Source of the DNA: Asterochloris sp. CNOR1
Taxonomy: Eukaryota; Chlorophyta; Trebouxiophyceae; Trebouxiales; Trebouxiaceae
DNA: 64,000 nucleotides
Assembly: GCA_963969365.1 (NCBI GenBank)
Contig: OZ017756.1
Span: 1,364,001 to 1,428,000, forward strand
Direction: 5' to 3'
Shown here piece by piece: positions 1 to 64,000 of the stretch. The notes under the pieces were generated by a model that was given only the letters and a program-made list of their open reading frames with translations, made no database searches and was not told the DNA's origin. Every line of letters begins with the position of its first letter. Positions within the stretch are counted from its first letter, which is position 1. The position numbers and the translations under genes are program-made.

Positions 1-297
1 TGCAGCCTGTAAGCTGGGGAGAGGGGTTTCGTTACTGAGGCAGTTGGCCCGAAATCTGAAGCACGGCAGGCTTCGGTCAGCACGCACTGAGAGCCGCCTG
101 AACCCTTGCTGAGGCCGTTTTGGTCCTTGGTTGTCATGAGTCTGCCGGGGCAGGGCCAGAGCAGCACCCAGTTGTGTTCCAGGGGACCCCCTCCAGCCCT
201 GGCCGCTTTGCTGCAAGCCAACTTGCCCATGCAGGCCACGAGGGGTCCGGCAGGCAAAGGCCTGCTGCCAGGCTCAGGAAAATCAAGTATACACATC

Positions 298-3200
298 ATG
301 TCCAGCATGAGAGTCAACGAGGGCGCAGGTCCCAGCGCATCACCCTTGCTGGACCCATCTGGCCTCACCAGCAGCCGTGGCCGTGTGGTGAAGCCCAGGC
401 AGTGGGATGATGGCACGGAGACAGCCCCACCTAGCGGTGAGCCCATATATGGGCTGCTCCTGCACACCATGCACACCTGCTTTGCTCATTAGTGGTCGGG
501 CCTTGGAATGGCCTTTTCTTGAAGTCTGGGCCTCAGAGCCACTCCTGCTGAGTGCTCAGACCAGTCGATGTGCAGAAGCTTCGCCACTGCACAACCTTCC
601 CTGGGGGTGCAGCACAGCTCTGCAGATGCATTGCTCAGCCTGCTGCCTGGTGTAGCTGGCCTGGGAAGCATGAGGCTCCCCAAGGGTGTCGGCCAGCAAG
701 CTGGAGCTGCTGTTTGCCTGTTGCCGCCTGGGAGGTCTGGTGCTTCCATTCCGCAGGTGTGGCCGGCCCGGGAGGCAGTGGCGGAGCAGGAAGGAGTAAG
801 CTCCCGCGGCGCAGGGACGAGAACTCAGAGTCGGAGCAGGACGACCAGCAGCCGAGGCAGCGCAAGTGAGCTTCATGCTGCGACGTTGGTGGCATTGAAG
901 CCTCCTGGTGCCCCGTGCCATGTTGCACACTTACAATGGGGCTGAGTGGTGCTGTCTGCAGTGCATGCTGCGCACGTCGCGGGCTGCACATTGCCAATCG
1001 ACCTTGAGAGCTACGATGTGGGTACGTGCAGCATGCTTTCGTAGAGCAACCTACTCTGAGTGGGTTCAAGGGGCTGCTGGCCTGCCTGCAGACACTGCAT
1101 CAACCGCACCACAGCCAGGTGGCCATGCATGTGCCATGCGGCGTGCACCTCCCCCCAGGCCGCCAGCTCTGACGCCACTCCTCAGCACTTACCTGCAGCT
1201 CCTCGCAGTGGCAAGCTGACTTTGCAATCCGCCTGGCCAGGCACGACCCCTGCAGATGATATGCTGCGTACCCAGTCAGGTTTGCAATACAGTCCTCTGA
1301 CTTGCTGCAGGCGCCGCGCCAACTATGCGATCAGCCTGGCTAAGCGCGGCAGCGTGCCGATCCGGGACGAGACTGGCCGCTTCATTGGCGTGCGCCCCAA
1401 GACGGCGGCCGAGCGGGCCATGAAGCAGCCTCTGGGGAGCGGTGGCATCTTCAAGAGCGCTGCTGTGGAGGTGCTGCGGCAAGAGAAGCGCCTGATGTCC
1501 ACTGGTGAGCCCTGGCAGGGGGTGCCTGTGGCCAGGCGGGTGAGGGCATGAAAGTCAGGTGGGGCACTGTAGTGACTCTCCTGCTGGGAGCAGGTACAGC
1601 AGTGCAGCTCTTACAGCAGAGAAACGCCTGGTGTCTGCCCGGTGGGACCTTGGGGCTGTGTCGCACTCAAAGGGCGCATGGTCCAGGATCAGGTGTGAGG
1701 TGCAAGGTGGCGCCTGATGCCCACTGGCAGGACCTTCGTTTTTGATGTACCACAGTGAGGAATGGGGAAGGGGGGCTGCTGCCAGATACTGCTTTGCGGG
1801 GCAGTTGCTGAGAGACTGCTGCAGTGAAGGTGCAGCAAGGTATTTCGCCTGCTGTTCATGGGAGAGGCTGACTGGCATTTAGTGGTATGGCGGTGGCGCC
1901 TGTGACGTCTGGGCAGAGGGAGTTGCCTGCAAGGCGGTGCTGCAGCAACACATGTGAGGTCTGGGGCTTTGTTTGCCACAGGCACCCAGGGCACCTGTGC
2001 AAAGGTGGCAGCTGGGAGCACCAGGGCCAAGGGCTGCTGTGCAGAGGCAGCCACAGGAGCACAATGGCGCCATTGTGCGTGCTCAGAACAGGGAGCCTTG
2101 TAACTTTTGCCCCTCTTGCTGCAGGCGCTGGTGCCGATCTGGCAGTCAAGCGCAGCCTCCTCACAGAATGAATGAGTGTATGGTATAATAGGCTGGAATG
2201 GCTGCCTCTTGCAGGCAACGGTGTCAGGCTGGCACTCCAGCAAGGCTTGAAGAACATGCTCAGGAGTGCTGACGTGGCCGCCTCTGCTGCAGGCGACATC
2301 GCCAAGCTGGCCCTCAAGCGCGGGCTGATCAAGTGTCAAGGGAAGACGCCTGAGGCGACCATGGCATCAGCCCTGTACACGGACGTCAAGCGCAAGGAGA
2401 GCAACTCTGTGTTCATCCGGCCTCATGAGGGCCTGTTCGGGCTGCGGGAGTGGGCTGACAAAGGCCTCGTCTTCAAGGTGGGCGTCCTCCACTGCTAATC
2501 ATCATGTAGGCCTAACTTGGCAGAGCCAGTGCCACCAGTGTGCAGCAACGAGTGGGAAGTTCAAGGCGACAGCTGGTGTACCACCAATTGAAGCCTTCTT
2601 CATGCAGGGACTGTCGGCTACCTGCCTTTGCTTCTGCAGAGCAGGGTGCCAACAAGCAACAGCGCCAACAAGGTGGTGGCAAGCAGGTGTACCTGCTGCC
2701 TGCTGGTGGCACTGCACAGCCCATGGAGCTGGCGATGATGGGGCTGGCAGGCCAGCTGCCTCCTGGCAGCACCAATGAGGGGCCTGGTGCAGAGGGCACT
2801 CTGCTGGCTGCCAACACCTCGACCCTGGTGCAGAAGGGACTCTGCGGTCTGCCAACACCTCAGGCCCTCACCGCCTGCACTGCCTGCCCTGCAGGGCAAT
2901 CTGGCTGGCCAGTATCACCATACACATGCTGAGCATGCATGCAGCAGCGCTTGGACAGCCCTATCCCACCTCACTCATTGTGCCCCGCAGGCAGCCACGA
3001 AGACCCTTTCACTCACCTTGCTGCCAGGCTCAGCTTTGTACCACAGAGGCTGGACCATTACTCCATCAGCAACAGCGGACACAGTTTGTCAGTCCCCCAC
3101 CGTTGTTGCTCAATCTGGGTGCCCCTGCAGAAATTCTAAGGCCCTCTGCTGGCTGCATGCGGCTGTTGGCAAGGCCCCCTGTCAGTCCTGACTTGCCTGC

Positions 3201-6200
3201 AGCAGCGCTCAACAAGCTGCTCCAAGTTCACTCACTGTGCCCTGCAGGATCCCATGGAGGACGAGGACGGCCCCATACTGCTGGACGAGTTTGGGCAGCC
3301 CGTGGTGCAGGTAAATTAGTTGATCCGCCATGCACTGACTGCCGCTCAGCTGTTGCACACCTGCTGCGCCCCTCTGTCAAACATTGCAGGCTGCAGGGGT
3401 GTGGAAGGAGCCCTCAGCTGCACAGCCTGCACACAGCTACATGCAGTCACGCTGCACACTGGCGGTCTGCCACAGGGGCAGACACCTGTGCTGGCTGTTT
3501 ACTGGGCCTTGCCTCCAAGTTTTTGTGCTGTGACTGAGCCTCCCTCCCTCCGCCGCTCCAGCTGGCATACCACTCATGTCAGGTGCTCCCTGGGGTTGAC
3601 AGAGACCAGGACTGCCTGGATCAATGTGCGTCTGCAGTCCCACTGGAATGGAGTTGCATGCTGCCTTGAAGAAGTCCTGCACTCAGTGTGGATATGCGCT
3701 GCCTGCAGGATGTGCTGCATGGGCATGGCTATGAGGAGGAGTATGATGAGGAGGGTGGCTTTGAGGGGCAGGGATACGAGGCCTCAGGTGCGCAGCCTGG
3801 GTTCTGCTGCAATGGTGGGAGGAGTCTGGCATGGACCGATGGGCAGTGTTTGTGCAGCTGCATCCGATGGAAGCCTCTCGGTGTTGACTCAGTGGGCCCC
3901 TGGCGGTGGCCGCACCCTGCAACACCTCTACCTGCTTCCGTCTGCTTGAGCTTGCATTGCAAGCTGCTGGCTGGGCTGCGCTGTTGCCTGCATGGCCTGC
4001 CTGCATGGCCTGCCTGCGTGACCTGCCTGCATCAGAGCGTATGGCTGTGACTCCAGCAGCAACCTGAGCGGCCTCCATGCCTGCCTGCAGATGGCGACAT
4101 CTATGGCTCAGAGGGTGAGTATGAGGGGTATGATGGGGTCGACTATTACGGGCGCGCCCCTCGCGTCCAGGCTCAGCCCCTCAGGCGCCGCCAGGAGGCA
4201 GAACAGGCCACTCCTGCACAGACGGCGCCGCTGCGGCCGCAGGCCAAGGTCAGCGCCCTGCCTGTCTGTTTGTGGGGCACTAGATAATGTCAGCTGCAGG
4301 AGGTAGAGAATTGCCATGCCTACACAGATGCTGCGCTGCCACACCAGGTTGCCGGTCAGTATCAGCTGCTGGGTGGGAGGGTGTCAGGTGGCCAGGCAGC
4401 AAAATAGGTGCGTTCAAGGCCTTGCAACAAGCTTGAGCCATATATGTGTCTATCTATTGTGGCCAGGCAGTCCAACTGCAGCTTGTTTAATCGCCGGTCC
4501 TGCCCAGTCTGTGCAGGCTGAGTCCCTCTCGCAAGTGCACAGGCCAAGCTACCTCAGAATCAGCAGCCTGCACAACATGCTGCAAGCATATACCTTCATG
4601 TGGTCTTACTCAGGAACCTTGCTGCCCGGGCAGGATTCATGCGAGACCCTCACACAGGATCCGCTGGAAACATTGCCCAGGCATTGCTGCTCTGCTGCAG
4701 GAGTCCCCTACCCCCAGCATCGCAGCTGCGGCAGCAAAGGCCAAGAAGGCCGCGGCTGACAAGGAGGGTAGCGATGACGAGAATAGCAACATCATGCTGC
4801 TTCTCAATGCAGCTGACCAGCTGGGGAAAGACGATGGGCCGGAGCCCTCCACTGCTGGGACCAGGGGTGAGCATGCTCTGCCAGTGCCAGGCCTTGCAGC
4901 AGTGCGTGCAGCGGGGCAGAAGCTACAGTACGCTGCCAGGCTGCATAACGTTGCCGACCGGCCTGCATCTGCATGGCGATGAGACGCAGAGCACTGGTGC
5001 TGATCTCCGCCCCATCAGGGTTCCCATCACAGTGCTGCCATCGACCCTGCTACCTCCAGCCAGAGTGGCCCAGCCTGTAGCGCCACACCGCTCACCCTGG
5101 TCTGTCAATAAGCCCATGTATGCATCTGGTGCCATGCGTGGAGAAGGCAACGAAAAAAGGTAACAAACTGTGCCTGTGCCTGCAGCACCAGGGGACGCAG
5201 CAATGGATGATGCTCACTACGCCCCGGGTGTTCGTGCTGCACGGCGTGCGGGGCCAGCTGCCAAGGGGCAGCAGGAGACCACCAAGTTCTCCCGGCCCCA
5301 CCCCCTGCAGGCAAGGCTTCACACCCGCTGCACTGCCTTCATGCGCACACAGGGGCTGCGGCTTGGCAGGTGCTGTGGGACTCTCCTCAACTGGATGGGG
5401 CACAAGCTGTTGCACTGTGCAGGACAGGCACACGCTTTGTGCGGGTTGCATGATGCACAACACACTGTCTGCCATAAATTGCCAGGGGCACCTCACTTCA
5501 CTCTGCAAAAGGGGTCATCGCATTTGCCTGCCACCATAGCAGGCACTGCGCTGCTTCAACGCCACAGCAGGCAGACATGTCATTGCCTAGTGCTCCCCAG
5601 GCACTGCCCCCCCAAGACCATCCCTGGCCTGTGCTGCTGTGGTCACTTCCACCACCCAGTAGCATGCAGCCTGAACTCAACGGGAGCAGGCAAGCTCCTC
5701 TCTCATGTAAGTCGTTTCATTGGCCAGTTCCAGCTTGCCTGCACTGGGTGCAGGCTGCCAGCGGCAACGACAAGGCGCTGCTGCGCTTGATCCGCAGCAA
5801 GAAGCCCCGTACCACGAACATGCCCCACCACAAGAGCTACCCCTCCTCCCCTGAGGTGAGCCTGAAGCACTGAGTACAATGAGCTTGGCGCCCATCAATC
5901 TGACGGTGTGGAGCCACATACCTTATCTGCTGTTGACCGTCCAAGGGCTCTGCTACCCTGTGCATCAGCACCACTCAGGCGCAACCTGATGCAAAGAACT
6001 GTGACTGCTGCATGAGGATAACATAAGCACATCAACCATCTACAAGCGCTCTGCCACCATTGCAGCCACATCTCTCCTGAGTGCAGTCTGAGGCAAGTAA
6101 CCATGTCTTCTGCAGGAGGACACCACCATTGACCTGACAATCTATGGGCACTCTGCCACCTCTGTGGGCGCCCTTGAGGAAGGAGAGGCAGGCGCCACCC

Positions 6201-9200
6201 TGGACTCTGAGGCTGTCAACATCCTCAACCTGCCCGTGCCGGAGGTGGAGGACACCGTGGAAGGTGAGTCATCTTGAAATCCTGCCTGCAATGGTGGGCC
6301 CTATGGTGAACTTGCCACAGCTGCAGGCTGACAGGTCACAGCCTGCAGCCTGGCAGTTGTGGCCAGTGCGCTGTTGCAGGGTATCCATGCTTTACAAACT
6401 AACTCTAGCACCTGCCAGCTGCATGAGCCACCGGCATCTGGCAGTCTCCTTCTGGCGCTGCCGAATGGCAACTATGGCACAGCTGCAGGACTGCTGTTGA
6501 TACACAGCGCTCCTGACTTGTTGCCTGCCAAAGCTGCGAGAATAAGCTTACACTTGGCAGCCTGCTTCTGGCTGCTGCCACACAATTGCCAATGGGCTGC
6601 TGCAGAGCCTGCACCAGCCCAGTTTCCCACTGCTTCTGGCTGCTGCGCTGGTGGCCTGACCCCTGTGACTCCTGATTGTGCCTCACCGTATGTTCTGCCA
6701 GGACCCAGCAATACTTACTTTGGCGAAAGGCATACTGCATGGTCTGCACTCTTGAGCATCATCAGCCCCTCTTTAGAGCGCAGATCATGTGTCAGCAGAA
6801 CCTGCAGGATACTGGTGCAGCCTTTCATGCCTGGCAGCATCAGCCATGTCTTCTGCAGGAGCTTCAGGGTGGTCTAGCCAAGGTGCTGGCAGAATGCCAA
6901 AAAGAATTTGGTGCAGCTTCTCATGTCCTGGCGGCTGCTGCTCACCGCAAACCTCTGGTCTTGCAGGCCCCTAAATCTGGCCTGACGGGGTGCCAGCAGG
7001 AGGCAGCAAGGCAGTCGCTGCAGTCGCTGCAGTAGTGCCTCACATCTAGCCGCTGCTGACCACCGCTACAACTTGAATCTTGCAGGAGCCCAGGGCGGCC
7101 CCGATGAGGTGCCAGCAGATGCGGACCCCGCCACTCTGGAGGCAGTTGATGTAAGCAAGCCAGCGGGGCGGACAGCCCAGGCAGCACAGGGACCCCCGGC
7201 AGGGCACGGGAGGGATGCAGGCGGCGACGACCGCAGCGACACCACCCATCAGCCAACAGAGGTGAAGCAAGTAAACCTTCTCCCTACTAGCAACAAGTTC
7301 CCTTATCGTTACAAGCAGTGATCAGGGCATCTGCTGGTTGTCTGGTTGCATTGTCCTGCAAGCTCATGTTGGCAGCAACCACTCACCAGCTCACACAGGT
7401 CAGCTGCACCTATGAGTTGGTGCTTGCCTGCTGGATGCTGGAGTTGCAACCGTTACGTGGTCGCCATCGTCGTAACACCGCTCAACAGTCACAGAAACGT
7501 TCACAGGCAGCGCTTGAAGCAGACTGCATGCCTGGCGCTTGAATGGGAGAGAACAGCGTGCCTCCACTGCGGACTCAGGCATCTGCATGCATGCAGAAAG
7601 CCCGAGCTGAGGTGGCTGTACCTGCCCTGGAGGCAGCCTGGATGTCTGATGACTGCAAGTCAGGCAGTGCAGATGTGGATGTGCGTCATACATGCTGCTT
7701 GGAGGGCGCTCTACCGTGTTGTCTATTGTTCCAGCCTGAGGGCTCAGCATATGAGCAGGCTGGCAGGCCAGAGCATGCAGGCCGGGGCTGCAGCTTGGAG
7801 GCCGGTCCTGAAGCGGCGGTGGCCTGTGTGCAGGATGGGTGGCTGGCGGGCACAGACGTGGTGCACAGGGAGCGCCTGCAGGCTCTGGAGGCCAACGTGC
7901 TGCTGCTGGAAAGCAGCCTGGGCGCCACCCACCCCCAGGCAAGCTGTCTGCGCCACCCGGCCCTGGCCTGCACGCATGTCTGCCTGTGGAGGCGTCAAAT
8001 TGGTGCTGCATCTCTGTGTGTCACACACCCAGAGCTGGGGGGTTAGCCATTCATCGGAGGGCAAGGCCACGGGAGCAGTGCAAGTACCAAGCTGCTACAC
8101 AGGTTGCAGGTGGCTGCGTCGCCTTGCGCCTTGATGCCCAGCCACCAAGGGCTGCTGTTGGGTGGACCCTGGTGCGGCTGGTCTCAGGCCCCGGTGTCAT
8201 GGCTTTAAGATGTACGTTGCGTGCAATTTCGAGCACTGCCAGAAATCTCGAGCTGCAACGCCTGCTGTGCTGAGGAGGGCTGATCAAAGGGGTTCATCAC
8301 ACCTGATTGGCAGGGCTGCAAACAGCATGCTGCCTGCTGCCTGCTGCCAGTGCATTGCACAAGGCATACCATGCTGCAATGAAATCACATGCCTGCAGTA
8401 AAGCCCTTGTGGGTACTTGCCACTGCAAAGCAAATCCTTGCTGTGCAGGTTGGCAAGGCTTGGCTGTTCCTGTCCCAGCTGTACAAGACCAACCCCAGCC
8501 CTGCCAGCCAGCAGATGGCAGAAGCTGCCCTGGTGCGTTCTTGGGAGATCTATGCCCTGTGCCAGGTAAGCCCAAGCTGTGGACTGAGGATGTAAGAACA
8601 GCAAGAAGAAGGGGCCCTGTGACTCACCATTGGCTGGGCCGTGTTGTTGCATTCACACCCCTGTGTAGGTGTTCACAGCATCTCTGGGTGAGTGAGCAGG
8701 GATTCGACCTGTTCGATGCCAAGTTCAGCATCTGAGACCTGACGCATGCTCAGATTGTCACCTTCAAGGCCGAGTAGGCATCAGTGCTGTTGCTTCATGT
8801 TCTCCCTGCTCCTTGAACAGAGAAGGCCAATATGGGAAAATCGGCTGCCCGGGAAGCAGCTGTTCCTCAGGACTTCGCTTGGCATCAAGAATGAACTGTG
8901 TTGCTGCTGCAGAAAGCCAACACGCCTGAGGAGCTGCCCCCCACCTTTGTCAGCAGCTTCAGCTACCTCCTGGACAAGATCTCAGCCCCCAACAGCGCGG
9001 CGGCAGCTGCAGAGGCTGCCTTCGAGAAGTTTGCGGCCGCTGAAGCTGTCGCTCAGGCTGCGGAGGCTGTTGCAGCAGCAGCTGCTTGTGTGGCTCCAGG
9101 TGCCCTGCTGCTGATCAGGAACATGTAAAGTGCAGCTGGTAATTGTGAGGTTTGCACCGTAATGGGGCTCGGCTGTCCTGAGAAGACATCCCGCAGCTTC

Positions 9201-9697
9201 ACCTGCACACTGAGCTGGCTGTCAGGCTGCATGTTTGCTGCATGCCTGGCTGACCCTTCAAGTCTTCACATGGGCTGCGCTTCACATACGTACTGCTTGC
9301 AGACTGGCTGGTGCTGTGTTGGCTTGGCATGTTGTGGGTAAGGCATTGCTGCCGTCCAAGTGCCTTGCATGATGCCTGGCACCTGCCTGCAGGGTCGGCC
9401 CAGCCAGGTGAGGTGACTGCTGAGCACCACTTTCAGAGCCAGACAGGGGAGTCGGGGGCTGCAGGTGGGCGTCTGCCTAAGTCTGCCACATGCTGTGCGT
9501 CCTCATACAGATGAGCACGGCCAGAGCTGCTGCCTGCTACCTCCTGTCATGCTCTTGCCCAATCATTTGGTTTGCTCGCAGGCGTGGCTGCCCCTGAGTA
9601 CCAGCCTCATCAGCACGTTACATCTGCCCAGTCGCTGCAGAAACAGCAGTCAGGGACTCTGCAACCCCAGCAGCCCATTGCAATGGACTTTTCATAA
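298..9697 (+). CDS. HARE-HTH domain protein with TPR-like C-terminal segment
   Basis: Probable nuclear chromatin or DNA-associated protein of unknown target. Exons: 298-436, 757-865, 1311-1504, 2293-2477, 2642-2827, 3248-3310, 3709-3787, 4091-4248, 4701-4866, 5186-5310, 5754-5855, 6116-6263, 7086-7261, 7735-7938, 8449-8565, 8913-9099, 9393-9464, 9582-9697. They close in phase to about 841 aa. The HARE-HTH winged helix is split between exons 3 and 4: IFKSAAVEVLRQEKRLMSTG, then GDIAKLALKRGLIK, GKTPEATMASALYTD and GLFGLREW. Long acidic and low-complexity linkers follow. Near the C-terminus a helical stretch (LEANVLLLESSLGATHP, then VGKAWLFLSQLY) resembles a TPR or kinesin-light-chain repeat. The stop is TAA. 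Two introns (after 5310 and 7938) appear to use GC donors. The start at 298 and the end of the 2642 exon are the weakest parts; an upstream exon outside the window is possible. HARE domains occur in ASXL, RNA polymerase delta and restriction enzymes. The function here is inferred only from the fold. Confidence 0.82.
2642..3247 (+). repeat. Copies of splice edges inside the HARE gene (introns near exon 3248)
   Basis: A 41-bp unit containing CCTGGTGCAG and CCAACACCTC occurs twice in tandem (about 2783-2823 and 2824-2866), so the donor I use at 2827/2828 has a near twin at 2786. Further on, the acceptor region of the 3248 exon (GCAGCAGCGCT ... TCACTCACTGTGCCCTGCAG, 3200-3247) has an earlier diverged copy at 2941-2990 ending in CCCCGCAG. 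A partial third copy ends in CCCCTGCAG near 3127. Confidence 0.6.
6931..7124 (+). repeat. Duplicated acceptor plus exon start (HARE gene, exon 7086)
   Basis: The stretch 7052-7124 holds the intron end, TCTTGCAG and the first bases of the 7086 exon, ending in GAGGTGCCAGCAGATG. It has a diverged copy about 120 bp upstream at 6931-7002, ending in GGGGTGCCAGCAGGAG. Both keep a GCTGCT(G)ACCACCGC block, a TCTTGCAG acceptor and the GTGCCAGCAG core. Confidence 0.7.
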
Positions 9698-9851
9698 GCA
9701 GTCACCAGTCAATGCGCCCTGAGAGTGAACATCAAGCTGCAAGCAACACCTCCTTGACCACCTGCTTTCATGCTGCACACGTACCCCACCCTTGCAATGC
9801 TTGGCATCTCATCAACCTCCCCTGTTCAACAGAGACGCAAGTGCCACAAGT
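9698..9851. other. Convergent intergenic gap between HARE and SPOUT1 stops
   Basis: Only 154 bp separate the two opposing stop codons, so the two 3' UTRs probably overlap. I see no further gene here. Confidence 0.7.
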
Positions 9852-12800
9852 CTAGGTGCTGCCATGTTTTTGGATGGAGTGCTGCATGAATGACAGCGAT
9901 ATGAGCAAAGCCTCCTCTGTCCTGATTGTTCTGCTTCCCTGGCTGGGGCAAGTATTGATCCAGTCATCAAATAGGGATTCCACCTGCCCCTCTCCCCTCT
10001 CTGCTGTCCAAGCTGCCTCCAGCCCTGATGGACCTCCAAAGCAGACCAACAGGTGCTTGAAGGCCTGCCTTATTGGCCCTTTCCCACCCTCCACTACCCT
10101 GCCACGCTCTGAGGTGCCCACTGTGAGGTCATACCCTTCCTGCACACAATGCGGCAGGGGCATTGCTTGAGGATCAAGTTTTGGCAGCTATACTCTCATC
10201 CTGGTGCCTGCATCGAAGTGTTTGCCGCTGGGTCACAACCCTCCTGCAACCAGGGCCAGGGCATGAGACAGACACTGATGGTCTGCATGCTCAAATGCCT
10301 GGCCCATAACCCCTCAGAGGCCATTGTCAGGGCGTGGGGTCATGCCTGCACAGGGTGGCAGGGGCATATTCAAGGTGGTAGGGACATGACTCTGTCAGGC
10401 ATCAAGCAGAGAAGTGGTGGACTGTCACACGCACTGCACCTCAGCTGCATGCATCACCTCTACAACAGAAGCGACTAGCTCTTGAGATGTGGTGCATGTC
10501 CCAGACAGAGCAGGCATCACCTTGCCACTTGCATCATTAGATGAGTGTCCCAAGCAGCTCAGGCGCTCTCTGTACATGAGAGCCATTGCGTCAGCACCTT
10601 CTCCAGGCAGCAGCACAAAGGTACACAGGCCAGGGTATGCAGTGCACCCTCCCAGTCTCTTACCTGAAAGCTCCTGCCCTGCAGAAGCTGTGGGCCTCTT
10701 TCATGTCAGGCAGCCAATCCTTTGCCAGTGCACCCTGTGCCAGCTCCTCTGCCGTCAACCACCCCTTACCTGGAAGGTGCTGCCATGAACGACTTGCTCT
10801 AGGCTGTGCGCAATGCGCGTCATGTAGCCCCAGTAGAGGCCGCACTCCTCGCGGGGCGTCTGAGGCAGTGCCAGCTCGGCTGCCAAAACCCGCTCAGGTT
10901 GTGTGGCCAGCGTCGGTTGGTTCAACTCATGCTCTGACGGGCTGTCCCCCATGCGCAGGGTGACGCGCATGTTGGTGCGCGCTGCCACAGGCAGAAAGGC
11001 GCTCTGCAGGTGAGGGACACAAGGGCATGTGCTCAAGGCAGCGGCAGGAGTCAAGTAAAGCGAGGTGGATATGGTGAGCTGCAGCTTTCTGCCTCAGGGG
11101 CCAGTGGGGCAGCTTCAGTGCAGCAAAGATGCGGCCAACTGTGTCCTGCCACACGGTGGCCTGCACGGTGCCCGCTCTGGCGTGGGGGCTGCCACAGGCA
11201 GCAAGGCCTCTGCAGGGAGGCAGGCACAGCAGGCTCAGTGCTGTAGGGACCACAGGGTGAACTTGGGCAGAGAGTTGGAGTTTGGGCAGCACAGGGGCGG
11301 CCGAGCAGGTTCTGTGCAGCAAACACAAGGACTGGCGACGGCTCCTGAAAGCAACAGAGCAAGGCAGCCTGCAACCCTTGTTGCGCTCACAAGGCGCACC
11401 ACCCTTTCACAACGTCGGCAACCAAGGGGTGCTCTGAACCTGTGGCTTATGGTTGGGTTATGTCGGGTTTGATTCTTTAAGCAGCGTTTTGCTTAGAGAT
11501 TCAACTGCACCTGCTTAGCTGTCCCATTGGCAATGCTTCAGAGACTGCATGCAGCGCTTGCCCTGCTGGCAGCCCAGCGCTGCTGCACTGCAGTCAGTAC
11601 AACACCCCGCCACTGCCAGTTCCTGTGACAGCCCCCTCAGCCCCAGACCTGCTGCCTCGCCTTCTTGCCCCCAAGATCAGCCAGGCTGCTGCCGCCTGAA
11701 ATGCTGCACACTGAATCCCCACCCTGACTTGCCTGGCATCAGATCGCCCCTGCTCAGGAGCTGCTGCCGAGAAAGCTTGATATTGCAAATGCAGGTCTGT
11801 ATGCACCCCTGCAGCTGGCTTTTAGTTCTCAGGAAGTATCGCCAAGCTGCCTGCAGCAGGCCGCACTCGTGCCCTGCCCCACGCTGGCCTGCTCTGCATG
11901 GCGCTATGTCCCACACCGTGAGCAACACTGCTCGCAGGCATTTGCCACATTGCCCAACCTTCCACGGCGCAGCCATATCCCTGATGCCAGCAATGGTTTG
12001 GGGTGCCTCAACCGTTTAAACCTTACAGCTGCCCATTCAGCCCAACCACTGCGTGCCTGGGAAGGTAGAGCGGTCGCACACCCCAGCCCCATGGCACCCA
12101 CAGGCGCCCTAAAGGTGCAAAGCTTACCCTGTCAAGCCCCACGTCCACCAGACTGCCCGCCCCCGGCGAGCTGCGCAGCACGACTCCCTCTCGGAAGGGT
12201 CCCCACTCGGCTGCCCTCATGTGGTGGGGGGCGTCCAGGGGAGGCAGGGCTCCTGCCTGGCGCAGGTCCTTGTGCATGGGCAGAAGGGCCCTGCAGCAGT
12301 GAGTTGAGGGGTCTGTGCATGATGCTGGGTGAGACCGCAGTCCAGGTGAAGGCAGCATGCAGAGGCCCTTGTGTGTGGGCAGCAAGGCCCTGCAGCACTG
12401 GGACATGATGTCAGTGCATGAGGGCTAGGACAGCCCAGGGTCAGAGCAGCATGCACAGGTCCTTGTGTGTCGTCAGCGGGGACCTGCAGCAGGACCGGGA
12501 GCTGGCCTTAGCACGGCGGGGTGCTTCAGCAGCATGCGCAGGGCCGCGTGTGTGGGCAGGCCAGCCCTGCAGCAGTGGCAGGAGGGACTGACGCATGAGG
12601 AAATGTGCAGGCTGCAGTGAGTCAGCATGTACAGGCCCTTGTGCATGAGCAGCGGAGCCCTGCAGCATATTGGCGGCCTGTCGGCGCTGTTTGGGCAACT
12701 GGAGGTGCATGGGCAACCTGTACATGCCGCCAGTGTCTGGGCACACGGGATAGAGTTGCCTGTGCATGAACAGCCAGGACATGCAGCTGCCAGGTCACGG

Positions 12801-13584
12801 AAGCAGGCACTGCAGCAGCACAGGTGCTTGAGTGCCAGCAGCAGGGTAGCATGCTTCAGGCGCGGCACAATGACTTTGAATGCGTGACCCAGTGGGGCAG
12901 AACCACAAGGCAAAGGCCAGTTCTGCAGACATCTCAGAGCAGGTCCCTGTGGCTGTCTGAGTGGAGAAGACGAGGCCTGCGAGAGGGTGCGCGGGTGCCG
13001 CTACTCACCTACGCAGATACTGTGGCGTCTCCATGAACTGCAGCACACGCGCGAGGAAGGCGGTGCCGCTGGTCACAGAGGTGCTGCTGCCAGTGCCGCT
13101 GTCATCGAACACGACCACCTGCGAGTGCCGAGTTGAAGCAAGCTTGCGGCATCAGCAGGATGAAGCAAAGTGTTATGTTTGCAGAGGTGCAACAACAGAT
13201 CAGGATGGAGCAGGGTGTGCACACTTGAGCAGACCAGGATGCAGCGCGGCTGCTGGTCAGCGGGAGATATAGAGTGGGCGTGTGATCGCCTTCTGCCTTT
13301 GTGGTGAACTTTTGGCAGGCAGCTGGCAGACTGCCTGTCTGACCTCATCCACATTAAAAATGGCTGCTGCACGCGCGATCTGGCCGGCTATGGCAGTCGC
13401 TTGGTCAAAGGTCTGTGTGTTGTCAATGATGCTGCCTGGGACTGCAATAGACAGTGTCCACTGCCTGCAGGTACAGGACATCATGAGGCCTGACTGTGCC
13501 TCCAGAAGGGGCCAACAGGCTGTTAACAGTCTCTTACCTTCCTCTCTGTTCCTCATCAGTAGACAGCTTTCTCCTCTTTGCCAT
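9852..13584 (-). CDS. SPOUT1: SPOUT1/C9orf114-family SPOUT RNA methyltransferase
   Basis: Putative S-adenosylmethionine-dependent RNA methyltransferase of the trefoil-knot SPOUT superfamily (human SPOUT1/CENP-32). Exons on the minus strand: 13584-13538, 13464-13344, 13118-13009, 12290-12128, 11003-10770, 10139-9852. All phases close and give 320 aa with a TAG/TGA-type end after KHGST. The N-terminus is short and basic (MAKRRKLSTDEEQRGR), fitting a nuclear or nucleolar protein. Family landmarks in order: LSIAVPGSIIDN, AGQIARAAAIFNVDE, ARVLQFMETPQYLRR, ALLPMHKDL, LPPLDAPHHMR, FREGVVL, GLYWGYMTRIAHSL, GYDLTVGTSERG, FGGPSGLEAA, NTCPSQGSRTIRTEEA. The last three form the cofactor-binding knot. The intron before exon 12290 is swollen by tandem copies of that exon's own acceptor edge. 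The identification is secure; the RNA target is not shown by sequence. Confidence 0.95.
12291..12820 (-). repeat. Tandem array of splice-acceptor/exon-edge copies in SPOUT1 intron
   Basis: The true acceptor of the SPOUT1 exon starting at 12290 (minus strand CTGCAG followed by codons for ALLPMHKDL) is followed upstream by diverged copies. Their CTGCAG acceptors lie near 12390, 12484, 12577 and 12660, with weaker ones near 12781 and 12811, so the period is about 83-99 bp. Translated in the exon frame they read ALLPTHKGL, SPLTTHKDL, AGLPTHAAL and APLLMHKGL, clearly the same exon start. No copy is needed for the protein, which joins the last copy directly. Confidence 0.85.
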
Positions 13585-14389
13585 AATGCTGCTGGGACAG
13601 GCATGGGATTTTGGAAAAACATGTGAAACCTATCTGGGCCTAAGCCACTGATAGCCAAAAAAGCTTTGGCGCCATCTGTTAAGCAGCCCTTAGCAGGCAC
13701 AGCTTTGCCTTTTGCACAAGATGATGTCAGCTTTGATGTCTCAGGATGTGTACAGAAGTGACTGTTCAGATGGCATGTGCTGCAAATCCTTTGACAATTC
13801 ATCAGACTTTCAATTTGAGTCGCGCCTGCTGTTGAATCAGCACTTCATTGGTGTTGCAGACTGGCCAACATCAGAGTCTGTAAGGTCAGTATTGGTGCTG
13901 CATGTCCAGGCCTGGCTGACTGGGTTGGCATAAGCCTGTGTGAGCACAGTTTGGAAGTCTCACCAGCCTTGGTGGTCTGGGTGTCCAAGCAGAAGGGCCC
14001 TCCAGAGCCTCTGAGATGAGCTGCTTACAGGCCCGAAAGGACTCCCTCCCACATGCAGGCATGCAGGAAGCAAGGAGGGGTTGTCAATGCGGCTCACCGG
14101 CAACGACATTGCACAGCAACGCCAATGCAGTCATCAGTAGCACATCCACTAGACCACCTTGTGCCCTTCAGAGCCTGCCTGGGCTTTGAGCTGATGGCTC
14201 TGCACTCTCAGAATTTGCCCCGGCATTTTAAGGGAGCCACATGTCAAACACCTCAAACAAACATTCTTTAGGTGGGTAGCAAGAGGGAGATGAAGAGCAA
14301 TACAGCATATATACATGGACATCTAAATGCCTGCAATGTCCTGTCTGATGTACCAGGATATCCTGACCTTATGAGGCTCCGATGTGTGC
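13585..14389. other. Intergenic, upstream of SPOUT1 and downstream of the bicupin gene
   Basis: About 800 bp between the SPOUT1 start and the stop of the bicupin gene on the same strand. It should hold the SPOUT1 promoter and the bicupin 3' UTR. I recognise no gene, RNA or repeat in it. Confidence 0.6.
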
Positions 14390-17352
14390 TCAAATCTTGA
14401 CATTCTGCCCCGCAATTGTGGCTCCACGCTCTATATGCTGTCTGAGGGCGGCAGCCTCCTCTGGTGCAAATCTGATGTTCAGAATCCTCTGTAGATACAG
14501 CAGCAGACATAGTGGTGCTGAGAGAGTGTGGCCACAGCAGACACGCTGCTGGCAAGCACAGGCTCCCAGAAGGCAGCTCACCTGAAACGTGAGTAGCCCT
14601 GCGTCCTGGAATGGCACAACCCAGGCATCCTCGCTGGAGTCATTGTGGTGGCTGTGCCACCACCCAGGAGGTGTTGTGAACATCCCTCCTGTTTGCCATG
14701 GCACCTGTGGGGCAGTGCAGGACCAGCACTGCACAAGATTGCGTCCCCCCTGGCCAACATTCATGCATAAAGTCTGAGAGAAAGCTGCTCACCTTGATGG
14801 GGTCCACAAGCTGCCCCTGGTCATCAAGATTTATGGCCATCATGGTGTAAGTCCCTGAACCCACCCACAGGCGATGATTCAGCTACAGCACCGATGCTTG
14901 CTGATCAGCATTGGTGGCACTAGCTAGCTCAGCAGCGGGGCAGCCTGGGCCAGATCTGTGAGTGCCAGAAGGCCGCTGTCTGAGCTCTGGTGGATTCCAT
15001 GGACTGGCCAGTCCTGGAGCATCATTGTGGCAGCCAGAAGAGGAGCCATTGGCTTTGCACAGCTCTGGCTGGGTCCAAATCTCTGAAGTTGAATCACAAG
15101 GCTGCAAAGGGCAGCTGCCCACCTTCAGGCGCGTACGCAGCCAGGTCCAGGGCTGTTGCTGCATGCCTGTGTGGCGCCTGCACACTGTAGGCTGGCAGCA
15201 CATTGTACAGGGCCCACAGCGTGTGGGTGAGGGTCTTGGTTGCCTGCGTCTGCTGCGTGCCCAACAGAACACCTGCACACCAAAGGGCAACCTGGCTGCC
15301 CTGCATACCGCTGCACCAGAGGCCTGGCCAGGCGAGGAAAGGCCTGCAGGAGCCAAGTGCTGCAGCATGGCCCCCGCATTGCTGGATGGAAGGGGGAGGT
15401 GGCAATGCTTGAGCCAACGCTGGGCAGCAAGATGACATGGGCAGGCCTTCAGAGCTGAGCACTTCTGCCAGATGGGGTTAGGAGGCATCAACACGACCAG
15501 ACTTTGTAGTGCTACCCCCGAGGTTGCTACTCCAACACATCATGCTTGGCTGAGCAGATGCCGGTCAGCTACCCAGGGTCAGGCCAAGCAGAGCCCTGCA
15601 ACCCTCAGATGCTTGCCCTGTGCAGGTTGCAGGCACCTGGGACCGGTCCCTGCCAGACTCAGCAGGCTGTTGCTGCCATTGTGTGTAAGCATCACTGAGA
15701 GGCAATGACTGACGTTGATATGCTCAAAGCATAGCTGCAGGTTGTTTGGACAGCAGTGAAGCTTTTGCAGAAGCCTGTTTGTGGCAAACCCTGGGAGGAG
15801 ATGTGGCATGCAACACCTGTATTCGGCTGGCACACATCAGTATGCTTGGCCAAGCAGAAGCAGTGTGGCAACCTAGGGTTAGGCTCCCCTGCGACTGCTA
15901 GTCTCCTCAATGAGGCAGGGACCCCCCCCCCCCCCCCACCCCCCCTCCAGCGCCCCCAGAAAACCCCAAACACTGATAAGTGTGCTCTGCTGGCTCGCCT
16001 ATGCGGTTCTTCTTGGCTGCGTCAGGGTTCTGCTGGATGTCAGACACTGCTGTCTTCAGGGCATCACGAGTGAAGTGCGTCTGCTCAAATTTGTCTGTGG
16101 AGGGCACAACGCCTAGGTATCTGCAGCAGAGGAAGCACATTTGGGTGCCTTGGTGCAGCCAAAGATCTCTGTGAGAGCTGTGGACTGTAGCAGACTCTGC
16201 TTGTCCACAGTCTGGAACAAGCAGTCTCAGACATGGTGTGCCAGCTGCTCGCCACCATTCAAACGCACTTGCACAGCGGTTCATCTGTGATCCAGTAGAG
16301 GGCAGCAGAGCCATTGTGGACGTCCCCTGAAATGCAGTAGTGTACGACGCCTGCAGCGCCTGGCACCACAAAGATGTCGCCAGTCTGCCACCTCACAGTC
16401 CCATGGGGGCTGCTGCTCTCGCCCTTGCCCCTGCAGGATGGAGGACTGAGTTCAGCTATCATGCTTGAGGTCAGGTTGCACATGCAAGTGGCAGTTCCCA
16501 GTGTCTGCACTGCATGCTGGGCTGCCTTCTGTGCAAGGCTGCTTGAGCACCCGTCCCTCCAGCATGGCTGGAGGCACATGCAGTCAGTTGAGCTGCCTGC
16601 AGCCACGAGCTCAACAGCTGAGTAAGTTGTGGAGCTGTGCTCGACACAGGGCGGCAGGAGCCATACAGGCTGGGCAAGCAGGCTGCATCCCAGCGCCAAA
16701 CCCTTGCAAGCAGTTGCTCAAGGAAGGGCACAGGTTTGCAGCTCAGCGCTCTGCAGAGCCTCGTCACCTAATTACATAGAACGCCTGTGAGGTGGCCACC
16801 GCCCTGGTCCGGAAGCTCTCCCCTTCGCAGACCCGCACAAAAGAGGCCAGCAGGTTGGGGCTAGTGGCTGGGCCCTGCATCTGAAGGTCATCTGAAAGGT
16901 CCAGTGGAAAGGCCTGACTTGGGTAGTCCCCCTCATGGAGGCTGGCCGGGAAGGCTTGGATGGGGACAGGCGACATGTGAGGGTTGGACTCCTGCAGAGA
17001 GGGCTTGCGGTAAGAAGCTGGCTGCATCGTCAGAGGAGCAGCGCCAGCCACGGCAGGGCAGCCAGCTGCAGGCTGCCTGGAAGTGTGAGTGTTGGGCACA
17101 TGCAGAGCGGCAGAGAGGGAACGGCACGTGCAGGAATCTGACACCAGAGAAGCTGGTACATGTAAGCTTTTCATTGCCTGTGTATAGTCCCACATGAATG
17201 CATTGGGGTCTGAGGTCTTCGTCCTGTCTGGCACCTCAGTGCCTGCTGGGTGGTGCAGGCTTGCCCTGGCAGAACCTACAGGGGCAGCATGCGATCACAG
17301 TGGAAACATTGCACGCTGTTGCCAGCAGCTTGGAGACAGGGCTGCCTCCCAT
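14390..17352 (-). CDS. Bicupin protein, gentisate 1,2-dioxygenase-like
   Basis: Two-cupin protein resembling gentisate 1,2-dioxygenase and related ring-cleaving or uncharacterised bicupins. Exons (minus): 17352-17276, 17223-17145, 16991-16768, 16430-16269, 16120-15999, 15272-15123, 14854-14793, 14704-14582, 14488-14390. The chain closes to 365 aa, the usual family length. The N-terminal cupin shows LDLSDDLQMQGPATSPNL, ATSQAFYVIR, WQTGDIFVVPGA and ALYWITDEPL. The linker YLGVVPSTDKFEQTHF and LTHTLWALYNVLPAY lead to the C-terminal cupin with APHRHAATALDL and TPPGWWHSHHND. The His-rich signatures APHRH and HSHHN are the likely metal ligands of the C-terminal barrel. Its final strand is DAGLLTFQ, then RILNIRFAPEE. 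The intron after 15999 seems to use a GC donor (ATAG/GCGAGC). The first two exons are the least certain. Substrate specificity cannot be read from the sequence. Confidence 0.85.
15922..15945. repeat. Poly-C tract in bicupin intron
   Basis: A nearly pure run of C, broken by one A, lies inside the intron between exons 15999-16120 and 15123-15272. Such a homopolymer is prone to slippage and to sequencing error. Confidence 0.9.
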
Positions 17353-17597
17353 GAGAGATGGGTGGTGCCGCTCGCTCGATGCATGCTCACCTGATCTGGC
17401 ATGCCTCCTGAGGCAGCGGCGTGCTTGCCATTCATTGTGTTTGACCAGCTGGCCTTGCAGCTGAGCATGCAGCCTGCTCTGTAACGACAGCCCTGACTGG
17501 TGCATCAAGCCTGGTGGAGTTGGTTTGAGGCTGAGTGGGGTTTGATGTTCCTTATGATAAATGGTATATTCATCAATGTGTAATTCTTGACATTGAC

Positions 17598-19176
17598 CTA
17601 GTCAGAGTTAGTGTAGCTCTCATAAAATGGTTGCAGCCCTGCAAGCTTGCTGAGGGGAGCAAGCAAGTGCTGGAAAACAAACCAGAGTGGCTTTGGCACA
17701 TCAGCAAGCACCAAGTTTCCATGCACAAAAGTTAAAATTAGCTGCAGAGGGTTTACTGCCTCTATCTGGCCAAAGTCCGTGCCCAGCCCGCAGAAAGTCC
17801 TGCACAAGGAGAGACAGCAGGGTCAAATGGGGCAGAGCCACCCCTGACAGTGCCAGACAGGCTACAGCGCAGCCCTACTTACCTGAAGAACTGTGTGCCA
17901 TTGAGGCAGGTGTGAGGGTGATGCAGTGCAGCCCTACTTACCTGAAGAACTGTTCGCTGTTGAGGGCGGGTGTGAGGGTGACCTCGACATCCAGATCAGT
18001 GGAGTTTGCGGCATTCCAAAAGGTGTGGACTGCAGGCAGGCAGTGCTGGGTGCTGAGCAACCTGCTGCGGCTTGAAATGCAGGTAGCACACGCCAGGGGT
18101 TGCCGGATGCTCCACTGCTGTCAGCAGGAGTGTCTCTGGCGGCGGGACAGATGCAGCATGCCCCTCCTTGAGACTCAGCCAACAGGCAAGTGCAAAGGGT
18201 TTGCTCCCAGTGGCTCAGCCTGAACTGCATCACACCTGCTCCAGGCGGGATGCACAGAGGCTTGGACTTGGTGTCTGCTGGTCCCAGCTGGCCTTCCTTG
18301 CCTTCCAAGGTGTAGGCAAAGCGGCCTGAGATGATTCTGAAGCATTCTGTCTGCTTGGTGTGGATGTGGAGTGGTGGGCTGGCGCTCTTGCCTGCATTTG
18401 GACTTCAGAGTGGGACCAAGCAGTATTCAATTTTGGCCAGCGCTGCAGAGCCCATGCTCAGCCAGCACTTGGCCAGAGCGGGTAGCAACGCAGTGCCTTC
18501 TCTCAGGCAGCATGGCATGCATGGAGAAGGATGCAGGGCCAGCAACAGCCAGCAGATGGGCTTGCCCAGCCTGTATGTGGGTCTGAGTGCAGCTCAAACT
18601 CTCAGATACCCCCACTTCAGACCCCGGTTGTGCAGCAGAGCTGACTCGCCACAAAGGCAGCAATGTTGACCCACTGTGAGCCAGCATGGACTGCAAGCGT
18701 GCACTTGTTAGACCCTAACCATGTCCTGGCCTGCTTGACTGGGGTTGCAGTGCCTAACATCAGCAAGGTTGGCTCCTCCTCCCCAGGTGGGCCTTTCTTC
18801 TTGGACAGCCAGAACAGCGGCTCAGCATGGGAACAGAAGAAGGCCCTCAGGGCTCACCTGGGATGGCGCCAGGGGCTCCTGCTCTGCACAGGCCAGATAT
18901 CACAAATGGGTCTGTTGCAGTTGCCTGGCCCTTGGGCGCCTGCTTGAAAACAAATCTGCATGCATGAAGGAAAGCTGCTGAACTGTTCTGTGCCAGGTGT
19001 TCTACAGTCCTAGTGAGATGTTCAGACCGGGTGCCACTGCCATCTGCAGTGTCCTCAAAACTAGTCCTCCCAGCCAGGCTAGTGCGCCGGATGCCAGCAT
19101 GGTGCACGCGGCTGGCGCCCAAACCAAGTGCCACCAGGACAGTGAGGCCTGCCGCCAGCCAGGTGATAATCTTCAT
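17598..19176 (-). CDS. Single-domain cupin with N-terminal membrane anchor
   Basis: Exons (minus): 19176-18858, 18391-18236, 18029-17942, 17799-17598, closing in phase to 254 aa. The start MKIITWLAAGLTVLVALGLG gives a hydrophobic signal anchor or cleavable signal. The conserved cupin motif 1 is visible as LHIHTKQTECFRIISG (H-x-H-x4-E-x6-G) and motif 2 as IPPGAVHTFWNA. These are followed by VEVTLTPALNSEQFFR and the C-terminal tail LADVPKPLWFVFQHLLAPL, LAGLQPFYESYTN, typical of cupin-2 proteins of unknown function. The residues between the anchor and the first cupin strand look unlike the family, so one exon may be missing between 18391 and 18858. A 59-bp duplication sits on the donor at 17942. 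The adjacent bicupin gene on the same strand is a different subfamily, not an obvious tandem copy. Confidence 0.82.
17870..17987 (-). repeat. Tandem duplication of a 5' splice site (cupin gene)
   Basis: The exon end and donor at 17942 (unit 17929-17985: CTTACCTGAAGAACTGT ... GTGTGAGGGTGA on the + strand) are repeated at 17870-17928, offset 59 bp. Both copies keep ACTTACCTGAAG, meaning exon end TTCAG plus the GTAAGT donor. The downstream copy is one base shorter, so use of its donor would shift the reading frame. Confidence 0.85.
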
Positions 19177-20988
19177 TCCCCTGCCTGTTGTTGTTATGAA
19201 GAAAGATCAAGGGAGCTCCCTGCCGAATCCCCTTTGGTCGTGACCTTACTTGCGGCAGATCGAAACTCCGGGACCCTCACCAAGCCAATCTGAAATTTCG
19301 AGATTCACACGTTGACCATACATGTTTCCGCTCAGGCCACTGTCTTACAGCACAACAACACAGGCAAGGATGTGGGTGGTCGTAGTGAAGATGCACCGCA
19401 TCAGACCAAAAGCGGCAATGACACACACGCCGCCTGCAGGCAATGAAAGGACTCCAAGCAAAGGAAGTCCAGGCCTCAGCGGTCCAGATCCTGCTGATAC
19501 AGGGGCTTGAGGCTAGATGTTTGATGATGGGAACCACCACCCGCCCATGCACTGGCCAGACTGGCTAATGAATGTCAGGCACCAGGAGGTGAACCTCACT
19601 TGTGGTCGCAGCCAGTTGCAGAGGGTTTGGCGTTGGACACCTGCAGGCAGCAACCTGAATTTTGGTAGCTGTCACGCCCAAGATCACAGAGGACCCCATG
19701 ACATGGAACTGCTCCAGAAGCCCTGCCCAGCAAAACGCACTCAAAACTGAAAGAGTCCATCTCTGCTACCTGGTCTGAGGCACCTGCTGGAACGAGAACC
19801 TGCGCGGGGGATTGCAGATGGCTCGGCCAGGTGCATGCAGCTCGAGGTGACAGCAAGGGCCTCCAGTCAGGCCGGCCCCAAGCGCAGCTACACTTTCAGA
19901 GGTACAATCTGCATGGTGGTTGTCTGGGTGGCTGACGTACGCTGACTGGAGGAGCCTTGTCAGGGCTCTCAGTGGGCAAGGGGGCGCTCGAGGGCATTCC
20001 TTGCCCACCTGCCCATCAACAGCAGCCAGTAATACGAAATGCACTGGCTCAGTATATGTGGAAGAGCAAACCCCCAATACTCAAAGCACGAGCTGCAGCA
20101 GCAGTATGCCCAGTTGGGATTGCTACGGACTGCGGCATGCCTGCAGAGCTGACTTGCCAGCACCTGTGCATGCTTCTGCAGCACTACCTGAGGTGGCCCG
20201 TGCAAGCTGTGTTGTGCTGGCCTGACTGCCTCAGTGCAGGCTGAGACTCTCAGCCATTGCTGGGCCTTCTTGCTCACATCGGTGACCAAGACGGCCGTCC
20301 TGCAGGATTTCTAGCCGCGAGGAGCCCAGAGTGCTTGTGAAGCGGATGTTGAATCTCACAAGAAAGACAAGTATTGCTGCTTTTGTAAAAGCGCATCGTG
20401 CCGCACTCATCTGTATCTCTGCAGTCCTGGTGCGAACCACACGAAGCTGTCCACCCTCAAGTTCCTGTCCTTGACGCCGGCTCCTGTCACGACATCTACA
20501 AGAGCTTTGCTGCACGGCTACCAGGTGACATGCCTCAGAGCAATGCACCGCATCGATCTGGCAACCTTAGTTTTGCAGGGGTTGATTCCTAAGCAATGCA
20601 CTGATGACAGCTTCTGCCAGTGCTGTGCTGCGTCAGCAGTCACTTTTGGTCCCTGCAGGCTGCGCTGCACCATTCAGGCCGTTTGCAAGCAGGGGCCTTG
20701 TGTAAGCATTGTCTGCATCTGCAGGACCGCGGCCACACGGTGCTCTAGCAGGCCTGAATCAAAGGGTCAGACGGCAGCTGAATTCCCCGAAGACTGAGCC
20801 AGCAGCTGGGGAGTCAGATATCGCTCATCTTGGCTTAGAGGTCTTGCAAGGCCAGCTGGACGCCCCTGAGGCCGCCTCAGGACTGCCTGCAAGGGCAGTC
20901 AGGCAGCTCAGCAGTTGCCACAGCTGCTGGCGCCCAGGAGCAGAAGCGAGGAGAGGTTTGGGCCTGTTCGAGCCGGCTGATAGACAGC
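19177..20988. other. Divergent intergenic region (cupin / S40)
   Basis: The 1.8 kb lie between the start of the cupin gene (minus) and the start of the S40-like gene (plus), so a shared promoter region is expected. A minus-strand open frame at 20548-20231 and a plus-strand one at 20709-20999 are present. They carry no recognisable domain and I cannot support either as a gene. They might be 5' UTR or an unrecognised leading exon. Confidence 0.5.
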
Positions 20989-23879
20989 ATGGAGTTTGAC
21001 GAGCAGCAGCTGTGGGGGGAGGGCGTTGCCGACAACCACCTGGCCGCAGGTATGGCCACCATCAGGGGCCTGGCTGCACTTTGAGACATGCACCGCTTGT
21101 GGCCATTGCAGCGGCCACTGCTTGGCCACAAGCTGGAGTTGCACAGACACTGCCAGCTGAGGGCTGTCACGCCTGTGGTGCTCAGTGGAGCATCAGACAG
21201 CACCGTTGCCATCCAGCCTGGGGAATTCGGTGCGTTACATGCAACTGTACAATCTTGTACCTGAGTTTCAGTCATGCCCAGAATGCCTGTGCAGCATCAT
21301 GCTCAGCTGTTGCCCTGCATCCCTGACATTGATCACTCTGACTGCTGGCACTCCTAAAAGTCTACTCGGCAGCTGCAAGCTCAGACAACGCAACTAGCAT
21401 GGATTACGTCACTGCAGGGCTGCATATCTTGCATGCAACTCTTACTGACAGTGTGAGAGAGTGAGATGATTCTAAAGTCCATTGGCCGTATCAGTGAGGG
21501 GCACTCCATCAGTGCTGCATCAAGACTACATTATTGCCTACGGTCCACACAGGGCCCAATCGTCTCTACTGGTCAGGCCTGACTTTGCCCACACCACTTG
21601 TTGTGACTGCAGATGCTGCCTCAGAAGAGGATGTTACGGCACACAGCCAGGGTAACGACAAGGACAGCAATTCCAGCAGCGACAGCGAGTATGGGGACCC
21701 AGCAGGCGGGCACGGTGGTGGCAGCATCAGGCCGTTTCAGCATGAAGGTGGTCCCACGCACGCTTTGGAGCCCTACGTGGTCTTCTCTTCCCCTGCTCTT
21801 CTGAGCAGCACCCCTTCATGTTCCTGTACACAGCCTGGTTGCCAAAAAGGACGTGGTCTGCAGCACCCACACTATGCTGCTGAGCTGCACATGGACCTGA
21901 AGCGCAGTTGATGCCAAGGACCGGCCCTGGCGGCTGACCTGCTGCTGCTGCCTGGGGAACCAGCAGCATGGGCGGCAGGACTTGGCACGTGTTCACAAGA
22001 TGCCTGTGGGTCAGCACTGGGTGACGCTGCTGGCTGTGCAAAGGGCGTCATGCCGTGCAGAGGGCCCCCCCACCAGCAGCTTGGAGAGCAGCCCCTCAAA
22101 TGCCATGGCATCTATGTGGCTGAGCGTGAGCCTGGTGTCATGTTGTCCTGCAGAGGACCTCTCCCACCAGCAGCATGGGCAGCCTCACCTCTTCTGCCAA
22201 ATGGTGTGCCTGTCAGTGCTCGACGCTGCTTGCTGAGTGCTTTCCTGCACTGCAGAGGGCCTGTCCACCAGCAGCATGGATGGCGTCCCCTCCCCTCTGT
22301 CCACTGTAGCCTCAGCTGTGCCCATCGCTGCATCGGTGGCGGCTGGACCGGGGGCACGGGGCATGCGGAGACCGCCCAGGCGGGGAGCCACTGCTTCAGG
22401 GAATCGTTTTGCGCAGAGCATGCCTGTACAGCAGGCGGCTGTGAAGATGGTGAGGAAGCTACCTTTTGTTGCTGAGACCACTGGCTGGGGCAGGTCAAGC
22501 TGCTTTGTGCAACACATGCCCTTGCGGCAGGCGGCTATGGAATTGCAGCTGCTTGCTGTCTACAGGGTGTTTCAAAGGGGGTTGCCCAGCAAATGTCTGT
22601 GCAGCTGACAGCTGTGTTGGTGGTGAGGGGAGCTGCCCACTGCGCTGTGTGCTGAGCATACTGACTGAGGCAGGGCAGAGCTGCCTAGTGCATTGTAAAC
22701 TTCTGCAGCCAATGCCCATGTCAAACGCAAAGATAGCGAGGCAGGTTGTTTGCTGCTTGTGGTGATTTGTGCTACTCACTTCAAGGTGGGCTGTGGTGAG
22801 CCTCAGGCCGCTATGAAGATGTTGAAGCGGCTGCTTGCTGTGCAGCGTCAGAGAATTCTGCTGGTGCAACAGCTCTTGCCTGCTCTGTCTCCTTGCTGTC
22901 AAGTTTGACTCTGCACTGGCCACCCGCAATGTCTGCAGTGGAGGTGTACAGTGTTCAATATGCCTCTGCTGGCATGGGAGCACTTTGCATTCTGGTTAGT
23001 CACCCAGCGCAGCTGCAAATGGCTGTGCTGGTGTAGCAGCTATGTCTTCAACTGACGAGCATGACACCTACTCGATGACCTAGCATTCTGTGCAGGGGAG
23101 CTCTGCGCCAATCAACATCCCGATGCTGGCACGGCAGCGCTTTGCTGGATTCAAGGATGACGAGGACGAGCAGCACACAGGCATCATTCCACCCCACCTG
23201 CTGGCAGCGCAGGTCAGCCTTGAAATGACTGAAAGGTCAAGCCTTTTCTGCTTGCCTCCTCACAGCGCGTGGAGCCGCTGCTGCTGCTCGCAAGCATTGT
23301 TGCACCCCATCTGCTGGCTGCGCTCGTCAGACACTGCTCAGATCTCTTTGGGGTGGGGAAGGCCAGGTTGTGTCCCCCTCAGCTTGCATTTACTGATTGA
23401 TCCCGAAAGGAATAGGTATCATCCCATCCCTGGCTGCTGCCATGCAGGGCACTTGGTGTGCCAGCTTCCTCACACGCTGGCATCATGGAGTTACATGCAT
23501 CTCTGTCTTTGATTTCCCAGCCAGAGACAAATGCATTGGCGCTGCATCAACCAGTCGGATTGCTGCGTCATTGGGCAGCTCAGCCCGCATTTGTTCGTCA
23601 CCTTCAGACTTTGATTAAGGCTGAAAGGTTGCATCACAATGGCCTAGCACCTGCGTTGTTGCCTCCCGTCACTTGAAGACCTGTTTGCGCAATGCTCTGC
23701 AGGAGGACGACGAGGATGCCAGGCACAAGTTTTCTGTCACCGGTGTATCCCCGGCAGCCTCGCTGAAGCGCGAGAAGCTGCAGCAGCGCAATGCCATCCT
23801 GCGGCGCACAGGTTTCATTGAGGGTGTTCCCCGGGTGAAGGGCCTCGGCGGTGAGGAAGCTGCCAAGGAACATGGCTGA
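20989..23879 (+). CDS. S40/DUF584 senescence-regulator-like protein
   Basis: Exons: 20989-21049, 21613-21747, 22256-22449, 23096-23212, 23703-23879, closing to 227 aa. Land-plant S40 (DUF584) proteins have three short conserved blocks, all seen here in order. An N-terminal EF-D-x-W block appears as MEFDEQQLWGEG. A PVNIP-like block appears as APINIPMLARQRF, followed by acidic residues and IIPPHLLAAQ. The C-terminal block matching the plant LKGRDLSRVRNAVxxxTGF signature appears as LKREKLQQRNAILRRTGF. The middle of the protein is Ser/Gly/Ala-rich and probably disordered. Plant S40 proteins are small nuclear proteins linked to senescence and stress; the role in an alga is unknown. The intron before exon 22256 contains two older copies of that exon's start. 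Domain matches are from memory and rather short, hence moderate confidence. Confidence 0.75.
22050..22300 (+). repeat. Three copies of an acceptor plus exon start (S40-like gene)
   Basis: The acceptor of exon 22256 and its first bases (TGCAGAGGGCC ... CCACCAGCAGC) are preceded by related copies. One starts near 22052 (GTGCAGAGGGCCCCCCCACCAGCAGC) and one near 22150 (CTGCAGAGGACCTCTCCCACCAGCAGC). Spacing is about 97 and 103 bp. Only the last copy keeps the frame that joins neighbouring exons. Confidence 0.75.
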
Positions 23880-24549
23880 GCAGCACTCAAGGGTGCAGTG
23901 TGGTCAATCGCTGTCTGGCAATGGATAGCCTTGCATTGATTTAGACTGGGAGCATAGGCGTGAGGGGGTCTGGTGGTGAGGGCTGGGCTGTACCTCAATG
24001 TCTGGAACATACAGCTGTAGTGCACTGGTTTCATTGGGGGCTTCATTGGAGCTTGTTGCACCCGCCAAGGTACCTGCAGGGCCATGTGGGTGAGCACTTG
24101 GGCAGTCAGCAGCACCTACCTGGGCTCCTGCGCCTTGATGATGCCCAATATGTGACATATGTTTCAGAAGGACTGTGAATTGAGCAGTGCTTGCCTCCCT
24201 CCTGCAGAGGTCATGGACCCTATCAAAGAAAGCGCCCTGGAGTCCCTCCCGCAGCATCCTAGTGCGCTGTCCAGAGCGCTTGGCACATCACCAGCCACTT
24301 GCACAGAGTTCAGCGGCACATGACATACCACAAGCTAGCACCTCGTTCGATGTTTTTGCCAACAATAGCATGCTGCTTTCACAAATTCAATTGTGCACCC
24401 AGCACTTTCGTCATACACAATTGGGGCTTTGTGGCAAGGTCCTTCATTCGATCATTGACTGGGAAGCAACGTGCAGAGCAGAGCAGAGAGTTGACTCACT
24501 CAGAAGTGAACACTTCTGCATTTTGAGTTCGTGCATTTTGAGGTCGTCA
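23880..24549. other. Intergenic, S40-like to APEX2
   Basis: About 670 bp between genes on the same strand. It should contain the S40-like 3' UTR and the APEX2 promoter. Just before the APEX2 start there is a short direct repeat of GCATTTTGAG (near 24519 and 24534). I see no gene. Confidence 0.6.
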
Positions 24550-27500
24550 ATGCGTCTATTCTGTTGGAACATCAATGCCTTGCTGCCCACGGAAGCCAAT
24601 TTCAGGCATACCTATGGCAGCTTCAAGGGCTTCCTGCAGGAGGAGAAAAGGGCTGATATTGCCTGCTTTCAGGTGCTATCCCAGCTGGTCGTGATCAAGC
24701 TACAGGCAATGACGCCTGCATCACTAGCATGCAGGAGACAAAGATCCGAGAACTCACAGCCTCCTTAAAGGACATTGCCTGTCTTGAAGGCTGGGAGTCC
24801 ATCTTTGCCATTGCCACGGCAGAGGGCCAGAGAGGCAGGCATGGTGGGTCATACAGCAAGGCAGGCCCTGAGAATTTGGCAGGTCTGGGGAGAGGGACCG
24901 CCTGGCAAATGGGGGCACTTGTTGTGCTGTGGCTGCATGCAGGGGTGGCAACATATGTGTCTGACGAGTGGTCACCAGTCACGGCAGAGCAAAATTGCTT
25001 TGGTGACAATGAAGGCAGGTGTGCTGCCTTACATTGGACGCTGTCTGCTGCCAGTGCCGGCCCCTGGGCCGTGCAACAGTGTGTGCTGCTTGCTGCAAGT
25101 GCCTGCCTCTGCGCCATGCAGCAGTAGGGAGCAGCTCATTGGCTAGTGCTTCACAGCTTGCTATGATGTGCATGCTGTAACGGCCCTGCATGTGCGCTAT
25201 GCAGGATTGTCGTCACAGACCATGGCAGCTTCGTCCTCCTGAATGTCTGTGAGCCTCTGCATGCCCCCTCGGCATGCTGTTTTCAACATGGCAGGCAGCC
25301 TGCTGGACACTGGCCTTAGATGCTGCCTCTCTCAGTGGCCCGGCTGTCACATAACACCTCCCAGCATTTTGTTTCTGTATGCTCCATGAGGCGGAGATGC
25401 TGCTGCCTGCCCTGGCCCTCTAGCTGTCACACCAACACCTCCCAGTGTTTGGTCTCCGCGTGCTGGGGTTTGCTCGAGGCAGTGATGCTGCCTGATCGCC
25501 CAGCTGTCACATTCATAGTTCCCAGCAGTTTGTCCTTGCATGCTCTTAGCTCCACAACGACCGTGCTGCCTCCCTTGTAGCCCATCTGTCACACCAATGG
25601 CTCCCCAGTACACTGCCTTCACATGCTGGGGACTCTGGGAGGCTGCCCGCCCCTCCTGGTGGCTTAGCTGCTGCATTTGGTAGTGCAAGGTGTCCACTCA
25701 AGTCGAACTCGTGACGGTGCAGGCAGCTCACAAGGCCTGCCTGTGACATGACATCACAGCTGACTGCCAGTGGCTGTTCTTGCAGATGTGCCTAATGCTG
25801 GGGGAGCCAGCGCAGGGCGACCTCGCCTGCACTTTAAGATGCAATTCCTGGAAGAGCTCAAGCGGAAGGCAGACAGCTTCAGGGATGCTGGCCGCGAGGT
25901 GAGAGCTGGCAGTCCCTGTCACTCTCTGGAATCAGGCAGTTGAGAAAGTTCTTCAAATAATTTCCCATCTGCTCATCAGCATCGTGGTGTCATGGCCGCT
26001 GCTACAGCGGCAGCTTGGCTAGCGCTGCCCTTTCTCTCCAGCACCACCCTGATGTGGAGACTAGCTAGTCCAGAGACCACCACAGAGCTCCTGCAGGTGG
26101 TCTGTGCTTGGGTGGCATGATAGCGCGCCGTGCCTGTCTGTGGCGCCCATGCCAGCGCGCTGCGCCCTGCTCTTTATGCGGGATCTGAAGGCAGCACCTC
26201 TGATGGGACGCAAGCAGGTTGCGGCTTAGCCGAGTAGGGCCCGCCCTTGCAGGTGTTCCTTATGTGTGCCCTCAACATGGTAGCCATGCCAGGCGGCAAT
26301 CGCCTGTTTGTGGGCGACCTCGAGGCAGTAGCTAAACTTCTCAATGCTTAGATCACAAGACACAGTACGACAGATCGCACGGCAGGGCACCTAGAGGCAG
26401 CAACTCTCAAGAAACCCCAGCAGGCAGCAGCTTGATTACATTGGGTGCACTTGCAGGTTCTCATTGTCGGCGACCTCAATGTGGCAGCCTCCCAGAAGGA
26501 TGTCTTCAGGGAGTGGGACAGGGAAGCCATGTATGACAGCCATGAGATGGCTCTCTTTGCCAGGTGAGATTGGACTCCAATCCATTTAGGTTGCCCTGGT
26601 TTGTGAAGGCAGCATGAGTCAGTGCTCAGCACTACTGGGTGCCTCTGTGCAGTGTACTTTTGCACAGTCTGCAACCTTCTCTCACTCAGCGCCACATCAT
26701 GGCTGTCTGACCTGGTGGGCTCTGCATCCTGCAGTGCCTCCATGCTCAGTGTCAGCATCTTGCTGGTCAGCTACGCACTTTCTGCAATCAGTGCAAGTAC
26801 TCTCTCTGAATTTGTTTTCCCCTTGCCTGCACACATTGCCCCACCTCTGGGGCAGCACAACCTGTCTGTCAACACCCTCAGATGCTGCTGCAGCCTGCTG
26901 GCAGCACTTGTGCGCCCTTGAGGTGCTTTGCAACCAATGCCAGTGTCTTGACAGTCTCTACCTTCTCATTGCACCTGCCTGTTCAATGGGTGCTGCAGCC
27001 CGCTAGGTCTTCTGCCATCTCTCCCTGCATGTACTGAGTACTCGAACGCCTGCTGTGCAAATGGAGCAGGCCAGGGCTCAGTCCTGTTGCCTTGAGGCGC
27101 CCCAGCCTGCCACCTGCTCATACATGGTCCCTCTGGCTTTTTTGCTGCAGTCTGCTGGCTGCTCATGCAGTCCCTGCAGGCCCTCTGCACCCTACCTCCG
27201 TCTTGTGCTGGTCTGCTCCCGGGGCTGCTGCATGACTTCCCAACAGTGTGCTGCATGTTGCCAGGCCTTGGCTTCCTCCCTGTGCTCACATGGCGTGCAA
27301 TGCCTGCTGCAGCCTGCTGGCTGACTACACCGACATCTGGCGCCACCTGCACCCTGAGGAGGACAATGCGTTCAGCGTCTGGGACGAGCGTACAAACAAG
27401 CGCCCTTTCAACGAGGTGGGCATGCTTTGTGGCTGGAGCCTAAATCATGTATGACAATATGGATGGCAGAATACGGCATTGGCAGAATGACCATCTGGGG

Positions 27501-28898
27501 TGCACATCAGTCGGGCCGCGTACCAGGTACTTGCAAGGGATGAATGGTGCCCTTCAAGATGGTGGGCTGCGGCTTACATGCCCTCCTGGCATGTCTGTGA
27601 GTGCAGCTGCTGCACCGGCTTACTATCATGTGGTAGGCACATGGCCAGGGTTGGCACACTGGTGTGGGTCCCTGTGCTGGTCCGTGGCGGTGTGAGGTGG
27701 CGGTCTTCAGCATGCTTCGGCCATCTTCAGTGAAGTTCAGGGCTGTGCAGAGGGTGTTCTGCTGCCTGCTCTTCATGCCGTGATGCCCCTTGAGCACCCA
27801 AATGAGCCTGAGTGGCCTTTAGTGTTCACCAAGACTATGGCTCAAAGGATGCAAGCAAGCTGCTGTGTGTAACTGATATCAGCATACAGCAGTGTGGCAG
27901 CTGGCTGGCTCTGACCAGCAGCCTGCTGTCGTGCCCACGTGTAAGATGTATCTACTATGAAGTAAGGGTGCGCCTGCAGGGTGTGAGGATTGACTATGCG
28001 CTGTGCACACCCGGCCTGTTGCCCAAGGTGGTCTCCTGCGAGTTGGACAACTTGCCACCCAAATGGTCGGACCATGCCGCCCTCATGCTGGGTGAGCGTG
28101 CACTCGCCTTGCGCACCTTCTCCTGCTCTCACCTGCCGTGTCTTATGGGGTTTGAGGTGCAAGCAGCTTCTGCTTGCTGCAAGGCAATGGCAGAGTCAGC
28201 TGCCCTCATGCAGGAGGTCAGCTTCCAGTGTGACAGGGTTGCCAGCAATGCGTGCCGCCTGCTTCAGCAGGCTCTTACAGGACAGGTCGGCGAAGCTGCT
28301 GCTGCCTGCTTGTCTTGCGTCAGGACAGCTTTTAGCCAGCAGCCACGTGGTCCTGCACACACCCCACCAGCATCTGCCGGGTTTTCTCATGCTGGATGCA
28401 TTTTGATTCATGACCTGTGCGGAGATCCTCACTTTTCTGCCTTCAGAGCTGAAAGATGTCAAGCCACCACCTCCCCACAAACCATGCTCGCTATCCTCTA
28501 AGAGCAACAGACTCTTCAATGACCGAAGCCAGCCCTCTGTTGCCTCCTTTTTCAAAAGGAAGGCCCCTGCGCAGCAGGACAAGGGCGCACAGCCACGCAG
28601 TGAGCCAGCTGAGCAGCAGGAGCCACAGCCGCAGCCAAACAGACAAGATGGCCAAGCAGCTGCAGGGCATCAAGTAGCAGAACAGGAGCAGCCAGAGCTG
28701 CAGGGGCATCAGCCTTGCGCATCAGACAGGCAGCAGCCAGATACCTTCACACCTGCTGCCTATGCTTCTGCTGGGAGAGAGGATGATGAGCTCGCAAGGT
28801 GGGCGGTGCACTGCCACTACCATGGTGTGCGATGCCCTGTGCACACCCCACAAAGCATGATTCTGAGTCTCTGCAAGACTGGTGTATTGGTTCTCTGA
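24550..28898 (+). CDS. APEX2: AP endonuclease 2 (exonuclease III family)
   Basis: Nuclear base-excision-repair nuclease with AP-endonuclease and 3'-5' exonuclease activity. Exons: 24550-24672, 24735-24843, 24943-25018, 25205-25248, 25786-25898, 26457-26563, 27313-27415, 27980-28091, 28447-28898, closing to 412 aa. Catalytic landmarks of the EEP fold: MRLFCWNIN (metal-binding Asn), CFQ-ETKI (Glu), LLNVYVPNAG, FKMQFLEELKRKA, VLIVGDLNVA (Asp/Asn), ADYTDIWRHLHP, RIDYALCTPG and WSDHAAL (SDH His). The C-terminal region contains a PCNA-interaction box, QPSVASFFKRK, then a long Gln/Glu/Pro-rich tail. The zinc-finger GRF domain usually ending APEX2 is not visible before the stop at 28898. The MutS2 stop lies only 160 bp further on. 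Several introns hold copies of exon edges, including a decayed version of the GDLNVA exon. Confidence 0.94.
25322..25640 (+). repeat. Degenerate 70-90 bp tandem repeat in APEX2 intron 4
   Basis: Four units each contain a (G/T)CTGTCAC block followed by a CCCAG-bearing segment and a TGCTG-rich segment. They start near 25343, 25433, 25503 and 25585. The array lies wholly inside the intron between exons 25205-25248 and 25786-25898. Confidence 0.75.
26251..26345 (+). pseudogene. Decayed copy of the APEX2 GDLNVA exon
   Basis: After a CTTGCAG acceptor at 26252 the sequence reads VFLMCALNMVAMPGGN, parallel to the true exon at 26457 that reads VLIVGDLNVAASQKD. The copy has lost the catalytic GD, ends in a stop after KLLNA and has no donor in phase. 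It lies about 205 bp upstream of the functional acceptor. Confidence 0.65.
26880..27330 (+). repeat. Three acceptor copies before APEX2 exon 27313
   Basis: The functional junction GCTGCAGCCTGCTGGCTGACTA (27306-27327) is echoed by GCTGCAGCCTGCTGGCAGCA near 26886 and GCTGCAGTCTGCTGGCTGCT near 27146. All three keep the acceptor and the first codons for LLA. Confidence 0.6.
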
Positions 28899-29058
28899 GT
28901 GGTATGCAATGCTGTTGATTCAAGTTGGTCCACAGACATGAGCACAAGAGCATGATGAAATAGTTTGGTCGCTGCAGGAGGGCAAAACGACAGAAAACTG
29001 GACTTCAAAGACCAGGCTGAACAAATCGCTCAAATAATGTAGCAATGAAACGGAGCCC
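28899..29058. other. Convergent intergenic gap between APEX2 and MutS2
   Basis: About 160 bp separate the two opposing stops. The 3' UTRs must be short or overlap. No other feature is seen. Confidence 0.7.
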
Positions 29059-32000
29059 TCACAACTCCTGTACATCGCTCACGCGCACTGTCTGCTGCCC
29101 CAGCATCCCCATGCTGAGGGAGACCTTGTCCCCAACAACTGAGATGACCTGCACAAGGTTGTGGAGCTTAGGTCAGGCTTTGCTTTACAGAGTCAAGCAG
29201 TCATACAGTGTTACAGGTAGGTGCACCCATCACCTTGGCCCGTGTCTTCAAGCGCGGCACAAAGACAGTCTCCCTTTCTCGAGGCCTCCAGCCTGGTCCT
29301 CCCTGCTGTTTGCCAAGTCTGTTTCCCTGCACAAGGAGAGGCTATGTGAACAGCTGGATCACTGAGGTAAGCATGGCGGGCAGTGCAGCTCACAGTCGGC
29401 AGAGGGCCTTGAGCTGCCGCAAGACCAGGCCCACCTGTGATTGTGACTTCCCCTTAGCATCTGTCTGTCCCTGCTGCTTTCGCTGCTCCTGCTGTACTGC
29501 TGCAATTTGTTTCCTGACATGTGCTGCCGCCTGCTTGACTGCCTCTGCCTTGCGGATGTCCAGCTTGGCAGTGGCCTCATCCACCTGCCGCCTGCAGCAG
29601 TGCAATCCACCATCACTTGAACTGCACAAGATAACGGAGTTCACTTTAACACTTGCATCAGGCCAAAGGCTATGGGAGTGGCTTCACTCCACCAGGCGCC
29701 TGTGGGTACTGCAGGGCAGCCTCAATGAGCATGCCCTCAATTGGCACTGCAGACCTTGTTCCGATGTCCACAGGTTGGACGCATACCAGCAGACTGCAAA
29801 GGCAGCCCTTGGTGCCAACAGTTTGCACAAGAACCCTTTTGTGACATACAACGTGCAACAAGCAGGGCACTGACAGCCAGCTTCACAACGATTGGCGAGC
29901 GGATCTGCCATGCGCCCTTGCTGCATGGCAGCCTTACCTCTCAGCCCAGAGCTTGCGCCTTGCCTGCTGTGCTTTTGTTAGCAGCTGCTGGGCTGTGGAG
30001 CCGTCACTTTGTGCACCGCGACGCAACGCTTCCAGCCGGTCAATTGTGGTGTCCACTTCTTTCTGCAGCAACAAGACCTAGGGGTACTAGTGGGGGGACC
30101 GGTGAACAGGCAATGGCAGTCGTTACGTAGACCCTCAAGCACACTTGTTTGCGTCTGCTGGCTGCTGTCACATTTGCTGAAAAAGAGGCAGCCGCAATGC
30201 AATTTCAAGGCAGCATGAAGGCTCTGCACTGCGTGACCTGAAAGCACGCAATGTACCCGGCAGCCTTGATGATGCCAGTGTCCGCAACCAGACTGGGTGC
30301 AATTGGGTGGCAGCATACAATCCTAGCGCTTCTTGCTGGGGAGTGCTAGCAGCATACCTGGCTGCTGCCCAACCTGGTCCTGGCAGCCTCGATGATGCCT
30401 GCGTCCATGCCCAGCCGCGACGCAATGTTGAGCGCATTAGATTTGCCGGGCACGCCAATGACAAGTCTGTAGGTGGGGGCCAGCTTGACCTCATCAAACT
30501 CCACAGAGGCATTCTCAAAGCTGGGATCCTTGTACTTGAGGGCCGTCAGGGAGCTGCAGTCACAGACCCGCAATCTCTGATATGATGATTCACAGAGGCA
30601 ATGTCAGAGCGGGGCTGTGCAATTAAGTGCAAGCGGAGAGCTGCAGCCTTTAAGGGCATTGCCGACCCGGGGTCCTCATTCTGGGCTGTTCAATTGAGGG
30701 CTGCCAGGGAGCTGCAGCATGACAGCATGCACTCTGTCGGAGTCTGGCTGCCCAGGGGACACGAGCAGGGAGCTCTGGTATGCTGGTACATGCCAAAGGG
30801 GGTTAGATGTCAGACATGGCCAACAACTCATAGGTCAGGCAGCAGAGAGCCATTTTGGGCATGAGCACTGCCAGCTAGTACACAGATTGCAGCAATGCTG
30901 AAGGAGGGACAGACTCAGTGGCATGGGCAAGCTGTGGGGTGAGCCTGCTCCGAAAAAGTCGTTCAGGTGTGCAATCAGTGCGTGCCCATGCAGTGCAGTG
31001 GCCATGGTTGATGGGGACGCCCATGGCACCTGATCAGCCTCATGCTGCGCAACTACAAGCTGTCTTGCAAGAAGCACCACCCCCCAACTCCCACTGCATG
31101 GCCCAACTTGTGGTATGTGGTGGGCCAAGACGAATGAGGCGCCTGCTAGTCCCACGCGACATTTTTGTTGTACAACTTCTAGTCTGTGTGCTGACAGACT
31201 ACACAGAGGAGAGCAATTATGTCCTGGTATATACTTGCACTGCCAGCTGCAGGTCCCCTCTGCTGCCAACATTGGCCCCTGCCCACATCAGTCATGCACT
31301 CCTGTGTACAGTTCGCACACTGCCCTGAGACTACAGCGACCCAAAGGCCCCATGGATGGTGAGCATGAACAAGCACCTGTGGTGCGTGGTGGCCATGGTG
31401 AATGAGGCGCCTCCAAAGCCTCCCCTGATGAGGGCGTGCAGCAGAGCTACCCCTAGGGCGGCACCCTCGCCAGGATCTGTCCCTGTGCCGACCTCGTCCA
31501 GCAGCACCAGCGCGCGGCTGTCAGATTCCCTGCGGATGGCCTGAAGGGCACCAAACAACAGCCTCAGGCATCTGCAAGTTTGGCAGCACTCTTTGAATGC
31601 TGCTGAATGGCCTGCAGGGCAGCGCAGGGGCCTCTGCTTTTGCGGTTGACAGCTGTTTGGTGAAATGACGCCACCATGGGGCCACCTGCCATACTCCATG
31701 CAGATGGCGTACAGGGCAGCATGGTGGGTTTCAAACAGCATAGCTGCATGGTAGTGTGACGTCAGGCGGCCTCAACAGGACTGAGCTGATGTCACTGCAG
31801 ACCATGCAGCCCCCTGAAGATGGACAGTTGTCGAGCAATGGTCCAGGCCGGTGCCCCAGCAGCACTGCACTGCACCGGCGTGGTACGTTGCTGCAGGCAG
31901 CTGTCCAGCCAGGTGGGCACGCCAGCGGCCACAGCAGCACTGCTTTGTGTTGTGAGCTCACCTCACCGTGGCGCAGATGCCTCCTGACGCTGGACAGGCA

Positions 32001-35000
32001 GACCTCACACACAAGCTCTGGCCAGGCAGCCCCAACACCAGTCTTGACCAGTTGGCATCAACAGCTCTGTCCAGGCCCAATTCGCTGGCCTCCCCCTGGC
32101 AGGCAGCTGTCCTGAACAGCTGGCCTCGCCCACCGCCACAGTAGCACACCTTTGTGCTCTGCGCTCACCTCCATGCAGTGCAGGTGGCTGCTGAAAACCA
32201 GGCAGAGCCCCAGCAGCCAGGACAACCGTTTGCGGACTCCCCCAGTCATGTGATGCAGGAGCATGGAACATCAGCAAGCCAGGCAGCCTCGCAGCCCTGA
32301 CTCACCTCACTGCAGCACAGGTGATATTGAAGGTAGACAGGCAGACATCATGGTGGAGCCCAGGCCAGGCAGCCCCAACAGCACTGCGCTTGCACTGCAA
32401 CGCGGTGCACTGGTGTGATGCATTGCATCAGTCTCAATGCCGCAGCTAGGCGGCCACTGCACTACGCTGAATCCCTTGCTCACCTCAATGCGGCGCAGGT
32501 GGCCACTGAAGGTCGACAGGCTGGCTGAGAGGCTCTGCTCATCTCCAATGTCTGCCAGGACGCTGCCATAGCAGGGCAGGGCGACGGGGGCGGCTGCTGG
32601 CACCGCCAGGCCTGCCTTGGCCATCAGCACTGCCAAGCCAAAGGACTGCAGGCACGGAGGAACATCACGCTGAGAGACGGCAACTGGACCAGCAGAATTC
32701 CAGGTAGGGAGGAACGCTGAATGTAAGGGCTGACTGAAGCAGCCATTAGCACATTCCAGGCCAGAGGGATGCAGGCAGGGAGAGGACAATATGGCTGTCA
32801 TGGCAAGAGCGACTGCAGTGGCCAGCAGCACTGCCAGGCCACCACACTGCATGCAGGGATGGCCATTGCCTTGGAGAGAGGAGCTGGGGCGGCAACTGTA
32901 AGCGCTTCAAACCCAAAGAGCTGGAAGCAGGTCCCAGAACTTTTCTGAGAAGAATGACATGGGGTGCTGCACAGCAGGCCAGAAAGTTGCAGGCAGGAAC
33001 CTGGGCTCACAGATTGCATGCCAGCATTGCTGGGCACAATACCAGACCATAGTGATGCATTCAGGCTGGCTGCATGACAGGCACCCCCATCCCCTAAACC
33101 CCCCCCCCCCCTCCCCCCCCTGGGGCATGCAGACGCCTCAAACTATGGCATGCCACCAGCTGCACCCAGCTGCCGAAGACCGGACTGAGCGTTTTCTGAT
33201 AGAGCCTCCCCAACATGAAGGGCAGTCTGCCGACGCCAGAGTTGGCCTGCGACCTTAAGTGGGGCAGGTCTGCCTGCCATGGTGGATTCCACAATTGTCT
33301 CATGGCACCTCAAGACAGCAGGAGAACCTCAAGTTTGCGAGGTTGCTGCTCCCAGCTGCTTCTCAAATTTAGAGTCTCTTGGAAGGCATCTCAAGTTCGC
33401 AACACTCCGGCTGTCAGGCCCCACCTACAGTCTCACCTTGAGCGTGGCAGTCTTGCCTCCTGTATTGGGGCCTGTGATTATCATGGCTCTCACGTCCGGC
33501 CTCAGCTGCACGTCTATGGGCACAGGCGCAGGTTGCACGTCTGACTGGGCCACCCCTGCAGCCCCTGTGCCTCCAGTGTGGGTGACCTGCTTGCGGTTGC
33601 TCAGGTGACGAGTCTGGGTGCCTGTTTGCTGGCGCTGACGCTGCTGGCGCTGCTTGTCACGGGCATCCAGGTGGCGGGCCAGCAGCAGGGGGTGCCTGCA
33701 GGGAGTCAGCTCAAGTAAGACCATCAGGTGGGCCAGCAGGTGGCCAGCTAGCAGCAAAGGGCGCCTCAGCTGTTGATGTGCAGGAGCTAATGACAAGTTG
33801 AAGTGGTGGAATGCCGCAGACACCAAGCTCCCAAGATGGTCATGCCATTAGGCAAGCTGGCATGTGCCTGCAGGAGGTTAGGTGGGGGCTCTATGAATTA
33901 ACCAGACCGCTGCAATGCAGGCCGACATAAAGTCCTGCACTCGCTCCTGTTGAAGAATTCTGATGACTCACCTGATACCTCGCTGATGGCTGAGGCAAGG
34001 TTGCACAACACGCTGCTTAAAACTCTACACGGGAAGCCATCACATGCAGACAGACTGGCTACTGTGCACTTTGTGTGCTCACCTGCTGGCTTGTCTCTGG
34101 CTTGTGCTCTACCCTGCAGGCTGCATTGTGTCTGAGGCTGCCTAGGTGCTGCCCTAGCAGACGCTGAGTATCCCTGAAGCATGCCCCCCACACAGGCCAC
34201 AGACCATCTGTACCTTAGTTGCTGCATGCGCACGCTCAGTAGCTGGCCGGTGGCGTCCCTGACCACCCCCTCCGCATCTACTCCACTGTCCTCTCCAGTG
34301 TCCCTGCCTTTAGGCCCCTTGCGACGAGCCCTGGCGCTGAGTTTGCCGCGGGTAGGGTGCTTCAGGAAGGATGGCAGGGCACCCTCAATCCACTCCCCAA
34401 AGCGAGCCCTGGCAGCTGCTACGTCCAGCCAAACCACCTGCACACTGTTGCACCATGTTCAGCTTGCGTGTGAAAGCGTCGTGGTGTAGTTGCCTGCATA
34501 GACCCTATATCCCAAGTCGGCTTGAGCAGGCGCCGCACCCACCACTGCACTTGAGCGGGTGCCGCACCCACCACTGCACTGGATCAGTGGCGCACCCACC
34601 ACTGCACTTATGCAGCGCCAGCAACAAGTGGGTGCAGAATGGCTGCCAGAAACGAGGCCTTTGCCTGAAAGGGCAGGCAGTCCACTGCGCCAAGCCTGGT
34701 GTGCCTGACCCCGAAAGAAACAAGGCAAGCCGCCTGCATGCTGTTCCTGTGCTTTGGGCATGATTTAAGAGATGCATGCTCAAACCCAATCAGGCCTCAG
34801 CAGCAAAGCCAGGGTATCGCTGGGTGGCCCTGCACGTTGAGTGTGTGCTGCAGATTTGGCGCCAGGTGGTCTGCATTGGTCCAAGCAGTGCGTGGTACGT
34901 CTGAACCAAAGCTGACGTGCACAAGCAGCATGCAGCTAGGTAGCGCACCATCTCAAGTGCATGCTGAAGGCTTGGCGCACTGTCAATGATGAGGCCAGTC

Positions 35001-37881
35001 AGCCACCACAAAACATTTTCTTCTGCGGTGATGACCTGGGACCTGGCAGCCCCACGCTCATTGTTCAGAGCCACAGCCGCTGGCGGCTCCATGTAGTAGG
35101 CCGACCCTCCTGCATCACACACAGCAAGGCTCCAGACAGCAACCAGGCTCCTGATGACTCAAAGCAGCTGAGGAAGCCTCGACTCATTTGCTACTACGCT
35201 GCTGGCATATTGCAACATTCTGATGGTCCAGCAGCACATGGTTGGGCAAGTCAGAGACAGGCTGTTGCCAACGAGATGCCCATGCAGGTGAGAGGCCTGC
35301 TGCGACAACAGTGTGCGCAATGATAAGGCGGCCAGGCAAGCAGGCCTGGCGGAGCCAGCAGGATTCGCGCACAGGTAAGCCAGGATCAAAAAGTTGCTGC
35401 TGGGAGTGCTGAAACAGGCCCCATGTTGTTGCCCAGGCAGGGCCAGGGCTGAGCAGCTGCTCTGGCAGGCAATCAAGGACGTCTCTAAGCTGCTGGGACT
35501 GCTGGATGCATTATAGCGCTGTGCAAAGGCAGGGCTTGGGCAGGTGGCTGCACCAGAAGGTGCGCAAGATGCTGGGGCAAGTCACACTTGAGCACAGGCG
35601 TGGCTGAGGATGGTTGCGCTGGGGGGCTGCTTTGGGAGGTAGGCCTGTGGCCTTGTCTTGATGTTGCACGGAAGATGGTCGTGCCTTGTTGAGGCATGAT
35701 GTGGTGTATGCTTGTGCATAGCAAGGTCAAGGTTGGTTGCATTGGGAGGGGCTGTGCTGAGAGTTGGGCCAGACTCTGCAGACGTGTCAGGTCATGCACA
35801 AAGAGGGGACTTGCCAGTGGAAGCTCCCAGCAGGATGCCCTTAGGCGGCCCATCGTCGCCTGCTGGCACCACCACGCACAGCCGCCCGCTCTGCAGCACA
35901 CATATGTAGGTGTATGTCAGGCGGCTGTATGCACCGTGCTCCAGCCACACGACCTCTGGCAAGCATCCCTCCAGTAAGCCGGGCTGCTGGCATGACAGGC
36001 AACAGACCGTGCCTGGACATGCTGCTGAGAAGGCAACCACCTCTGCAAAAGACGGCAGCAGTGCACAGGCAGGCCTTGCAGACACAACAGCTAAGCATGC
36101 AGACCACATAGCCCACCCACATGTTGCCCACCATGTGCTCTCTGACTGCTGACCCTTGACCACAATACGTGTGTTCCAACAACAAAGCACGGTAGAGACA
36201 CTACAGTCACAGACAGCAACGAAGCTGATTGCCAGACAAAGCCCTTTTGGCTATGAGAACTCTGCTATGCCTCTCAAAGGCAAAGAAGCAAGGTCATCCC
36301 ATGCCTCCCCCTGTTGACCACTGTGCAGGCCACCAACAAGCCTTGGGTCTTCCATAGCTCTTCACAATGCCAATCACATTGTTTCAGGGGACTGCAGGCC
36401 ACCCACATGCTCAGTGACCTCTCCACCATAGCCTTTCAGGATGCTGTTCAAGCGCCCCTCGATGGAGCTAAGCTGGCCCCGCGTCCTGCGAACCTCCTCA
36501 CTGGCTGTGTCCTTGACAGCCCCATCCTCTGCTACACAGGCAGCCACGTGGGTGAGGATATCCTCGTGTGGCTGCAGCTCCTGCAGATGCCAGCAGTGCC
36601 AGCTAGCTGGAGATGTGCCCTGGACATCACATATGAGGCCTCTGAGGATGCGGTGGCTGCTGCTAGCACAGGCTGTTGGCGCAGCATGCTGCGTCTGCGG
36701 GTCCTGCACATGGCAGGAGCACAATGCAGCTGCACAGCTGCGATGATGAAAGCAATGCTCCCACAGAGCTCCTGATGTGGCCCTCTGCAGCCTGGCAGGT
36801 CACCTCGCCACCTGAAGGCATGTGGCATGTGTAGCGTGACAGGTAACAGGGCACGCTCTGCTGCGCTGAACAGGACTGACAGCTGCAAGTTTTGAAGCTG
36901 TCAGGTGGAAGAATCTCATCTTGAAACAGACAGCGGCGGCCCTGCCAGCATTACGTGCATCACACAGCCGTGGCCCCCAGCCAGTCTTGCCATGTTCGTA
37001 CATCTGCACACCTTGATCGCGTCGACCAGGGGCTCAAAGGTTGCACTGGCGCCAGAGTCCTCTGCAGAGCGCACTGCGCCCTGTATGGCGCGCTTCAGGC
37101 GGCTGGCGCCAATGAGCAGGCTGGAGATTGACGCGAGTTGCAGACCTGTCAGCATACCTCCTCGACTGGCCCGCTTGAGCGCCTGGGAGGCCTGAACATG
37201 AGTGACAGACAGGTCAGCGGGGTGCTCGGCGGCAGGCCTGCCAGGATGCCTACAAGGGTCGTACCTGCTGCGTGGAGGTGCCTCCAAAGTCCAGCGAGAC
37301 AGCATAGTCACTCTCCAGTGCAACCAGTGCAGCAGTGTCCCTCACAAGCTGCTCGCTGTCCTCCTGTAGGAGCAGCACACACTGTCAGACAGCCAGTGGG
37401 GTCTCAGACGGCTGTGGGCGGCAGTCCACTCAGAGCATGGGTTTGCGTGAGGGCGCACCTGCGCCTCTGGCAGGTGCAGCGTGCTTGCTGCCCTGCTGCC
37501 AAGGGTGGTGGAGGCAAAGCGAGCCACATAGCTGCACAACAAGGGCCACTCCAAGACTTGCATGGTGCTCCGTGCGGCAGGCCCAAGGCCGCTGCTTTCT
37601 GGCTCCTCATCCCACGAGTGGGCAGAAAAGTCTGCTGTCTGGGATATCTTGGCTGATGCTGCAGCCACCTGGATTGACCTCATGCAGACATGTGATGTGG
37701 GGGGGCACTGGAAGCTGATCCAGAGCCTTCTGATTGCGCATCTGGGGACCCTGCAGGCCAAGACAAAACAGCACATGACCTCCAGTGCCTTGGTCAGCAT
37801 AGCATTCTTGGGGAGAGGGGCCAACCTGCAAGTGGTTACAATATGAAGGCCCAAGGGGCGAGCCTGAGCCTGCCTGTCCAT
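29059..37881 (-). CDS. MUTS2: MutS2 ATPase, probably organellar, no Smr domain seen
   Basis: MutS-family ATPase of the MutS2 branch. Exons (minus): 37881-37459, 37363-37265, 37191-37012, 36526-36419, 35890-35815, 35109-34949, 34437-34214, 33695-33437, 32645-32484, 31540-31377, 30553-30358, 30062-29938, 29591-29435, 29326-29234, 29148-29059, closing to 838 aa. Landmarks: VLEWPLLCSYVARFASTTLG, DYAVSLDFGG, YYMEPPAAVALNNE, RHPLLLARHLD, Walker A ITGPNTGGKTATLK, ADIGDEQSLSASLSTFSGHL, Walker B LVLLDEVGTGTDPGEGAALG, MATTHH, EFDEVKLAPTYRLVIGVPGK, a coiled-coil linker, ETVFVPRLKTRAK. The 90 N-terminal residues are basic and hydroxylated, like a plastid or mitochondrial transit peptide; the exact start is uncertain. 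The protein ends at SDVQEL, so the C-terminal Smr nuclease domain of bacterial MutS2 is missing. One intron (after 35815) uses a GC donor. Sequence between exons 36419 and 35890 may hide a missed exon. Confidence 0.94.
30130..30770 (-). repeat. Exon-edge copies around MutS2 exon 30553-30358
   Basis: Upstream in the transcript, the acceptor GCTGCAG plus CTCCCTGACGGCCCTCAA has copies near 30710 (CTCCCTGGCAGCCCTCAA) and near 30645 (CTCTCCGCTTGCACTTAA). Downstream, the exon end encoding GIIEAA and its GTATGC donor has a copy near 30262-30316, with GGCATCATCAAGGCTGCC. So both edges of one exon are duplicated into the flanking introns. Confidence 0.75.
31000..31200 (-). repeat. Copies of the 3' edge of MutS2 exon 31540-31377
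   Basis: The exon end encoding ASFTMATTHH, with its GTGCTT donor at 31376, recurs about 270 bp downstream in the transcript around 31104-31150 (+ strand ACTTGTGGTATGTGGTGGGCC ... AATGAGGCGCCT). A weaker copy lies near 30995-31030. Confidence 0.65.
31950..32530 (-). repeat. Four copies of a MutS2 donor edge
   Basis: The functional exon end at 32484 (+ strand GCTCACCTCAATGCGGCGCAGGTGGCC, encoding GHLRRIE) has three diverged relatives deeper in the intron. They begin near 31959 (CTCACCTCACCGTGGCGCAGATG), 32165 (CTCACCTCCATGCAGTGCAGGTGG) and 32304 (CTCACCTCACTGCAGCACAGGTG). Each keeps the GTGAG donor and the adjoining purine-rich exon bases. Confidence 0.8.
32630..32930 (-). repeat. Three copies of the 5' edge of MutS2 exon 32645-32484
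   Basis: The acceptor CTGCAG plus TCCTTTGGCTTGGCAGTGCTGATGG has one copy about 205 bp upstream in the transcript, near 32853 (TGTGGTGGCCTGGCAGTGCTGCTGG). A more decayed one lies near 32925 (CTCTTTGGGTTTGAAGCGCTTACAG). Confidence 0.7.
33099..33120. repeat. Poly-C tract in MutS2 intron
   Basis: A run of about 22 bases of almost only C, interrupted by one T, lies in the intron between MutS2 exons 33437-33695 and 32484-32645. Confidence 0.9.
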
Positions 37882-38137
37882 CTCGGCTGCAAGTCACGGG
37901 CTGTGCATGTCGTGGCCTGCCTTGATCACTGAAATAGAGAACCTGACTGGTCAAATGTTCGAGGCCCGCATGCAGGAGGCACCTGGCCTTGATCCGGCTT
38001 TATGTGACGAGCTTCTCAGACTACAGGCCAGTTTGCTCCGACTGCAGTGGTGGCCTGCCATGCATGGCAAGCTGATTTCTGATTGGGGTGCTGTAGGTCT
38101 GCAGCAGGTGCTGTTTCAGGTTCTCTGGTGTTGGCAG
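37882..38137. other. Divergent region between MutS2 and PUS10
   Basis: The interval between the MutS2 start candidate and the first secure PUS10 exon must hold the promoters and the PUS10 first exon. A plus-strand open frame starting with ATG at 37907 (MSWPALITEIENLTGQMFEA) is the best first-exon candidate. No splice donor in it matches the phase required at 38138, so I leave it unassigned. Confidence 0.45.
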
Positions 38138-41115
38138 TGCAACCATTTTCACTCGTCCAGAGGCTGTGCTGGCCTCAGCTGTTCACAAGGCCGCTGCTCA
38201 AGTTGCTGACACAGTCAGCAGCCCTCAGCAAGTGGGAGCTGGCCAGGGCACATCCCGACAGCCACTGGCAGATTCTGTGCCTGAGAAGGAGGGCAGGGAA
38301 GCATCTGCAGGGGAAGATGTACAGAGGCCATGCTGCGTGTGTCTAGGCATTCTGCAGGCTCAGGAGCTGCCCCTGCCTGCAGTCTCAGCAGCACAGCTCC
38401 GGGGCCTGCCTGAGGCGCAGGACAATGCTGGCAGCTGGGAAAGCTGCCACCTTGGCAGCGTGCAGAGTCTGGCAGCCCTCATAAGGTGTGAGCCTGCTGC
38501 ACTCAAAGCTGCTGCCTGCACGCTGCCTGTGCCCTGCTGCTCGTGGGATGGCCATCTTGGAGCCTGACTTCTACACAACTGAGGATTAACACCTGGGTTC
38601 TGTGACTTATGCAGGCGCCACGGCCATGCAGCTGAGACCATGGTGTTGGAGATGTCCTTGCCGGCATCTACAGTAGTCAGGCAGCAATCCCTGCTACACC
38701 ACCTCAGATCAAAGGGGTTGATAGAGCAGGATCAGGTCAGCCACCTTGCAGTGATCTCTGCAGGCCTGTCTCCTTCTCCATCCCTTCAGCAGTCTGTCCA
38801 ATTGCTCTGAAGGCAGTCCTGGAGTTGAGAGTGGTCTTCAGCTCTGCTAATCAGAGCTCATTGCATCTGTTACTGCCTGCAAACGAAATGCCAGGTCGTC
38901 AAGCGTGGCTGGTGCTGCTGCAGTTTGTCACAGAGCTGAAGGCTGCCCTCAAGCATACCTTGGCAAAGCCCCTAGCAGCTGAGCTTGGCATGACGCTGGC
39001 TGACTCGCAGCGGGCTGATTTGCGGCTAGCCCTCACCTGGCTGCATCCTGGCAGCATGTCTGAGGCAAACTTCCTGTTTCCAGATGGTCAGAAGCACAGC
39101 AGAGGGTACAAGCGCAAGCGAGGGCAGGGCAAGGTTGCCAGGGAAGCACCAGGTGGATGGTAGAGAGCAGTGGCTTCGCATTGCACCTTGCAATGCTTCC
39201 TTTTGGCAGCTGGAGGCTCTGTAGGGGCCCCTTCATCCAAAGCAGTTTTATGAAGCAGCAGTCAATCAGATGGCATCATTGCAGTTTACTGGCCCTTGTG
39301 TGCAGGCCGAGCTGCCACAGCGGCCATGACTGCTGCTGCTGCCAGCAAGCCCCGCCAGGAGTTCCTGCAGCAGTGCCAGAGCCCACCTGCAGTGCCTGCA
39401 ACTGCAGCGCAGCTGGCCTGCAAACTGTTCAGGGCGCCACTGTTTGTGGCAGGGCGGTACCTGAAGACAGAGCGTGGCGTGCCACAGGTCCATGTTGTGG
39501 CTTAGCGGCCGCCCACCCATGCTCCTTTAGAGTCTGGCAGCGCTTGACAATGGGCTTAAATCTCAATGACCTTCAGGCTACCTGGCTGCCTCAATCAGTG
39601 CTTGTATGTCATACCATCTCCCACTGGCTGAAGACTCTCCCTAGCTTCCTGTCCAGCCCACAGCAGGCTGCAAGCGCCACATCTTGGGCTCAAGTTTATT
39701 TTCTTTGCTGCAGAGCCCCTTCTTCAAGGGCAAGGAGAGACTGGCAGAGAGCTCTGTGGAGGAGCACATCACTGCTGTTCTGCTGCCTGTCTTCAGTGCA
39801 GAGGCACACAAATTCATCACAGCAGGTGGGGGACCCAGGGCTACACTCTGTTCAGGCTGCTGTGGCCCCCGCGTTCAAAGGATGTGACTTCATTGATGAC
39901 AGGCTTTGTTGTTGTCATTTGTCGAAAGCATGGCCGTGGGCCAGTGCCCCAGATGAGTCACTGTCTACAGCATTGCTGCTCTTTGCAGGCAGGGAGGATA
40001 TGGATGTGCGCATGCTGGGCTCTGGCAGGCCTTTCATGTTAGAAATCATCAATGCCAAGGCCAGCATGCCAGACCAGGCGGCATTTGATGCCATGCAGGA
40101 TATCCAAAACAAGGTGATGCAGGCTTTGCATGTCTAGCCTTGCTGCAGATCCAGCTGCTGACTGGTCTGCATATGTGCAGGGAGCGCATGGTGTGCGCGT
40201 GCAGCATCTGCAGGGAAGTGATAGATCACTGACTGACCAGATGAAGGTGAATGGTCAGAACCAGCGCAACCAGGAGAGACTATTCTTGCTTTGACTATGG
40301 CTGACATGCATCGGCAGGTGCCATGATGGAAGCTCGCGTCCCCCTACTGCAGGCAGGCGAAGCCCAGAAGCAGAAATCATATTGTGCGGTGTGCTGGCTG
40401 CCCACTCCCCTGATAGATGAGCATGTGCAGCTGCTCAATGGCACCAAAGACCTCCTGCTCAAACAGCAGACACCCATCAGGTGTGCAGTGCAGAGCAGTC
40501 ACACCGTGAGTGCAAGCTGCACGCCCGTGCAGGCAGCCATGCTCCGTGCTCAAGCAGTGTGCAGCCTGGTCACACAACCATGGAGCCTGCACCTCTGCAG
40601 GCTGAGCTGCACAGACCTGCTAGCTGGCTGCCTGCAGAGTGTCCCAGCGGCGAGCCGACCTGGTCAGGGAGCGGCTGGTGCACAGCATGAGCTGCCAGCT
40701 GGTGCCTGGCAGCCCTCACTGCCTCATTCTGCGGCTGAGAACCCAGGCATGTGCACGACTGCGAGCTATGTGGTGGAAGAAGTGCCTCCCTGCCTTGAGC
40801 CCCCCTGCTTCTGGGAGAGGCAGATGGTGCCGCACCTGCACATTGCTGTGTGACTTTCAAAGGCACTCATCTGCTCCTCACCCCAACCTTGTGTCGTGCC
40901 TGCAGGCCGGCACATACATCAAGGTGACAGTGCCTCAGCGTCACCTGCCGGCCTCCTGCCTGCTGCAGCTGAGCTCAAGCTGGTGCAACCTGCAGGAGTT
41001 CGTGCACAGCGACGAGGGCCGTACTCAGCCCCACCTGGCCAGCCTACTTGGCTGCAGCCAGCCTGCCCGAATCCTGCAGCTGGATGTGGAGGAAGTGCAC
41101 ATGTGCTTTCCGTGA
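38138..41115 (+). CDS. PUS10: tRNA pseudouridine synthase PUS10 (first exon unresolved)
   Basis: Pus10-family pseudouridine synthase (tRNA positions 54/55 in archaea and eukaryotes). Exons: 38138-38485, 38615-38735, 38924-39128, 39306-39487, 39714-39825, 39989-40113, 40181-40246, 40353-40480, 40638-40746, 40906-40923, 40996-41115. Family landmarks: RPCCVCLGILQ (second CxxC of the N-terminal module), TMVLEMSLPASTVVRQQSLL, APLFVAGRYLKTERGVPQ, SPFFKGKERLAESSVEEHI, the catalytic motif AGREDMDVRMLGSGRPF, QKQKSYCAVCW, TPIRVSQRRADLVRER, AGTYIKEFVHSDEGRTQPHL and ILQLDVEEV. One exon is only 18 nt (AGTYIK). Two introns appear to use GC donors (after 39128 and 40746). The usual first CxxC motif (CPRC or CIRC) was not found, so the N-terminus is incomplete in my model or truly shorter. 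Confidence 0.92.
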
Positions 41116-41672
41116 ACTTCCTCCTTGAGACCTCCAGCAAGCATGAGTGTGTTCTCGTGTTCCCTGCTGCACATCGATGGCTGCTGATGAGTGGCAGGGT
41201 CGAACAACTTGTGCTGATGCAGCTTTCACACCCTTTGACAGTCAGCATGTGCCGATGTCCATGTGATGACTCCTCCTGCTTGGGCTCCCTTGTTTCGTCG
41301 ACGCCTTTGCAAATTCGCATGATGGCTCTGAACCCACCAAATTCAAAAATTTGCTCGCTGACCAAAGCAACGATCGCTGTCTCCACTTGCCAAGTGAGGC
41401 CGGATTACACTGATGCAAGTGCCCACTGAGGCATCGCTGCACCTGTGACCTGCACTCTGCACAGCAACCCCACATTGACCACTTGGCAGCTGGACCCAGC
41501 TGCATCTGGCAGTGTCTGCTGAGCTGCTTGGACCGAGTGTTGCTGACAGCAGCAGACCTGACAGGAGGCCCTGGCAATTGGACCAGTCTATACAAAGGCC
41601 TGCGTGCAACCTCAGACAGCAGGCCCGCTCGTAGGGCATGGTGATGCCCACCTCACAAGTTCAGCGAGGGAG
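41116..41672. other. Intergenic, PUS10 to DUF707 gene
   Basis: About 560 bp between genes on the same strand. It should contain the PUS10 3' UTR and the promoter and 5' UTR of the next gene. No gene or RNA is recognised. Confidence 0.6.
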
Positions 41673-44600
41673 ATGCTGGGCTTGACGCAGCCTATGCTGA
41701 AATCCCACAGGGTCAGCTCTCCAAGGATCCGCGTGGCACAGAGGCGGAGGCTCATACAATGGAGCTGCAGCCTGTTGACACTAGGATGCCTGTTGTTCTG
41801 GGGCTTCACAGCGGTGAGTTCATCTGCACAGGGCATATTCAGAGCAACCACATGTCCTGGGCACTCAACAGGCTTTCAGGACTGGGTGGTGTGGGTGCAG
41901 CTGGATTGCCAGCTCTGGTGGGTAGCATAGTCAATGCATTGCTACTGGCCATCAGGCACAGCTACACAGTGCCGGTCTTCCCTTGTCGTTTGTGCAGTAT
42001 TGCATGTGCAGATGCATTCGTTAGTCAGCCCTGAACACATCGTACATGGCAATGATGAGATGGCAGCATCCAGCCCAGACGCGCCACTCTGGCTGTCTCT
42101 GCATGCCGGCATGGTACAGTGGGCCTAGAGGCAGCGCCGCACTTTTGTGCCCCTGCAGGTCACCCGCCTGAGCAGTGTCAGGCAGGATTGCAAGGGCTCT
42201 GGCTGGTGCTGTGCTGAGGGCTGGCTGGTTCTGGGGCAGCCTCACTCCTTGCACTGCGTGCATGTGCATCAAAGGGGTGGATGCATCAAAGGGGTGGAGG
42301 GGAGGCCTCCGCCTTACCCGCAGAGTGTGCCCTGAAGGCAGCCCCTTGCTGCGGCCAGGCCTGGGGCTTACTGAGCAAGTCAGCCCAGCTGTGTGAGCAC
42401 ATGAGCTGCTGTGGACCAGGGGCTGCCTGCAGGTGCTGCACTGACTGCTGGGGGTTACCCAGACCTAGGTGTCCTGGCCCCCTGAGAAGCTGCGCATGCA
42501 ACTCTCTCCATGCCATGGCTGGCAGGCAGCTGCAGGGGACACAGCAGCAGGCTGGCCGTGCTTGCACTGCAGGAGTGCCTGTGCCTACCTCACACCCTTG
42601 AGGCGTAGCCAAGGGGCATCATGGCCCGCTGTGAACCAGATTTTACAGCCTCCCTGCCCCAGCAGGCTGTCTGAGACCCACTGTTGCTGGTGCTGCAGGG
42701 AGAATGGGGAGATCACATCAAATGGATGTTTGTGCCGACTGCCAAAGACAACAGGCTGCTCCCCCCTCCTGTGCTGATGAAACAAACATTTGATGGTGAG
42801 TGGCATACGTTGGCGCAGGGCCTAGTAGGCTATGCTGCAGCTCAAGGTACAGCAAAGGGAGCGCCAGCCAACCAGGAGTGTCTGGGGACGCCTTTGGACC
42901 AGCTTGGGCCAGCCCTGTCAAGCATGGGCAGCCTGCACTGCTCTCGCCCAGTTTGTCGTTCCCAATGGCTGTTTTCATTCCTCCTGCCTGCTCAGGTCAT
43001 GCCAGGTACCCACCCAGAATCCAGCTTATGGCACTGGGGCAACCTGGTACTGGGGCCCAGCAGCCGCTTGGGGGTGGACGCCTTGCCCACCCTGCAGGCA
43101 CCCTCAGTGAAGCCACTCTCTTGGTGGCACCTGTGGCGGCTGCCTGACTGCATGGCGCAGAAGGCTGGCAAGGCAGTTCATGGATGCAGGCACCAAGCCC
43201 TTTCGTCAGGCAGCATCCGTAGCTGCTTCTGACTGTTTGCAGGGGATTCCCTCTGGTCACCCCTGCAGGCACCAGGAACAACATCACTTTGCTGACCGTA
43301 GCTTCAGTCGCTGCTGCACTGCCTGCCTTGTAGCGGATGCCGCATTCCTGCAGGCATCAGCACCAGGACCAACCTCGTGATTGCGCCTGTGGCCGACACC
43401 TCCGAGCATCGCCTCTGGCTGCGGGACTTCCCCAGTGCCAACTGGGACATGGTGGCCATCTACTACGGCAGCAATGCCACCACCTTTGACTGCGAGGAGT
43501 GCATCCATGTTGAGGCCAACCGCGGCCCCAAGTGGCAGGTGGTGTACCAGTTCACACAGGGGGAGGCCTTCAAGAAGCTCTACTCCAAGCAGTATCAGCA
43601 GGTGGGCAAGACCCTGTGTGGCACTTTGTGGCTGCTCGCAATCCCGCAGCAGGGGCTGGGCGCTGGTGCAGAGGGCGGCTTGCCTTGTAGGGCAGTGCCA
43701 CCAGGGGCCAAGCATGCCCTGCCTGGTTCTGCATTGGGTGCAGCTTGACTGTCAGCATGATTGAAGCAGGGAGGTGTCTACAAGAACCTCTACTCCAGCA
43801 GCAATGTTGGCAGGTGGGTGGTGCACCCGCACAGCACGCTGCAACACTGTTGTGACTGCAGGCCTTGCTGCCAGCAGGCATGGCTGTGGCAGCTGCAAAG
43901 CTGTGTGCATGTGGGTAGGGCGCCGCAAGCAATGCTGGCAACAGACAGAGCAGATCTGACCAAGCAGGAGTCCTGGTCTGGTCCACTTGCTGGCCCTGCA
44001 CAGCTGTACAAGGACCCTGTGCACCTGGCCCAGCTTGCTACAAAAGAGCCAGCACTAGCCTCAAGGCAATTACAGGTCCGCTTGCTGGCTCTGCATAGCG
44101 GTGCACAATTGCGGTATAAAAACAGCCCACGGCTGCTGCGGCAGAGGGCAGGCATCCCTCTAGCCCTCCCAGAACAGCTTGCTGTGATGATCATGCAATC
44201 AAGCGTCTCTCTCTGTTCCTGGGGCAACAAGTCAGGCCTGTACTGAGTACAGGGCCGTTTTGCAGTGGCCAGAAAGGGGGATCCCCCCGAAGGACTCAGC
44301 CAGAAGCATAGCAGATCAGCAGCCAGCCACTTCACCCCTTCTCAGCTTGGACGGTCTCAATGCTGATTCTACTGCTGCAGGTGTACATTCCTGATGATGA
44401 CATAATCCAGACGACAGCCATCATAAACTCCATCTTCGACATCCAGGCGCGGTACAGCCTGGATCTGTGCCAGCCCTCTCTGTGCAGCCCCACGGAGAGC
44501 TACACCTGGACTGTGGGGCTCTGGAAAGAGCTGCCCACTGTGCTGCGCTACACGACCTTCATTGAGGTCATGGTCACCCAGTTCAGCATGGACTTCTTCC

Positions 44601-47600
44601 TGAGCGACGTGGTGGACACGCTGCGCTATGCAGAGTCAGGTGGGGTGCAGGCCAGTGCAACAATACAGTGCCTGGGTTGGGGGACCACAGTGGCAGAACG
44701 AGGGAAAATGCAGGGGGCTTTCATTCCCCTTGCGGCAGCAGAGCCGCAATGCTCTGCACAGAGAAAGGGTGTGCTGGTTTGCCAATAGTCTGTGGGAGTG
44801 CTTGCTGCATGGAGGCAGGGTGGTTTGCTGTAGTGAGAAGAGTCAGGCGCGTGCAGTGCCACAGCCATGCCTTTGCCTGCCTACCTGCAGCATACGGCCT
44901 GGAGTGCTCTACCGGGAAACCATCTATGAAAGTTTCGTCGGCCCCCCAGCTGTGGCCTGCTATACGATGACGATCCAACAAACACAGTTGTATGCCCCTT
45001 CAAACTGGCCACCCTGAGGGCACAGGCAGGTCCTGCACCCACTCCTGACCAACCCTGGCGCCACCTTCAAGGCATGTGGTCTCCTTGCCTGCAGCGTATG
45101 GTCTGGACTGGGTGTGGCCCTTCAAGCTGGGCTTCCCCCAGGACAGGATTGCAATCATTGATGAAGTCTGCGTGATTCACCCCACCAAGGCCACCCAGAG
45201 CCTGGGCAAGGCCAGCATGTATGACACCATGACCATGCTGGCCCGCACCGAGGAGAAGAGCGCCTTCAAGCGCTACCACTACACTGGGCGGGTGAGGGGC
45301 TTGCAAGAGATTCGCGCAGCCTGGCATGAGGCTGTTCTGTGTTTAGTGGAGCAGATAACCTCCATGCTCTGCAGCACTCCGCTGGACGGGTGAAGTGGGG
45401 TTTGAAAGGACCTGGGGTGCTTGCTCAGGTGCTCCAGCTCGTAGAACATCTTGCTGCATGTGCCCTGGAGCTCTGGTTGTGTCAGTGTGGAGGGACTATG
45501 CTGGAGCTGCCAGCCTGCGCCTCATGCAGCCACGCTTCCCGCACAATGTGTCACCAGTCCCCTTCACTGTCGTGCATGCAAAACCCCTCTATGGGGCCAC
45601 AATGTTTGAGTGTGCTGCATGCCGCAGGTGCTGCAGAAGGACAGGTGTCATCTTCAAGACCATCAGGTCAGGTCAAAGCCTTCAAAGTGCCTGAACTACA
45701 CTGCAGGTGCTCAAACGGAAGTATGGTATGGCCTTTAAGGAGCAGGTGCGCCTGGGGCAGGTGTGGCAGCCCTGGTATGCAGCCCTGCTGCAACAGGCAG
45801 GCCTGCGGGCAGAGAGCATCCAGAAGCGCCAGCACTGGGGGCCGCGAAAGGAGGTCCGCCTCGTCCGGGTGAGTCCTCAAAGAGTACTCTGCAGGCACAC
45901 TAGGGGCAGCATCAACTGTAGCTGCTCACCTGCTGGGGCTACTGCTGGTGGGGGGCCTCTTGCGGTGTGCTTTTTGTTGAGAATGCAGAGCAGTACACCG
46001 TCTGGCGAGTGAGCCTGCTGCGGGTCGCGAAGCGCAGGCAGGAGCTGTGCTTCCTTATATCCAGCCCTATTGCTTTGCAGCCAAATCAAACCCTCTGAGG
46101 GGTGTTTCTGGTCCTGTGTGCATGTTGTTCAAGGCTGAATTGCCAATACCTGCTGTCTCATGCTGCATCTGAGGGTATGAACTCCTGTGGCAACCCTGCT
46201 GGCTGCCAGCTGATGAGGCAGCTTAAAAAGCTTGTCAACTGCTGTAGCGTGCAGAGATCAAAGCGCTACTTGTGCATCTGCTGTGCAGGCGGACGGTAGG
46301 CACAGGGTCATACAGACCCTGCAACCGCTGCTACGTCCTGCAGCAGCCTGCTGCAGAGGAGCTGATGGCGGGTGTGCCCTCGTCTGCACCTTGTTCTGTG
46401 CGCTGACCTGATCAGCTGTCTGTGCAGGCGGACATGGTGCGGCCTGGGCAGGGATTGGACAACACCGCGGGCTCCCCGCAGGAGCATGCACTGACCCTGC
46501 CAACTGGGGCTGTCCCTGTGCCATGGCTGGCGCGTCTGACACGCGCATCGCGGCAGCAGGCTCCGCTTGGCGTAGGTGAGGCTGGGGCAGGGCCTGCGCC
46601 AGGGCAAGTGTGCACCTCTGGCAACTGCCCCTAGTATTCAGCTCTGAGGGCGAGACGGGCACATTGCAGCAGCAGGCCTTGCCTCGTGCGGGGCAGCGGA
46701 CGCCAGCACTGTGCTGTGGGGGTGTGGCATGTCAGCTGTGTGGCAGTCTGCACCCGTGGTAGCCCTGAGCTTGGAAATGGGCCTGATGACTCCTCATGTG
46801 CTGCCCGTGCACCCAGCTTGCTCTCAGCAGTGTGCTAGACCAACTGACAGATGTGCAGCAAACAGTCTTGAAGGCCTTGAGCTGTGGGAGGGCCTCACAG
46901 CGGGCATCCGTGGCTGACTTGCATTGATTGGAGGGTACGCTCACCCTGTCAGGGGTAACCTCAGCATTCCTCTGCTGAATGCAGGCGGGCGGCGAAATTT
47001 GGTGGTCAGCGTGGTGTCTGAGGCCAGCCAGGTCCACGGGTGAGCGCCTGTGTGGGGGCACCCTCGCCCGCCTGTTGACCGCACCTTGCTGGCTTGCCAT
47101 GGGTGTCAGTACGTTGCTGCTGCCTTCAGATGGCCCCTTGCTTGCTGGCCGTAGATGTGGGTATGTTGCTGCCCGCCTGTGGCCGACCCTGCTAAATTAT
47201 CCAGGTACTCCTGGCTTGGCTGTACTGCTGCCTGCCTGTTGTGCCGCCCTCTGCGGCCTGGCCAAGAGCTGTCAGCTTGGGGGTACTGCCTGCCTTGCTC
47301 TTGCCATCCTCAGCTGCCAGGCTGGGAGCTGCCGCTCTACTTGAATTGCCCAGCGGCCACTGGCAGGCCACCAACCTGGAGAATGTTGTCTTCGCCATAC
47401 GCACGGCTCAGAACACATCTCTCACATGGCTGCCCAGTGCTAAGCAGAAAGCGCAGCTGCACTTGTAGGTGGCTCCAAGACATTGACACAGCGACCTGGG
47501 ACGTGGTTCTGTATGTTAACTCCAGTCTGGTTGTGGACTGCCCCCAGTGCCTGTTCATGGAGACGTTTGACCCTGAACAGCCAGGCAGCCGCTTCACGCG

Positions 47601-50600
47601 CATGTGGCAGTTGACTCAGGTGCGCTGAGCCGTGCTTGCCTGTTTCCAGGCTCCACCCTGCCCGGCATTGAGTGCTGTTGGTTGTAGCAGCTGATGCTGC
47701 AATGCTGTGCCCCGCGGGAGTCTGTCAGCTCAAAGCTGTTGCACTTGTCATGCTGCCCATCCACTGCATGCACATGTCTGTGGCAGCAGCTGCGAACGGT
47801 TTGTGCCCTTCTCTTGGGGCATGTGCCACCTGGTGTCTTGCAAATCATGCTGCGCAAACATCACATGCAAGAGCACATGTTCTGCCCGCTTGTGGCAGCT
47901 GCAGCAGGCATGGTGTGCTGCCTCATGTCTGCAGGGGACCACATCTGCCATTGTGGCAGCTGCAGCAACTGCAATTTGTCCTGCATCAATTTCCTGTTCA
48001 GTCATGCCCAGGCATGCTCTGCATGCACATACAGAATCTGGCTGAGCCCAACAATCCCCAACCATGAAACCATGTGGTTTGCAGACTCACGCCTGGCAGC
48101 AGCGCGTGGTTGAGGGGGGCAAGTATGAGTTCATATATTTCCCTGAGGACATCATTGTGCAGTCTGGCGCAATGGTCAATCGGTGGGCGCCCGTGTGTGC
48201 ACTGCCCTGCATGCCATACCTGTTGGGTTGGTCTGGGCCGTGTCCATCCCCCTTTGTTGGGCCCCTCCCTGTGCAACAGCAGTGGAAGTGGCCTTGGTTG
48301 GGCTTGCAGGTTCTTTGAGCTGGCTGGGAGCCCTGTCTGTACCTCGCATAACCCTCCCTGTGCACCCCAGCTGCAGGCTGCGCGTGCTGAGCCCTGTGTG
48401 CTTGAGGTGGTCCAGTTGTTGCATGCTCCTCCCTGGATCCTTTGCCTCTTCGCTCAGCCTCTGCCTGCTGCTCCGCAGGCTGTTTGAGCTGGCTGGCGAG
48501 CACCGCCTGGACATCGCGCACCCCTCCCTGTGCAGCGACCTGGACTCCACCTCTCTCAACATCGAATTCAACCGCGTCAATCCCCATCGCGTGCTGCGTT
48601 TCACCAGCTGGGTGGACTCCCTGGCCCCCCTGTTCTCCTTCTCCTTCTTCCAAGAATCTGTGGTGGCCACGCTGGAAAACGCGCACTCAGGTGGGGCTGA
48701 AATGGTGCATGCGCATCACCCAGATCTGATGCTACAATGCCAGTTGACGAACACGCACTCAGCTGGGCCAAATTCAGTGGTGCCCCTGTTTCTGGGACGC
48801 TGTAAGTCGACTACCTGGTAGTGTGTGCTCAGATGGGCACATGTACATGCATGACTTCAGAACCCCTGCTCAGATAGGGTCCCCTACAATGCGCACAACG
48901 GGATCTGCATTCGTCGTGCTGGGAACCATGCACACAGGTGGGGGCATGCCATTGCTCCGCAGCACCCCAAGATCCTGTACCCAGGACCCGAATGTTGCTA
49001 CGTCAGAGGATGGGCACACCTCTGTGCATGTGGGCTCAGAATAAGTGCTCATATGGCTCCCCACTGTAGTTCTCCTGTGCATTTAGATAATGCCACACCG
49101 GAGACTGTATGCTGAGGTGAAGCTGTCCTCCCTGCAAGCATCAACACTGTGGGCAGCGTGCATCAGAATGCATGAACTTGTACAGTCTGCCACAGCTCTC
49201 AACCACCAACCTCTTTTGCAAGCCTGCCAGGATCAAAGGCATCACATAAACGTCTTGCCTGGGCTTAATGTTGTGGCTGTCCAAAACTGCTTTTAGCGAC
49301 TATGGCCTGCAGCTTGAGGCAAGTAGGCATGCTGTAAGCCTTTGCCTTCCTATATCTGACGGTGGCCATCAGCACGCACTGCACAGTGTTTGCTGGCAGT
49401 CAACTGAACATGAGCTCGGCCCTGCTGCAGGTTATGGCCTGGACTACATCTGGCCCTGGTTGGCTGGTTTTCCCCAGGACCGTATAGCCATTGTTGACGA
49501 CCTCTGCGTCTTGCGGCCAGCCAAGCCCCTCGCCATGGACACAAAGCCCATGAAGGTGAGCACAAAGGAACCAGGCAGGTTCGTGGCAAGCAGTACAAGT
49601 TTCTCATGCCCCCTGCTCATCAGCTTGCCCTGCACACCGTGGCTGCAAAGGTGAGCAGCCAGCCCATATCTCGCGGCCTGCACTGCATCATGCAGCAGAG
49701 TCATCTGCCAGGAAGATGCCGCACCCTCCAGTTGAGGTGAGTAACTAGGATGCAGCGCAGGTCTTCAGCTGGCATCGCTTACTAATTCAATCCAATCTGC
49801 CCCACGATGATTGTCACCCCCAAGGCTCAGCATGCTGATATTTCAGCTGCACAATATTTGCTGTAAGTGCCTCAAGGTGCAGGGAAATCTGCTGCGCCCT
49901 CAACAGAGTTGCATGTGCTTGTCTTGAACCATGCGTGCTATCTCTGCTCGTGCAGGAGAGGCAGCGCAGCAAAACCAGCGAGACATGCCTGCACAAAAGG
50001 GTTCTTTGCTCTTGGTGACAGTCTGCTGCTGCAGGTCAGGCATCTGCTGTGGGCACTGCCCCAGGCAGCTTGCTGTCTGTAAGGACTGCAAACTAAGATC
50101 CTTATTTGCCACTGACGCAGAATAGGCAATTGCTGCACATGCAGCAGGAGAACGCGAGAACTCCGCAGTCATGACTTTCATTGGAGTGGGTCTTAGGCAT
50201 TCATGCAGCCGTTCTGCCAGTGCAGGGGAGGCAGCCGTTGTGTGCTCAGCAGGAAAGTGGTGTATGCAGCATTGCTGAAGCATCAACAGCAAGGGAACCG
50301 CTCGCTTTTGTTGTGCTGGTGCAGGGCAAGCAGCTGCTGTATGCCCAGCAGGAGGAGCGGGACCAGCTGCGGCGGGCAGGTTACAACCCCATCCTGTGGG
50401 GGGTGGCTGACAGGGCGCGTGAGGTATTCAGTGACGTTCCTCAGGCCTGGTACCAGAGGCTGCTCGAGCTGGGGAACCTTCAGGTGAGAGCTCCTGGGGA
50501 TGGCTGCTGGTACAAAATGCCTGAATTGTACCAGATGCTGCCCGAGCTGTGGCACCTCCGGATGAAAGCTGTAGGCCAAAAGAGCCAAGAGCGGTGCCAG

Positions 50601-50976
50601 ATGCTGGCGTTCCCCACTGTCTGCCAGGGCTGCAACTTGGTTGCAGTGGAGCTTGGGGGGCTGCCTGGATGCCTGGGTCCCTGCAAAGACTGCTCTCTCC
50701 CTGCATGCCTTGTCTGCAAGAGAGAGCTGCTTTTGCAGTGAAGGCATGCAGCTGCATGCGGCCTCAGCCCTTCAGGGTATCAGGCATGCATTCAATTTTG
50801 AGCAATAGCTCCCTTGAGGTGCCGAGGCACAGCATCAGGCTTACCCCAGTTTGCTCTCAATCCCTGTCTGCCCTGGCTGCCTGCAGCTCGTACAAATAAA
50901 GCACTTTGAGGTCTCGACAGCACGGACACCGTCATCCAGAAGGGGCGAGGCCACACAGCCAAGCTTTACTCAGTGA
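41673..50976 (+). CDS. Type II membrane protein with two DUF707 domains
   Basis: Exons: 41673-41813, 42699-42795, 43354-43601, 44381-44639, 45095-45291, 45707-45868, 46428-46575, 46985-47039, 47469-47619, 48085-48182, 48479-48690, 49431-49555, 50325-50483, 50887-50976. All phases close to 713 aa. The N-terminus carries a basic stretch and one transmembrane helix (LLTLGCLLFWGF), suggesting Golgi or endomembrane anchoring. Two homologous DUF707-like halves follow. Half 1 has NLVIAPVADTSEHRLWLRD, YIPDDDIIQTT, YSLDLCQPSLCSP, AYGLDWVWPF and DRIAIIDEVCVIHP. Half 2 has NLVVSVVSEASQVHGWLQD, IYFPEDIIVQSG, HRLDIAHPSLCSD, GYGLDYIWPW and DRIAIVDDLCVLRP. The second half has no start codon or anchor of its own, and phase continuity supports one fused gene. 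Two adjacent genes remain possible. DUF707 proteins are plant proteins with a predicted glycosyltransferase-like fold and no proven activity. Many exon-edge copies lie in the introns. Confidence 0.83.
43561..43822 (+). repeat. Duplicated exon end and donor (DUF707 gene)
   Basis: The end of exon 43354-43601 (GGAGGCCTTCAAGAAGCTCT ... CAGCAG/GTGGGC) recurs 210 bp downstream at 43771-43822 (GGAGGTGTCTACAAGAACCT ... GGCAG/GTGGGT). The copy still reads GGVYKNLYSSSN against GEAFKKLYSKQY. Confidence 0.8.
44880..45110 (+). repeat. Duplicated acceptor and exon start (DUF707 gene)
   Basis: The functional acceptor at 45094, followed by CGTATGGTCTGGACTGG (AYGLDW), has an older copy about 204 bp upstream near 44890. 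That copy reads CTGCAG followed by CATACGGCCTGGAGTGC (AYGLEC). The copy runs out of the family pattern after six codons. Confidence 0.75.
46280..46460 (+). repeat. Duplicated acceptor before exon 46428
   Basis: The functional junction CTGTGCAGGCGGACATGG at 46428 is preceded by CTGTGCAGGCGGACGGTA near 46290, about 140 bp upstream. Both have a CAGCTG or CATCTG block just before the acceptor. Confidence 0.55.
48301..48545 (+). repeat. Duplicated acceptor plus about 50 bp of exon (DUF707 gene, second half)
   Basis: Exon 48479 begins GCTGTTTGAGCTGGCTGGCG and continues to CCCTCCCTGTGCA. About 169 bp upstream, after a TTGCAG acceptor, 48310 begins GTTCTTTGAGCTGGCTGGGA and also continues to CCCTCCCTGTGCA. 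The copy is nearly full strength over about 60 bp but has small indels that break the reading frame. It is one of the clearest cases. Confidence 0.88.
50210..50370 (+). repeat. Duplicated acceptor and exon start before exon 50325
   Basis: The junction GTGCAGGGCAAGCAGCTGCTG ... GCCCAGCAGGAG at 50320-50360 is matched 100 bp upstream by GTGCAGGGGAGGCAGCCGTTG ... GCTCAGCAGGAA at 50220-50260. At the other edge of the same exon, TACCAGAGGCTGC (50450) recurs as TACCAGATGCTGC (50530) and TGCCAGATGCTGG (50596). Confidence 0.75.
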
Positions 50977-51372
50977 CCTAGAATGTTGTCCTGCCCAGGG
51001 CTGCCAGCCCAGTGCCCAATGACCCCAAATCGTCTAGGGAGCAGAATGCGGTGCTTGTGAGCCAATGGTGCAGCTCGCCCCATGCTGCTTCTGCCCTCCC
51101 CCCAGCACTGCACAAAAGCTATGCTCAGATTTTACACTGGCGTTGCCCCAGCAATGCCTGCAGCTACCTGCTTGCGAGCAGCACCTGGCAGCCGCTGATT
51201 CAAGCCAAGATGCCACCTCAAAGCCTGTATCATTGTCTGCTGGCCACTGATAGAGTAGGACTTCTGTGATTTTTGCTTTTGTGTGAAGTTCAAAGACCTA
51301 TAGCTTTAGTGTAAAAAGTTTTTCGCAGATGGTCGAACAGGGCAGGTCTACGGCCAACTGCCAGCAAAACAG
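50977..51372. other. Intergenic, DUF707 gene to glutaredoxin
   Basis: About 400 bp between genes on the same strand, expected to hold the glutaredoxin promoter. No coding or RNA feature is recognised. Confidence 0.6.
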
Positions 51373-52164
51373 ATGCTCAGCATGATGATAATGCTGCAGA
51401 TGAGTCCCACAGCCCTAGTCAGGAGGCAGGAGTTGATCCCAGTAAGAAAGCTGCAATCTTCAAGAGGCCTCCAAAGGCTTGATGTGTCAGCCATGGCCAG
51501 GGCTGGGGACATGTCACCCCTTGAACGTACTGTCAACTTCCTGACAGTTCTCATCACTCAAAGTCCATTGCACGAGGTTTGTTATGTGCATGTCTGAGCA
51601 TGGCATTGGACCATGCCTGCCCAGGCAGCAAGCAGCTGCTCTACTGCAGGGCAAAAAGAGATTCTTTATTGGCAGGGCTGGGAACTATGATGAGCAGGCG
51701 GCACAGCAGGAGCTGGAAGCACTGATCAGCCAGCACAGCGTGGTCACTTTTGGCTGGACGTTCTGCCCTTTTGCCAGGCGCGCCAAGGAGCTGCTCGCGG
51801 AGCTGGGCGCAGACTTTGAGGCTGTAGAGCTCAACCAGCTGTCGCAGGGCCCTGCATTGCGAGCTGAGCTGATCAAGGTCTGCCTGCCACATAGCTGGTG
51901 CCTTGTGCAATTGATGGTCCTCGACTGACTAAGTTTCAGCTAGAGGGTGCAACTGCAGAAAACCAACCGCACATCAGTGCCCAATGTCTTCATCAATGGT
52001 GCTTCCTTTGGGGGCCTCAATGATGGACCAGGTAAGGCGTGTTGAGGCACCCTCTGCCCCATGCTGCTTCTGATGAAGCATGCTGCTCTGCAGGCATCCT
52101 GACGCTGCACAAAGAGGGCCAGTTGGAGCCCTTGCTGAGGGAGGCAGGAGCACTGAAAAGCTGA
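51373..52164 (+). CDS. Glutaredoxin with CPFA active site
   Basis: Thiol oxidoreductase of the glutaredoxin family. Exons 51373-51576, 51650-51877, 51959-52031, 52094-52164 close to 191 aa. A 60-residue N-terminal extension (MSPLERTVNFLTVLI) precedes the domain; similar extensions occur in algal glutaredoxins. The core shows VVTFGWTFCPFARRAKELL (active site C-P-F-A, so one cysteine as in monothiol types), the cis-proline loop TSVPNVFING, then GGLNDGP and the C-terminal helix KEGQLEPLLREAGAL. The glutathione-binding residues KTNRTSVP follow the family pattern. The first Met could also be one of three others within ten codons. Compartment is uncertain: the extension lacks a clear transit peptide. 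Confidence 0.9.
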
Positions 52165-52538
52165 GCGCTCTTCACAATGGGGCAGAGCAAGATGGTCAGG
52201 ATGCCACGAATGCAGGAGTGAGTGGAGCTGACTGAACAAAGCTCCAGGGTCAGCAAGCATCCTGTCCCAAGGGCAGGGAAGCAAGCGTTTTGTTTAAACT
52301 CACAAACTTGAAGAGCATCTTGCTATTTGCTGTTGAGTACACAGACGGTGTCATCCAGTCTGTTGCCATCCTGCTCAAATTTTGCTGTGTCACTGTGGTG
52401 TTCTGGTTTGGACAAAATGTGAGTCGGCATGCAACAGCCTCTCAAGAATCTCAGCATCTGCGGCGAATCTGTTGCTGGGAAGGCGCTGGGGGGAACCTGC
52501 CAGTGCTTTCAGCTGCAGCAGACACCGGTCGGTCAGCG
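52165..52538. other. Convergent intergenic gap, glutaredoxin / SLC37-like
   Basis: About 370 bp between opposing stop codons. No further gene is seen. A last SLC37-like exon could lie here if the donor at 52574 is used instead of reading on to the stop at 52539. Confidence 0.55.
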
Positions 52539-55500
52539 CTACTGAAAGGCAGGAAGCAGCAGACTGTGGCTCACCTCCGGCACCACAAGGCCCAGTAGGA
52601 GCAACCCAGCGGTGCATGCAGCAATATAGAGCATCAGAAACACCTGAAGAGCAGCCGAGACTGGAGGGCTTTGTTCTCAGACACTGCAGAGGTGCTCATG
52701 GCACAGAGCTTCTGTTCGGCACCTGCCCCCGCAGGCAGCATGTCTGTCCATCCATCACGGCTCACCCAGGCTGCTGGTGTGCCACTTGTCTGCAGGGGGG
52801 CACAAGTGCATGGCATATGACTGTACTGCACCCGCTCACGTTGTCAAATTGTCCAGGCAGGTTGACCAGATGGCCCGTCAGCAAGGGACCCACAGCAGCC
52901 CCACAGCTGCCCATGCCATCAATGATCGCAGTGACCGTGGCCAGCGCCTTGGCATTGCCTGCAGTTCATTGGATCATTCAAGGGTCACATGCTGGTGATA
53001 GCTCAGCGGTGCAGGCAGTACGCAGGCGGCATGCGCTGCCAGGCGGTGCACCCAGCGCTGCAAGGGCTGGCCGTAGAGCAACTGCAGCAATGTTAGAGTC
53101 CAACAGCAGATATTGTGATGCCCTCACCTGAGATGCCTGACTGCGTTCCCAGGTCTGCACTGACAGCTGTAGTGATCAAACTGTAGGGACCTGCAGCCAT
53201 GTCATTGCACACAGAGCTCAGGAGCTGCCCTTTCAGCCTGACAATGCATCTGCTCAGGCACCTGCTGTTGCTGTGAAATGCAAGCTCAGCCATGCAAGTG
53301 CCCATTCAGCACATCTTGTGCAGCAGAAGGAACAGGAAATCTGCCTGGCACAGACTCTGCCATGGCCTGCTTCAAATCGACAGCAGAATTGGTCTACACC
53401 CCTGTGTCTCACAAACTATTGACATGCTCCAGTTTTGCCCTGCAAGTACCGTGTTGCGTTGACCAGTCGAGCTCACCATTGACAAAGAAGCCAGCTCCCA
53501 TCATCAGCGCAATGTTGACCGCCATGCAGGTTGCGCCAAAGGTCCGGTACAACAGCATGGCAGGCATGGCCATCAGCACAAAGCCGCAGCTGACGCGGGC
53601 GTTGGCACCAGTCCTGTCTGACAGCAGGCCGGCAGCAATGCCTCCCAGCACGCCACCCACGTCAAACAGCACTGACAGGTTACCGGCGGCCTGCAGTGGC
53701 ATGCACCAATGCGCTATATGTGTGCTGTTGCTCTCTTGCCACAGAGCCAACAGCAGGGCTTAGCGCAATGTCAACCAGAGTTTGCTGGCGGCTGGGTGGG
53801 GTCTTTGCTGTCAGCCATGTCTTTCAGCATTGCTGTTGGTGATTGGCAGCTCCCTCAGCAAATGGAAGCTCTCCGCTGAGGCAACTGCTGCTTGAACCCT
53901 GCGTGTCAGCATGTGCACACTGCCATCTCGCTTGCTGCAGGCGGCCTGTCCCTCCCGGGTGCAGACATCCCCTTCCAGGGATGAGGCAGTGCCATAAGCT
54001 TGGCAAGCTGTTTCGGCAGTTTGACAGTGTCGCCCCCGCCATTCCTGCAGCTGACCCTGCTGTGGACTGCGCTCACCTGAGGCGACAGCTTTGAGCCGGC
54101 CCCATGCCCATTGACAGGTAGAAAGGCAGCCAGTACAGGAAGGTGTAGGCCACCAGCTTGGCAAAGAAAAGGATGAGCGCAAAGCCAGCCACGCCTGGGA
54201 TCTTCCATGCTGCCAGGAAGCTGATGCCTTTGGCCTGCATCAGATCAGATGTTGCTTCAGCCAGCAGGAGTTGCATGATCCAGCAGAGCTGCAATGCCTA
54301 TGGCCTGCACCTGGCAGACTCCTCAAAGGCAGCTGCTCAGAGGCACTCAGATGCAGTCGCCTCGTTTGGCAAGGCATCTAGCAGGACTTTCCTTTGTCAA
54401 AGATGCATGTATCCTGATCTTATCTGCTGCATACAGAGGCTTAGCTGCTGCTGCTTTCCTTTGTATTGCTCATCAGCAATGCATGTGTTCTGCTGACGCT
54501 TCAAATGCGGCACTGTAATGAAGCCACAGCAGCCTTGGCAGCCAAGTAAGGTGCAACTTGGAGCAGCAGCTCAGAGGCAAGCACCTGAGCAGCGGCGGCT
54601 GACCTGAGCATTGGTGCCGCTGATTTTGGGGACCTGGGGCAAGTCCAGCAGGCACAGCTGGCTGGACAGGCCAATCAATCGTGACACCGGGTGCTGCAAC
54701 TGCTGCTGGCGCTCCAGCAGCTCCTGCCGCAGCTGCACCCTGCCCTGCAGGTGGCCTTTGCGGTGTGGCTGAGTTTGTAGCGAACCAGATGCTGTGACTG
54801 TAGTAAAGAGCTGGCTGTTGCCCCTCTGGAGCTTGCAAGAGCTGTTCTGCAGTTTGGCAGGGAACGGCATGCACCTCAAAGCACAGCACCAGGCCGCCCA
54901 CCTCTGCACCCACGCGCAGACCCTCCGACCTCAGGCCAGGCTGCTTACTTTCTGACTGCTGTGGCAGGCGCTGTTTGCCTGGCACACTACTTCCCCATGC
55001 CTCAGGCACCCATGGCGTGACTCCACCTCTGGCCGTGGCAACCTGCTGTGCAGGGCTGCCGGAACAGCCCTGCAGCTGCTTTTGAGCTAGGGCTGCGGCT
55101 GCTGCCTAGGCCTAAGCAGCCGCCTGCTGCAGGCCCCGAGTCACCCTGGGGCGGGCTGGAACCCCAGGGTCTGGCCTTGGAGGGGTGCCCTGTGGTGCTG
55201 CCCAGGTGGCAGCTCATGTCATGGGGCAGGGAGCGTTGCAGGCTGCTCTGCTGGAGTGTGTAGCTGCATGGCGAGCCTGGGCAGCCCAGTGGCCCCGCGC
55301 AGGGCGACGCTGGCTGGCTCACGGGCAGGGGGGCATCCTCTGGCAGGGAAGACAGTGAAGAGACAGAGCTCTGCAGGGCACAGTGAGAGGAAGCTCCATG
55401 TCAGCTGCCAGTACACGCCCAGCAATGCTCAGGAGCACAAGCGTCATAAAGTTTGTACGAAATGGTGAGATGGTATCAGACAGCAACAAGGCCTGCAGGT

Positions 55501-58500
55501 TAGGCACAAAATAACATGCTTGCAGGGTAGGGGCAGGTTGCTCTGTTCTGCAAAGCTTGCAACACGGCAGGTAGTGCAGCACCATGCCACAGGCAGCCAC
55601 CTGGCTCTGCTTCATGAGCATGGTGTCACTCTGTCTGCACTGGCTCTTCCCACACCTTTCCAGAACATACACTGCTCAAGCGCCCGGCGCCTCTGCAACA
55701 GCTTCAGCAGATGCTGCTCTGCTTTCCAAAGCACTCCAGGGCTATGTAGTCCACCGCAAAGTAGGTACCCACCGGCGTTCGCATGATCAGCGTGGCATTG
55801 CTCTGGACGCTCTGCTGCAGCTGCTGCTGGTGGCGTGGCTTGTGCATCACATGGGGGTGCTGCTCCAGGTACCTCATAGCTTCTGTGCTGAGGCTGCTGA
55901 TGCTGGAACAGGGACTTGAGTCCCCTGACGTCTGCACCACTGCATAAAGGGTCACAAGCCTCCAGCAAGCCCATTGTTGCTGCACGGACTAAGGTGCATG
56001 CCACACACTGCAGCTGTGGAGTGGACTGGAGGCATGTTGGCGATGCTGGAACAAGGGCTGTATCTCCTGTCTTCTGTCCTTTGCGTCAGCGCATACAGGG
56101 GTCACATGCTCCAGGGAGCTGCTGAGCTTGGCAGCATGAGATCGGCCATGAAGCCACACCTTCACTAATGGACAGACCTGAGCAGTCGCATCGACCAACA
56201 GGCAGTCTGCAGCCTGTGTGCATGCATTTCTGGTGCCAGAGTACAAGCGCACAGGAGCTCACAGAGGAGTCATAGGGCGAGGCATAGTCAACATCTGCTG
56301 GCTCGACTACCAGCCAGAAGAAGACCATGATGGCCATGGCTACCATGATGAGACCAGGGGCTATGAAGGCTCAGCCCCAGCCCAGCCTCAGAAAGTAGGA
56401 AGCCACCACAGACCCCTGCAGAAAGCGAGAAGGATCTTTCCCAGCTTCCTCAGTATTTCGAAACAGCGGCTTCTGGAAGTGGCCTCAGCCTCCACCCAAG
56501 GCCTCTCTGGCTTGACATCTTGCACATGAGATATCTTCCTGCATCCTCACACACTGCTGTGAGCAGCTGAATGCTTGAAAGGGTTGACTCAGGTGGCCTC
56601 GGCCATGCTGCAGTATGCCTAACTCTCCATGCTTCTGGTACATGAGTGAGCACAGTGAAGCGACTGCCTTAGACTGTGCAGCCTCCAGGCACCCATGACA
56701 AGCAAGCAGCTGCAGGCCTGCCGTGGATTATCAGATGCTCAATAGTATGATCCTGACAAGGATGTACAGACACAGCACCCAAGTCAAGTAAGCAATTGCA
56801 GACCTGAGAAAGGTCTACCAAATAGCAGCTAAGCTCACCAGCATGTTGCCCACAGAGGTGTGGCTGTTCCAGGCACCCATGACCAGCCCCCTCTTGCCCT
56901 TGCCATACCAGTTGGCCATGATGCTGACCACAGACGGCCAGCCACAAGCCTGGACGAAGCCTGCACAGTGACCAGTATGCCAATCTCTTGGGGCTGTCAC
57001 CTGATGAAGCGGCTTCGTGGTGGAGCCCAGCAACAAGGTGGCCAGTACAGGTGGACCATCTTCCAAACGCCATGTCAGCGGCCAGCAGCATGCTGCAGCA
57101 GTCCAATGCAGCACAGACTGCTTTTACCAAAAGCATGGCCGTCTGTGAACAGCCACGAATAGCAGCAGCCAGCAGCCTGCTGCAGCACAGGGCATGTCTG
57201 CCAAGAGGCAGAAGGGTGCAGAAGCCCACGCGTCCCTACAGCCAGCCTGCTGCAGCTGCTGTACTGCCTGAGGTAGGCAAGCCTGCAGAATGTCCTGAGT
57301 GCTGCAGCAGTTGGGGGACCACGCTCACAATGACAATTTTGGAAAAGAGTCCTGGGGAGGCCAAGCAACCTTCGTTGCATGGCACCCACCTGCGCAGGCC
57401 TAGACCACTGTGAACTACCACATCGTATGGACGCCGAGCAGCTGGCCTGCCCCAAATGCGCAGGTCAGGAGAGCACTGCCCAGCATGCCAGCCGTGAGGA
57501 AGTACCTGAGGTTCAGACGGTCACCCAGGTGCCCTGCAGGTGCATGGGTGTGGGCAGTGACATTAGCTGCACAGCGCTGCCAAGCATGTCGGCTGTAAGG
57601 AAGCATCTGAGCTTCAGCCTGTCCCCCAGGTGCTCCAATGGTGCACATGTTGGGGCAGTAACAACTGCAGTGTGCAGCTGGCGACGGACACCGTCCCAGT
57701 ACTCACCCAACAAGTAATTTTACAGGGGTTTAGCAGCTGATGAGCGTGAATGTGTATGCTGTGGTGGCTAACCAAGACATCCAGGCCGCAAGCAGGCCCA
57801 GCTCACCAGGCCTAAACATTTGCTGGCGCCATACCTGCTGACGGGGAGTCAGTTGCATGCCATGGCAAGCACCAGCTTGGCAGCCAGCTGTAAAAAGGGC
57901 ACAGCTCACCAGCCACAAACATGCCAATGGCATAGCTGCCCAGGAAGGCCACATCAAGGTCCCCCAAGTAGCTCTTGCCCTTTGGGCCATTGAAGGGTGC
58001 CCACCCCATCTCCATCTGCGATGGGGTCTGTGGCCAGGGGAAGACTCCAGCACCTGCAAATATAGAGCTGCTCATGATGCAAGGCCTACCATCATGTGCA
58101 CGCCAGGGCTGCGTGGTCAGTGGCCAGGGGAGGACTCCTCTGCCTGCGCACAACACCTTATCATGCGCAGCTTGCATACCACCGCAGGCAGCAGCTCAGC
58201 ACTGTGCAGCCATACGCTGCCCGCATATACAGAGACATTTTCGAGGTCAGGGCCAGTAAGGCAGCAGCCCCATCACACGATGGTGGCAAGGCCTCCAGGA
58301 CCTAGGTTTTCTCATGAGAATGCAGCTGCATGCAGGGCTGCACTGAGTGCCATAGGGTGCCAACTTCCCAACATCAACTCGCACTTGCCTGCCAGGAAGT
58401 CCACGTAGTCGTTTGAGCCGCCGCCTTTAGGATTCAGTCTGTTGACAGGTAAATCCAAGGCTGTGGCATTGTTGCTGCCCCGCAGCACAGTCTTGACAAT

Positions 58501-58662
58501 GGCTGGCGGCTTTCTGGAGGCGTGGAAAGTGGCATAGCACAGGAACGTGACCACCAGCACCAGAGCTCGATGCACCTGCAGCCAGGTCCAGAGCAGAAAT
58601 GGCTGAGGCTCTACAGCTGCACTGGCAGGCAAGTCTTGACGATGTTGAGACATTTGATCCAT
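52539..58662 (-). CDS. SLC37-like sugar-phosphate/phosphate exchanger with in-frame TGA
   Basis: Major-facilitator antiporter of the glycerol-3-phosphate or hexose-phosphate type, a multi-pass membrane protein. Exons (minus): 58662-58389, 58053-57910, 57533 to about 57415, 56960-56839, 56415-56263, 55931-55773, 54744-54604, 54234-54077, 53690-53477, 53190-53128, 52958-52840, 52643-52539. Landmarks: VVTFLCYATFHASRKPP, DVAFLGSYAIGMFVAG, HLGDRLNLRYFLTAGMLG, CGWPSVVSIMANWYGKGKRG, WNSHTSVGNML, MVFFWLVVEPADVD, KIPGVAGFALILFFAKL, YTFLYWLPFYL, LSVLFDVGGVLGGIAAGLLS, GPYSLITTAVSADLGTQ and IDGMGSCGAAVGPLLTGHL. At 56371-56373 the expected Trp in FLRLGWG-W-AFIAP is TGA, so the gene is either a pseudogene, misread, or skips or reads through this exon. 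Two joins (57415 to 56960, and 54077 to 53690) do not match in phase and probably hide small exons. The first intron uses a GC donor. Confidence 0.88.
55880..56090 (-). repeat. Duplicated acceptor edge before SLC37-like exon 55931-55773
   Basis: On the + strand, GATGCTGGAACAGGGACTTGA with CCCCTGACGTCTGC (55899-55936) recurs about 145 bp away as GATGCTGGAACAAGGGCTGT with TCCTGTCTTCTGTC (56042-56080). The copy keeps the start of the exon but has a weaker acceptor. Confidence 0.6.
57472..57665 (-). repeat. Duplicated 5' part of an SLC37-like exon
   Basis: The exon whose acceptor is at 57533/57534 reads HLGDRLNLRYFLTAGMLGSA. About 103 bp upstream in the transcript a second, near-complete copy reads HLGDRLKLRCFLTADMLGSA and then loses the pattern. 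About 88 bp align between 57472-57560 and 57575-57663. The copy has no clean CAG acceptor. It could be a decaying duplicate or, less likely, an alternative exon. Confidence 0.88.
57790..58190 (-). repeat. Both edges of SLC37-like exon 58053-57910 duplicated
   Basis: At the 5' edge, the junction encoding AGVFPWPQT (acceptor TTTGCAG) has a copy about 108 bp upstream near 58160 that reads RGVLPWPLT after GCGCAG. At the 3' edge, the donor GCTG/GTGAGCTG at 57909 has a copy about 103 bp downstream near 57806 (CCTG/GTGAGCTG) preceded by an ATGTTT-like block. Confidence 0.8.
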
Positions 58663-59212
58663 GTTGGTGCAGTCTGTGGCCCTATGGGAGAGGCTGTACA
58701 GGCTGTACAGGCTGTTCAGTCAAACAGGTCACCTTGATTCGAAGCGGCGGCAAAAGCCTGAGAGGCAATGGAGCCTTCTGAACTGATCTGATTAAGCCAG
58801 AGGTCTGAGACGGCAGTCTGGGGCGTCTAGATCTCCCGAATTCATTACAGCTCAGCAGGTGAGGCCATCAGGGAGCTAGTAGTACCACAAGTCAAGGACC
58901 TGTGTGCATATGCGGCATACAAAGCTGGGAAAGGCTTGATCAAACGCTGCATTGCCAATCACTCACTCTGGGCCCTTGACAGGCTGCCCTGGTACACTAA
59001 AGTATGTACTCCAATGCCCAACACCACCTTCATGCAGCAAGCAGGCCAGCCTGAGTTGCTCTGAGCGAGACGAGCTACTGCTTACTCCCATGAAAGCCGG
59101 CGACCCCCTCATTCAAGCTGCACTCCATCCTCACGTTGCCATCCGCCATTGAGCTGTGATCATCCAGGCTGTGCATCAACTTCTGCAGCCCATGCCGAAG
59201 CACTGATGCTGC
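58663..59212. promoter_or_regulatory. Divergent promoter region, SLC37-like / GT31
   Basis: The 550 bp separate two divergent start codons and so should contain both promoters. A short tandem repeat of GGCTGTACA lies at 58692-58718 close to the SLC37-like start. I recognise no TATA box with confidence. Confidence 0.5.
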
Positions 59213-62200
59213 ATGGCAGCAGCCTTGGGCAGGTTCAAGATCGCTCTCATGGTTTTCAGCAGCTGTGTCATCCTGTTGCTGATCTTGCAAGTGAGTAATT
59301 GGGTGGTCTGGACATATTTCGTGTGCGGCTTCTTATGCCTACATCATTGCCGGTGCTAGATGACCATTGAGCATGTGCAACTTGTGTTTGCTAGGCCGGG
59401 TGGCCGGGGGACTCTGAGGCACGCTTGTTGACAGACATTTGGGGGTGGTGCAGAGTCTTGCAGCATCATGGGTCATAGATGTTTCCAAGCAAGGCCTAGG
59501 TACAGTGGTGCAGCAGCCACCCTCTGACTGGTCTTCATTGCACAACATTGCATGGTCAGCTGCAAGGTGGGGCAGGGGGGACACTCAGCATGCGAAACAT
59601 AGGGAGAGCTGCTTCCAGACTGTTGTTGCATCTTCATTGCATGACAGTGTGCCAGCTGCATGCAGGCAGTCCTACCCAGCTCCTCCTTTCGTGGTGGGCG
59701 CCAGCTTCTGCAGGACGACTCGCAGGCCCTTGACCGCCTCTCAAAAGAGGAGCTCATTGCTCAGCTGCACCGCCTGCAGCAGCAGCAGGGAGCTGCCGTC
59801 TCCCGGCAGGGCAGCTCTGGGTCTCATCAGGGCGCCGTGCAGCAGCCGAGCACCTCTGCTGCCGGCCAGATTGACCAGTCCAAGCAGGCTACTGCCGAAG
59901 CCCTTGGAGGCCAGCAGGGTGCAACGGCTGGAGAAGCCATTGCTGCAGCAGCTGTGGGCACCGCTGCTGTCCCAGCCAGCATCAATACTGCAGCATCAGC
60001 TGAGCAGAATTCTGTCCCCATTCAGGAGCCTAGTATAGTGGCGGATGCCTCTGCTGGGGCATCATCCGGGCTTGGCTCCGCTGCAGCAGCAGAAGAGACC
60101 GCTGCCGTGATTATTCCATCAGGGAGCCCGCAACAAACGTCCTCAGAGCAGCCACCTGGGCATGGAGAGCTGCAGCGCCTGCTGCAGCGCAGGCGCCAGC
60201 AGCGGGAGCAGGTGCTTGCCCTGATCCAGAGCCAGGTCAGGCTTCCATCATCCTGCGCAAGGCAGCTGTCACTGCAATAGATCTAGCTGCCTTGCAGCAT
60301 CTGCTTGCTATTGCTCCTGAGATGCTGGGGATGCTCAGCATGCTGCCTGTGTGCAGGATGAGGCTGGGTCGTTACTTCAGGACAGCATGCATGTACAGCC
60401 AGCAGCTGTGGAACAGACACTCCCAGCAGTTGTGGACACGATGCAGCAGGCCACAGATCAGGCCTCTGTGCAGCCGGTCAGCACATACAGCAGCCCGGAG
60501 GTGAATGCTGCAGCAGCTGCAGCTGCAACCGTGGCGGCGGCACATCAGCAGACTGAGCAGGCGCAATCCGTGTCAGTGGGCCACCGGGAGCGCAGCCACC
60601 CCCACTGGTGGGAGTTCCTCAAGATGGGGTGAGCAACGAGGCAGCTGCCTTGAGTTGCCTGTCTCCGTGTGCTGCAAAACCGACTGCATTGTACTGGTGC
60701 ATCCTGTGTGCCGAAGGAAGTTGGGTCTGAATCTCACATTGACCCCCACCAGCTGCAGTCCCAGACTGGCATGTGCAGAGCCTGAAGATACAACAATGTC
60801 AAGCAATGCATAGCCTGTGCGCAATGCGTTCCCTGCCTTGCCCATCAGGGACGCAGTGAAAACGGACCAGCTTCAACAGCAGGAGCCCCCACCTCAGGCC
60901 AGCTCAGCTCATGTGTCCGTGCGGGTCAAGGCCTCAGCCAAAGAGGACAGATCAGATCGAAAGCCCTTCTACAGCCTGTTTGTCCTGACAACATCAGGTG
61001 CGGCTGCATGCTGAGGCCTCTGTGGTAGAGTGGACAGGAAGCTGGCTGCAAGCCCCGAGTCGACTGCAGCACAGCCAGTTCCCAAACCTGAGCAGCACTG
61101 TAGCCCTCAAATCGTCTCTGCCATGCTGGCAACGAGGACACCCACGCTGATCAGTGCCATGTACCTGCCTGCCTGCATGCCTAGTCAATGAGCAACATGT
61201 CAGCAGCAACTTGCTGACCAGTCTGTTGGCACAGTACAGGCGCACTGTGTGGCCCTGCTGTAGCGATGCACAAGAGGTGCATGCACTTCAGGCTGCTGAC
61301 AAGCGCTATACTGGCAGCAGAAGATCACAATTCGTGGGCATGCTTTGAACATGGACGCACTGCCTGCATGCATGTGCCGCAGCTTGCTGCAGATCAGTTG
61401 GGCTGGCAGCATGACACTGTGCGTGATTCCGTCACTCAACTTGGCTGGCAGCACGTGAAGGCACCGGCTGAGCCTGCTGCAGGCATGCCTTGGAGGGACA
61501 GGCGCGACCGCCTGCGAAAGCAGTGGAAGCGCAACATCGCGCTGATTGACCGGCCTGCAGAGTTTCCGGTCATCATGCGTTTTGCTGTGGGTACACTGGT
61601 GAGCTCTCACCTGCCCCAAGCCTAGAGATTGTTGCCACCACTTTCATCAGGGTGCTGCAGCATCCTGATGCACCATGCTGTGAGCACACCAATGAGCCAC
61701 TGACTCATCGGGCTGCATGCGCTTCATGGAGGATGCTGCTCGCTGTCCTGTCATCAGGCCACAGCCTGCTGTGGTGCTCACATTGCATGTCAGAGCCTCC
61801 AGTCTGCTTCCCAGGCCAATGTTCATCTGTGCTGGCCCTTCCTGCGCTTTCATGCCTGGATCCTCAAGCAAGCCCCTGCACACCAGAAAGCTGATGTTCA
61901 GTTGCAATGTGCAGGATACCAGCGATGAAAACCGTGCAGCCATGTACAGGGAGGATGCAGAGCACCACGATGTCACTTTCCTCCAGGTGAGGCACAGAAG
62001 CATGCTGATCACATGGCATGTCACCAGTGCACACAGCAGCAATATTGGGGTTTGCTTGCTTTTGCATACCGTCCTGTACCTGGCAGCAGAACTGCAGGGG
62101 TGCACCATGTGGCTGTGCCATGTCACAACCTCTTCAGGCATCGACATGGGTGCCAGCAAGTGGAGTTCGCTGGACCTGCAGCTATTGGCCCCCAGCAATG

Positions 62201-63865
62201 TACGAAGCCGTGCTGAAGCTGCATGAGTATGGTTGCCGCCCCTGATGTGCCAGCCTGCTGCCAGGCGCAGCTCCTTGATGTGTGCCATCCTGACAATGTG
62301 TGTGCACCGTGCTCTCTGGTTCAGTGCCTGGACCTGGACGATGAGTTGAACACCCACAGCAATTGGCACGTGGAGGCTGGCCCCTCAGCCACAACCCAGA
62401 AGGTTCTGCTGGGCATGCAGTGGGCAGTGCGCCGCTTTGACTTTGACTACTTCATGAAGCTGGGGGACGACTCATACTTCAGGCAAGCAAACACAGAGGA
62501 AGAGAAGAGGGGTGTCTGCCATCGGATGCTCTGTTCTTGTATTATTCATGTTGCAGCTCCAGGCAAGGAAGAGAAGAGGGATGTCTGCTGTCGGGTGCTG
62601 CGTGCTTGAGAACCTCATGTTGCCGCTCCAGACAGAACACCAGGCCTGACACACTGTATGGGGTTGCCTGCTGGGCGTCTTACACTGCCTCCAGCAGCGC
62701 GCAGCTGTGAGAAACAAACCACACTCAGTACAGCCACATTGCGCAAACTGTGGCGTGAGCTAATGCTCTGCTGAGATGCCAAGCAAGCTGCGTCGCACAG
62801 CTGTGCTCGCGCAGCCTGCTTGGCTTTCGAGAGCCTTCCGTGTCCTCCAAATTTTTCTTCTGCACCTGTGCATCGTGTTTGGGTTGTCTGGACCCCCAAC
62901 ACCTCCAGGTCTCCACCCACAGTCCACTCACGAGGCTGCGGTGACAACCTCAGGCTCACCTATGCTGCATGCTTGGGAGTGCTGCCATCAGAATGCGCAA
63001 TGCATATACGAACACCTGGCCCTGCAGGGTGGACAAAATGGTTGGGATGATTGCCAATCAGATCTTCCCCAACAAGAAGGTGGTGGTCGGCCAGATCCTG
63101 GAAGCTGAGGTCCATGGAGTAAAACTGAAGTATGCACAGGTGCGGTGTTGACCAAACCAAGCATCAGAACTGAGTACTTGTTTTGCTTGCTGACTACCAG
63201 AAAGAAATACTCAGGTCTGATGCCTGGTTGAGCTGCCATGCAGCCTTTGGCAGCCAGCAATGTGCCGCTGGACCCCAGTGGCTCTCTGCTGCAGGGCATG
63301 GGTTATCTGGTGTCCCACGACATCTGCGAGTTTGCAGCCCATGCCACACAGCACCTGCTGGACACAGCCCCCGAGGTAAGCACCGTGAATCCAGCATAAG
63401 TTCAAGGAAACAGGTTGGCTCTGCACATGTCGTGGAGAACACAGTCTTCTGAAGGTGGCGCCTGCCAGCAGGTTTCCCCACTCCGCAAATACAGCAAACT
63501 CCTGTGTGGCAGCCTGTCATGGCAGATAGTTGACAGCATGCTGCCCTGTGCAGGACTGCGTTGTTGCGAAATGGATGATGGCAATGGGAGTCAAGTTTCA
63601 GCATCACAATGGCTTCAGGTATAGCAACTGTGAGCCCACTGTCAGCGCAGCAAGTTGCTACTGACATCCGGCTGTGCACATGTGCAGGGATACTGATTTT
63701 CAAGCAAGCTGCGACAGTGAATTGATTGTGATGGTAAGGCTGTTGCTGCTGACTGCTTTATATTGCAATGAAGCAGCATCATCACCAATACATCTGCGGC
63801 TGCAGCATAAGCTCAAGCCTGAGCTCTGGCCCCGCATAAAGGACAATGGCGAGTGCACAGCCTGA
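59213..63865 (+). CDS. GT31-family beta-1,3-galactosyltransferase-like protein
   Basis: Golgi type II glycosyltransferase. Exons: 59213-59290, 59714-60235, 60357-60628, 60849-60997, 61483-61598, 61915-61986, 62325-62482, 63028-63139, 63244-63375, 63554-63618, 63688-63733, 63806-63865. All phases close to 593 aa. A signal anchor (MAAALGRFKIALMVF, then VILLLILQ) is followed by a 280-residue Gln/Ala/Ser-rich stem with a short coiled coil (LSKEELIAQLHRLQQQQ). The catalytic part shows FYSLFVLTTSG, RKQWKRN, FPVIMRFAVGTL, ENRAAMYREDAEHHDVTF, DLDDELNTHSNW, the acidic nucleotide-sugar motif FDYFMKLGDDSYFRVDKM, GMGYLVSHDICEFAA and DCVVAKWMMAMGVKFQHHNGF, a GT31 pattern. The intron after 62482 uses a GC donor, fixed by phase because the DDSYFR-VDKM core spans it. 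Donor sugar and acceptor cannot be told from the sequence. The acceptor chosen at 63243 is the least certain junction. Confidence 0.86.
61385..61470 (+). repeat. Short tandem repeat ahead of GT31 exon 61483
   Basis: TTGGGCTGGCAGCATGACA (61399) and TTGGCTGGCAGCACGTGAA (61440) form two units of about 41 bp in the intron just before the acceptor. Confidence 0.55.
62476..62640 (+). repeat. Tandem duplication including the GC splice donor (GT31 gene)
   Basis: About 80 bp starting TCAGGCAAGC (62479), with GAGGAAGAGAAGAGGGG and GTGTCTGCCATCGG, is followed by a second copy starting CCAGGCAAGG (62561), with GGAAGAGAAGAGGGA and TGTCTGCTGTCGG. Both units end in a CATGTTGC(A/C)GCTCCAG block. The repeated unit therefore carries the non-canonical donor with it. 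Confidence 0.8.
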
Positions 63866-64000
63866 GGGCCCCTGGCAGCCTCCTGCACTGCTGCGTTTTT
63901 ATGCTGCTCTCCTCCCTTTGCTATCAAGCACTGCAGAACTGCCATCCCAGATAATTGCTGAGGTTTGCTTGCTCGTTTGAAAATGTTTTGACCTGAAATG
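63866..64000. other. GT31 gene 3' flank to window end
   Basis: Downstream of the stop the sequence becomes AT-richer, as expected of a 3' UTR. No further gene is seen. Confidence 0.5.

Follow-up and report, generated by a model that had tools for sequence, protein, structure and literature searches.

Intronic copies of exon edges in Asterochloris point to recurrent small tandem duplication

The 64-kb stretch of DNA analyzed here (the window), from the intron-rich genome of Asterochloris sp. CNOR1, carries eight predicted gene models. Among them are a MutS2 gene, whose identity is backed by PF00488 and 9kce, an SLC37-like transporter gene and a cupin gene model. Homologues could be aligned over the predicted exons of two window genes, MutS2 (with 9kce) and the SLC37-like gene (with 23ic). 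Local direct repeats are frequent across the window (39 pairs), and in 22 pairs one copy lies across a predicted splice site while the other lies in an intron, at a spacing of 45-517 bp (Table 1). Such spanning pairs occur in seven of the eight gene models, and the eighth (59552-63865) holds one intron-intron pair. A preliminary description of this DNA had counted copies in at least nine of twelve genes; the spread over most genes stands, whereas the number of models is eight, and the gene finder seems to merge neighboring genes.

Table 1. Copied exon edges and their intronic copies in the window
Feature	Position	Strand	Details
SLC37-like transporter exon edge, copied	57472..57562	-	acceptor 57534, exon 57447-57533; protein aligned to 23ic; 75% identity to its copy over 91 bp, period 101
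Intronic copy of SLC37-like exon edge	57573..57663	-	62 bp exon part, 29 bp intron part
MutS2 exon donor edge, copy source	32473..32521	-	donor 32484; pairs with 32295-32342 (178 bp); longer pair 32280-32521 (contains donor edge) with 31763-31999
Intronic copy of MutS2 donor edge	32295..32342	-	
Further overlapping copies, same MutS2 intron	31763..32194	-	31893-31987 with 32099-32194; 31957-32040 with 32301-32383; one match in assembly search
MutS2 acceptor edge, same exon as donor 32484	32596..32694	-	acceptor 32646; pairs with 32794-32894 (198 bp); spacer also colinear with flank
Intronic copy of MutS2 acceptor edge	32794..32894	-	
Cupin gene model donor edge	17924..17981	-	donor 17942; tandem pair, 88% identical, period 59
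Adjoining intronic copy with decoy donor, cupin model	17865..17921	-	
Multi-copy array over acceptor and small predicted exon	12263..12865	-	acceptor 12291; period ~99 bp; one match in assembly search
Acceptor edge and intronic copy	10955..11323	-	acceptor 11004; period 208
Acceptor edge and intronic copy	2192..2328	+	acceptor 2293; period 76; another copy from 2112
Acceptor edge and intronic copy	2929..3259	+	acceptor 3248; period 259
Acceptor edge and intronic copy	5942..6160	+	acceptor 6116; period 101
Acceptor edge and intronic copy	6813..7118	+	acceptor 7086; period 96
Acceptor edge and intronic copies	21959..22331	+	acceptor 22256; periods 93 and 207
Donor edge and intronic copy	22409..22692	+	donor 22450; period 173
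Acceptor edge and intronic copy	22926..23145	+	acceptor 23096; period 157
Donor edge and intronic copy	25001..25149	+	donor 25019; period 45
Exon start with acceptor end, and upstream copy	48306..48534	+	exon 48479-48690; 48475-48534 with 48306-48364, 169 bp upstream; 82% identity, 60 bp; class intron-exon, not spanning
Donor edge and intronic copy	50450..50570	+	donor 50484; period 78
Acceptor edge and intronic copy	55899..56119	-	acceptor 55932; period 143
Acceptor edge and intronic copy	58025..58165	-	acceptor 58054; period 90

The window was combined with 250 kb from three other contigs into a 314-kb sample. Repeats were detected by banded local alignment of the sequence to itself at offsets of 20-1020 bp with a score of at least 110, and simple repeats (0.13-0.22% per piece) were masked before counting. 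The motif CTGCAG was over-represented alike in introns, exons and predicted intergenic DNA. Gene models were self-trained and made without RNA; exons and splice sites are predicted. Overlapping pairs were merged, and exons shorter than 25 bp were folded into introns for the cluster class counts, which reduced the number of introns from 717 to 592. The micro-exon annotation was kept for splice-site and decoy alignments, the intron-length comparison, the Kolmogorov-Smirnov (KS) test of site position, the donor-to-acceptor alignments and the comparison of residual similarity between repeat end and predicted tandem end.

The sample yielded 181 direct pairs, merged into 149 clusters, with a median offset of 101 bp (5th-95th percentile, 30-275 bp). 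Controls gave two pairs in a cross-locus comparison, none at a distance of 20-21 kb, none in reversed sequence compared locally and a mean of 1.0 in local block shuffles. Local inverted repeats with separate, non-overlapping arms numbered five (93 when overlapping palindromes are included). The copies are therefore direct in orientation and close by, and with controls of 0-5 pairs against 181 the chance similarity of CTGCAG-rich sequence, raised earlier as a possible cause, is excluded. Introner elements add to the intron content of algal genomes as dispersed, similar copies. The process proposed here would likewise enlarge intron content but differs in being local: three window arrays were searched in the assembly, with very common words skipped, and each was found once, at its own locus. 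A dispersed or introner origin was accordingly rejected for these three arrays.

Copies were present in 110 of 592 introns. Clusters that pair a splice-spanning copy with an intronic one (IS) made up 67 of the 149, against 30.1 expected from random placement, and the number was still 67 once exons shorter than 25 bp had been dropped. Exonic and exon-side classes were rarer than placement predicts (EE, 3 vs 7.1; ES, 4 vs 10.6; SS, 12 vs 20.4). Among the II, IS and EI clusters, to which class shares refer (127 of 149), 53% were spanning, compared with 32% under random placement. Repeat coverage, however, was highest more than 80 bp inside introns (0.12-0.13). In the 20 bp next to a splice site it was 0.095 (exon side) and 0.09 (intron side). 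The exon edge showed no more than a slight local peak, and the earlier expectation that repeats would be densest at splice sites was not borne out. Coverage was lowest 60-140 bp into exons (0.05) and rose again to 0.107 at exonic positions over 140 bp away from an exon end; five long exons contributed 953 of the 1591 covered exon bases lying at least 60 bp from both ends. Predicted intergenic DNA was repeat-poor (1.9% vs 11.1% in introns, p = 0.0005), a depletion that a uniform process could produce only if most of this DNA were constrained UTR and promoter.

As had been proposed, both kinds of splice site on both strands are involved: 30 donors and 38 acceptors in the 314 kb, micro-exon sites included, align with an intronic decoy of the same kind. 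The decoy retains GT or GC in 23 of 30 donors and AG in 26 of 38 acceptors, so that these dinucleotides are usually kept. Neutral decay would leave 0.66 of them, and the decoys match this rate (GT, 21 of 30, p = 0.85; AG, 26 of 38, p = 0.87); retention above the neutral rate was not found among the 30 donors and 38 acceptors. Decoy splice sites thus decay neutrally.

We consider it probable that these observations reflect frequent small tandem duplication, most of which introns take up by splicing at the outermost sites, growing in the process. Small tandem duplications would arise often, mostly at offsets of 30-275 bp (median, 101 bp) and with little or no microhomology at the joins, perhaps by template slippage or by end joining of staggered breaks. 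Among ten young adjacent pairs, the repeat length less the period lay between -6 and 3 for nine; the remaining pair, which had more than two copies, gave 12. A duplication within an exon would usually break the protein and be lost. One within an intron, or over a single exon edge, could survive, because the original mRNA would be restored if splicing joined the outermost donor and acceptor. The exon-edge copy on the inner side would then be trapped in the intron with its splice site unused and would decay neutrally, and decay would be faster where both copies are intronic. Repeated rounds would lengthen introns and build rows of decoys as a one-way ratchet. The recurrent local duplication proposed in the preliminary description, with decayed decoy splice sites left in introns, is in this respect supported. 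Intron growth, also suggested there, is plausible, as median intron length is 405 bp with a pair (n = 113) and 207 bp without (n = 604), although longer introns also offer more room for pairs.

The evidence on whether duplication is centered on splice sites differs between classes of repeat. By head-to-tail adjacency, the 149 clusters comprised 66 adjacent, 80 spaced and 3 between. Simulations used uniform breakpoints, intron tolerance and decay, with exons fully protected at first and then changing at 0.25/0.7 and at 0.25/0.1 of the intron rate. Tandem duplication of this kind predicts a spanning share of 40-46%. Adjacent pairs, 25 of 53 spanning against an expected 0.40-0.43 (0.40-0.46 with the first simulation included), fit uniform breakpoints with intron tolerance. 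Spaced pairs do not: 39 of 71 were spanning against 0.28-0.39 across null models, and 39 against 13.3 when pairs were placed within their own exon-intron-exon unit (z = 8.1). When tandem units of two age classes were simulated and mixed, the best combination gave 26 rather than 39 (p = 0.001), and old tandem units alone left more exon-interior than spanning copies in simulation, whereas the spaced class held 14 EI and 39 IS. Tandem duplication plus tolerance alone does not explain why spaced pairs are in excess at exon edges.

Plain two-copy tandem duplication was rejected as the source of all pairs on account of the spaced class, though it is partly rescued by spacers that remain colinear after indels. 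In a test confined to spacers of 26-300 bp (n = 73), 11 were colinear with flanking sequence at p < 0.05 (overall p = 0.001) and 62 were not; part of the spaced class therefore consists of broken tandem units. Between the repeat end and the predicted tandem end there was no residual similarity on the donor side (mean 29.5 vs control 29.6). On the acceptor side little remained (mean 31.2 vs 29.7, p = 0.17; against the sequence beyond, p = 0.046).

The principal alternative, which we regard as unlikely, is that splice sites themselves promote duplication through stalled polymerase, R-loops, nicks or templated repair at exon edges, the unit being the exon edge. In a specific form to which we give equally little weight, exon edges would be hot spots of templated duplication, from which a segment made up of some 40 bp of exon, the splice site and part of the intron is copied and pasted 50-250 bp into the neighboring intron; a transcription- or splicing-linked lesion as the cause of such hot spots is likewise doubtful. 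The spaced excess argues for this alternative, as do the intergenic depletion of repeats and the slight coverage maximum at exon edges. An exon part of 27-62 bp, a range picked post hoc, was seen in 51 of the 67 spanning clusters (46% expected) and in 31 of the 39 that were spaced (48% expected). Young clusters under strict scoring (n = 36) included 17 II, 11 IS and 4 EI, and the 11 spanning of 32 exceed the 0.19 given by plain placement (p = 0.026), although numbers are small. Against it, 17 of these 32 young pairs (II) are intron-intron, coverage inside introns exceeds that at splice sites, adjacent pairs match the uniform model, and the relative position of the splice site within the repeat did not differ from uniform (KS p = 0.88 for donors, 0.92 for acceptors). 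The spaced excess could, moreover, be mimicked if exon copies decay more slowly, if long exon-like decoys are selected against or if gene models are in error. Centering on splice sites, as first described, may apply to the spaced pairs, with the few young pairs leaning the same way, and is not supported for the process as a whole.

That the pattern is an artifact of composition or of the gene models is very unlikely. The self-trained models do contain micro-exons and merged genes, and model error could inflate the spaced-pair excess; yet controls of 0-5 pairs, the 67 spanning clusters that persist without exons below 25 bp and the homologue alignments of MutS2 and SLC37 all speak against it. 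Slightly less likely still is selective maintenance of the decoys for a backup or regulatory role in splicing. Conservation is higher at acceptor positions -4 to +1 (0.82-0.89) and donor positions -1 to +5 (0.73-0.87) than in flanks (about 0.67-0.77), but this is what neutrality predicts for a decoy facing a conserved real site. Least likely is that the copies record the birth of introns from a tandemly duplicated exonic AGGT segment. Although exons end in CAG and start with G, and six donor-to-acceptor alignments within one intron occur among the 181 pairs, that model pairs donor with acceptor, whereas here 68 sites pair with a decoy of their own kind and predicted micro-exons are involved in at least four of the six.

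Duplication absorbed by introns is best seen as a widespread form of known tandem-duplication remodeling. Tandem genomic duplication is a described route of intron gain (the Rogers model, with a potato RdRp case, PMC4974935; reviewed in PMC3443670). As far as the potato report is drawn on here, the systems are alike in that tandem duplication alters gene structure, in potato over an intron-exon boundary, and in that duplicated splice signals matter. They differ in that a new intron arose in one gene there, whereas here existing introns carry the copies (110 of 592) and the outer splice sites appear to stay in use. In human duplicated genes, internal tandem repeats across exon-intron boundaries alter introns and can activate cryptic sites; the part of that report used here describes minisatellites with units of 30 bp on average, repeated four times, in 7% of genes in segmental duplications (PMC2812944), in contrast to the few diverged copies at a median offset of 101 bp in seven of eight window models. 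Near intron pairs in Drosophila, attributed to intron sliding or tandem duplication, share the duplication of coding sequence with one copy then intronized, but the account relied on concerns few cases and new intron positions (PMC2891723). Chlamydomonas relatives are given median introns of 198-343 bp without a short-intron peak in the relevant part of PMC8226300, similar to the 230 bp found here, and local duplication is a candidate, testable mechanism for their long introns.

These results bear on how intron length is determined in compact genomes. If small duplications arise at a measurable rate and are taken up mainly by introns, they would form a simple mutational ratchet, under which a genome is expected to carry decaying decoy splice sites at any time. 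The pattern also offers a clean test of splice sites as duplication hot spots; if that reading were true, splicing itself would influence both the sites of DNA duplication and the growth of introns in this lineage.

Survivors in exons were not clearly in frame, the period being divisible by three in 1 of 3 EE, 2 of 4 ES and 2 of 12 SS clusters. Mismatches in the exon part, by codon position, were 0.23, 0.22 and 0.28, which looks like a neutral copy opposite a coding exon.

Introns in the sampled DNA hold diverged local copies of neighbouring exon edges, as the preliminary description had claimed. Across the 314 kb sampled, banded alignment of the sequence to itself (offsets 20-1020 bp; match +5, mismatch -5; minimum score 110) gave 181 local direct pairs, of which the window contributed 39. 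The controls gave 0-5, namely cross-locus pairs (2), pairs at 20-21 kb distance (0), local inverted pairs with separate arms (5), local pairs in reversed sequence (0) and local block shuffles (1.0 per run). Tandem Repeats Finder returned 10 rows for the window, a low yield probably explained by the divergence or spacing of many pairs. Ten chosen pairs, including the SLC37 acceptor edge, were aligned in detail, and three arrays searched against the whole assembly matched only themselves.

The source assembly comprises 56.4 Mb in 21 contigs, with the window at positions 1364001-1428000 of contig C11. A self-training hidden Markov gene finder, seeded with five window stretches judged coding by eye, was applied to the window and to 250 kb of contigs C1, C2 and C5, yielding 717 introns (median 230 bp) in 48 gene models. 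The donor consensus reached was CAG|GTGAGC and the acceptor consensus was a strong (C)TGCAG|G. The acceptor signal is unusually strong (T 0.90, G 0.93 and C 0.97 ahead of AG), and GC donors are common, occurring in a CAG|GCAAG-like context in 25/365 introns with both flanking predicted exons at least 60 bp long. Pfam matches were obtained in 8/10 window segments (MutS domain V, MFS, cupin, Exo_endo_phos, galactosyltransferase, glutaredoxin, Pus10 and HARE-HTH). Over several predicted exons, the MutS2 protein aligned with the solved homologue 9kce and the SLC37-like protein with 23ic (named Os08g0156600), which we take to be a rice protein.

Pairs were collapsed into 149 clusters and classed with micro-exons shorter than 25 bp ignored; expected counts came from placing the same pairs at random.

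Cluster classes by position of the two copies (I, intron; E, exon; S, spanning a splice site)
Class	Observed	Random placement
II	46	49.7
IS	67	30.1
EI	14	14.7
SS	12	20.4
ES	4	10.6
EE	3	7.1
GG	3	11.1

The disparity between IS and ES indicates that the partner of a splice-spanning copy sits in the intron, not the exon. With micro-exons kept in the annotation, 61/68 decoys (splice sites inside intronic copies) lay within the same intron bounded by the real site. Repeat coverage was greatest in introns (11.1%), followed by exons (7.9%) and predicted intergenic DNA (1.9%). The suggestion that repeats are densest at splice sites was not borne out, as coverage peaks inside introns (0.127-0.128 more than 100 bp from the boundary) vs 0.08-0.095 near it. 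Intron coverage was 0.08-0.09 in the first 60 bp, and exon coverage was 0.093-0.095 in the first 40 bp, 0.046-0.050 at 60-140 bp and 0.107 beyond 140 bp; the profile therefore drops on passing from introns into exons, apart from a small local peak at the exon edge. Of the 1591 repeat-covered exon bases lying 60 bp or more from either exon end, 953 belong to five long predicted exons, possibly false predictions or coding sequence that is itself repetitive. Predicted intergenic DNA was much poorer in local repeats than introns, with 514 bases covered where rotation predicts 2360 (p=0.0005), which may reflect constrained UTR and promoter sequence, or duplication tied to gene bodies.

If duplications occur anywhere and survive only with at least one intronic copy, many are bound to span a splice site. 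Under this requirement, simple placement gives an expected spanning share of 0.318, and tandem-duplication simulations that included tolerance, decay and matched detection gave 0.40, or 0.41 with mixed ages and 0.46 with exons fully conserved. The observed share was 67/127 (0.528; p=0.002, 0.006 and 0.09 vs the three simulated values, respectively). An excess over splice sites, as the initial proposal of centring would predict, was seen for spaced pairs, whose copies are separated by a spacer: 39/71 were spanning, above the tandem simulations (p=0.0007 and 0.0045) and a copy-and-paste simulation with uniform sources (p=4e-5), and 39 compared with 13.3 expected (z=8.1) under placement in the same exon-intron-exon unit without decay correction. 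It did not extend to adjacent, head-to-tail pairs, of which 25/53 were spanning, a share compatible with simulation (p=0.17 and 0.33), with 22 vs 16.8 expected (z=1.7) under the same uncorrected unit placement. Among young, strictly scored pairs, 11/32 were spanning vs an expected 0.19 (p=0.026). The exon part measured 27-62 bp, a range picked post hoc, in 76% of spanning clusters vs 46% expected, and site position relative to repeat length showed no departure from uniform. The edge preference of the spaced class outlasts every null tried; it may stem from more gradual loss of copies derived from exons, from selection against long decoys that resemble exons, from errors in the gene models or from a true hot spot.

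Broken and nested tandem arrays explain part of the spaced class. Spacers were colinear with the flank in 11/73 cases at p<0.05 (p=0.001 overall, in a search allowing larger indels), leaving 62/73 unproven, and in one young pair on contig C1 (63 bp, period 150) the flanks seem to hold an older copy midway, ~75 bp from either member. Similarity between the repeat end and the predicted end of a whole tandem unit was not found on the donor side and was slight on the acceptor side.

Decoys usually keep GT, GC or AG, in agreement with the preliminary description: of 30 donor decoys, 21 retained GT and a further 2 carried GC, and 26/38 acceptor decoys retained AG. A donor-side intron flank identity of ~0.68 corresponds to 0.815 along a single branch and to a dinucleotide retention of 0.66, and selection on decoys is not needed to explain retention. 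Mismatches at the three codon positions of the real exon (0.23, 0.22 and 0.28) were those expected when a neutral copy is compared with a coding exon.

In 9/10 young adjacent pairs, repeat length and period differed by at most 6 bases, so long homology at the breakpoints is unnecessary; staggered breaks repaired by end joining, or slippage, are the likely sources. The best account of the exon-edge copies is an intron-growth ratchet, in which small tandem duplications would arise frequently, those changing coding sequence would be lost, those for which splicing at the outermost sites yields the old mRNA would survive, and the trapped copy would decay neutrally. The gene models suggest that the outermost sites are those in use. 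Duplication across an exon-intron boundary is reported as a single case in potato RdRp (PMC4974935) and in published cases among human repeats (PMC2812944), and intron gain via tandem duplication is also described (PMC3443670, PMC2891723). Among the titles and abstract openings of the literature matches listed, drawn from a corpus with few subscription papers and no bioRxiv preprints, none described intronic exon-edge copies as a genome-wide stock, and this silence is weak evidence of absence.

Two predicted exons match almost exactly across 81 bp, at a spacing of 204 bp, and represent a recent exon duplication. One window gene model is probably two genes joined, with one in-frame stop ahead of its exonuclease/endonuclease-family part. 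Two neighbouring stretches of another encode related proteins, YGLDWVWPFKLGFPQDRIAIIDE and YGLDYIWPWLAGFPQDRIAIVDD, for which a Pfam match at 0.001 was not found, and their sequences point to a probable tandem gene duplication.

Coordinates of individual features (L numbers, sample pieces besides the window)
Feature	Position
Long predicted exons, most repeat-covered bases far from exon ends	L009 8902-9589
	L004 4662-5027
	L011 7546-8172
	L019 1180-1678
	L024 7978-8373
Young spaced pair	C1 68732/68882
Duplicated predicted exons	L015 9759-9839; L015 9963 to L016 43
Probable joined gene model	window 20989-28677
Probable tandem gene duplication	window 42159-48690
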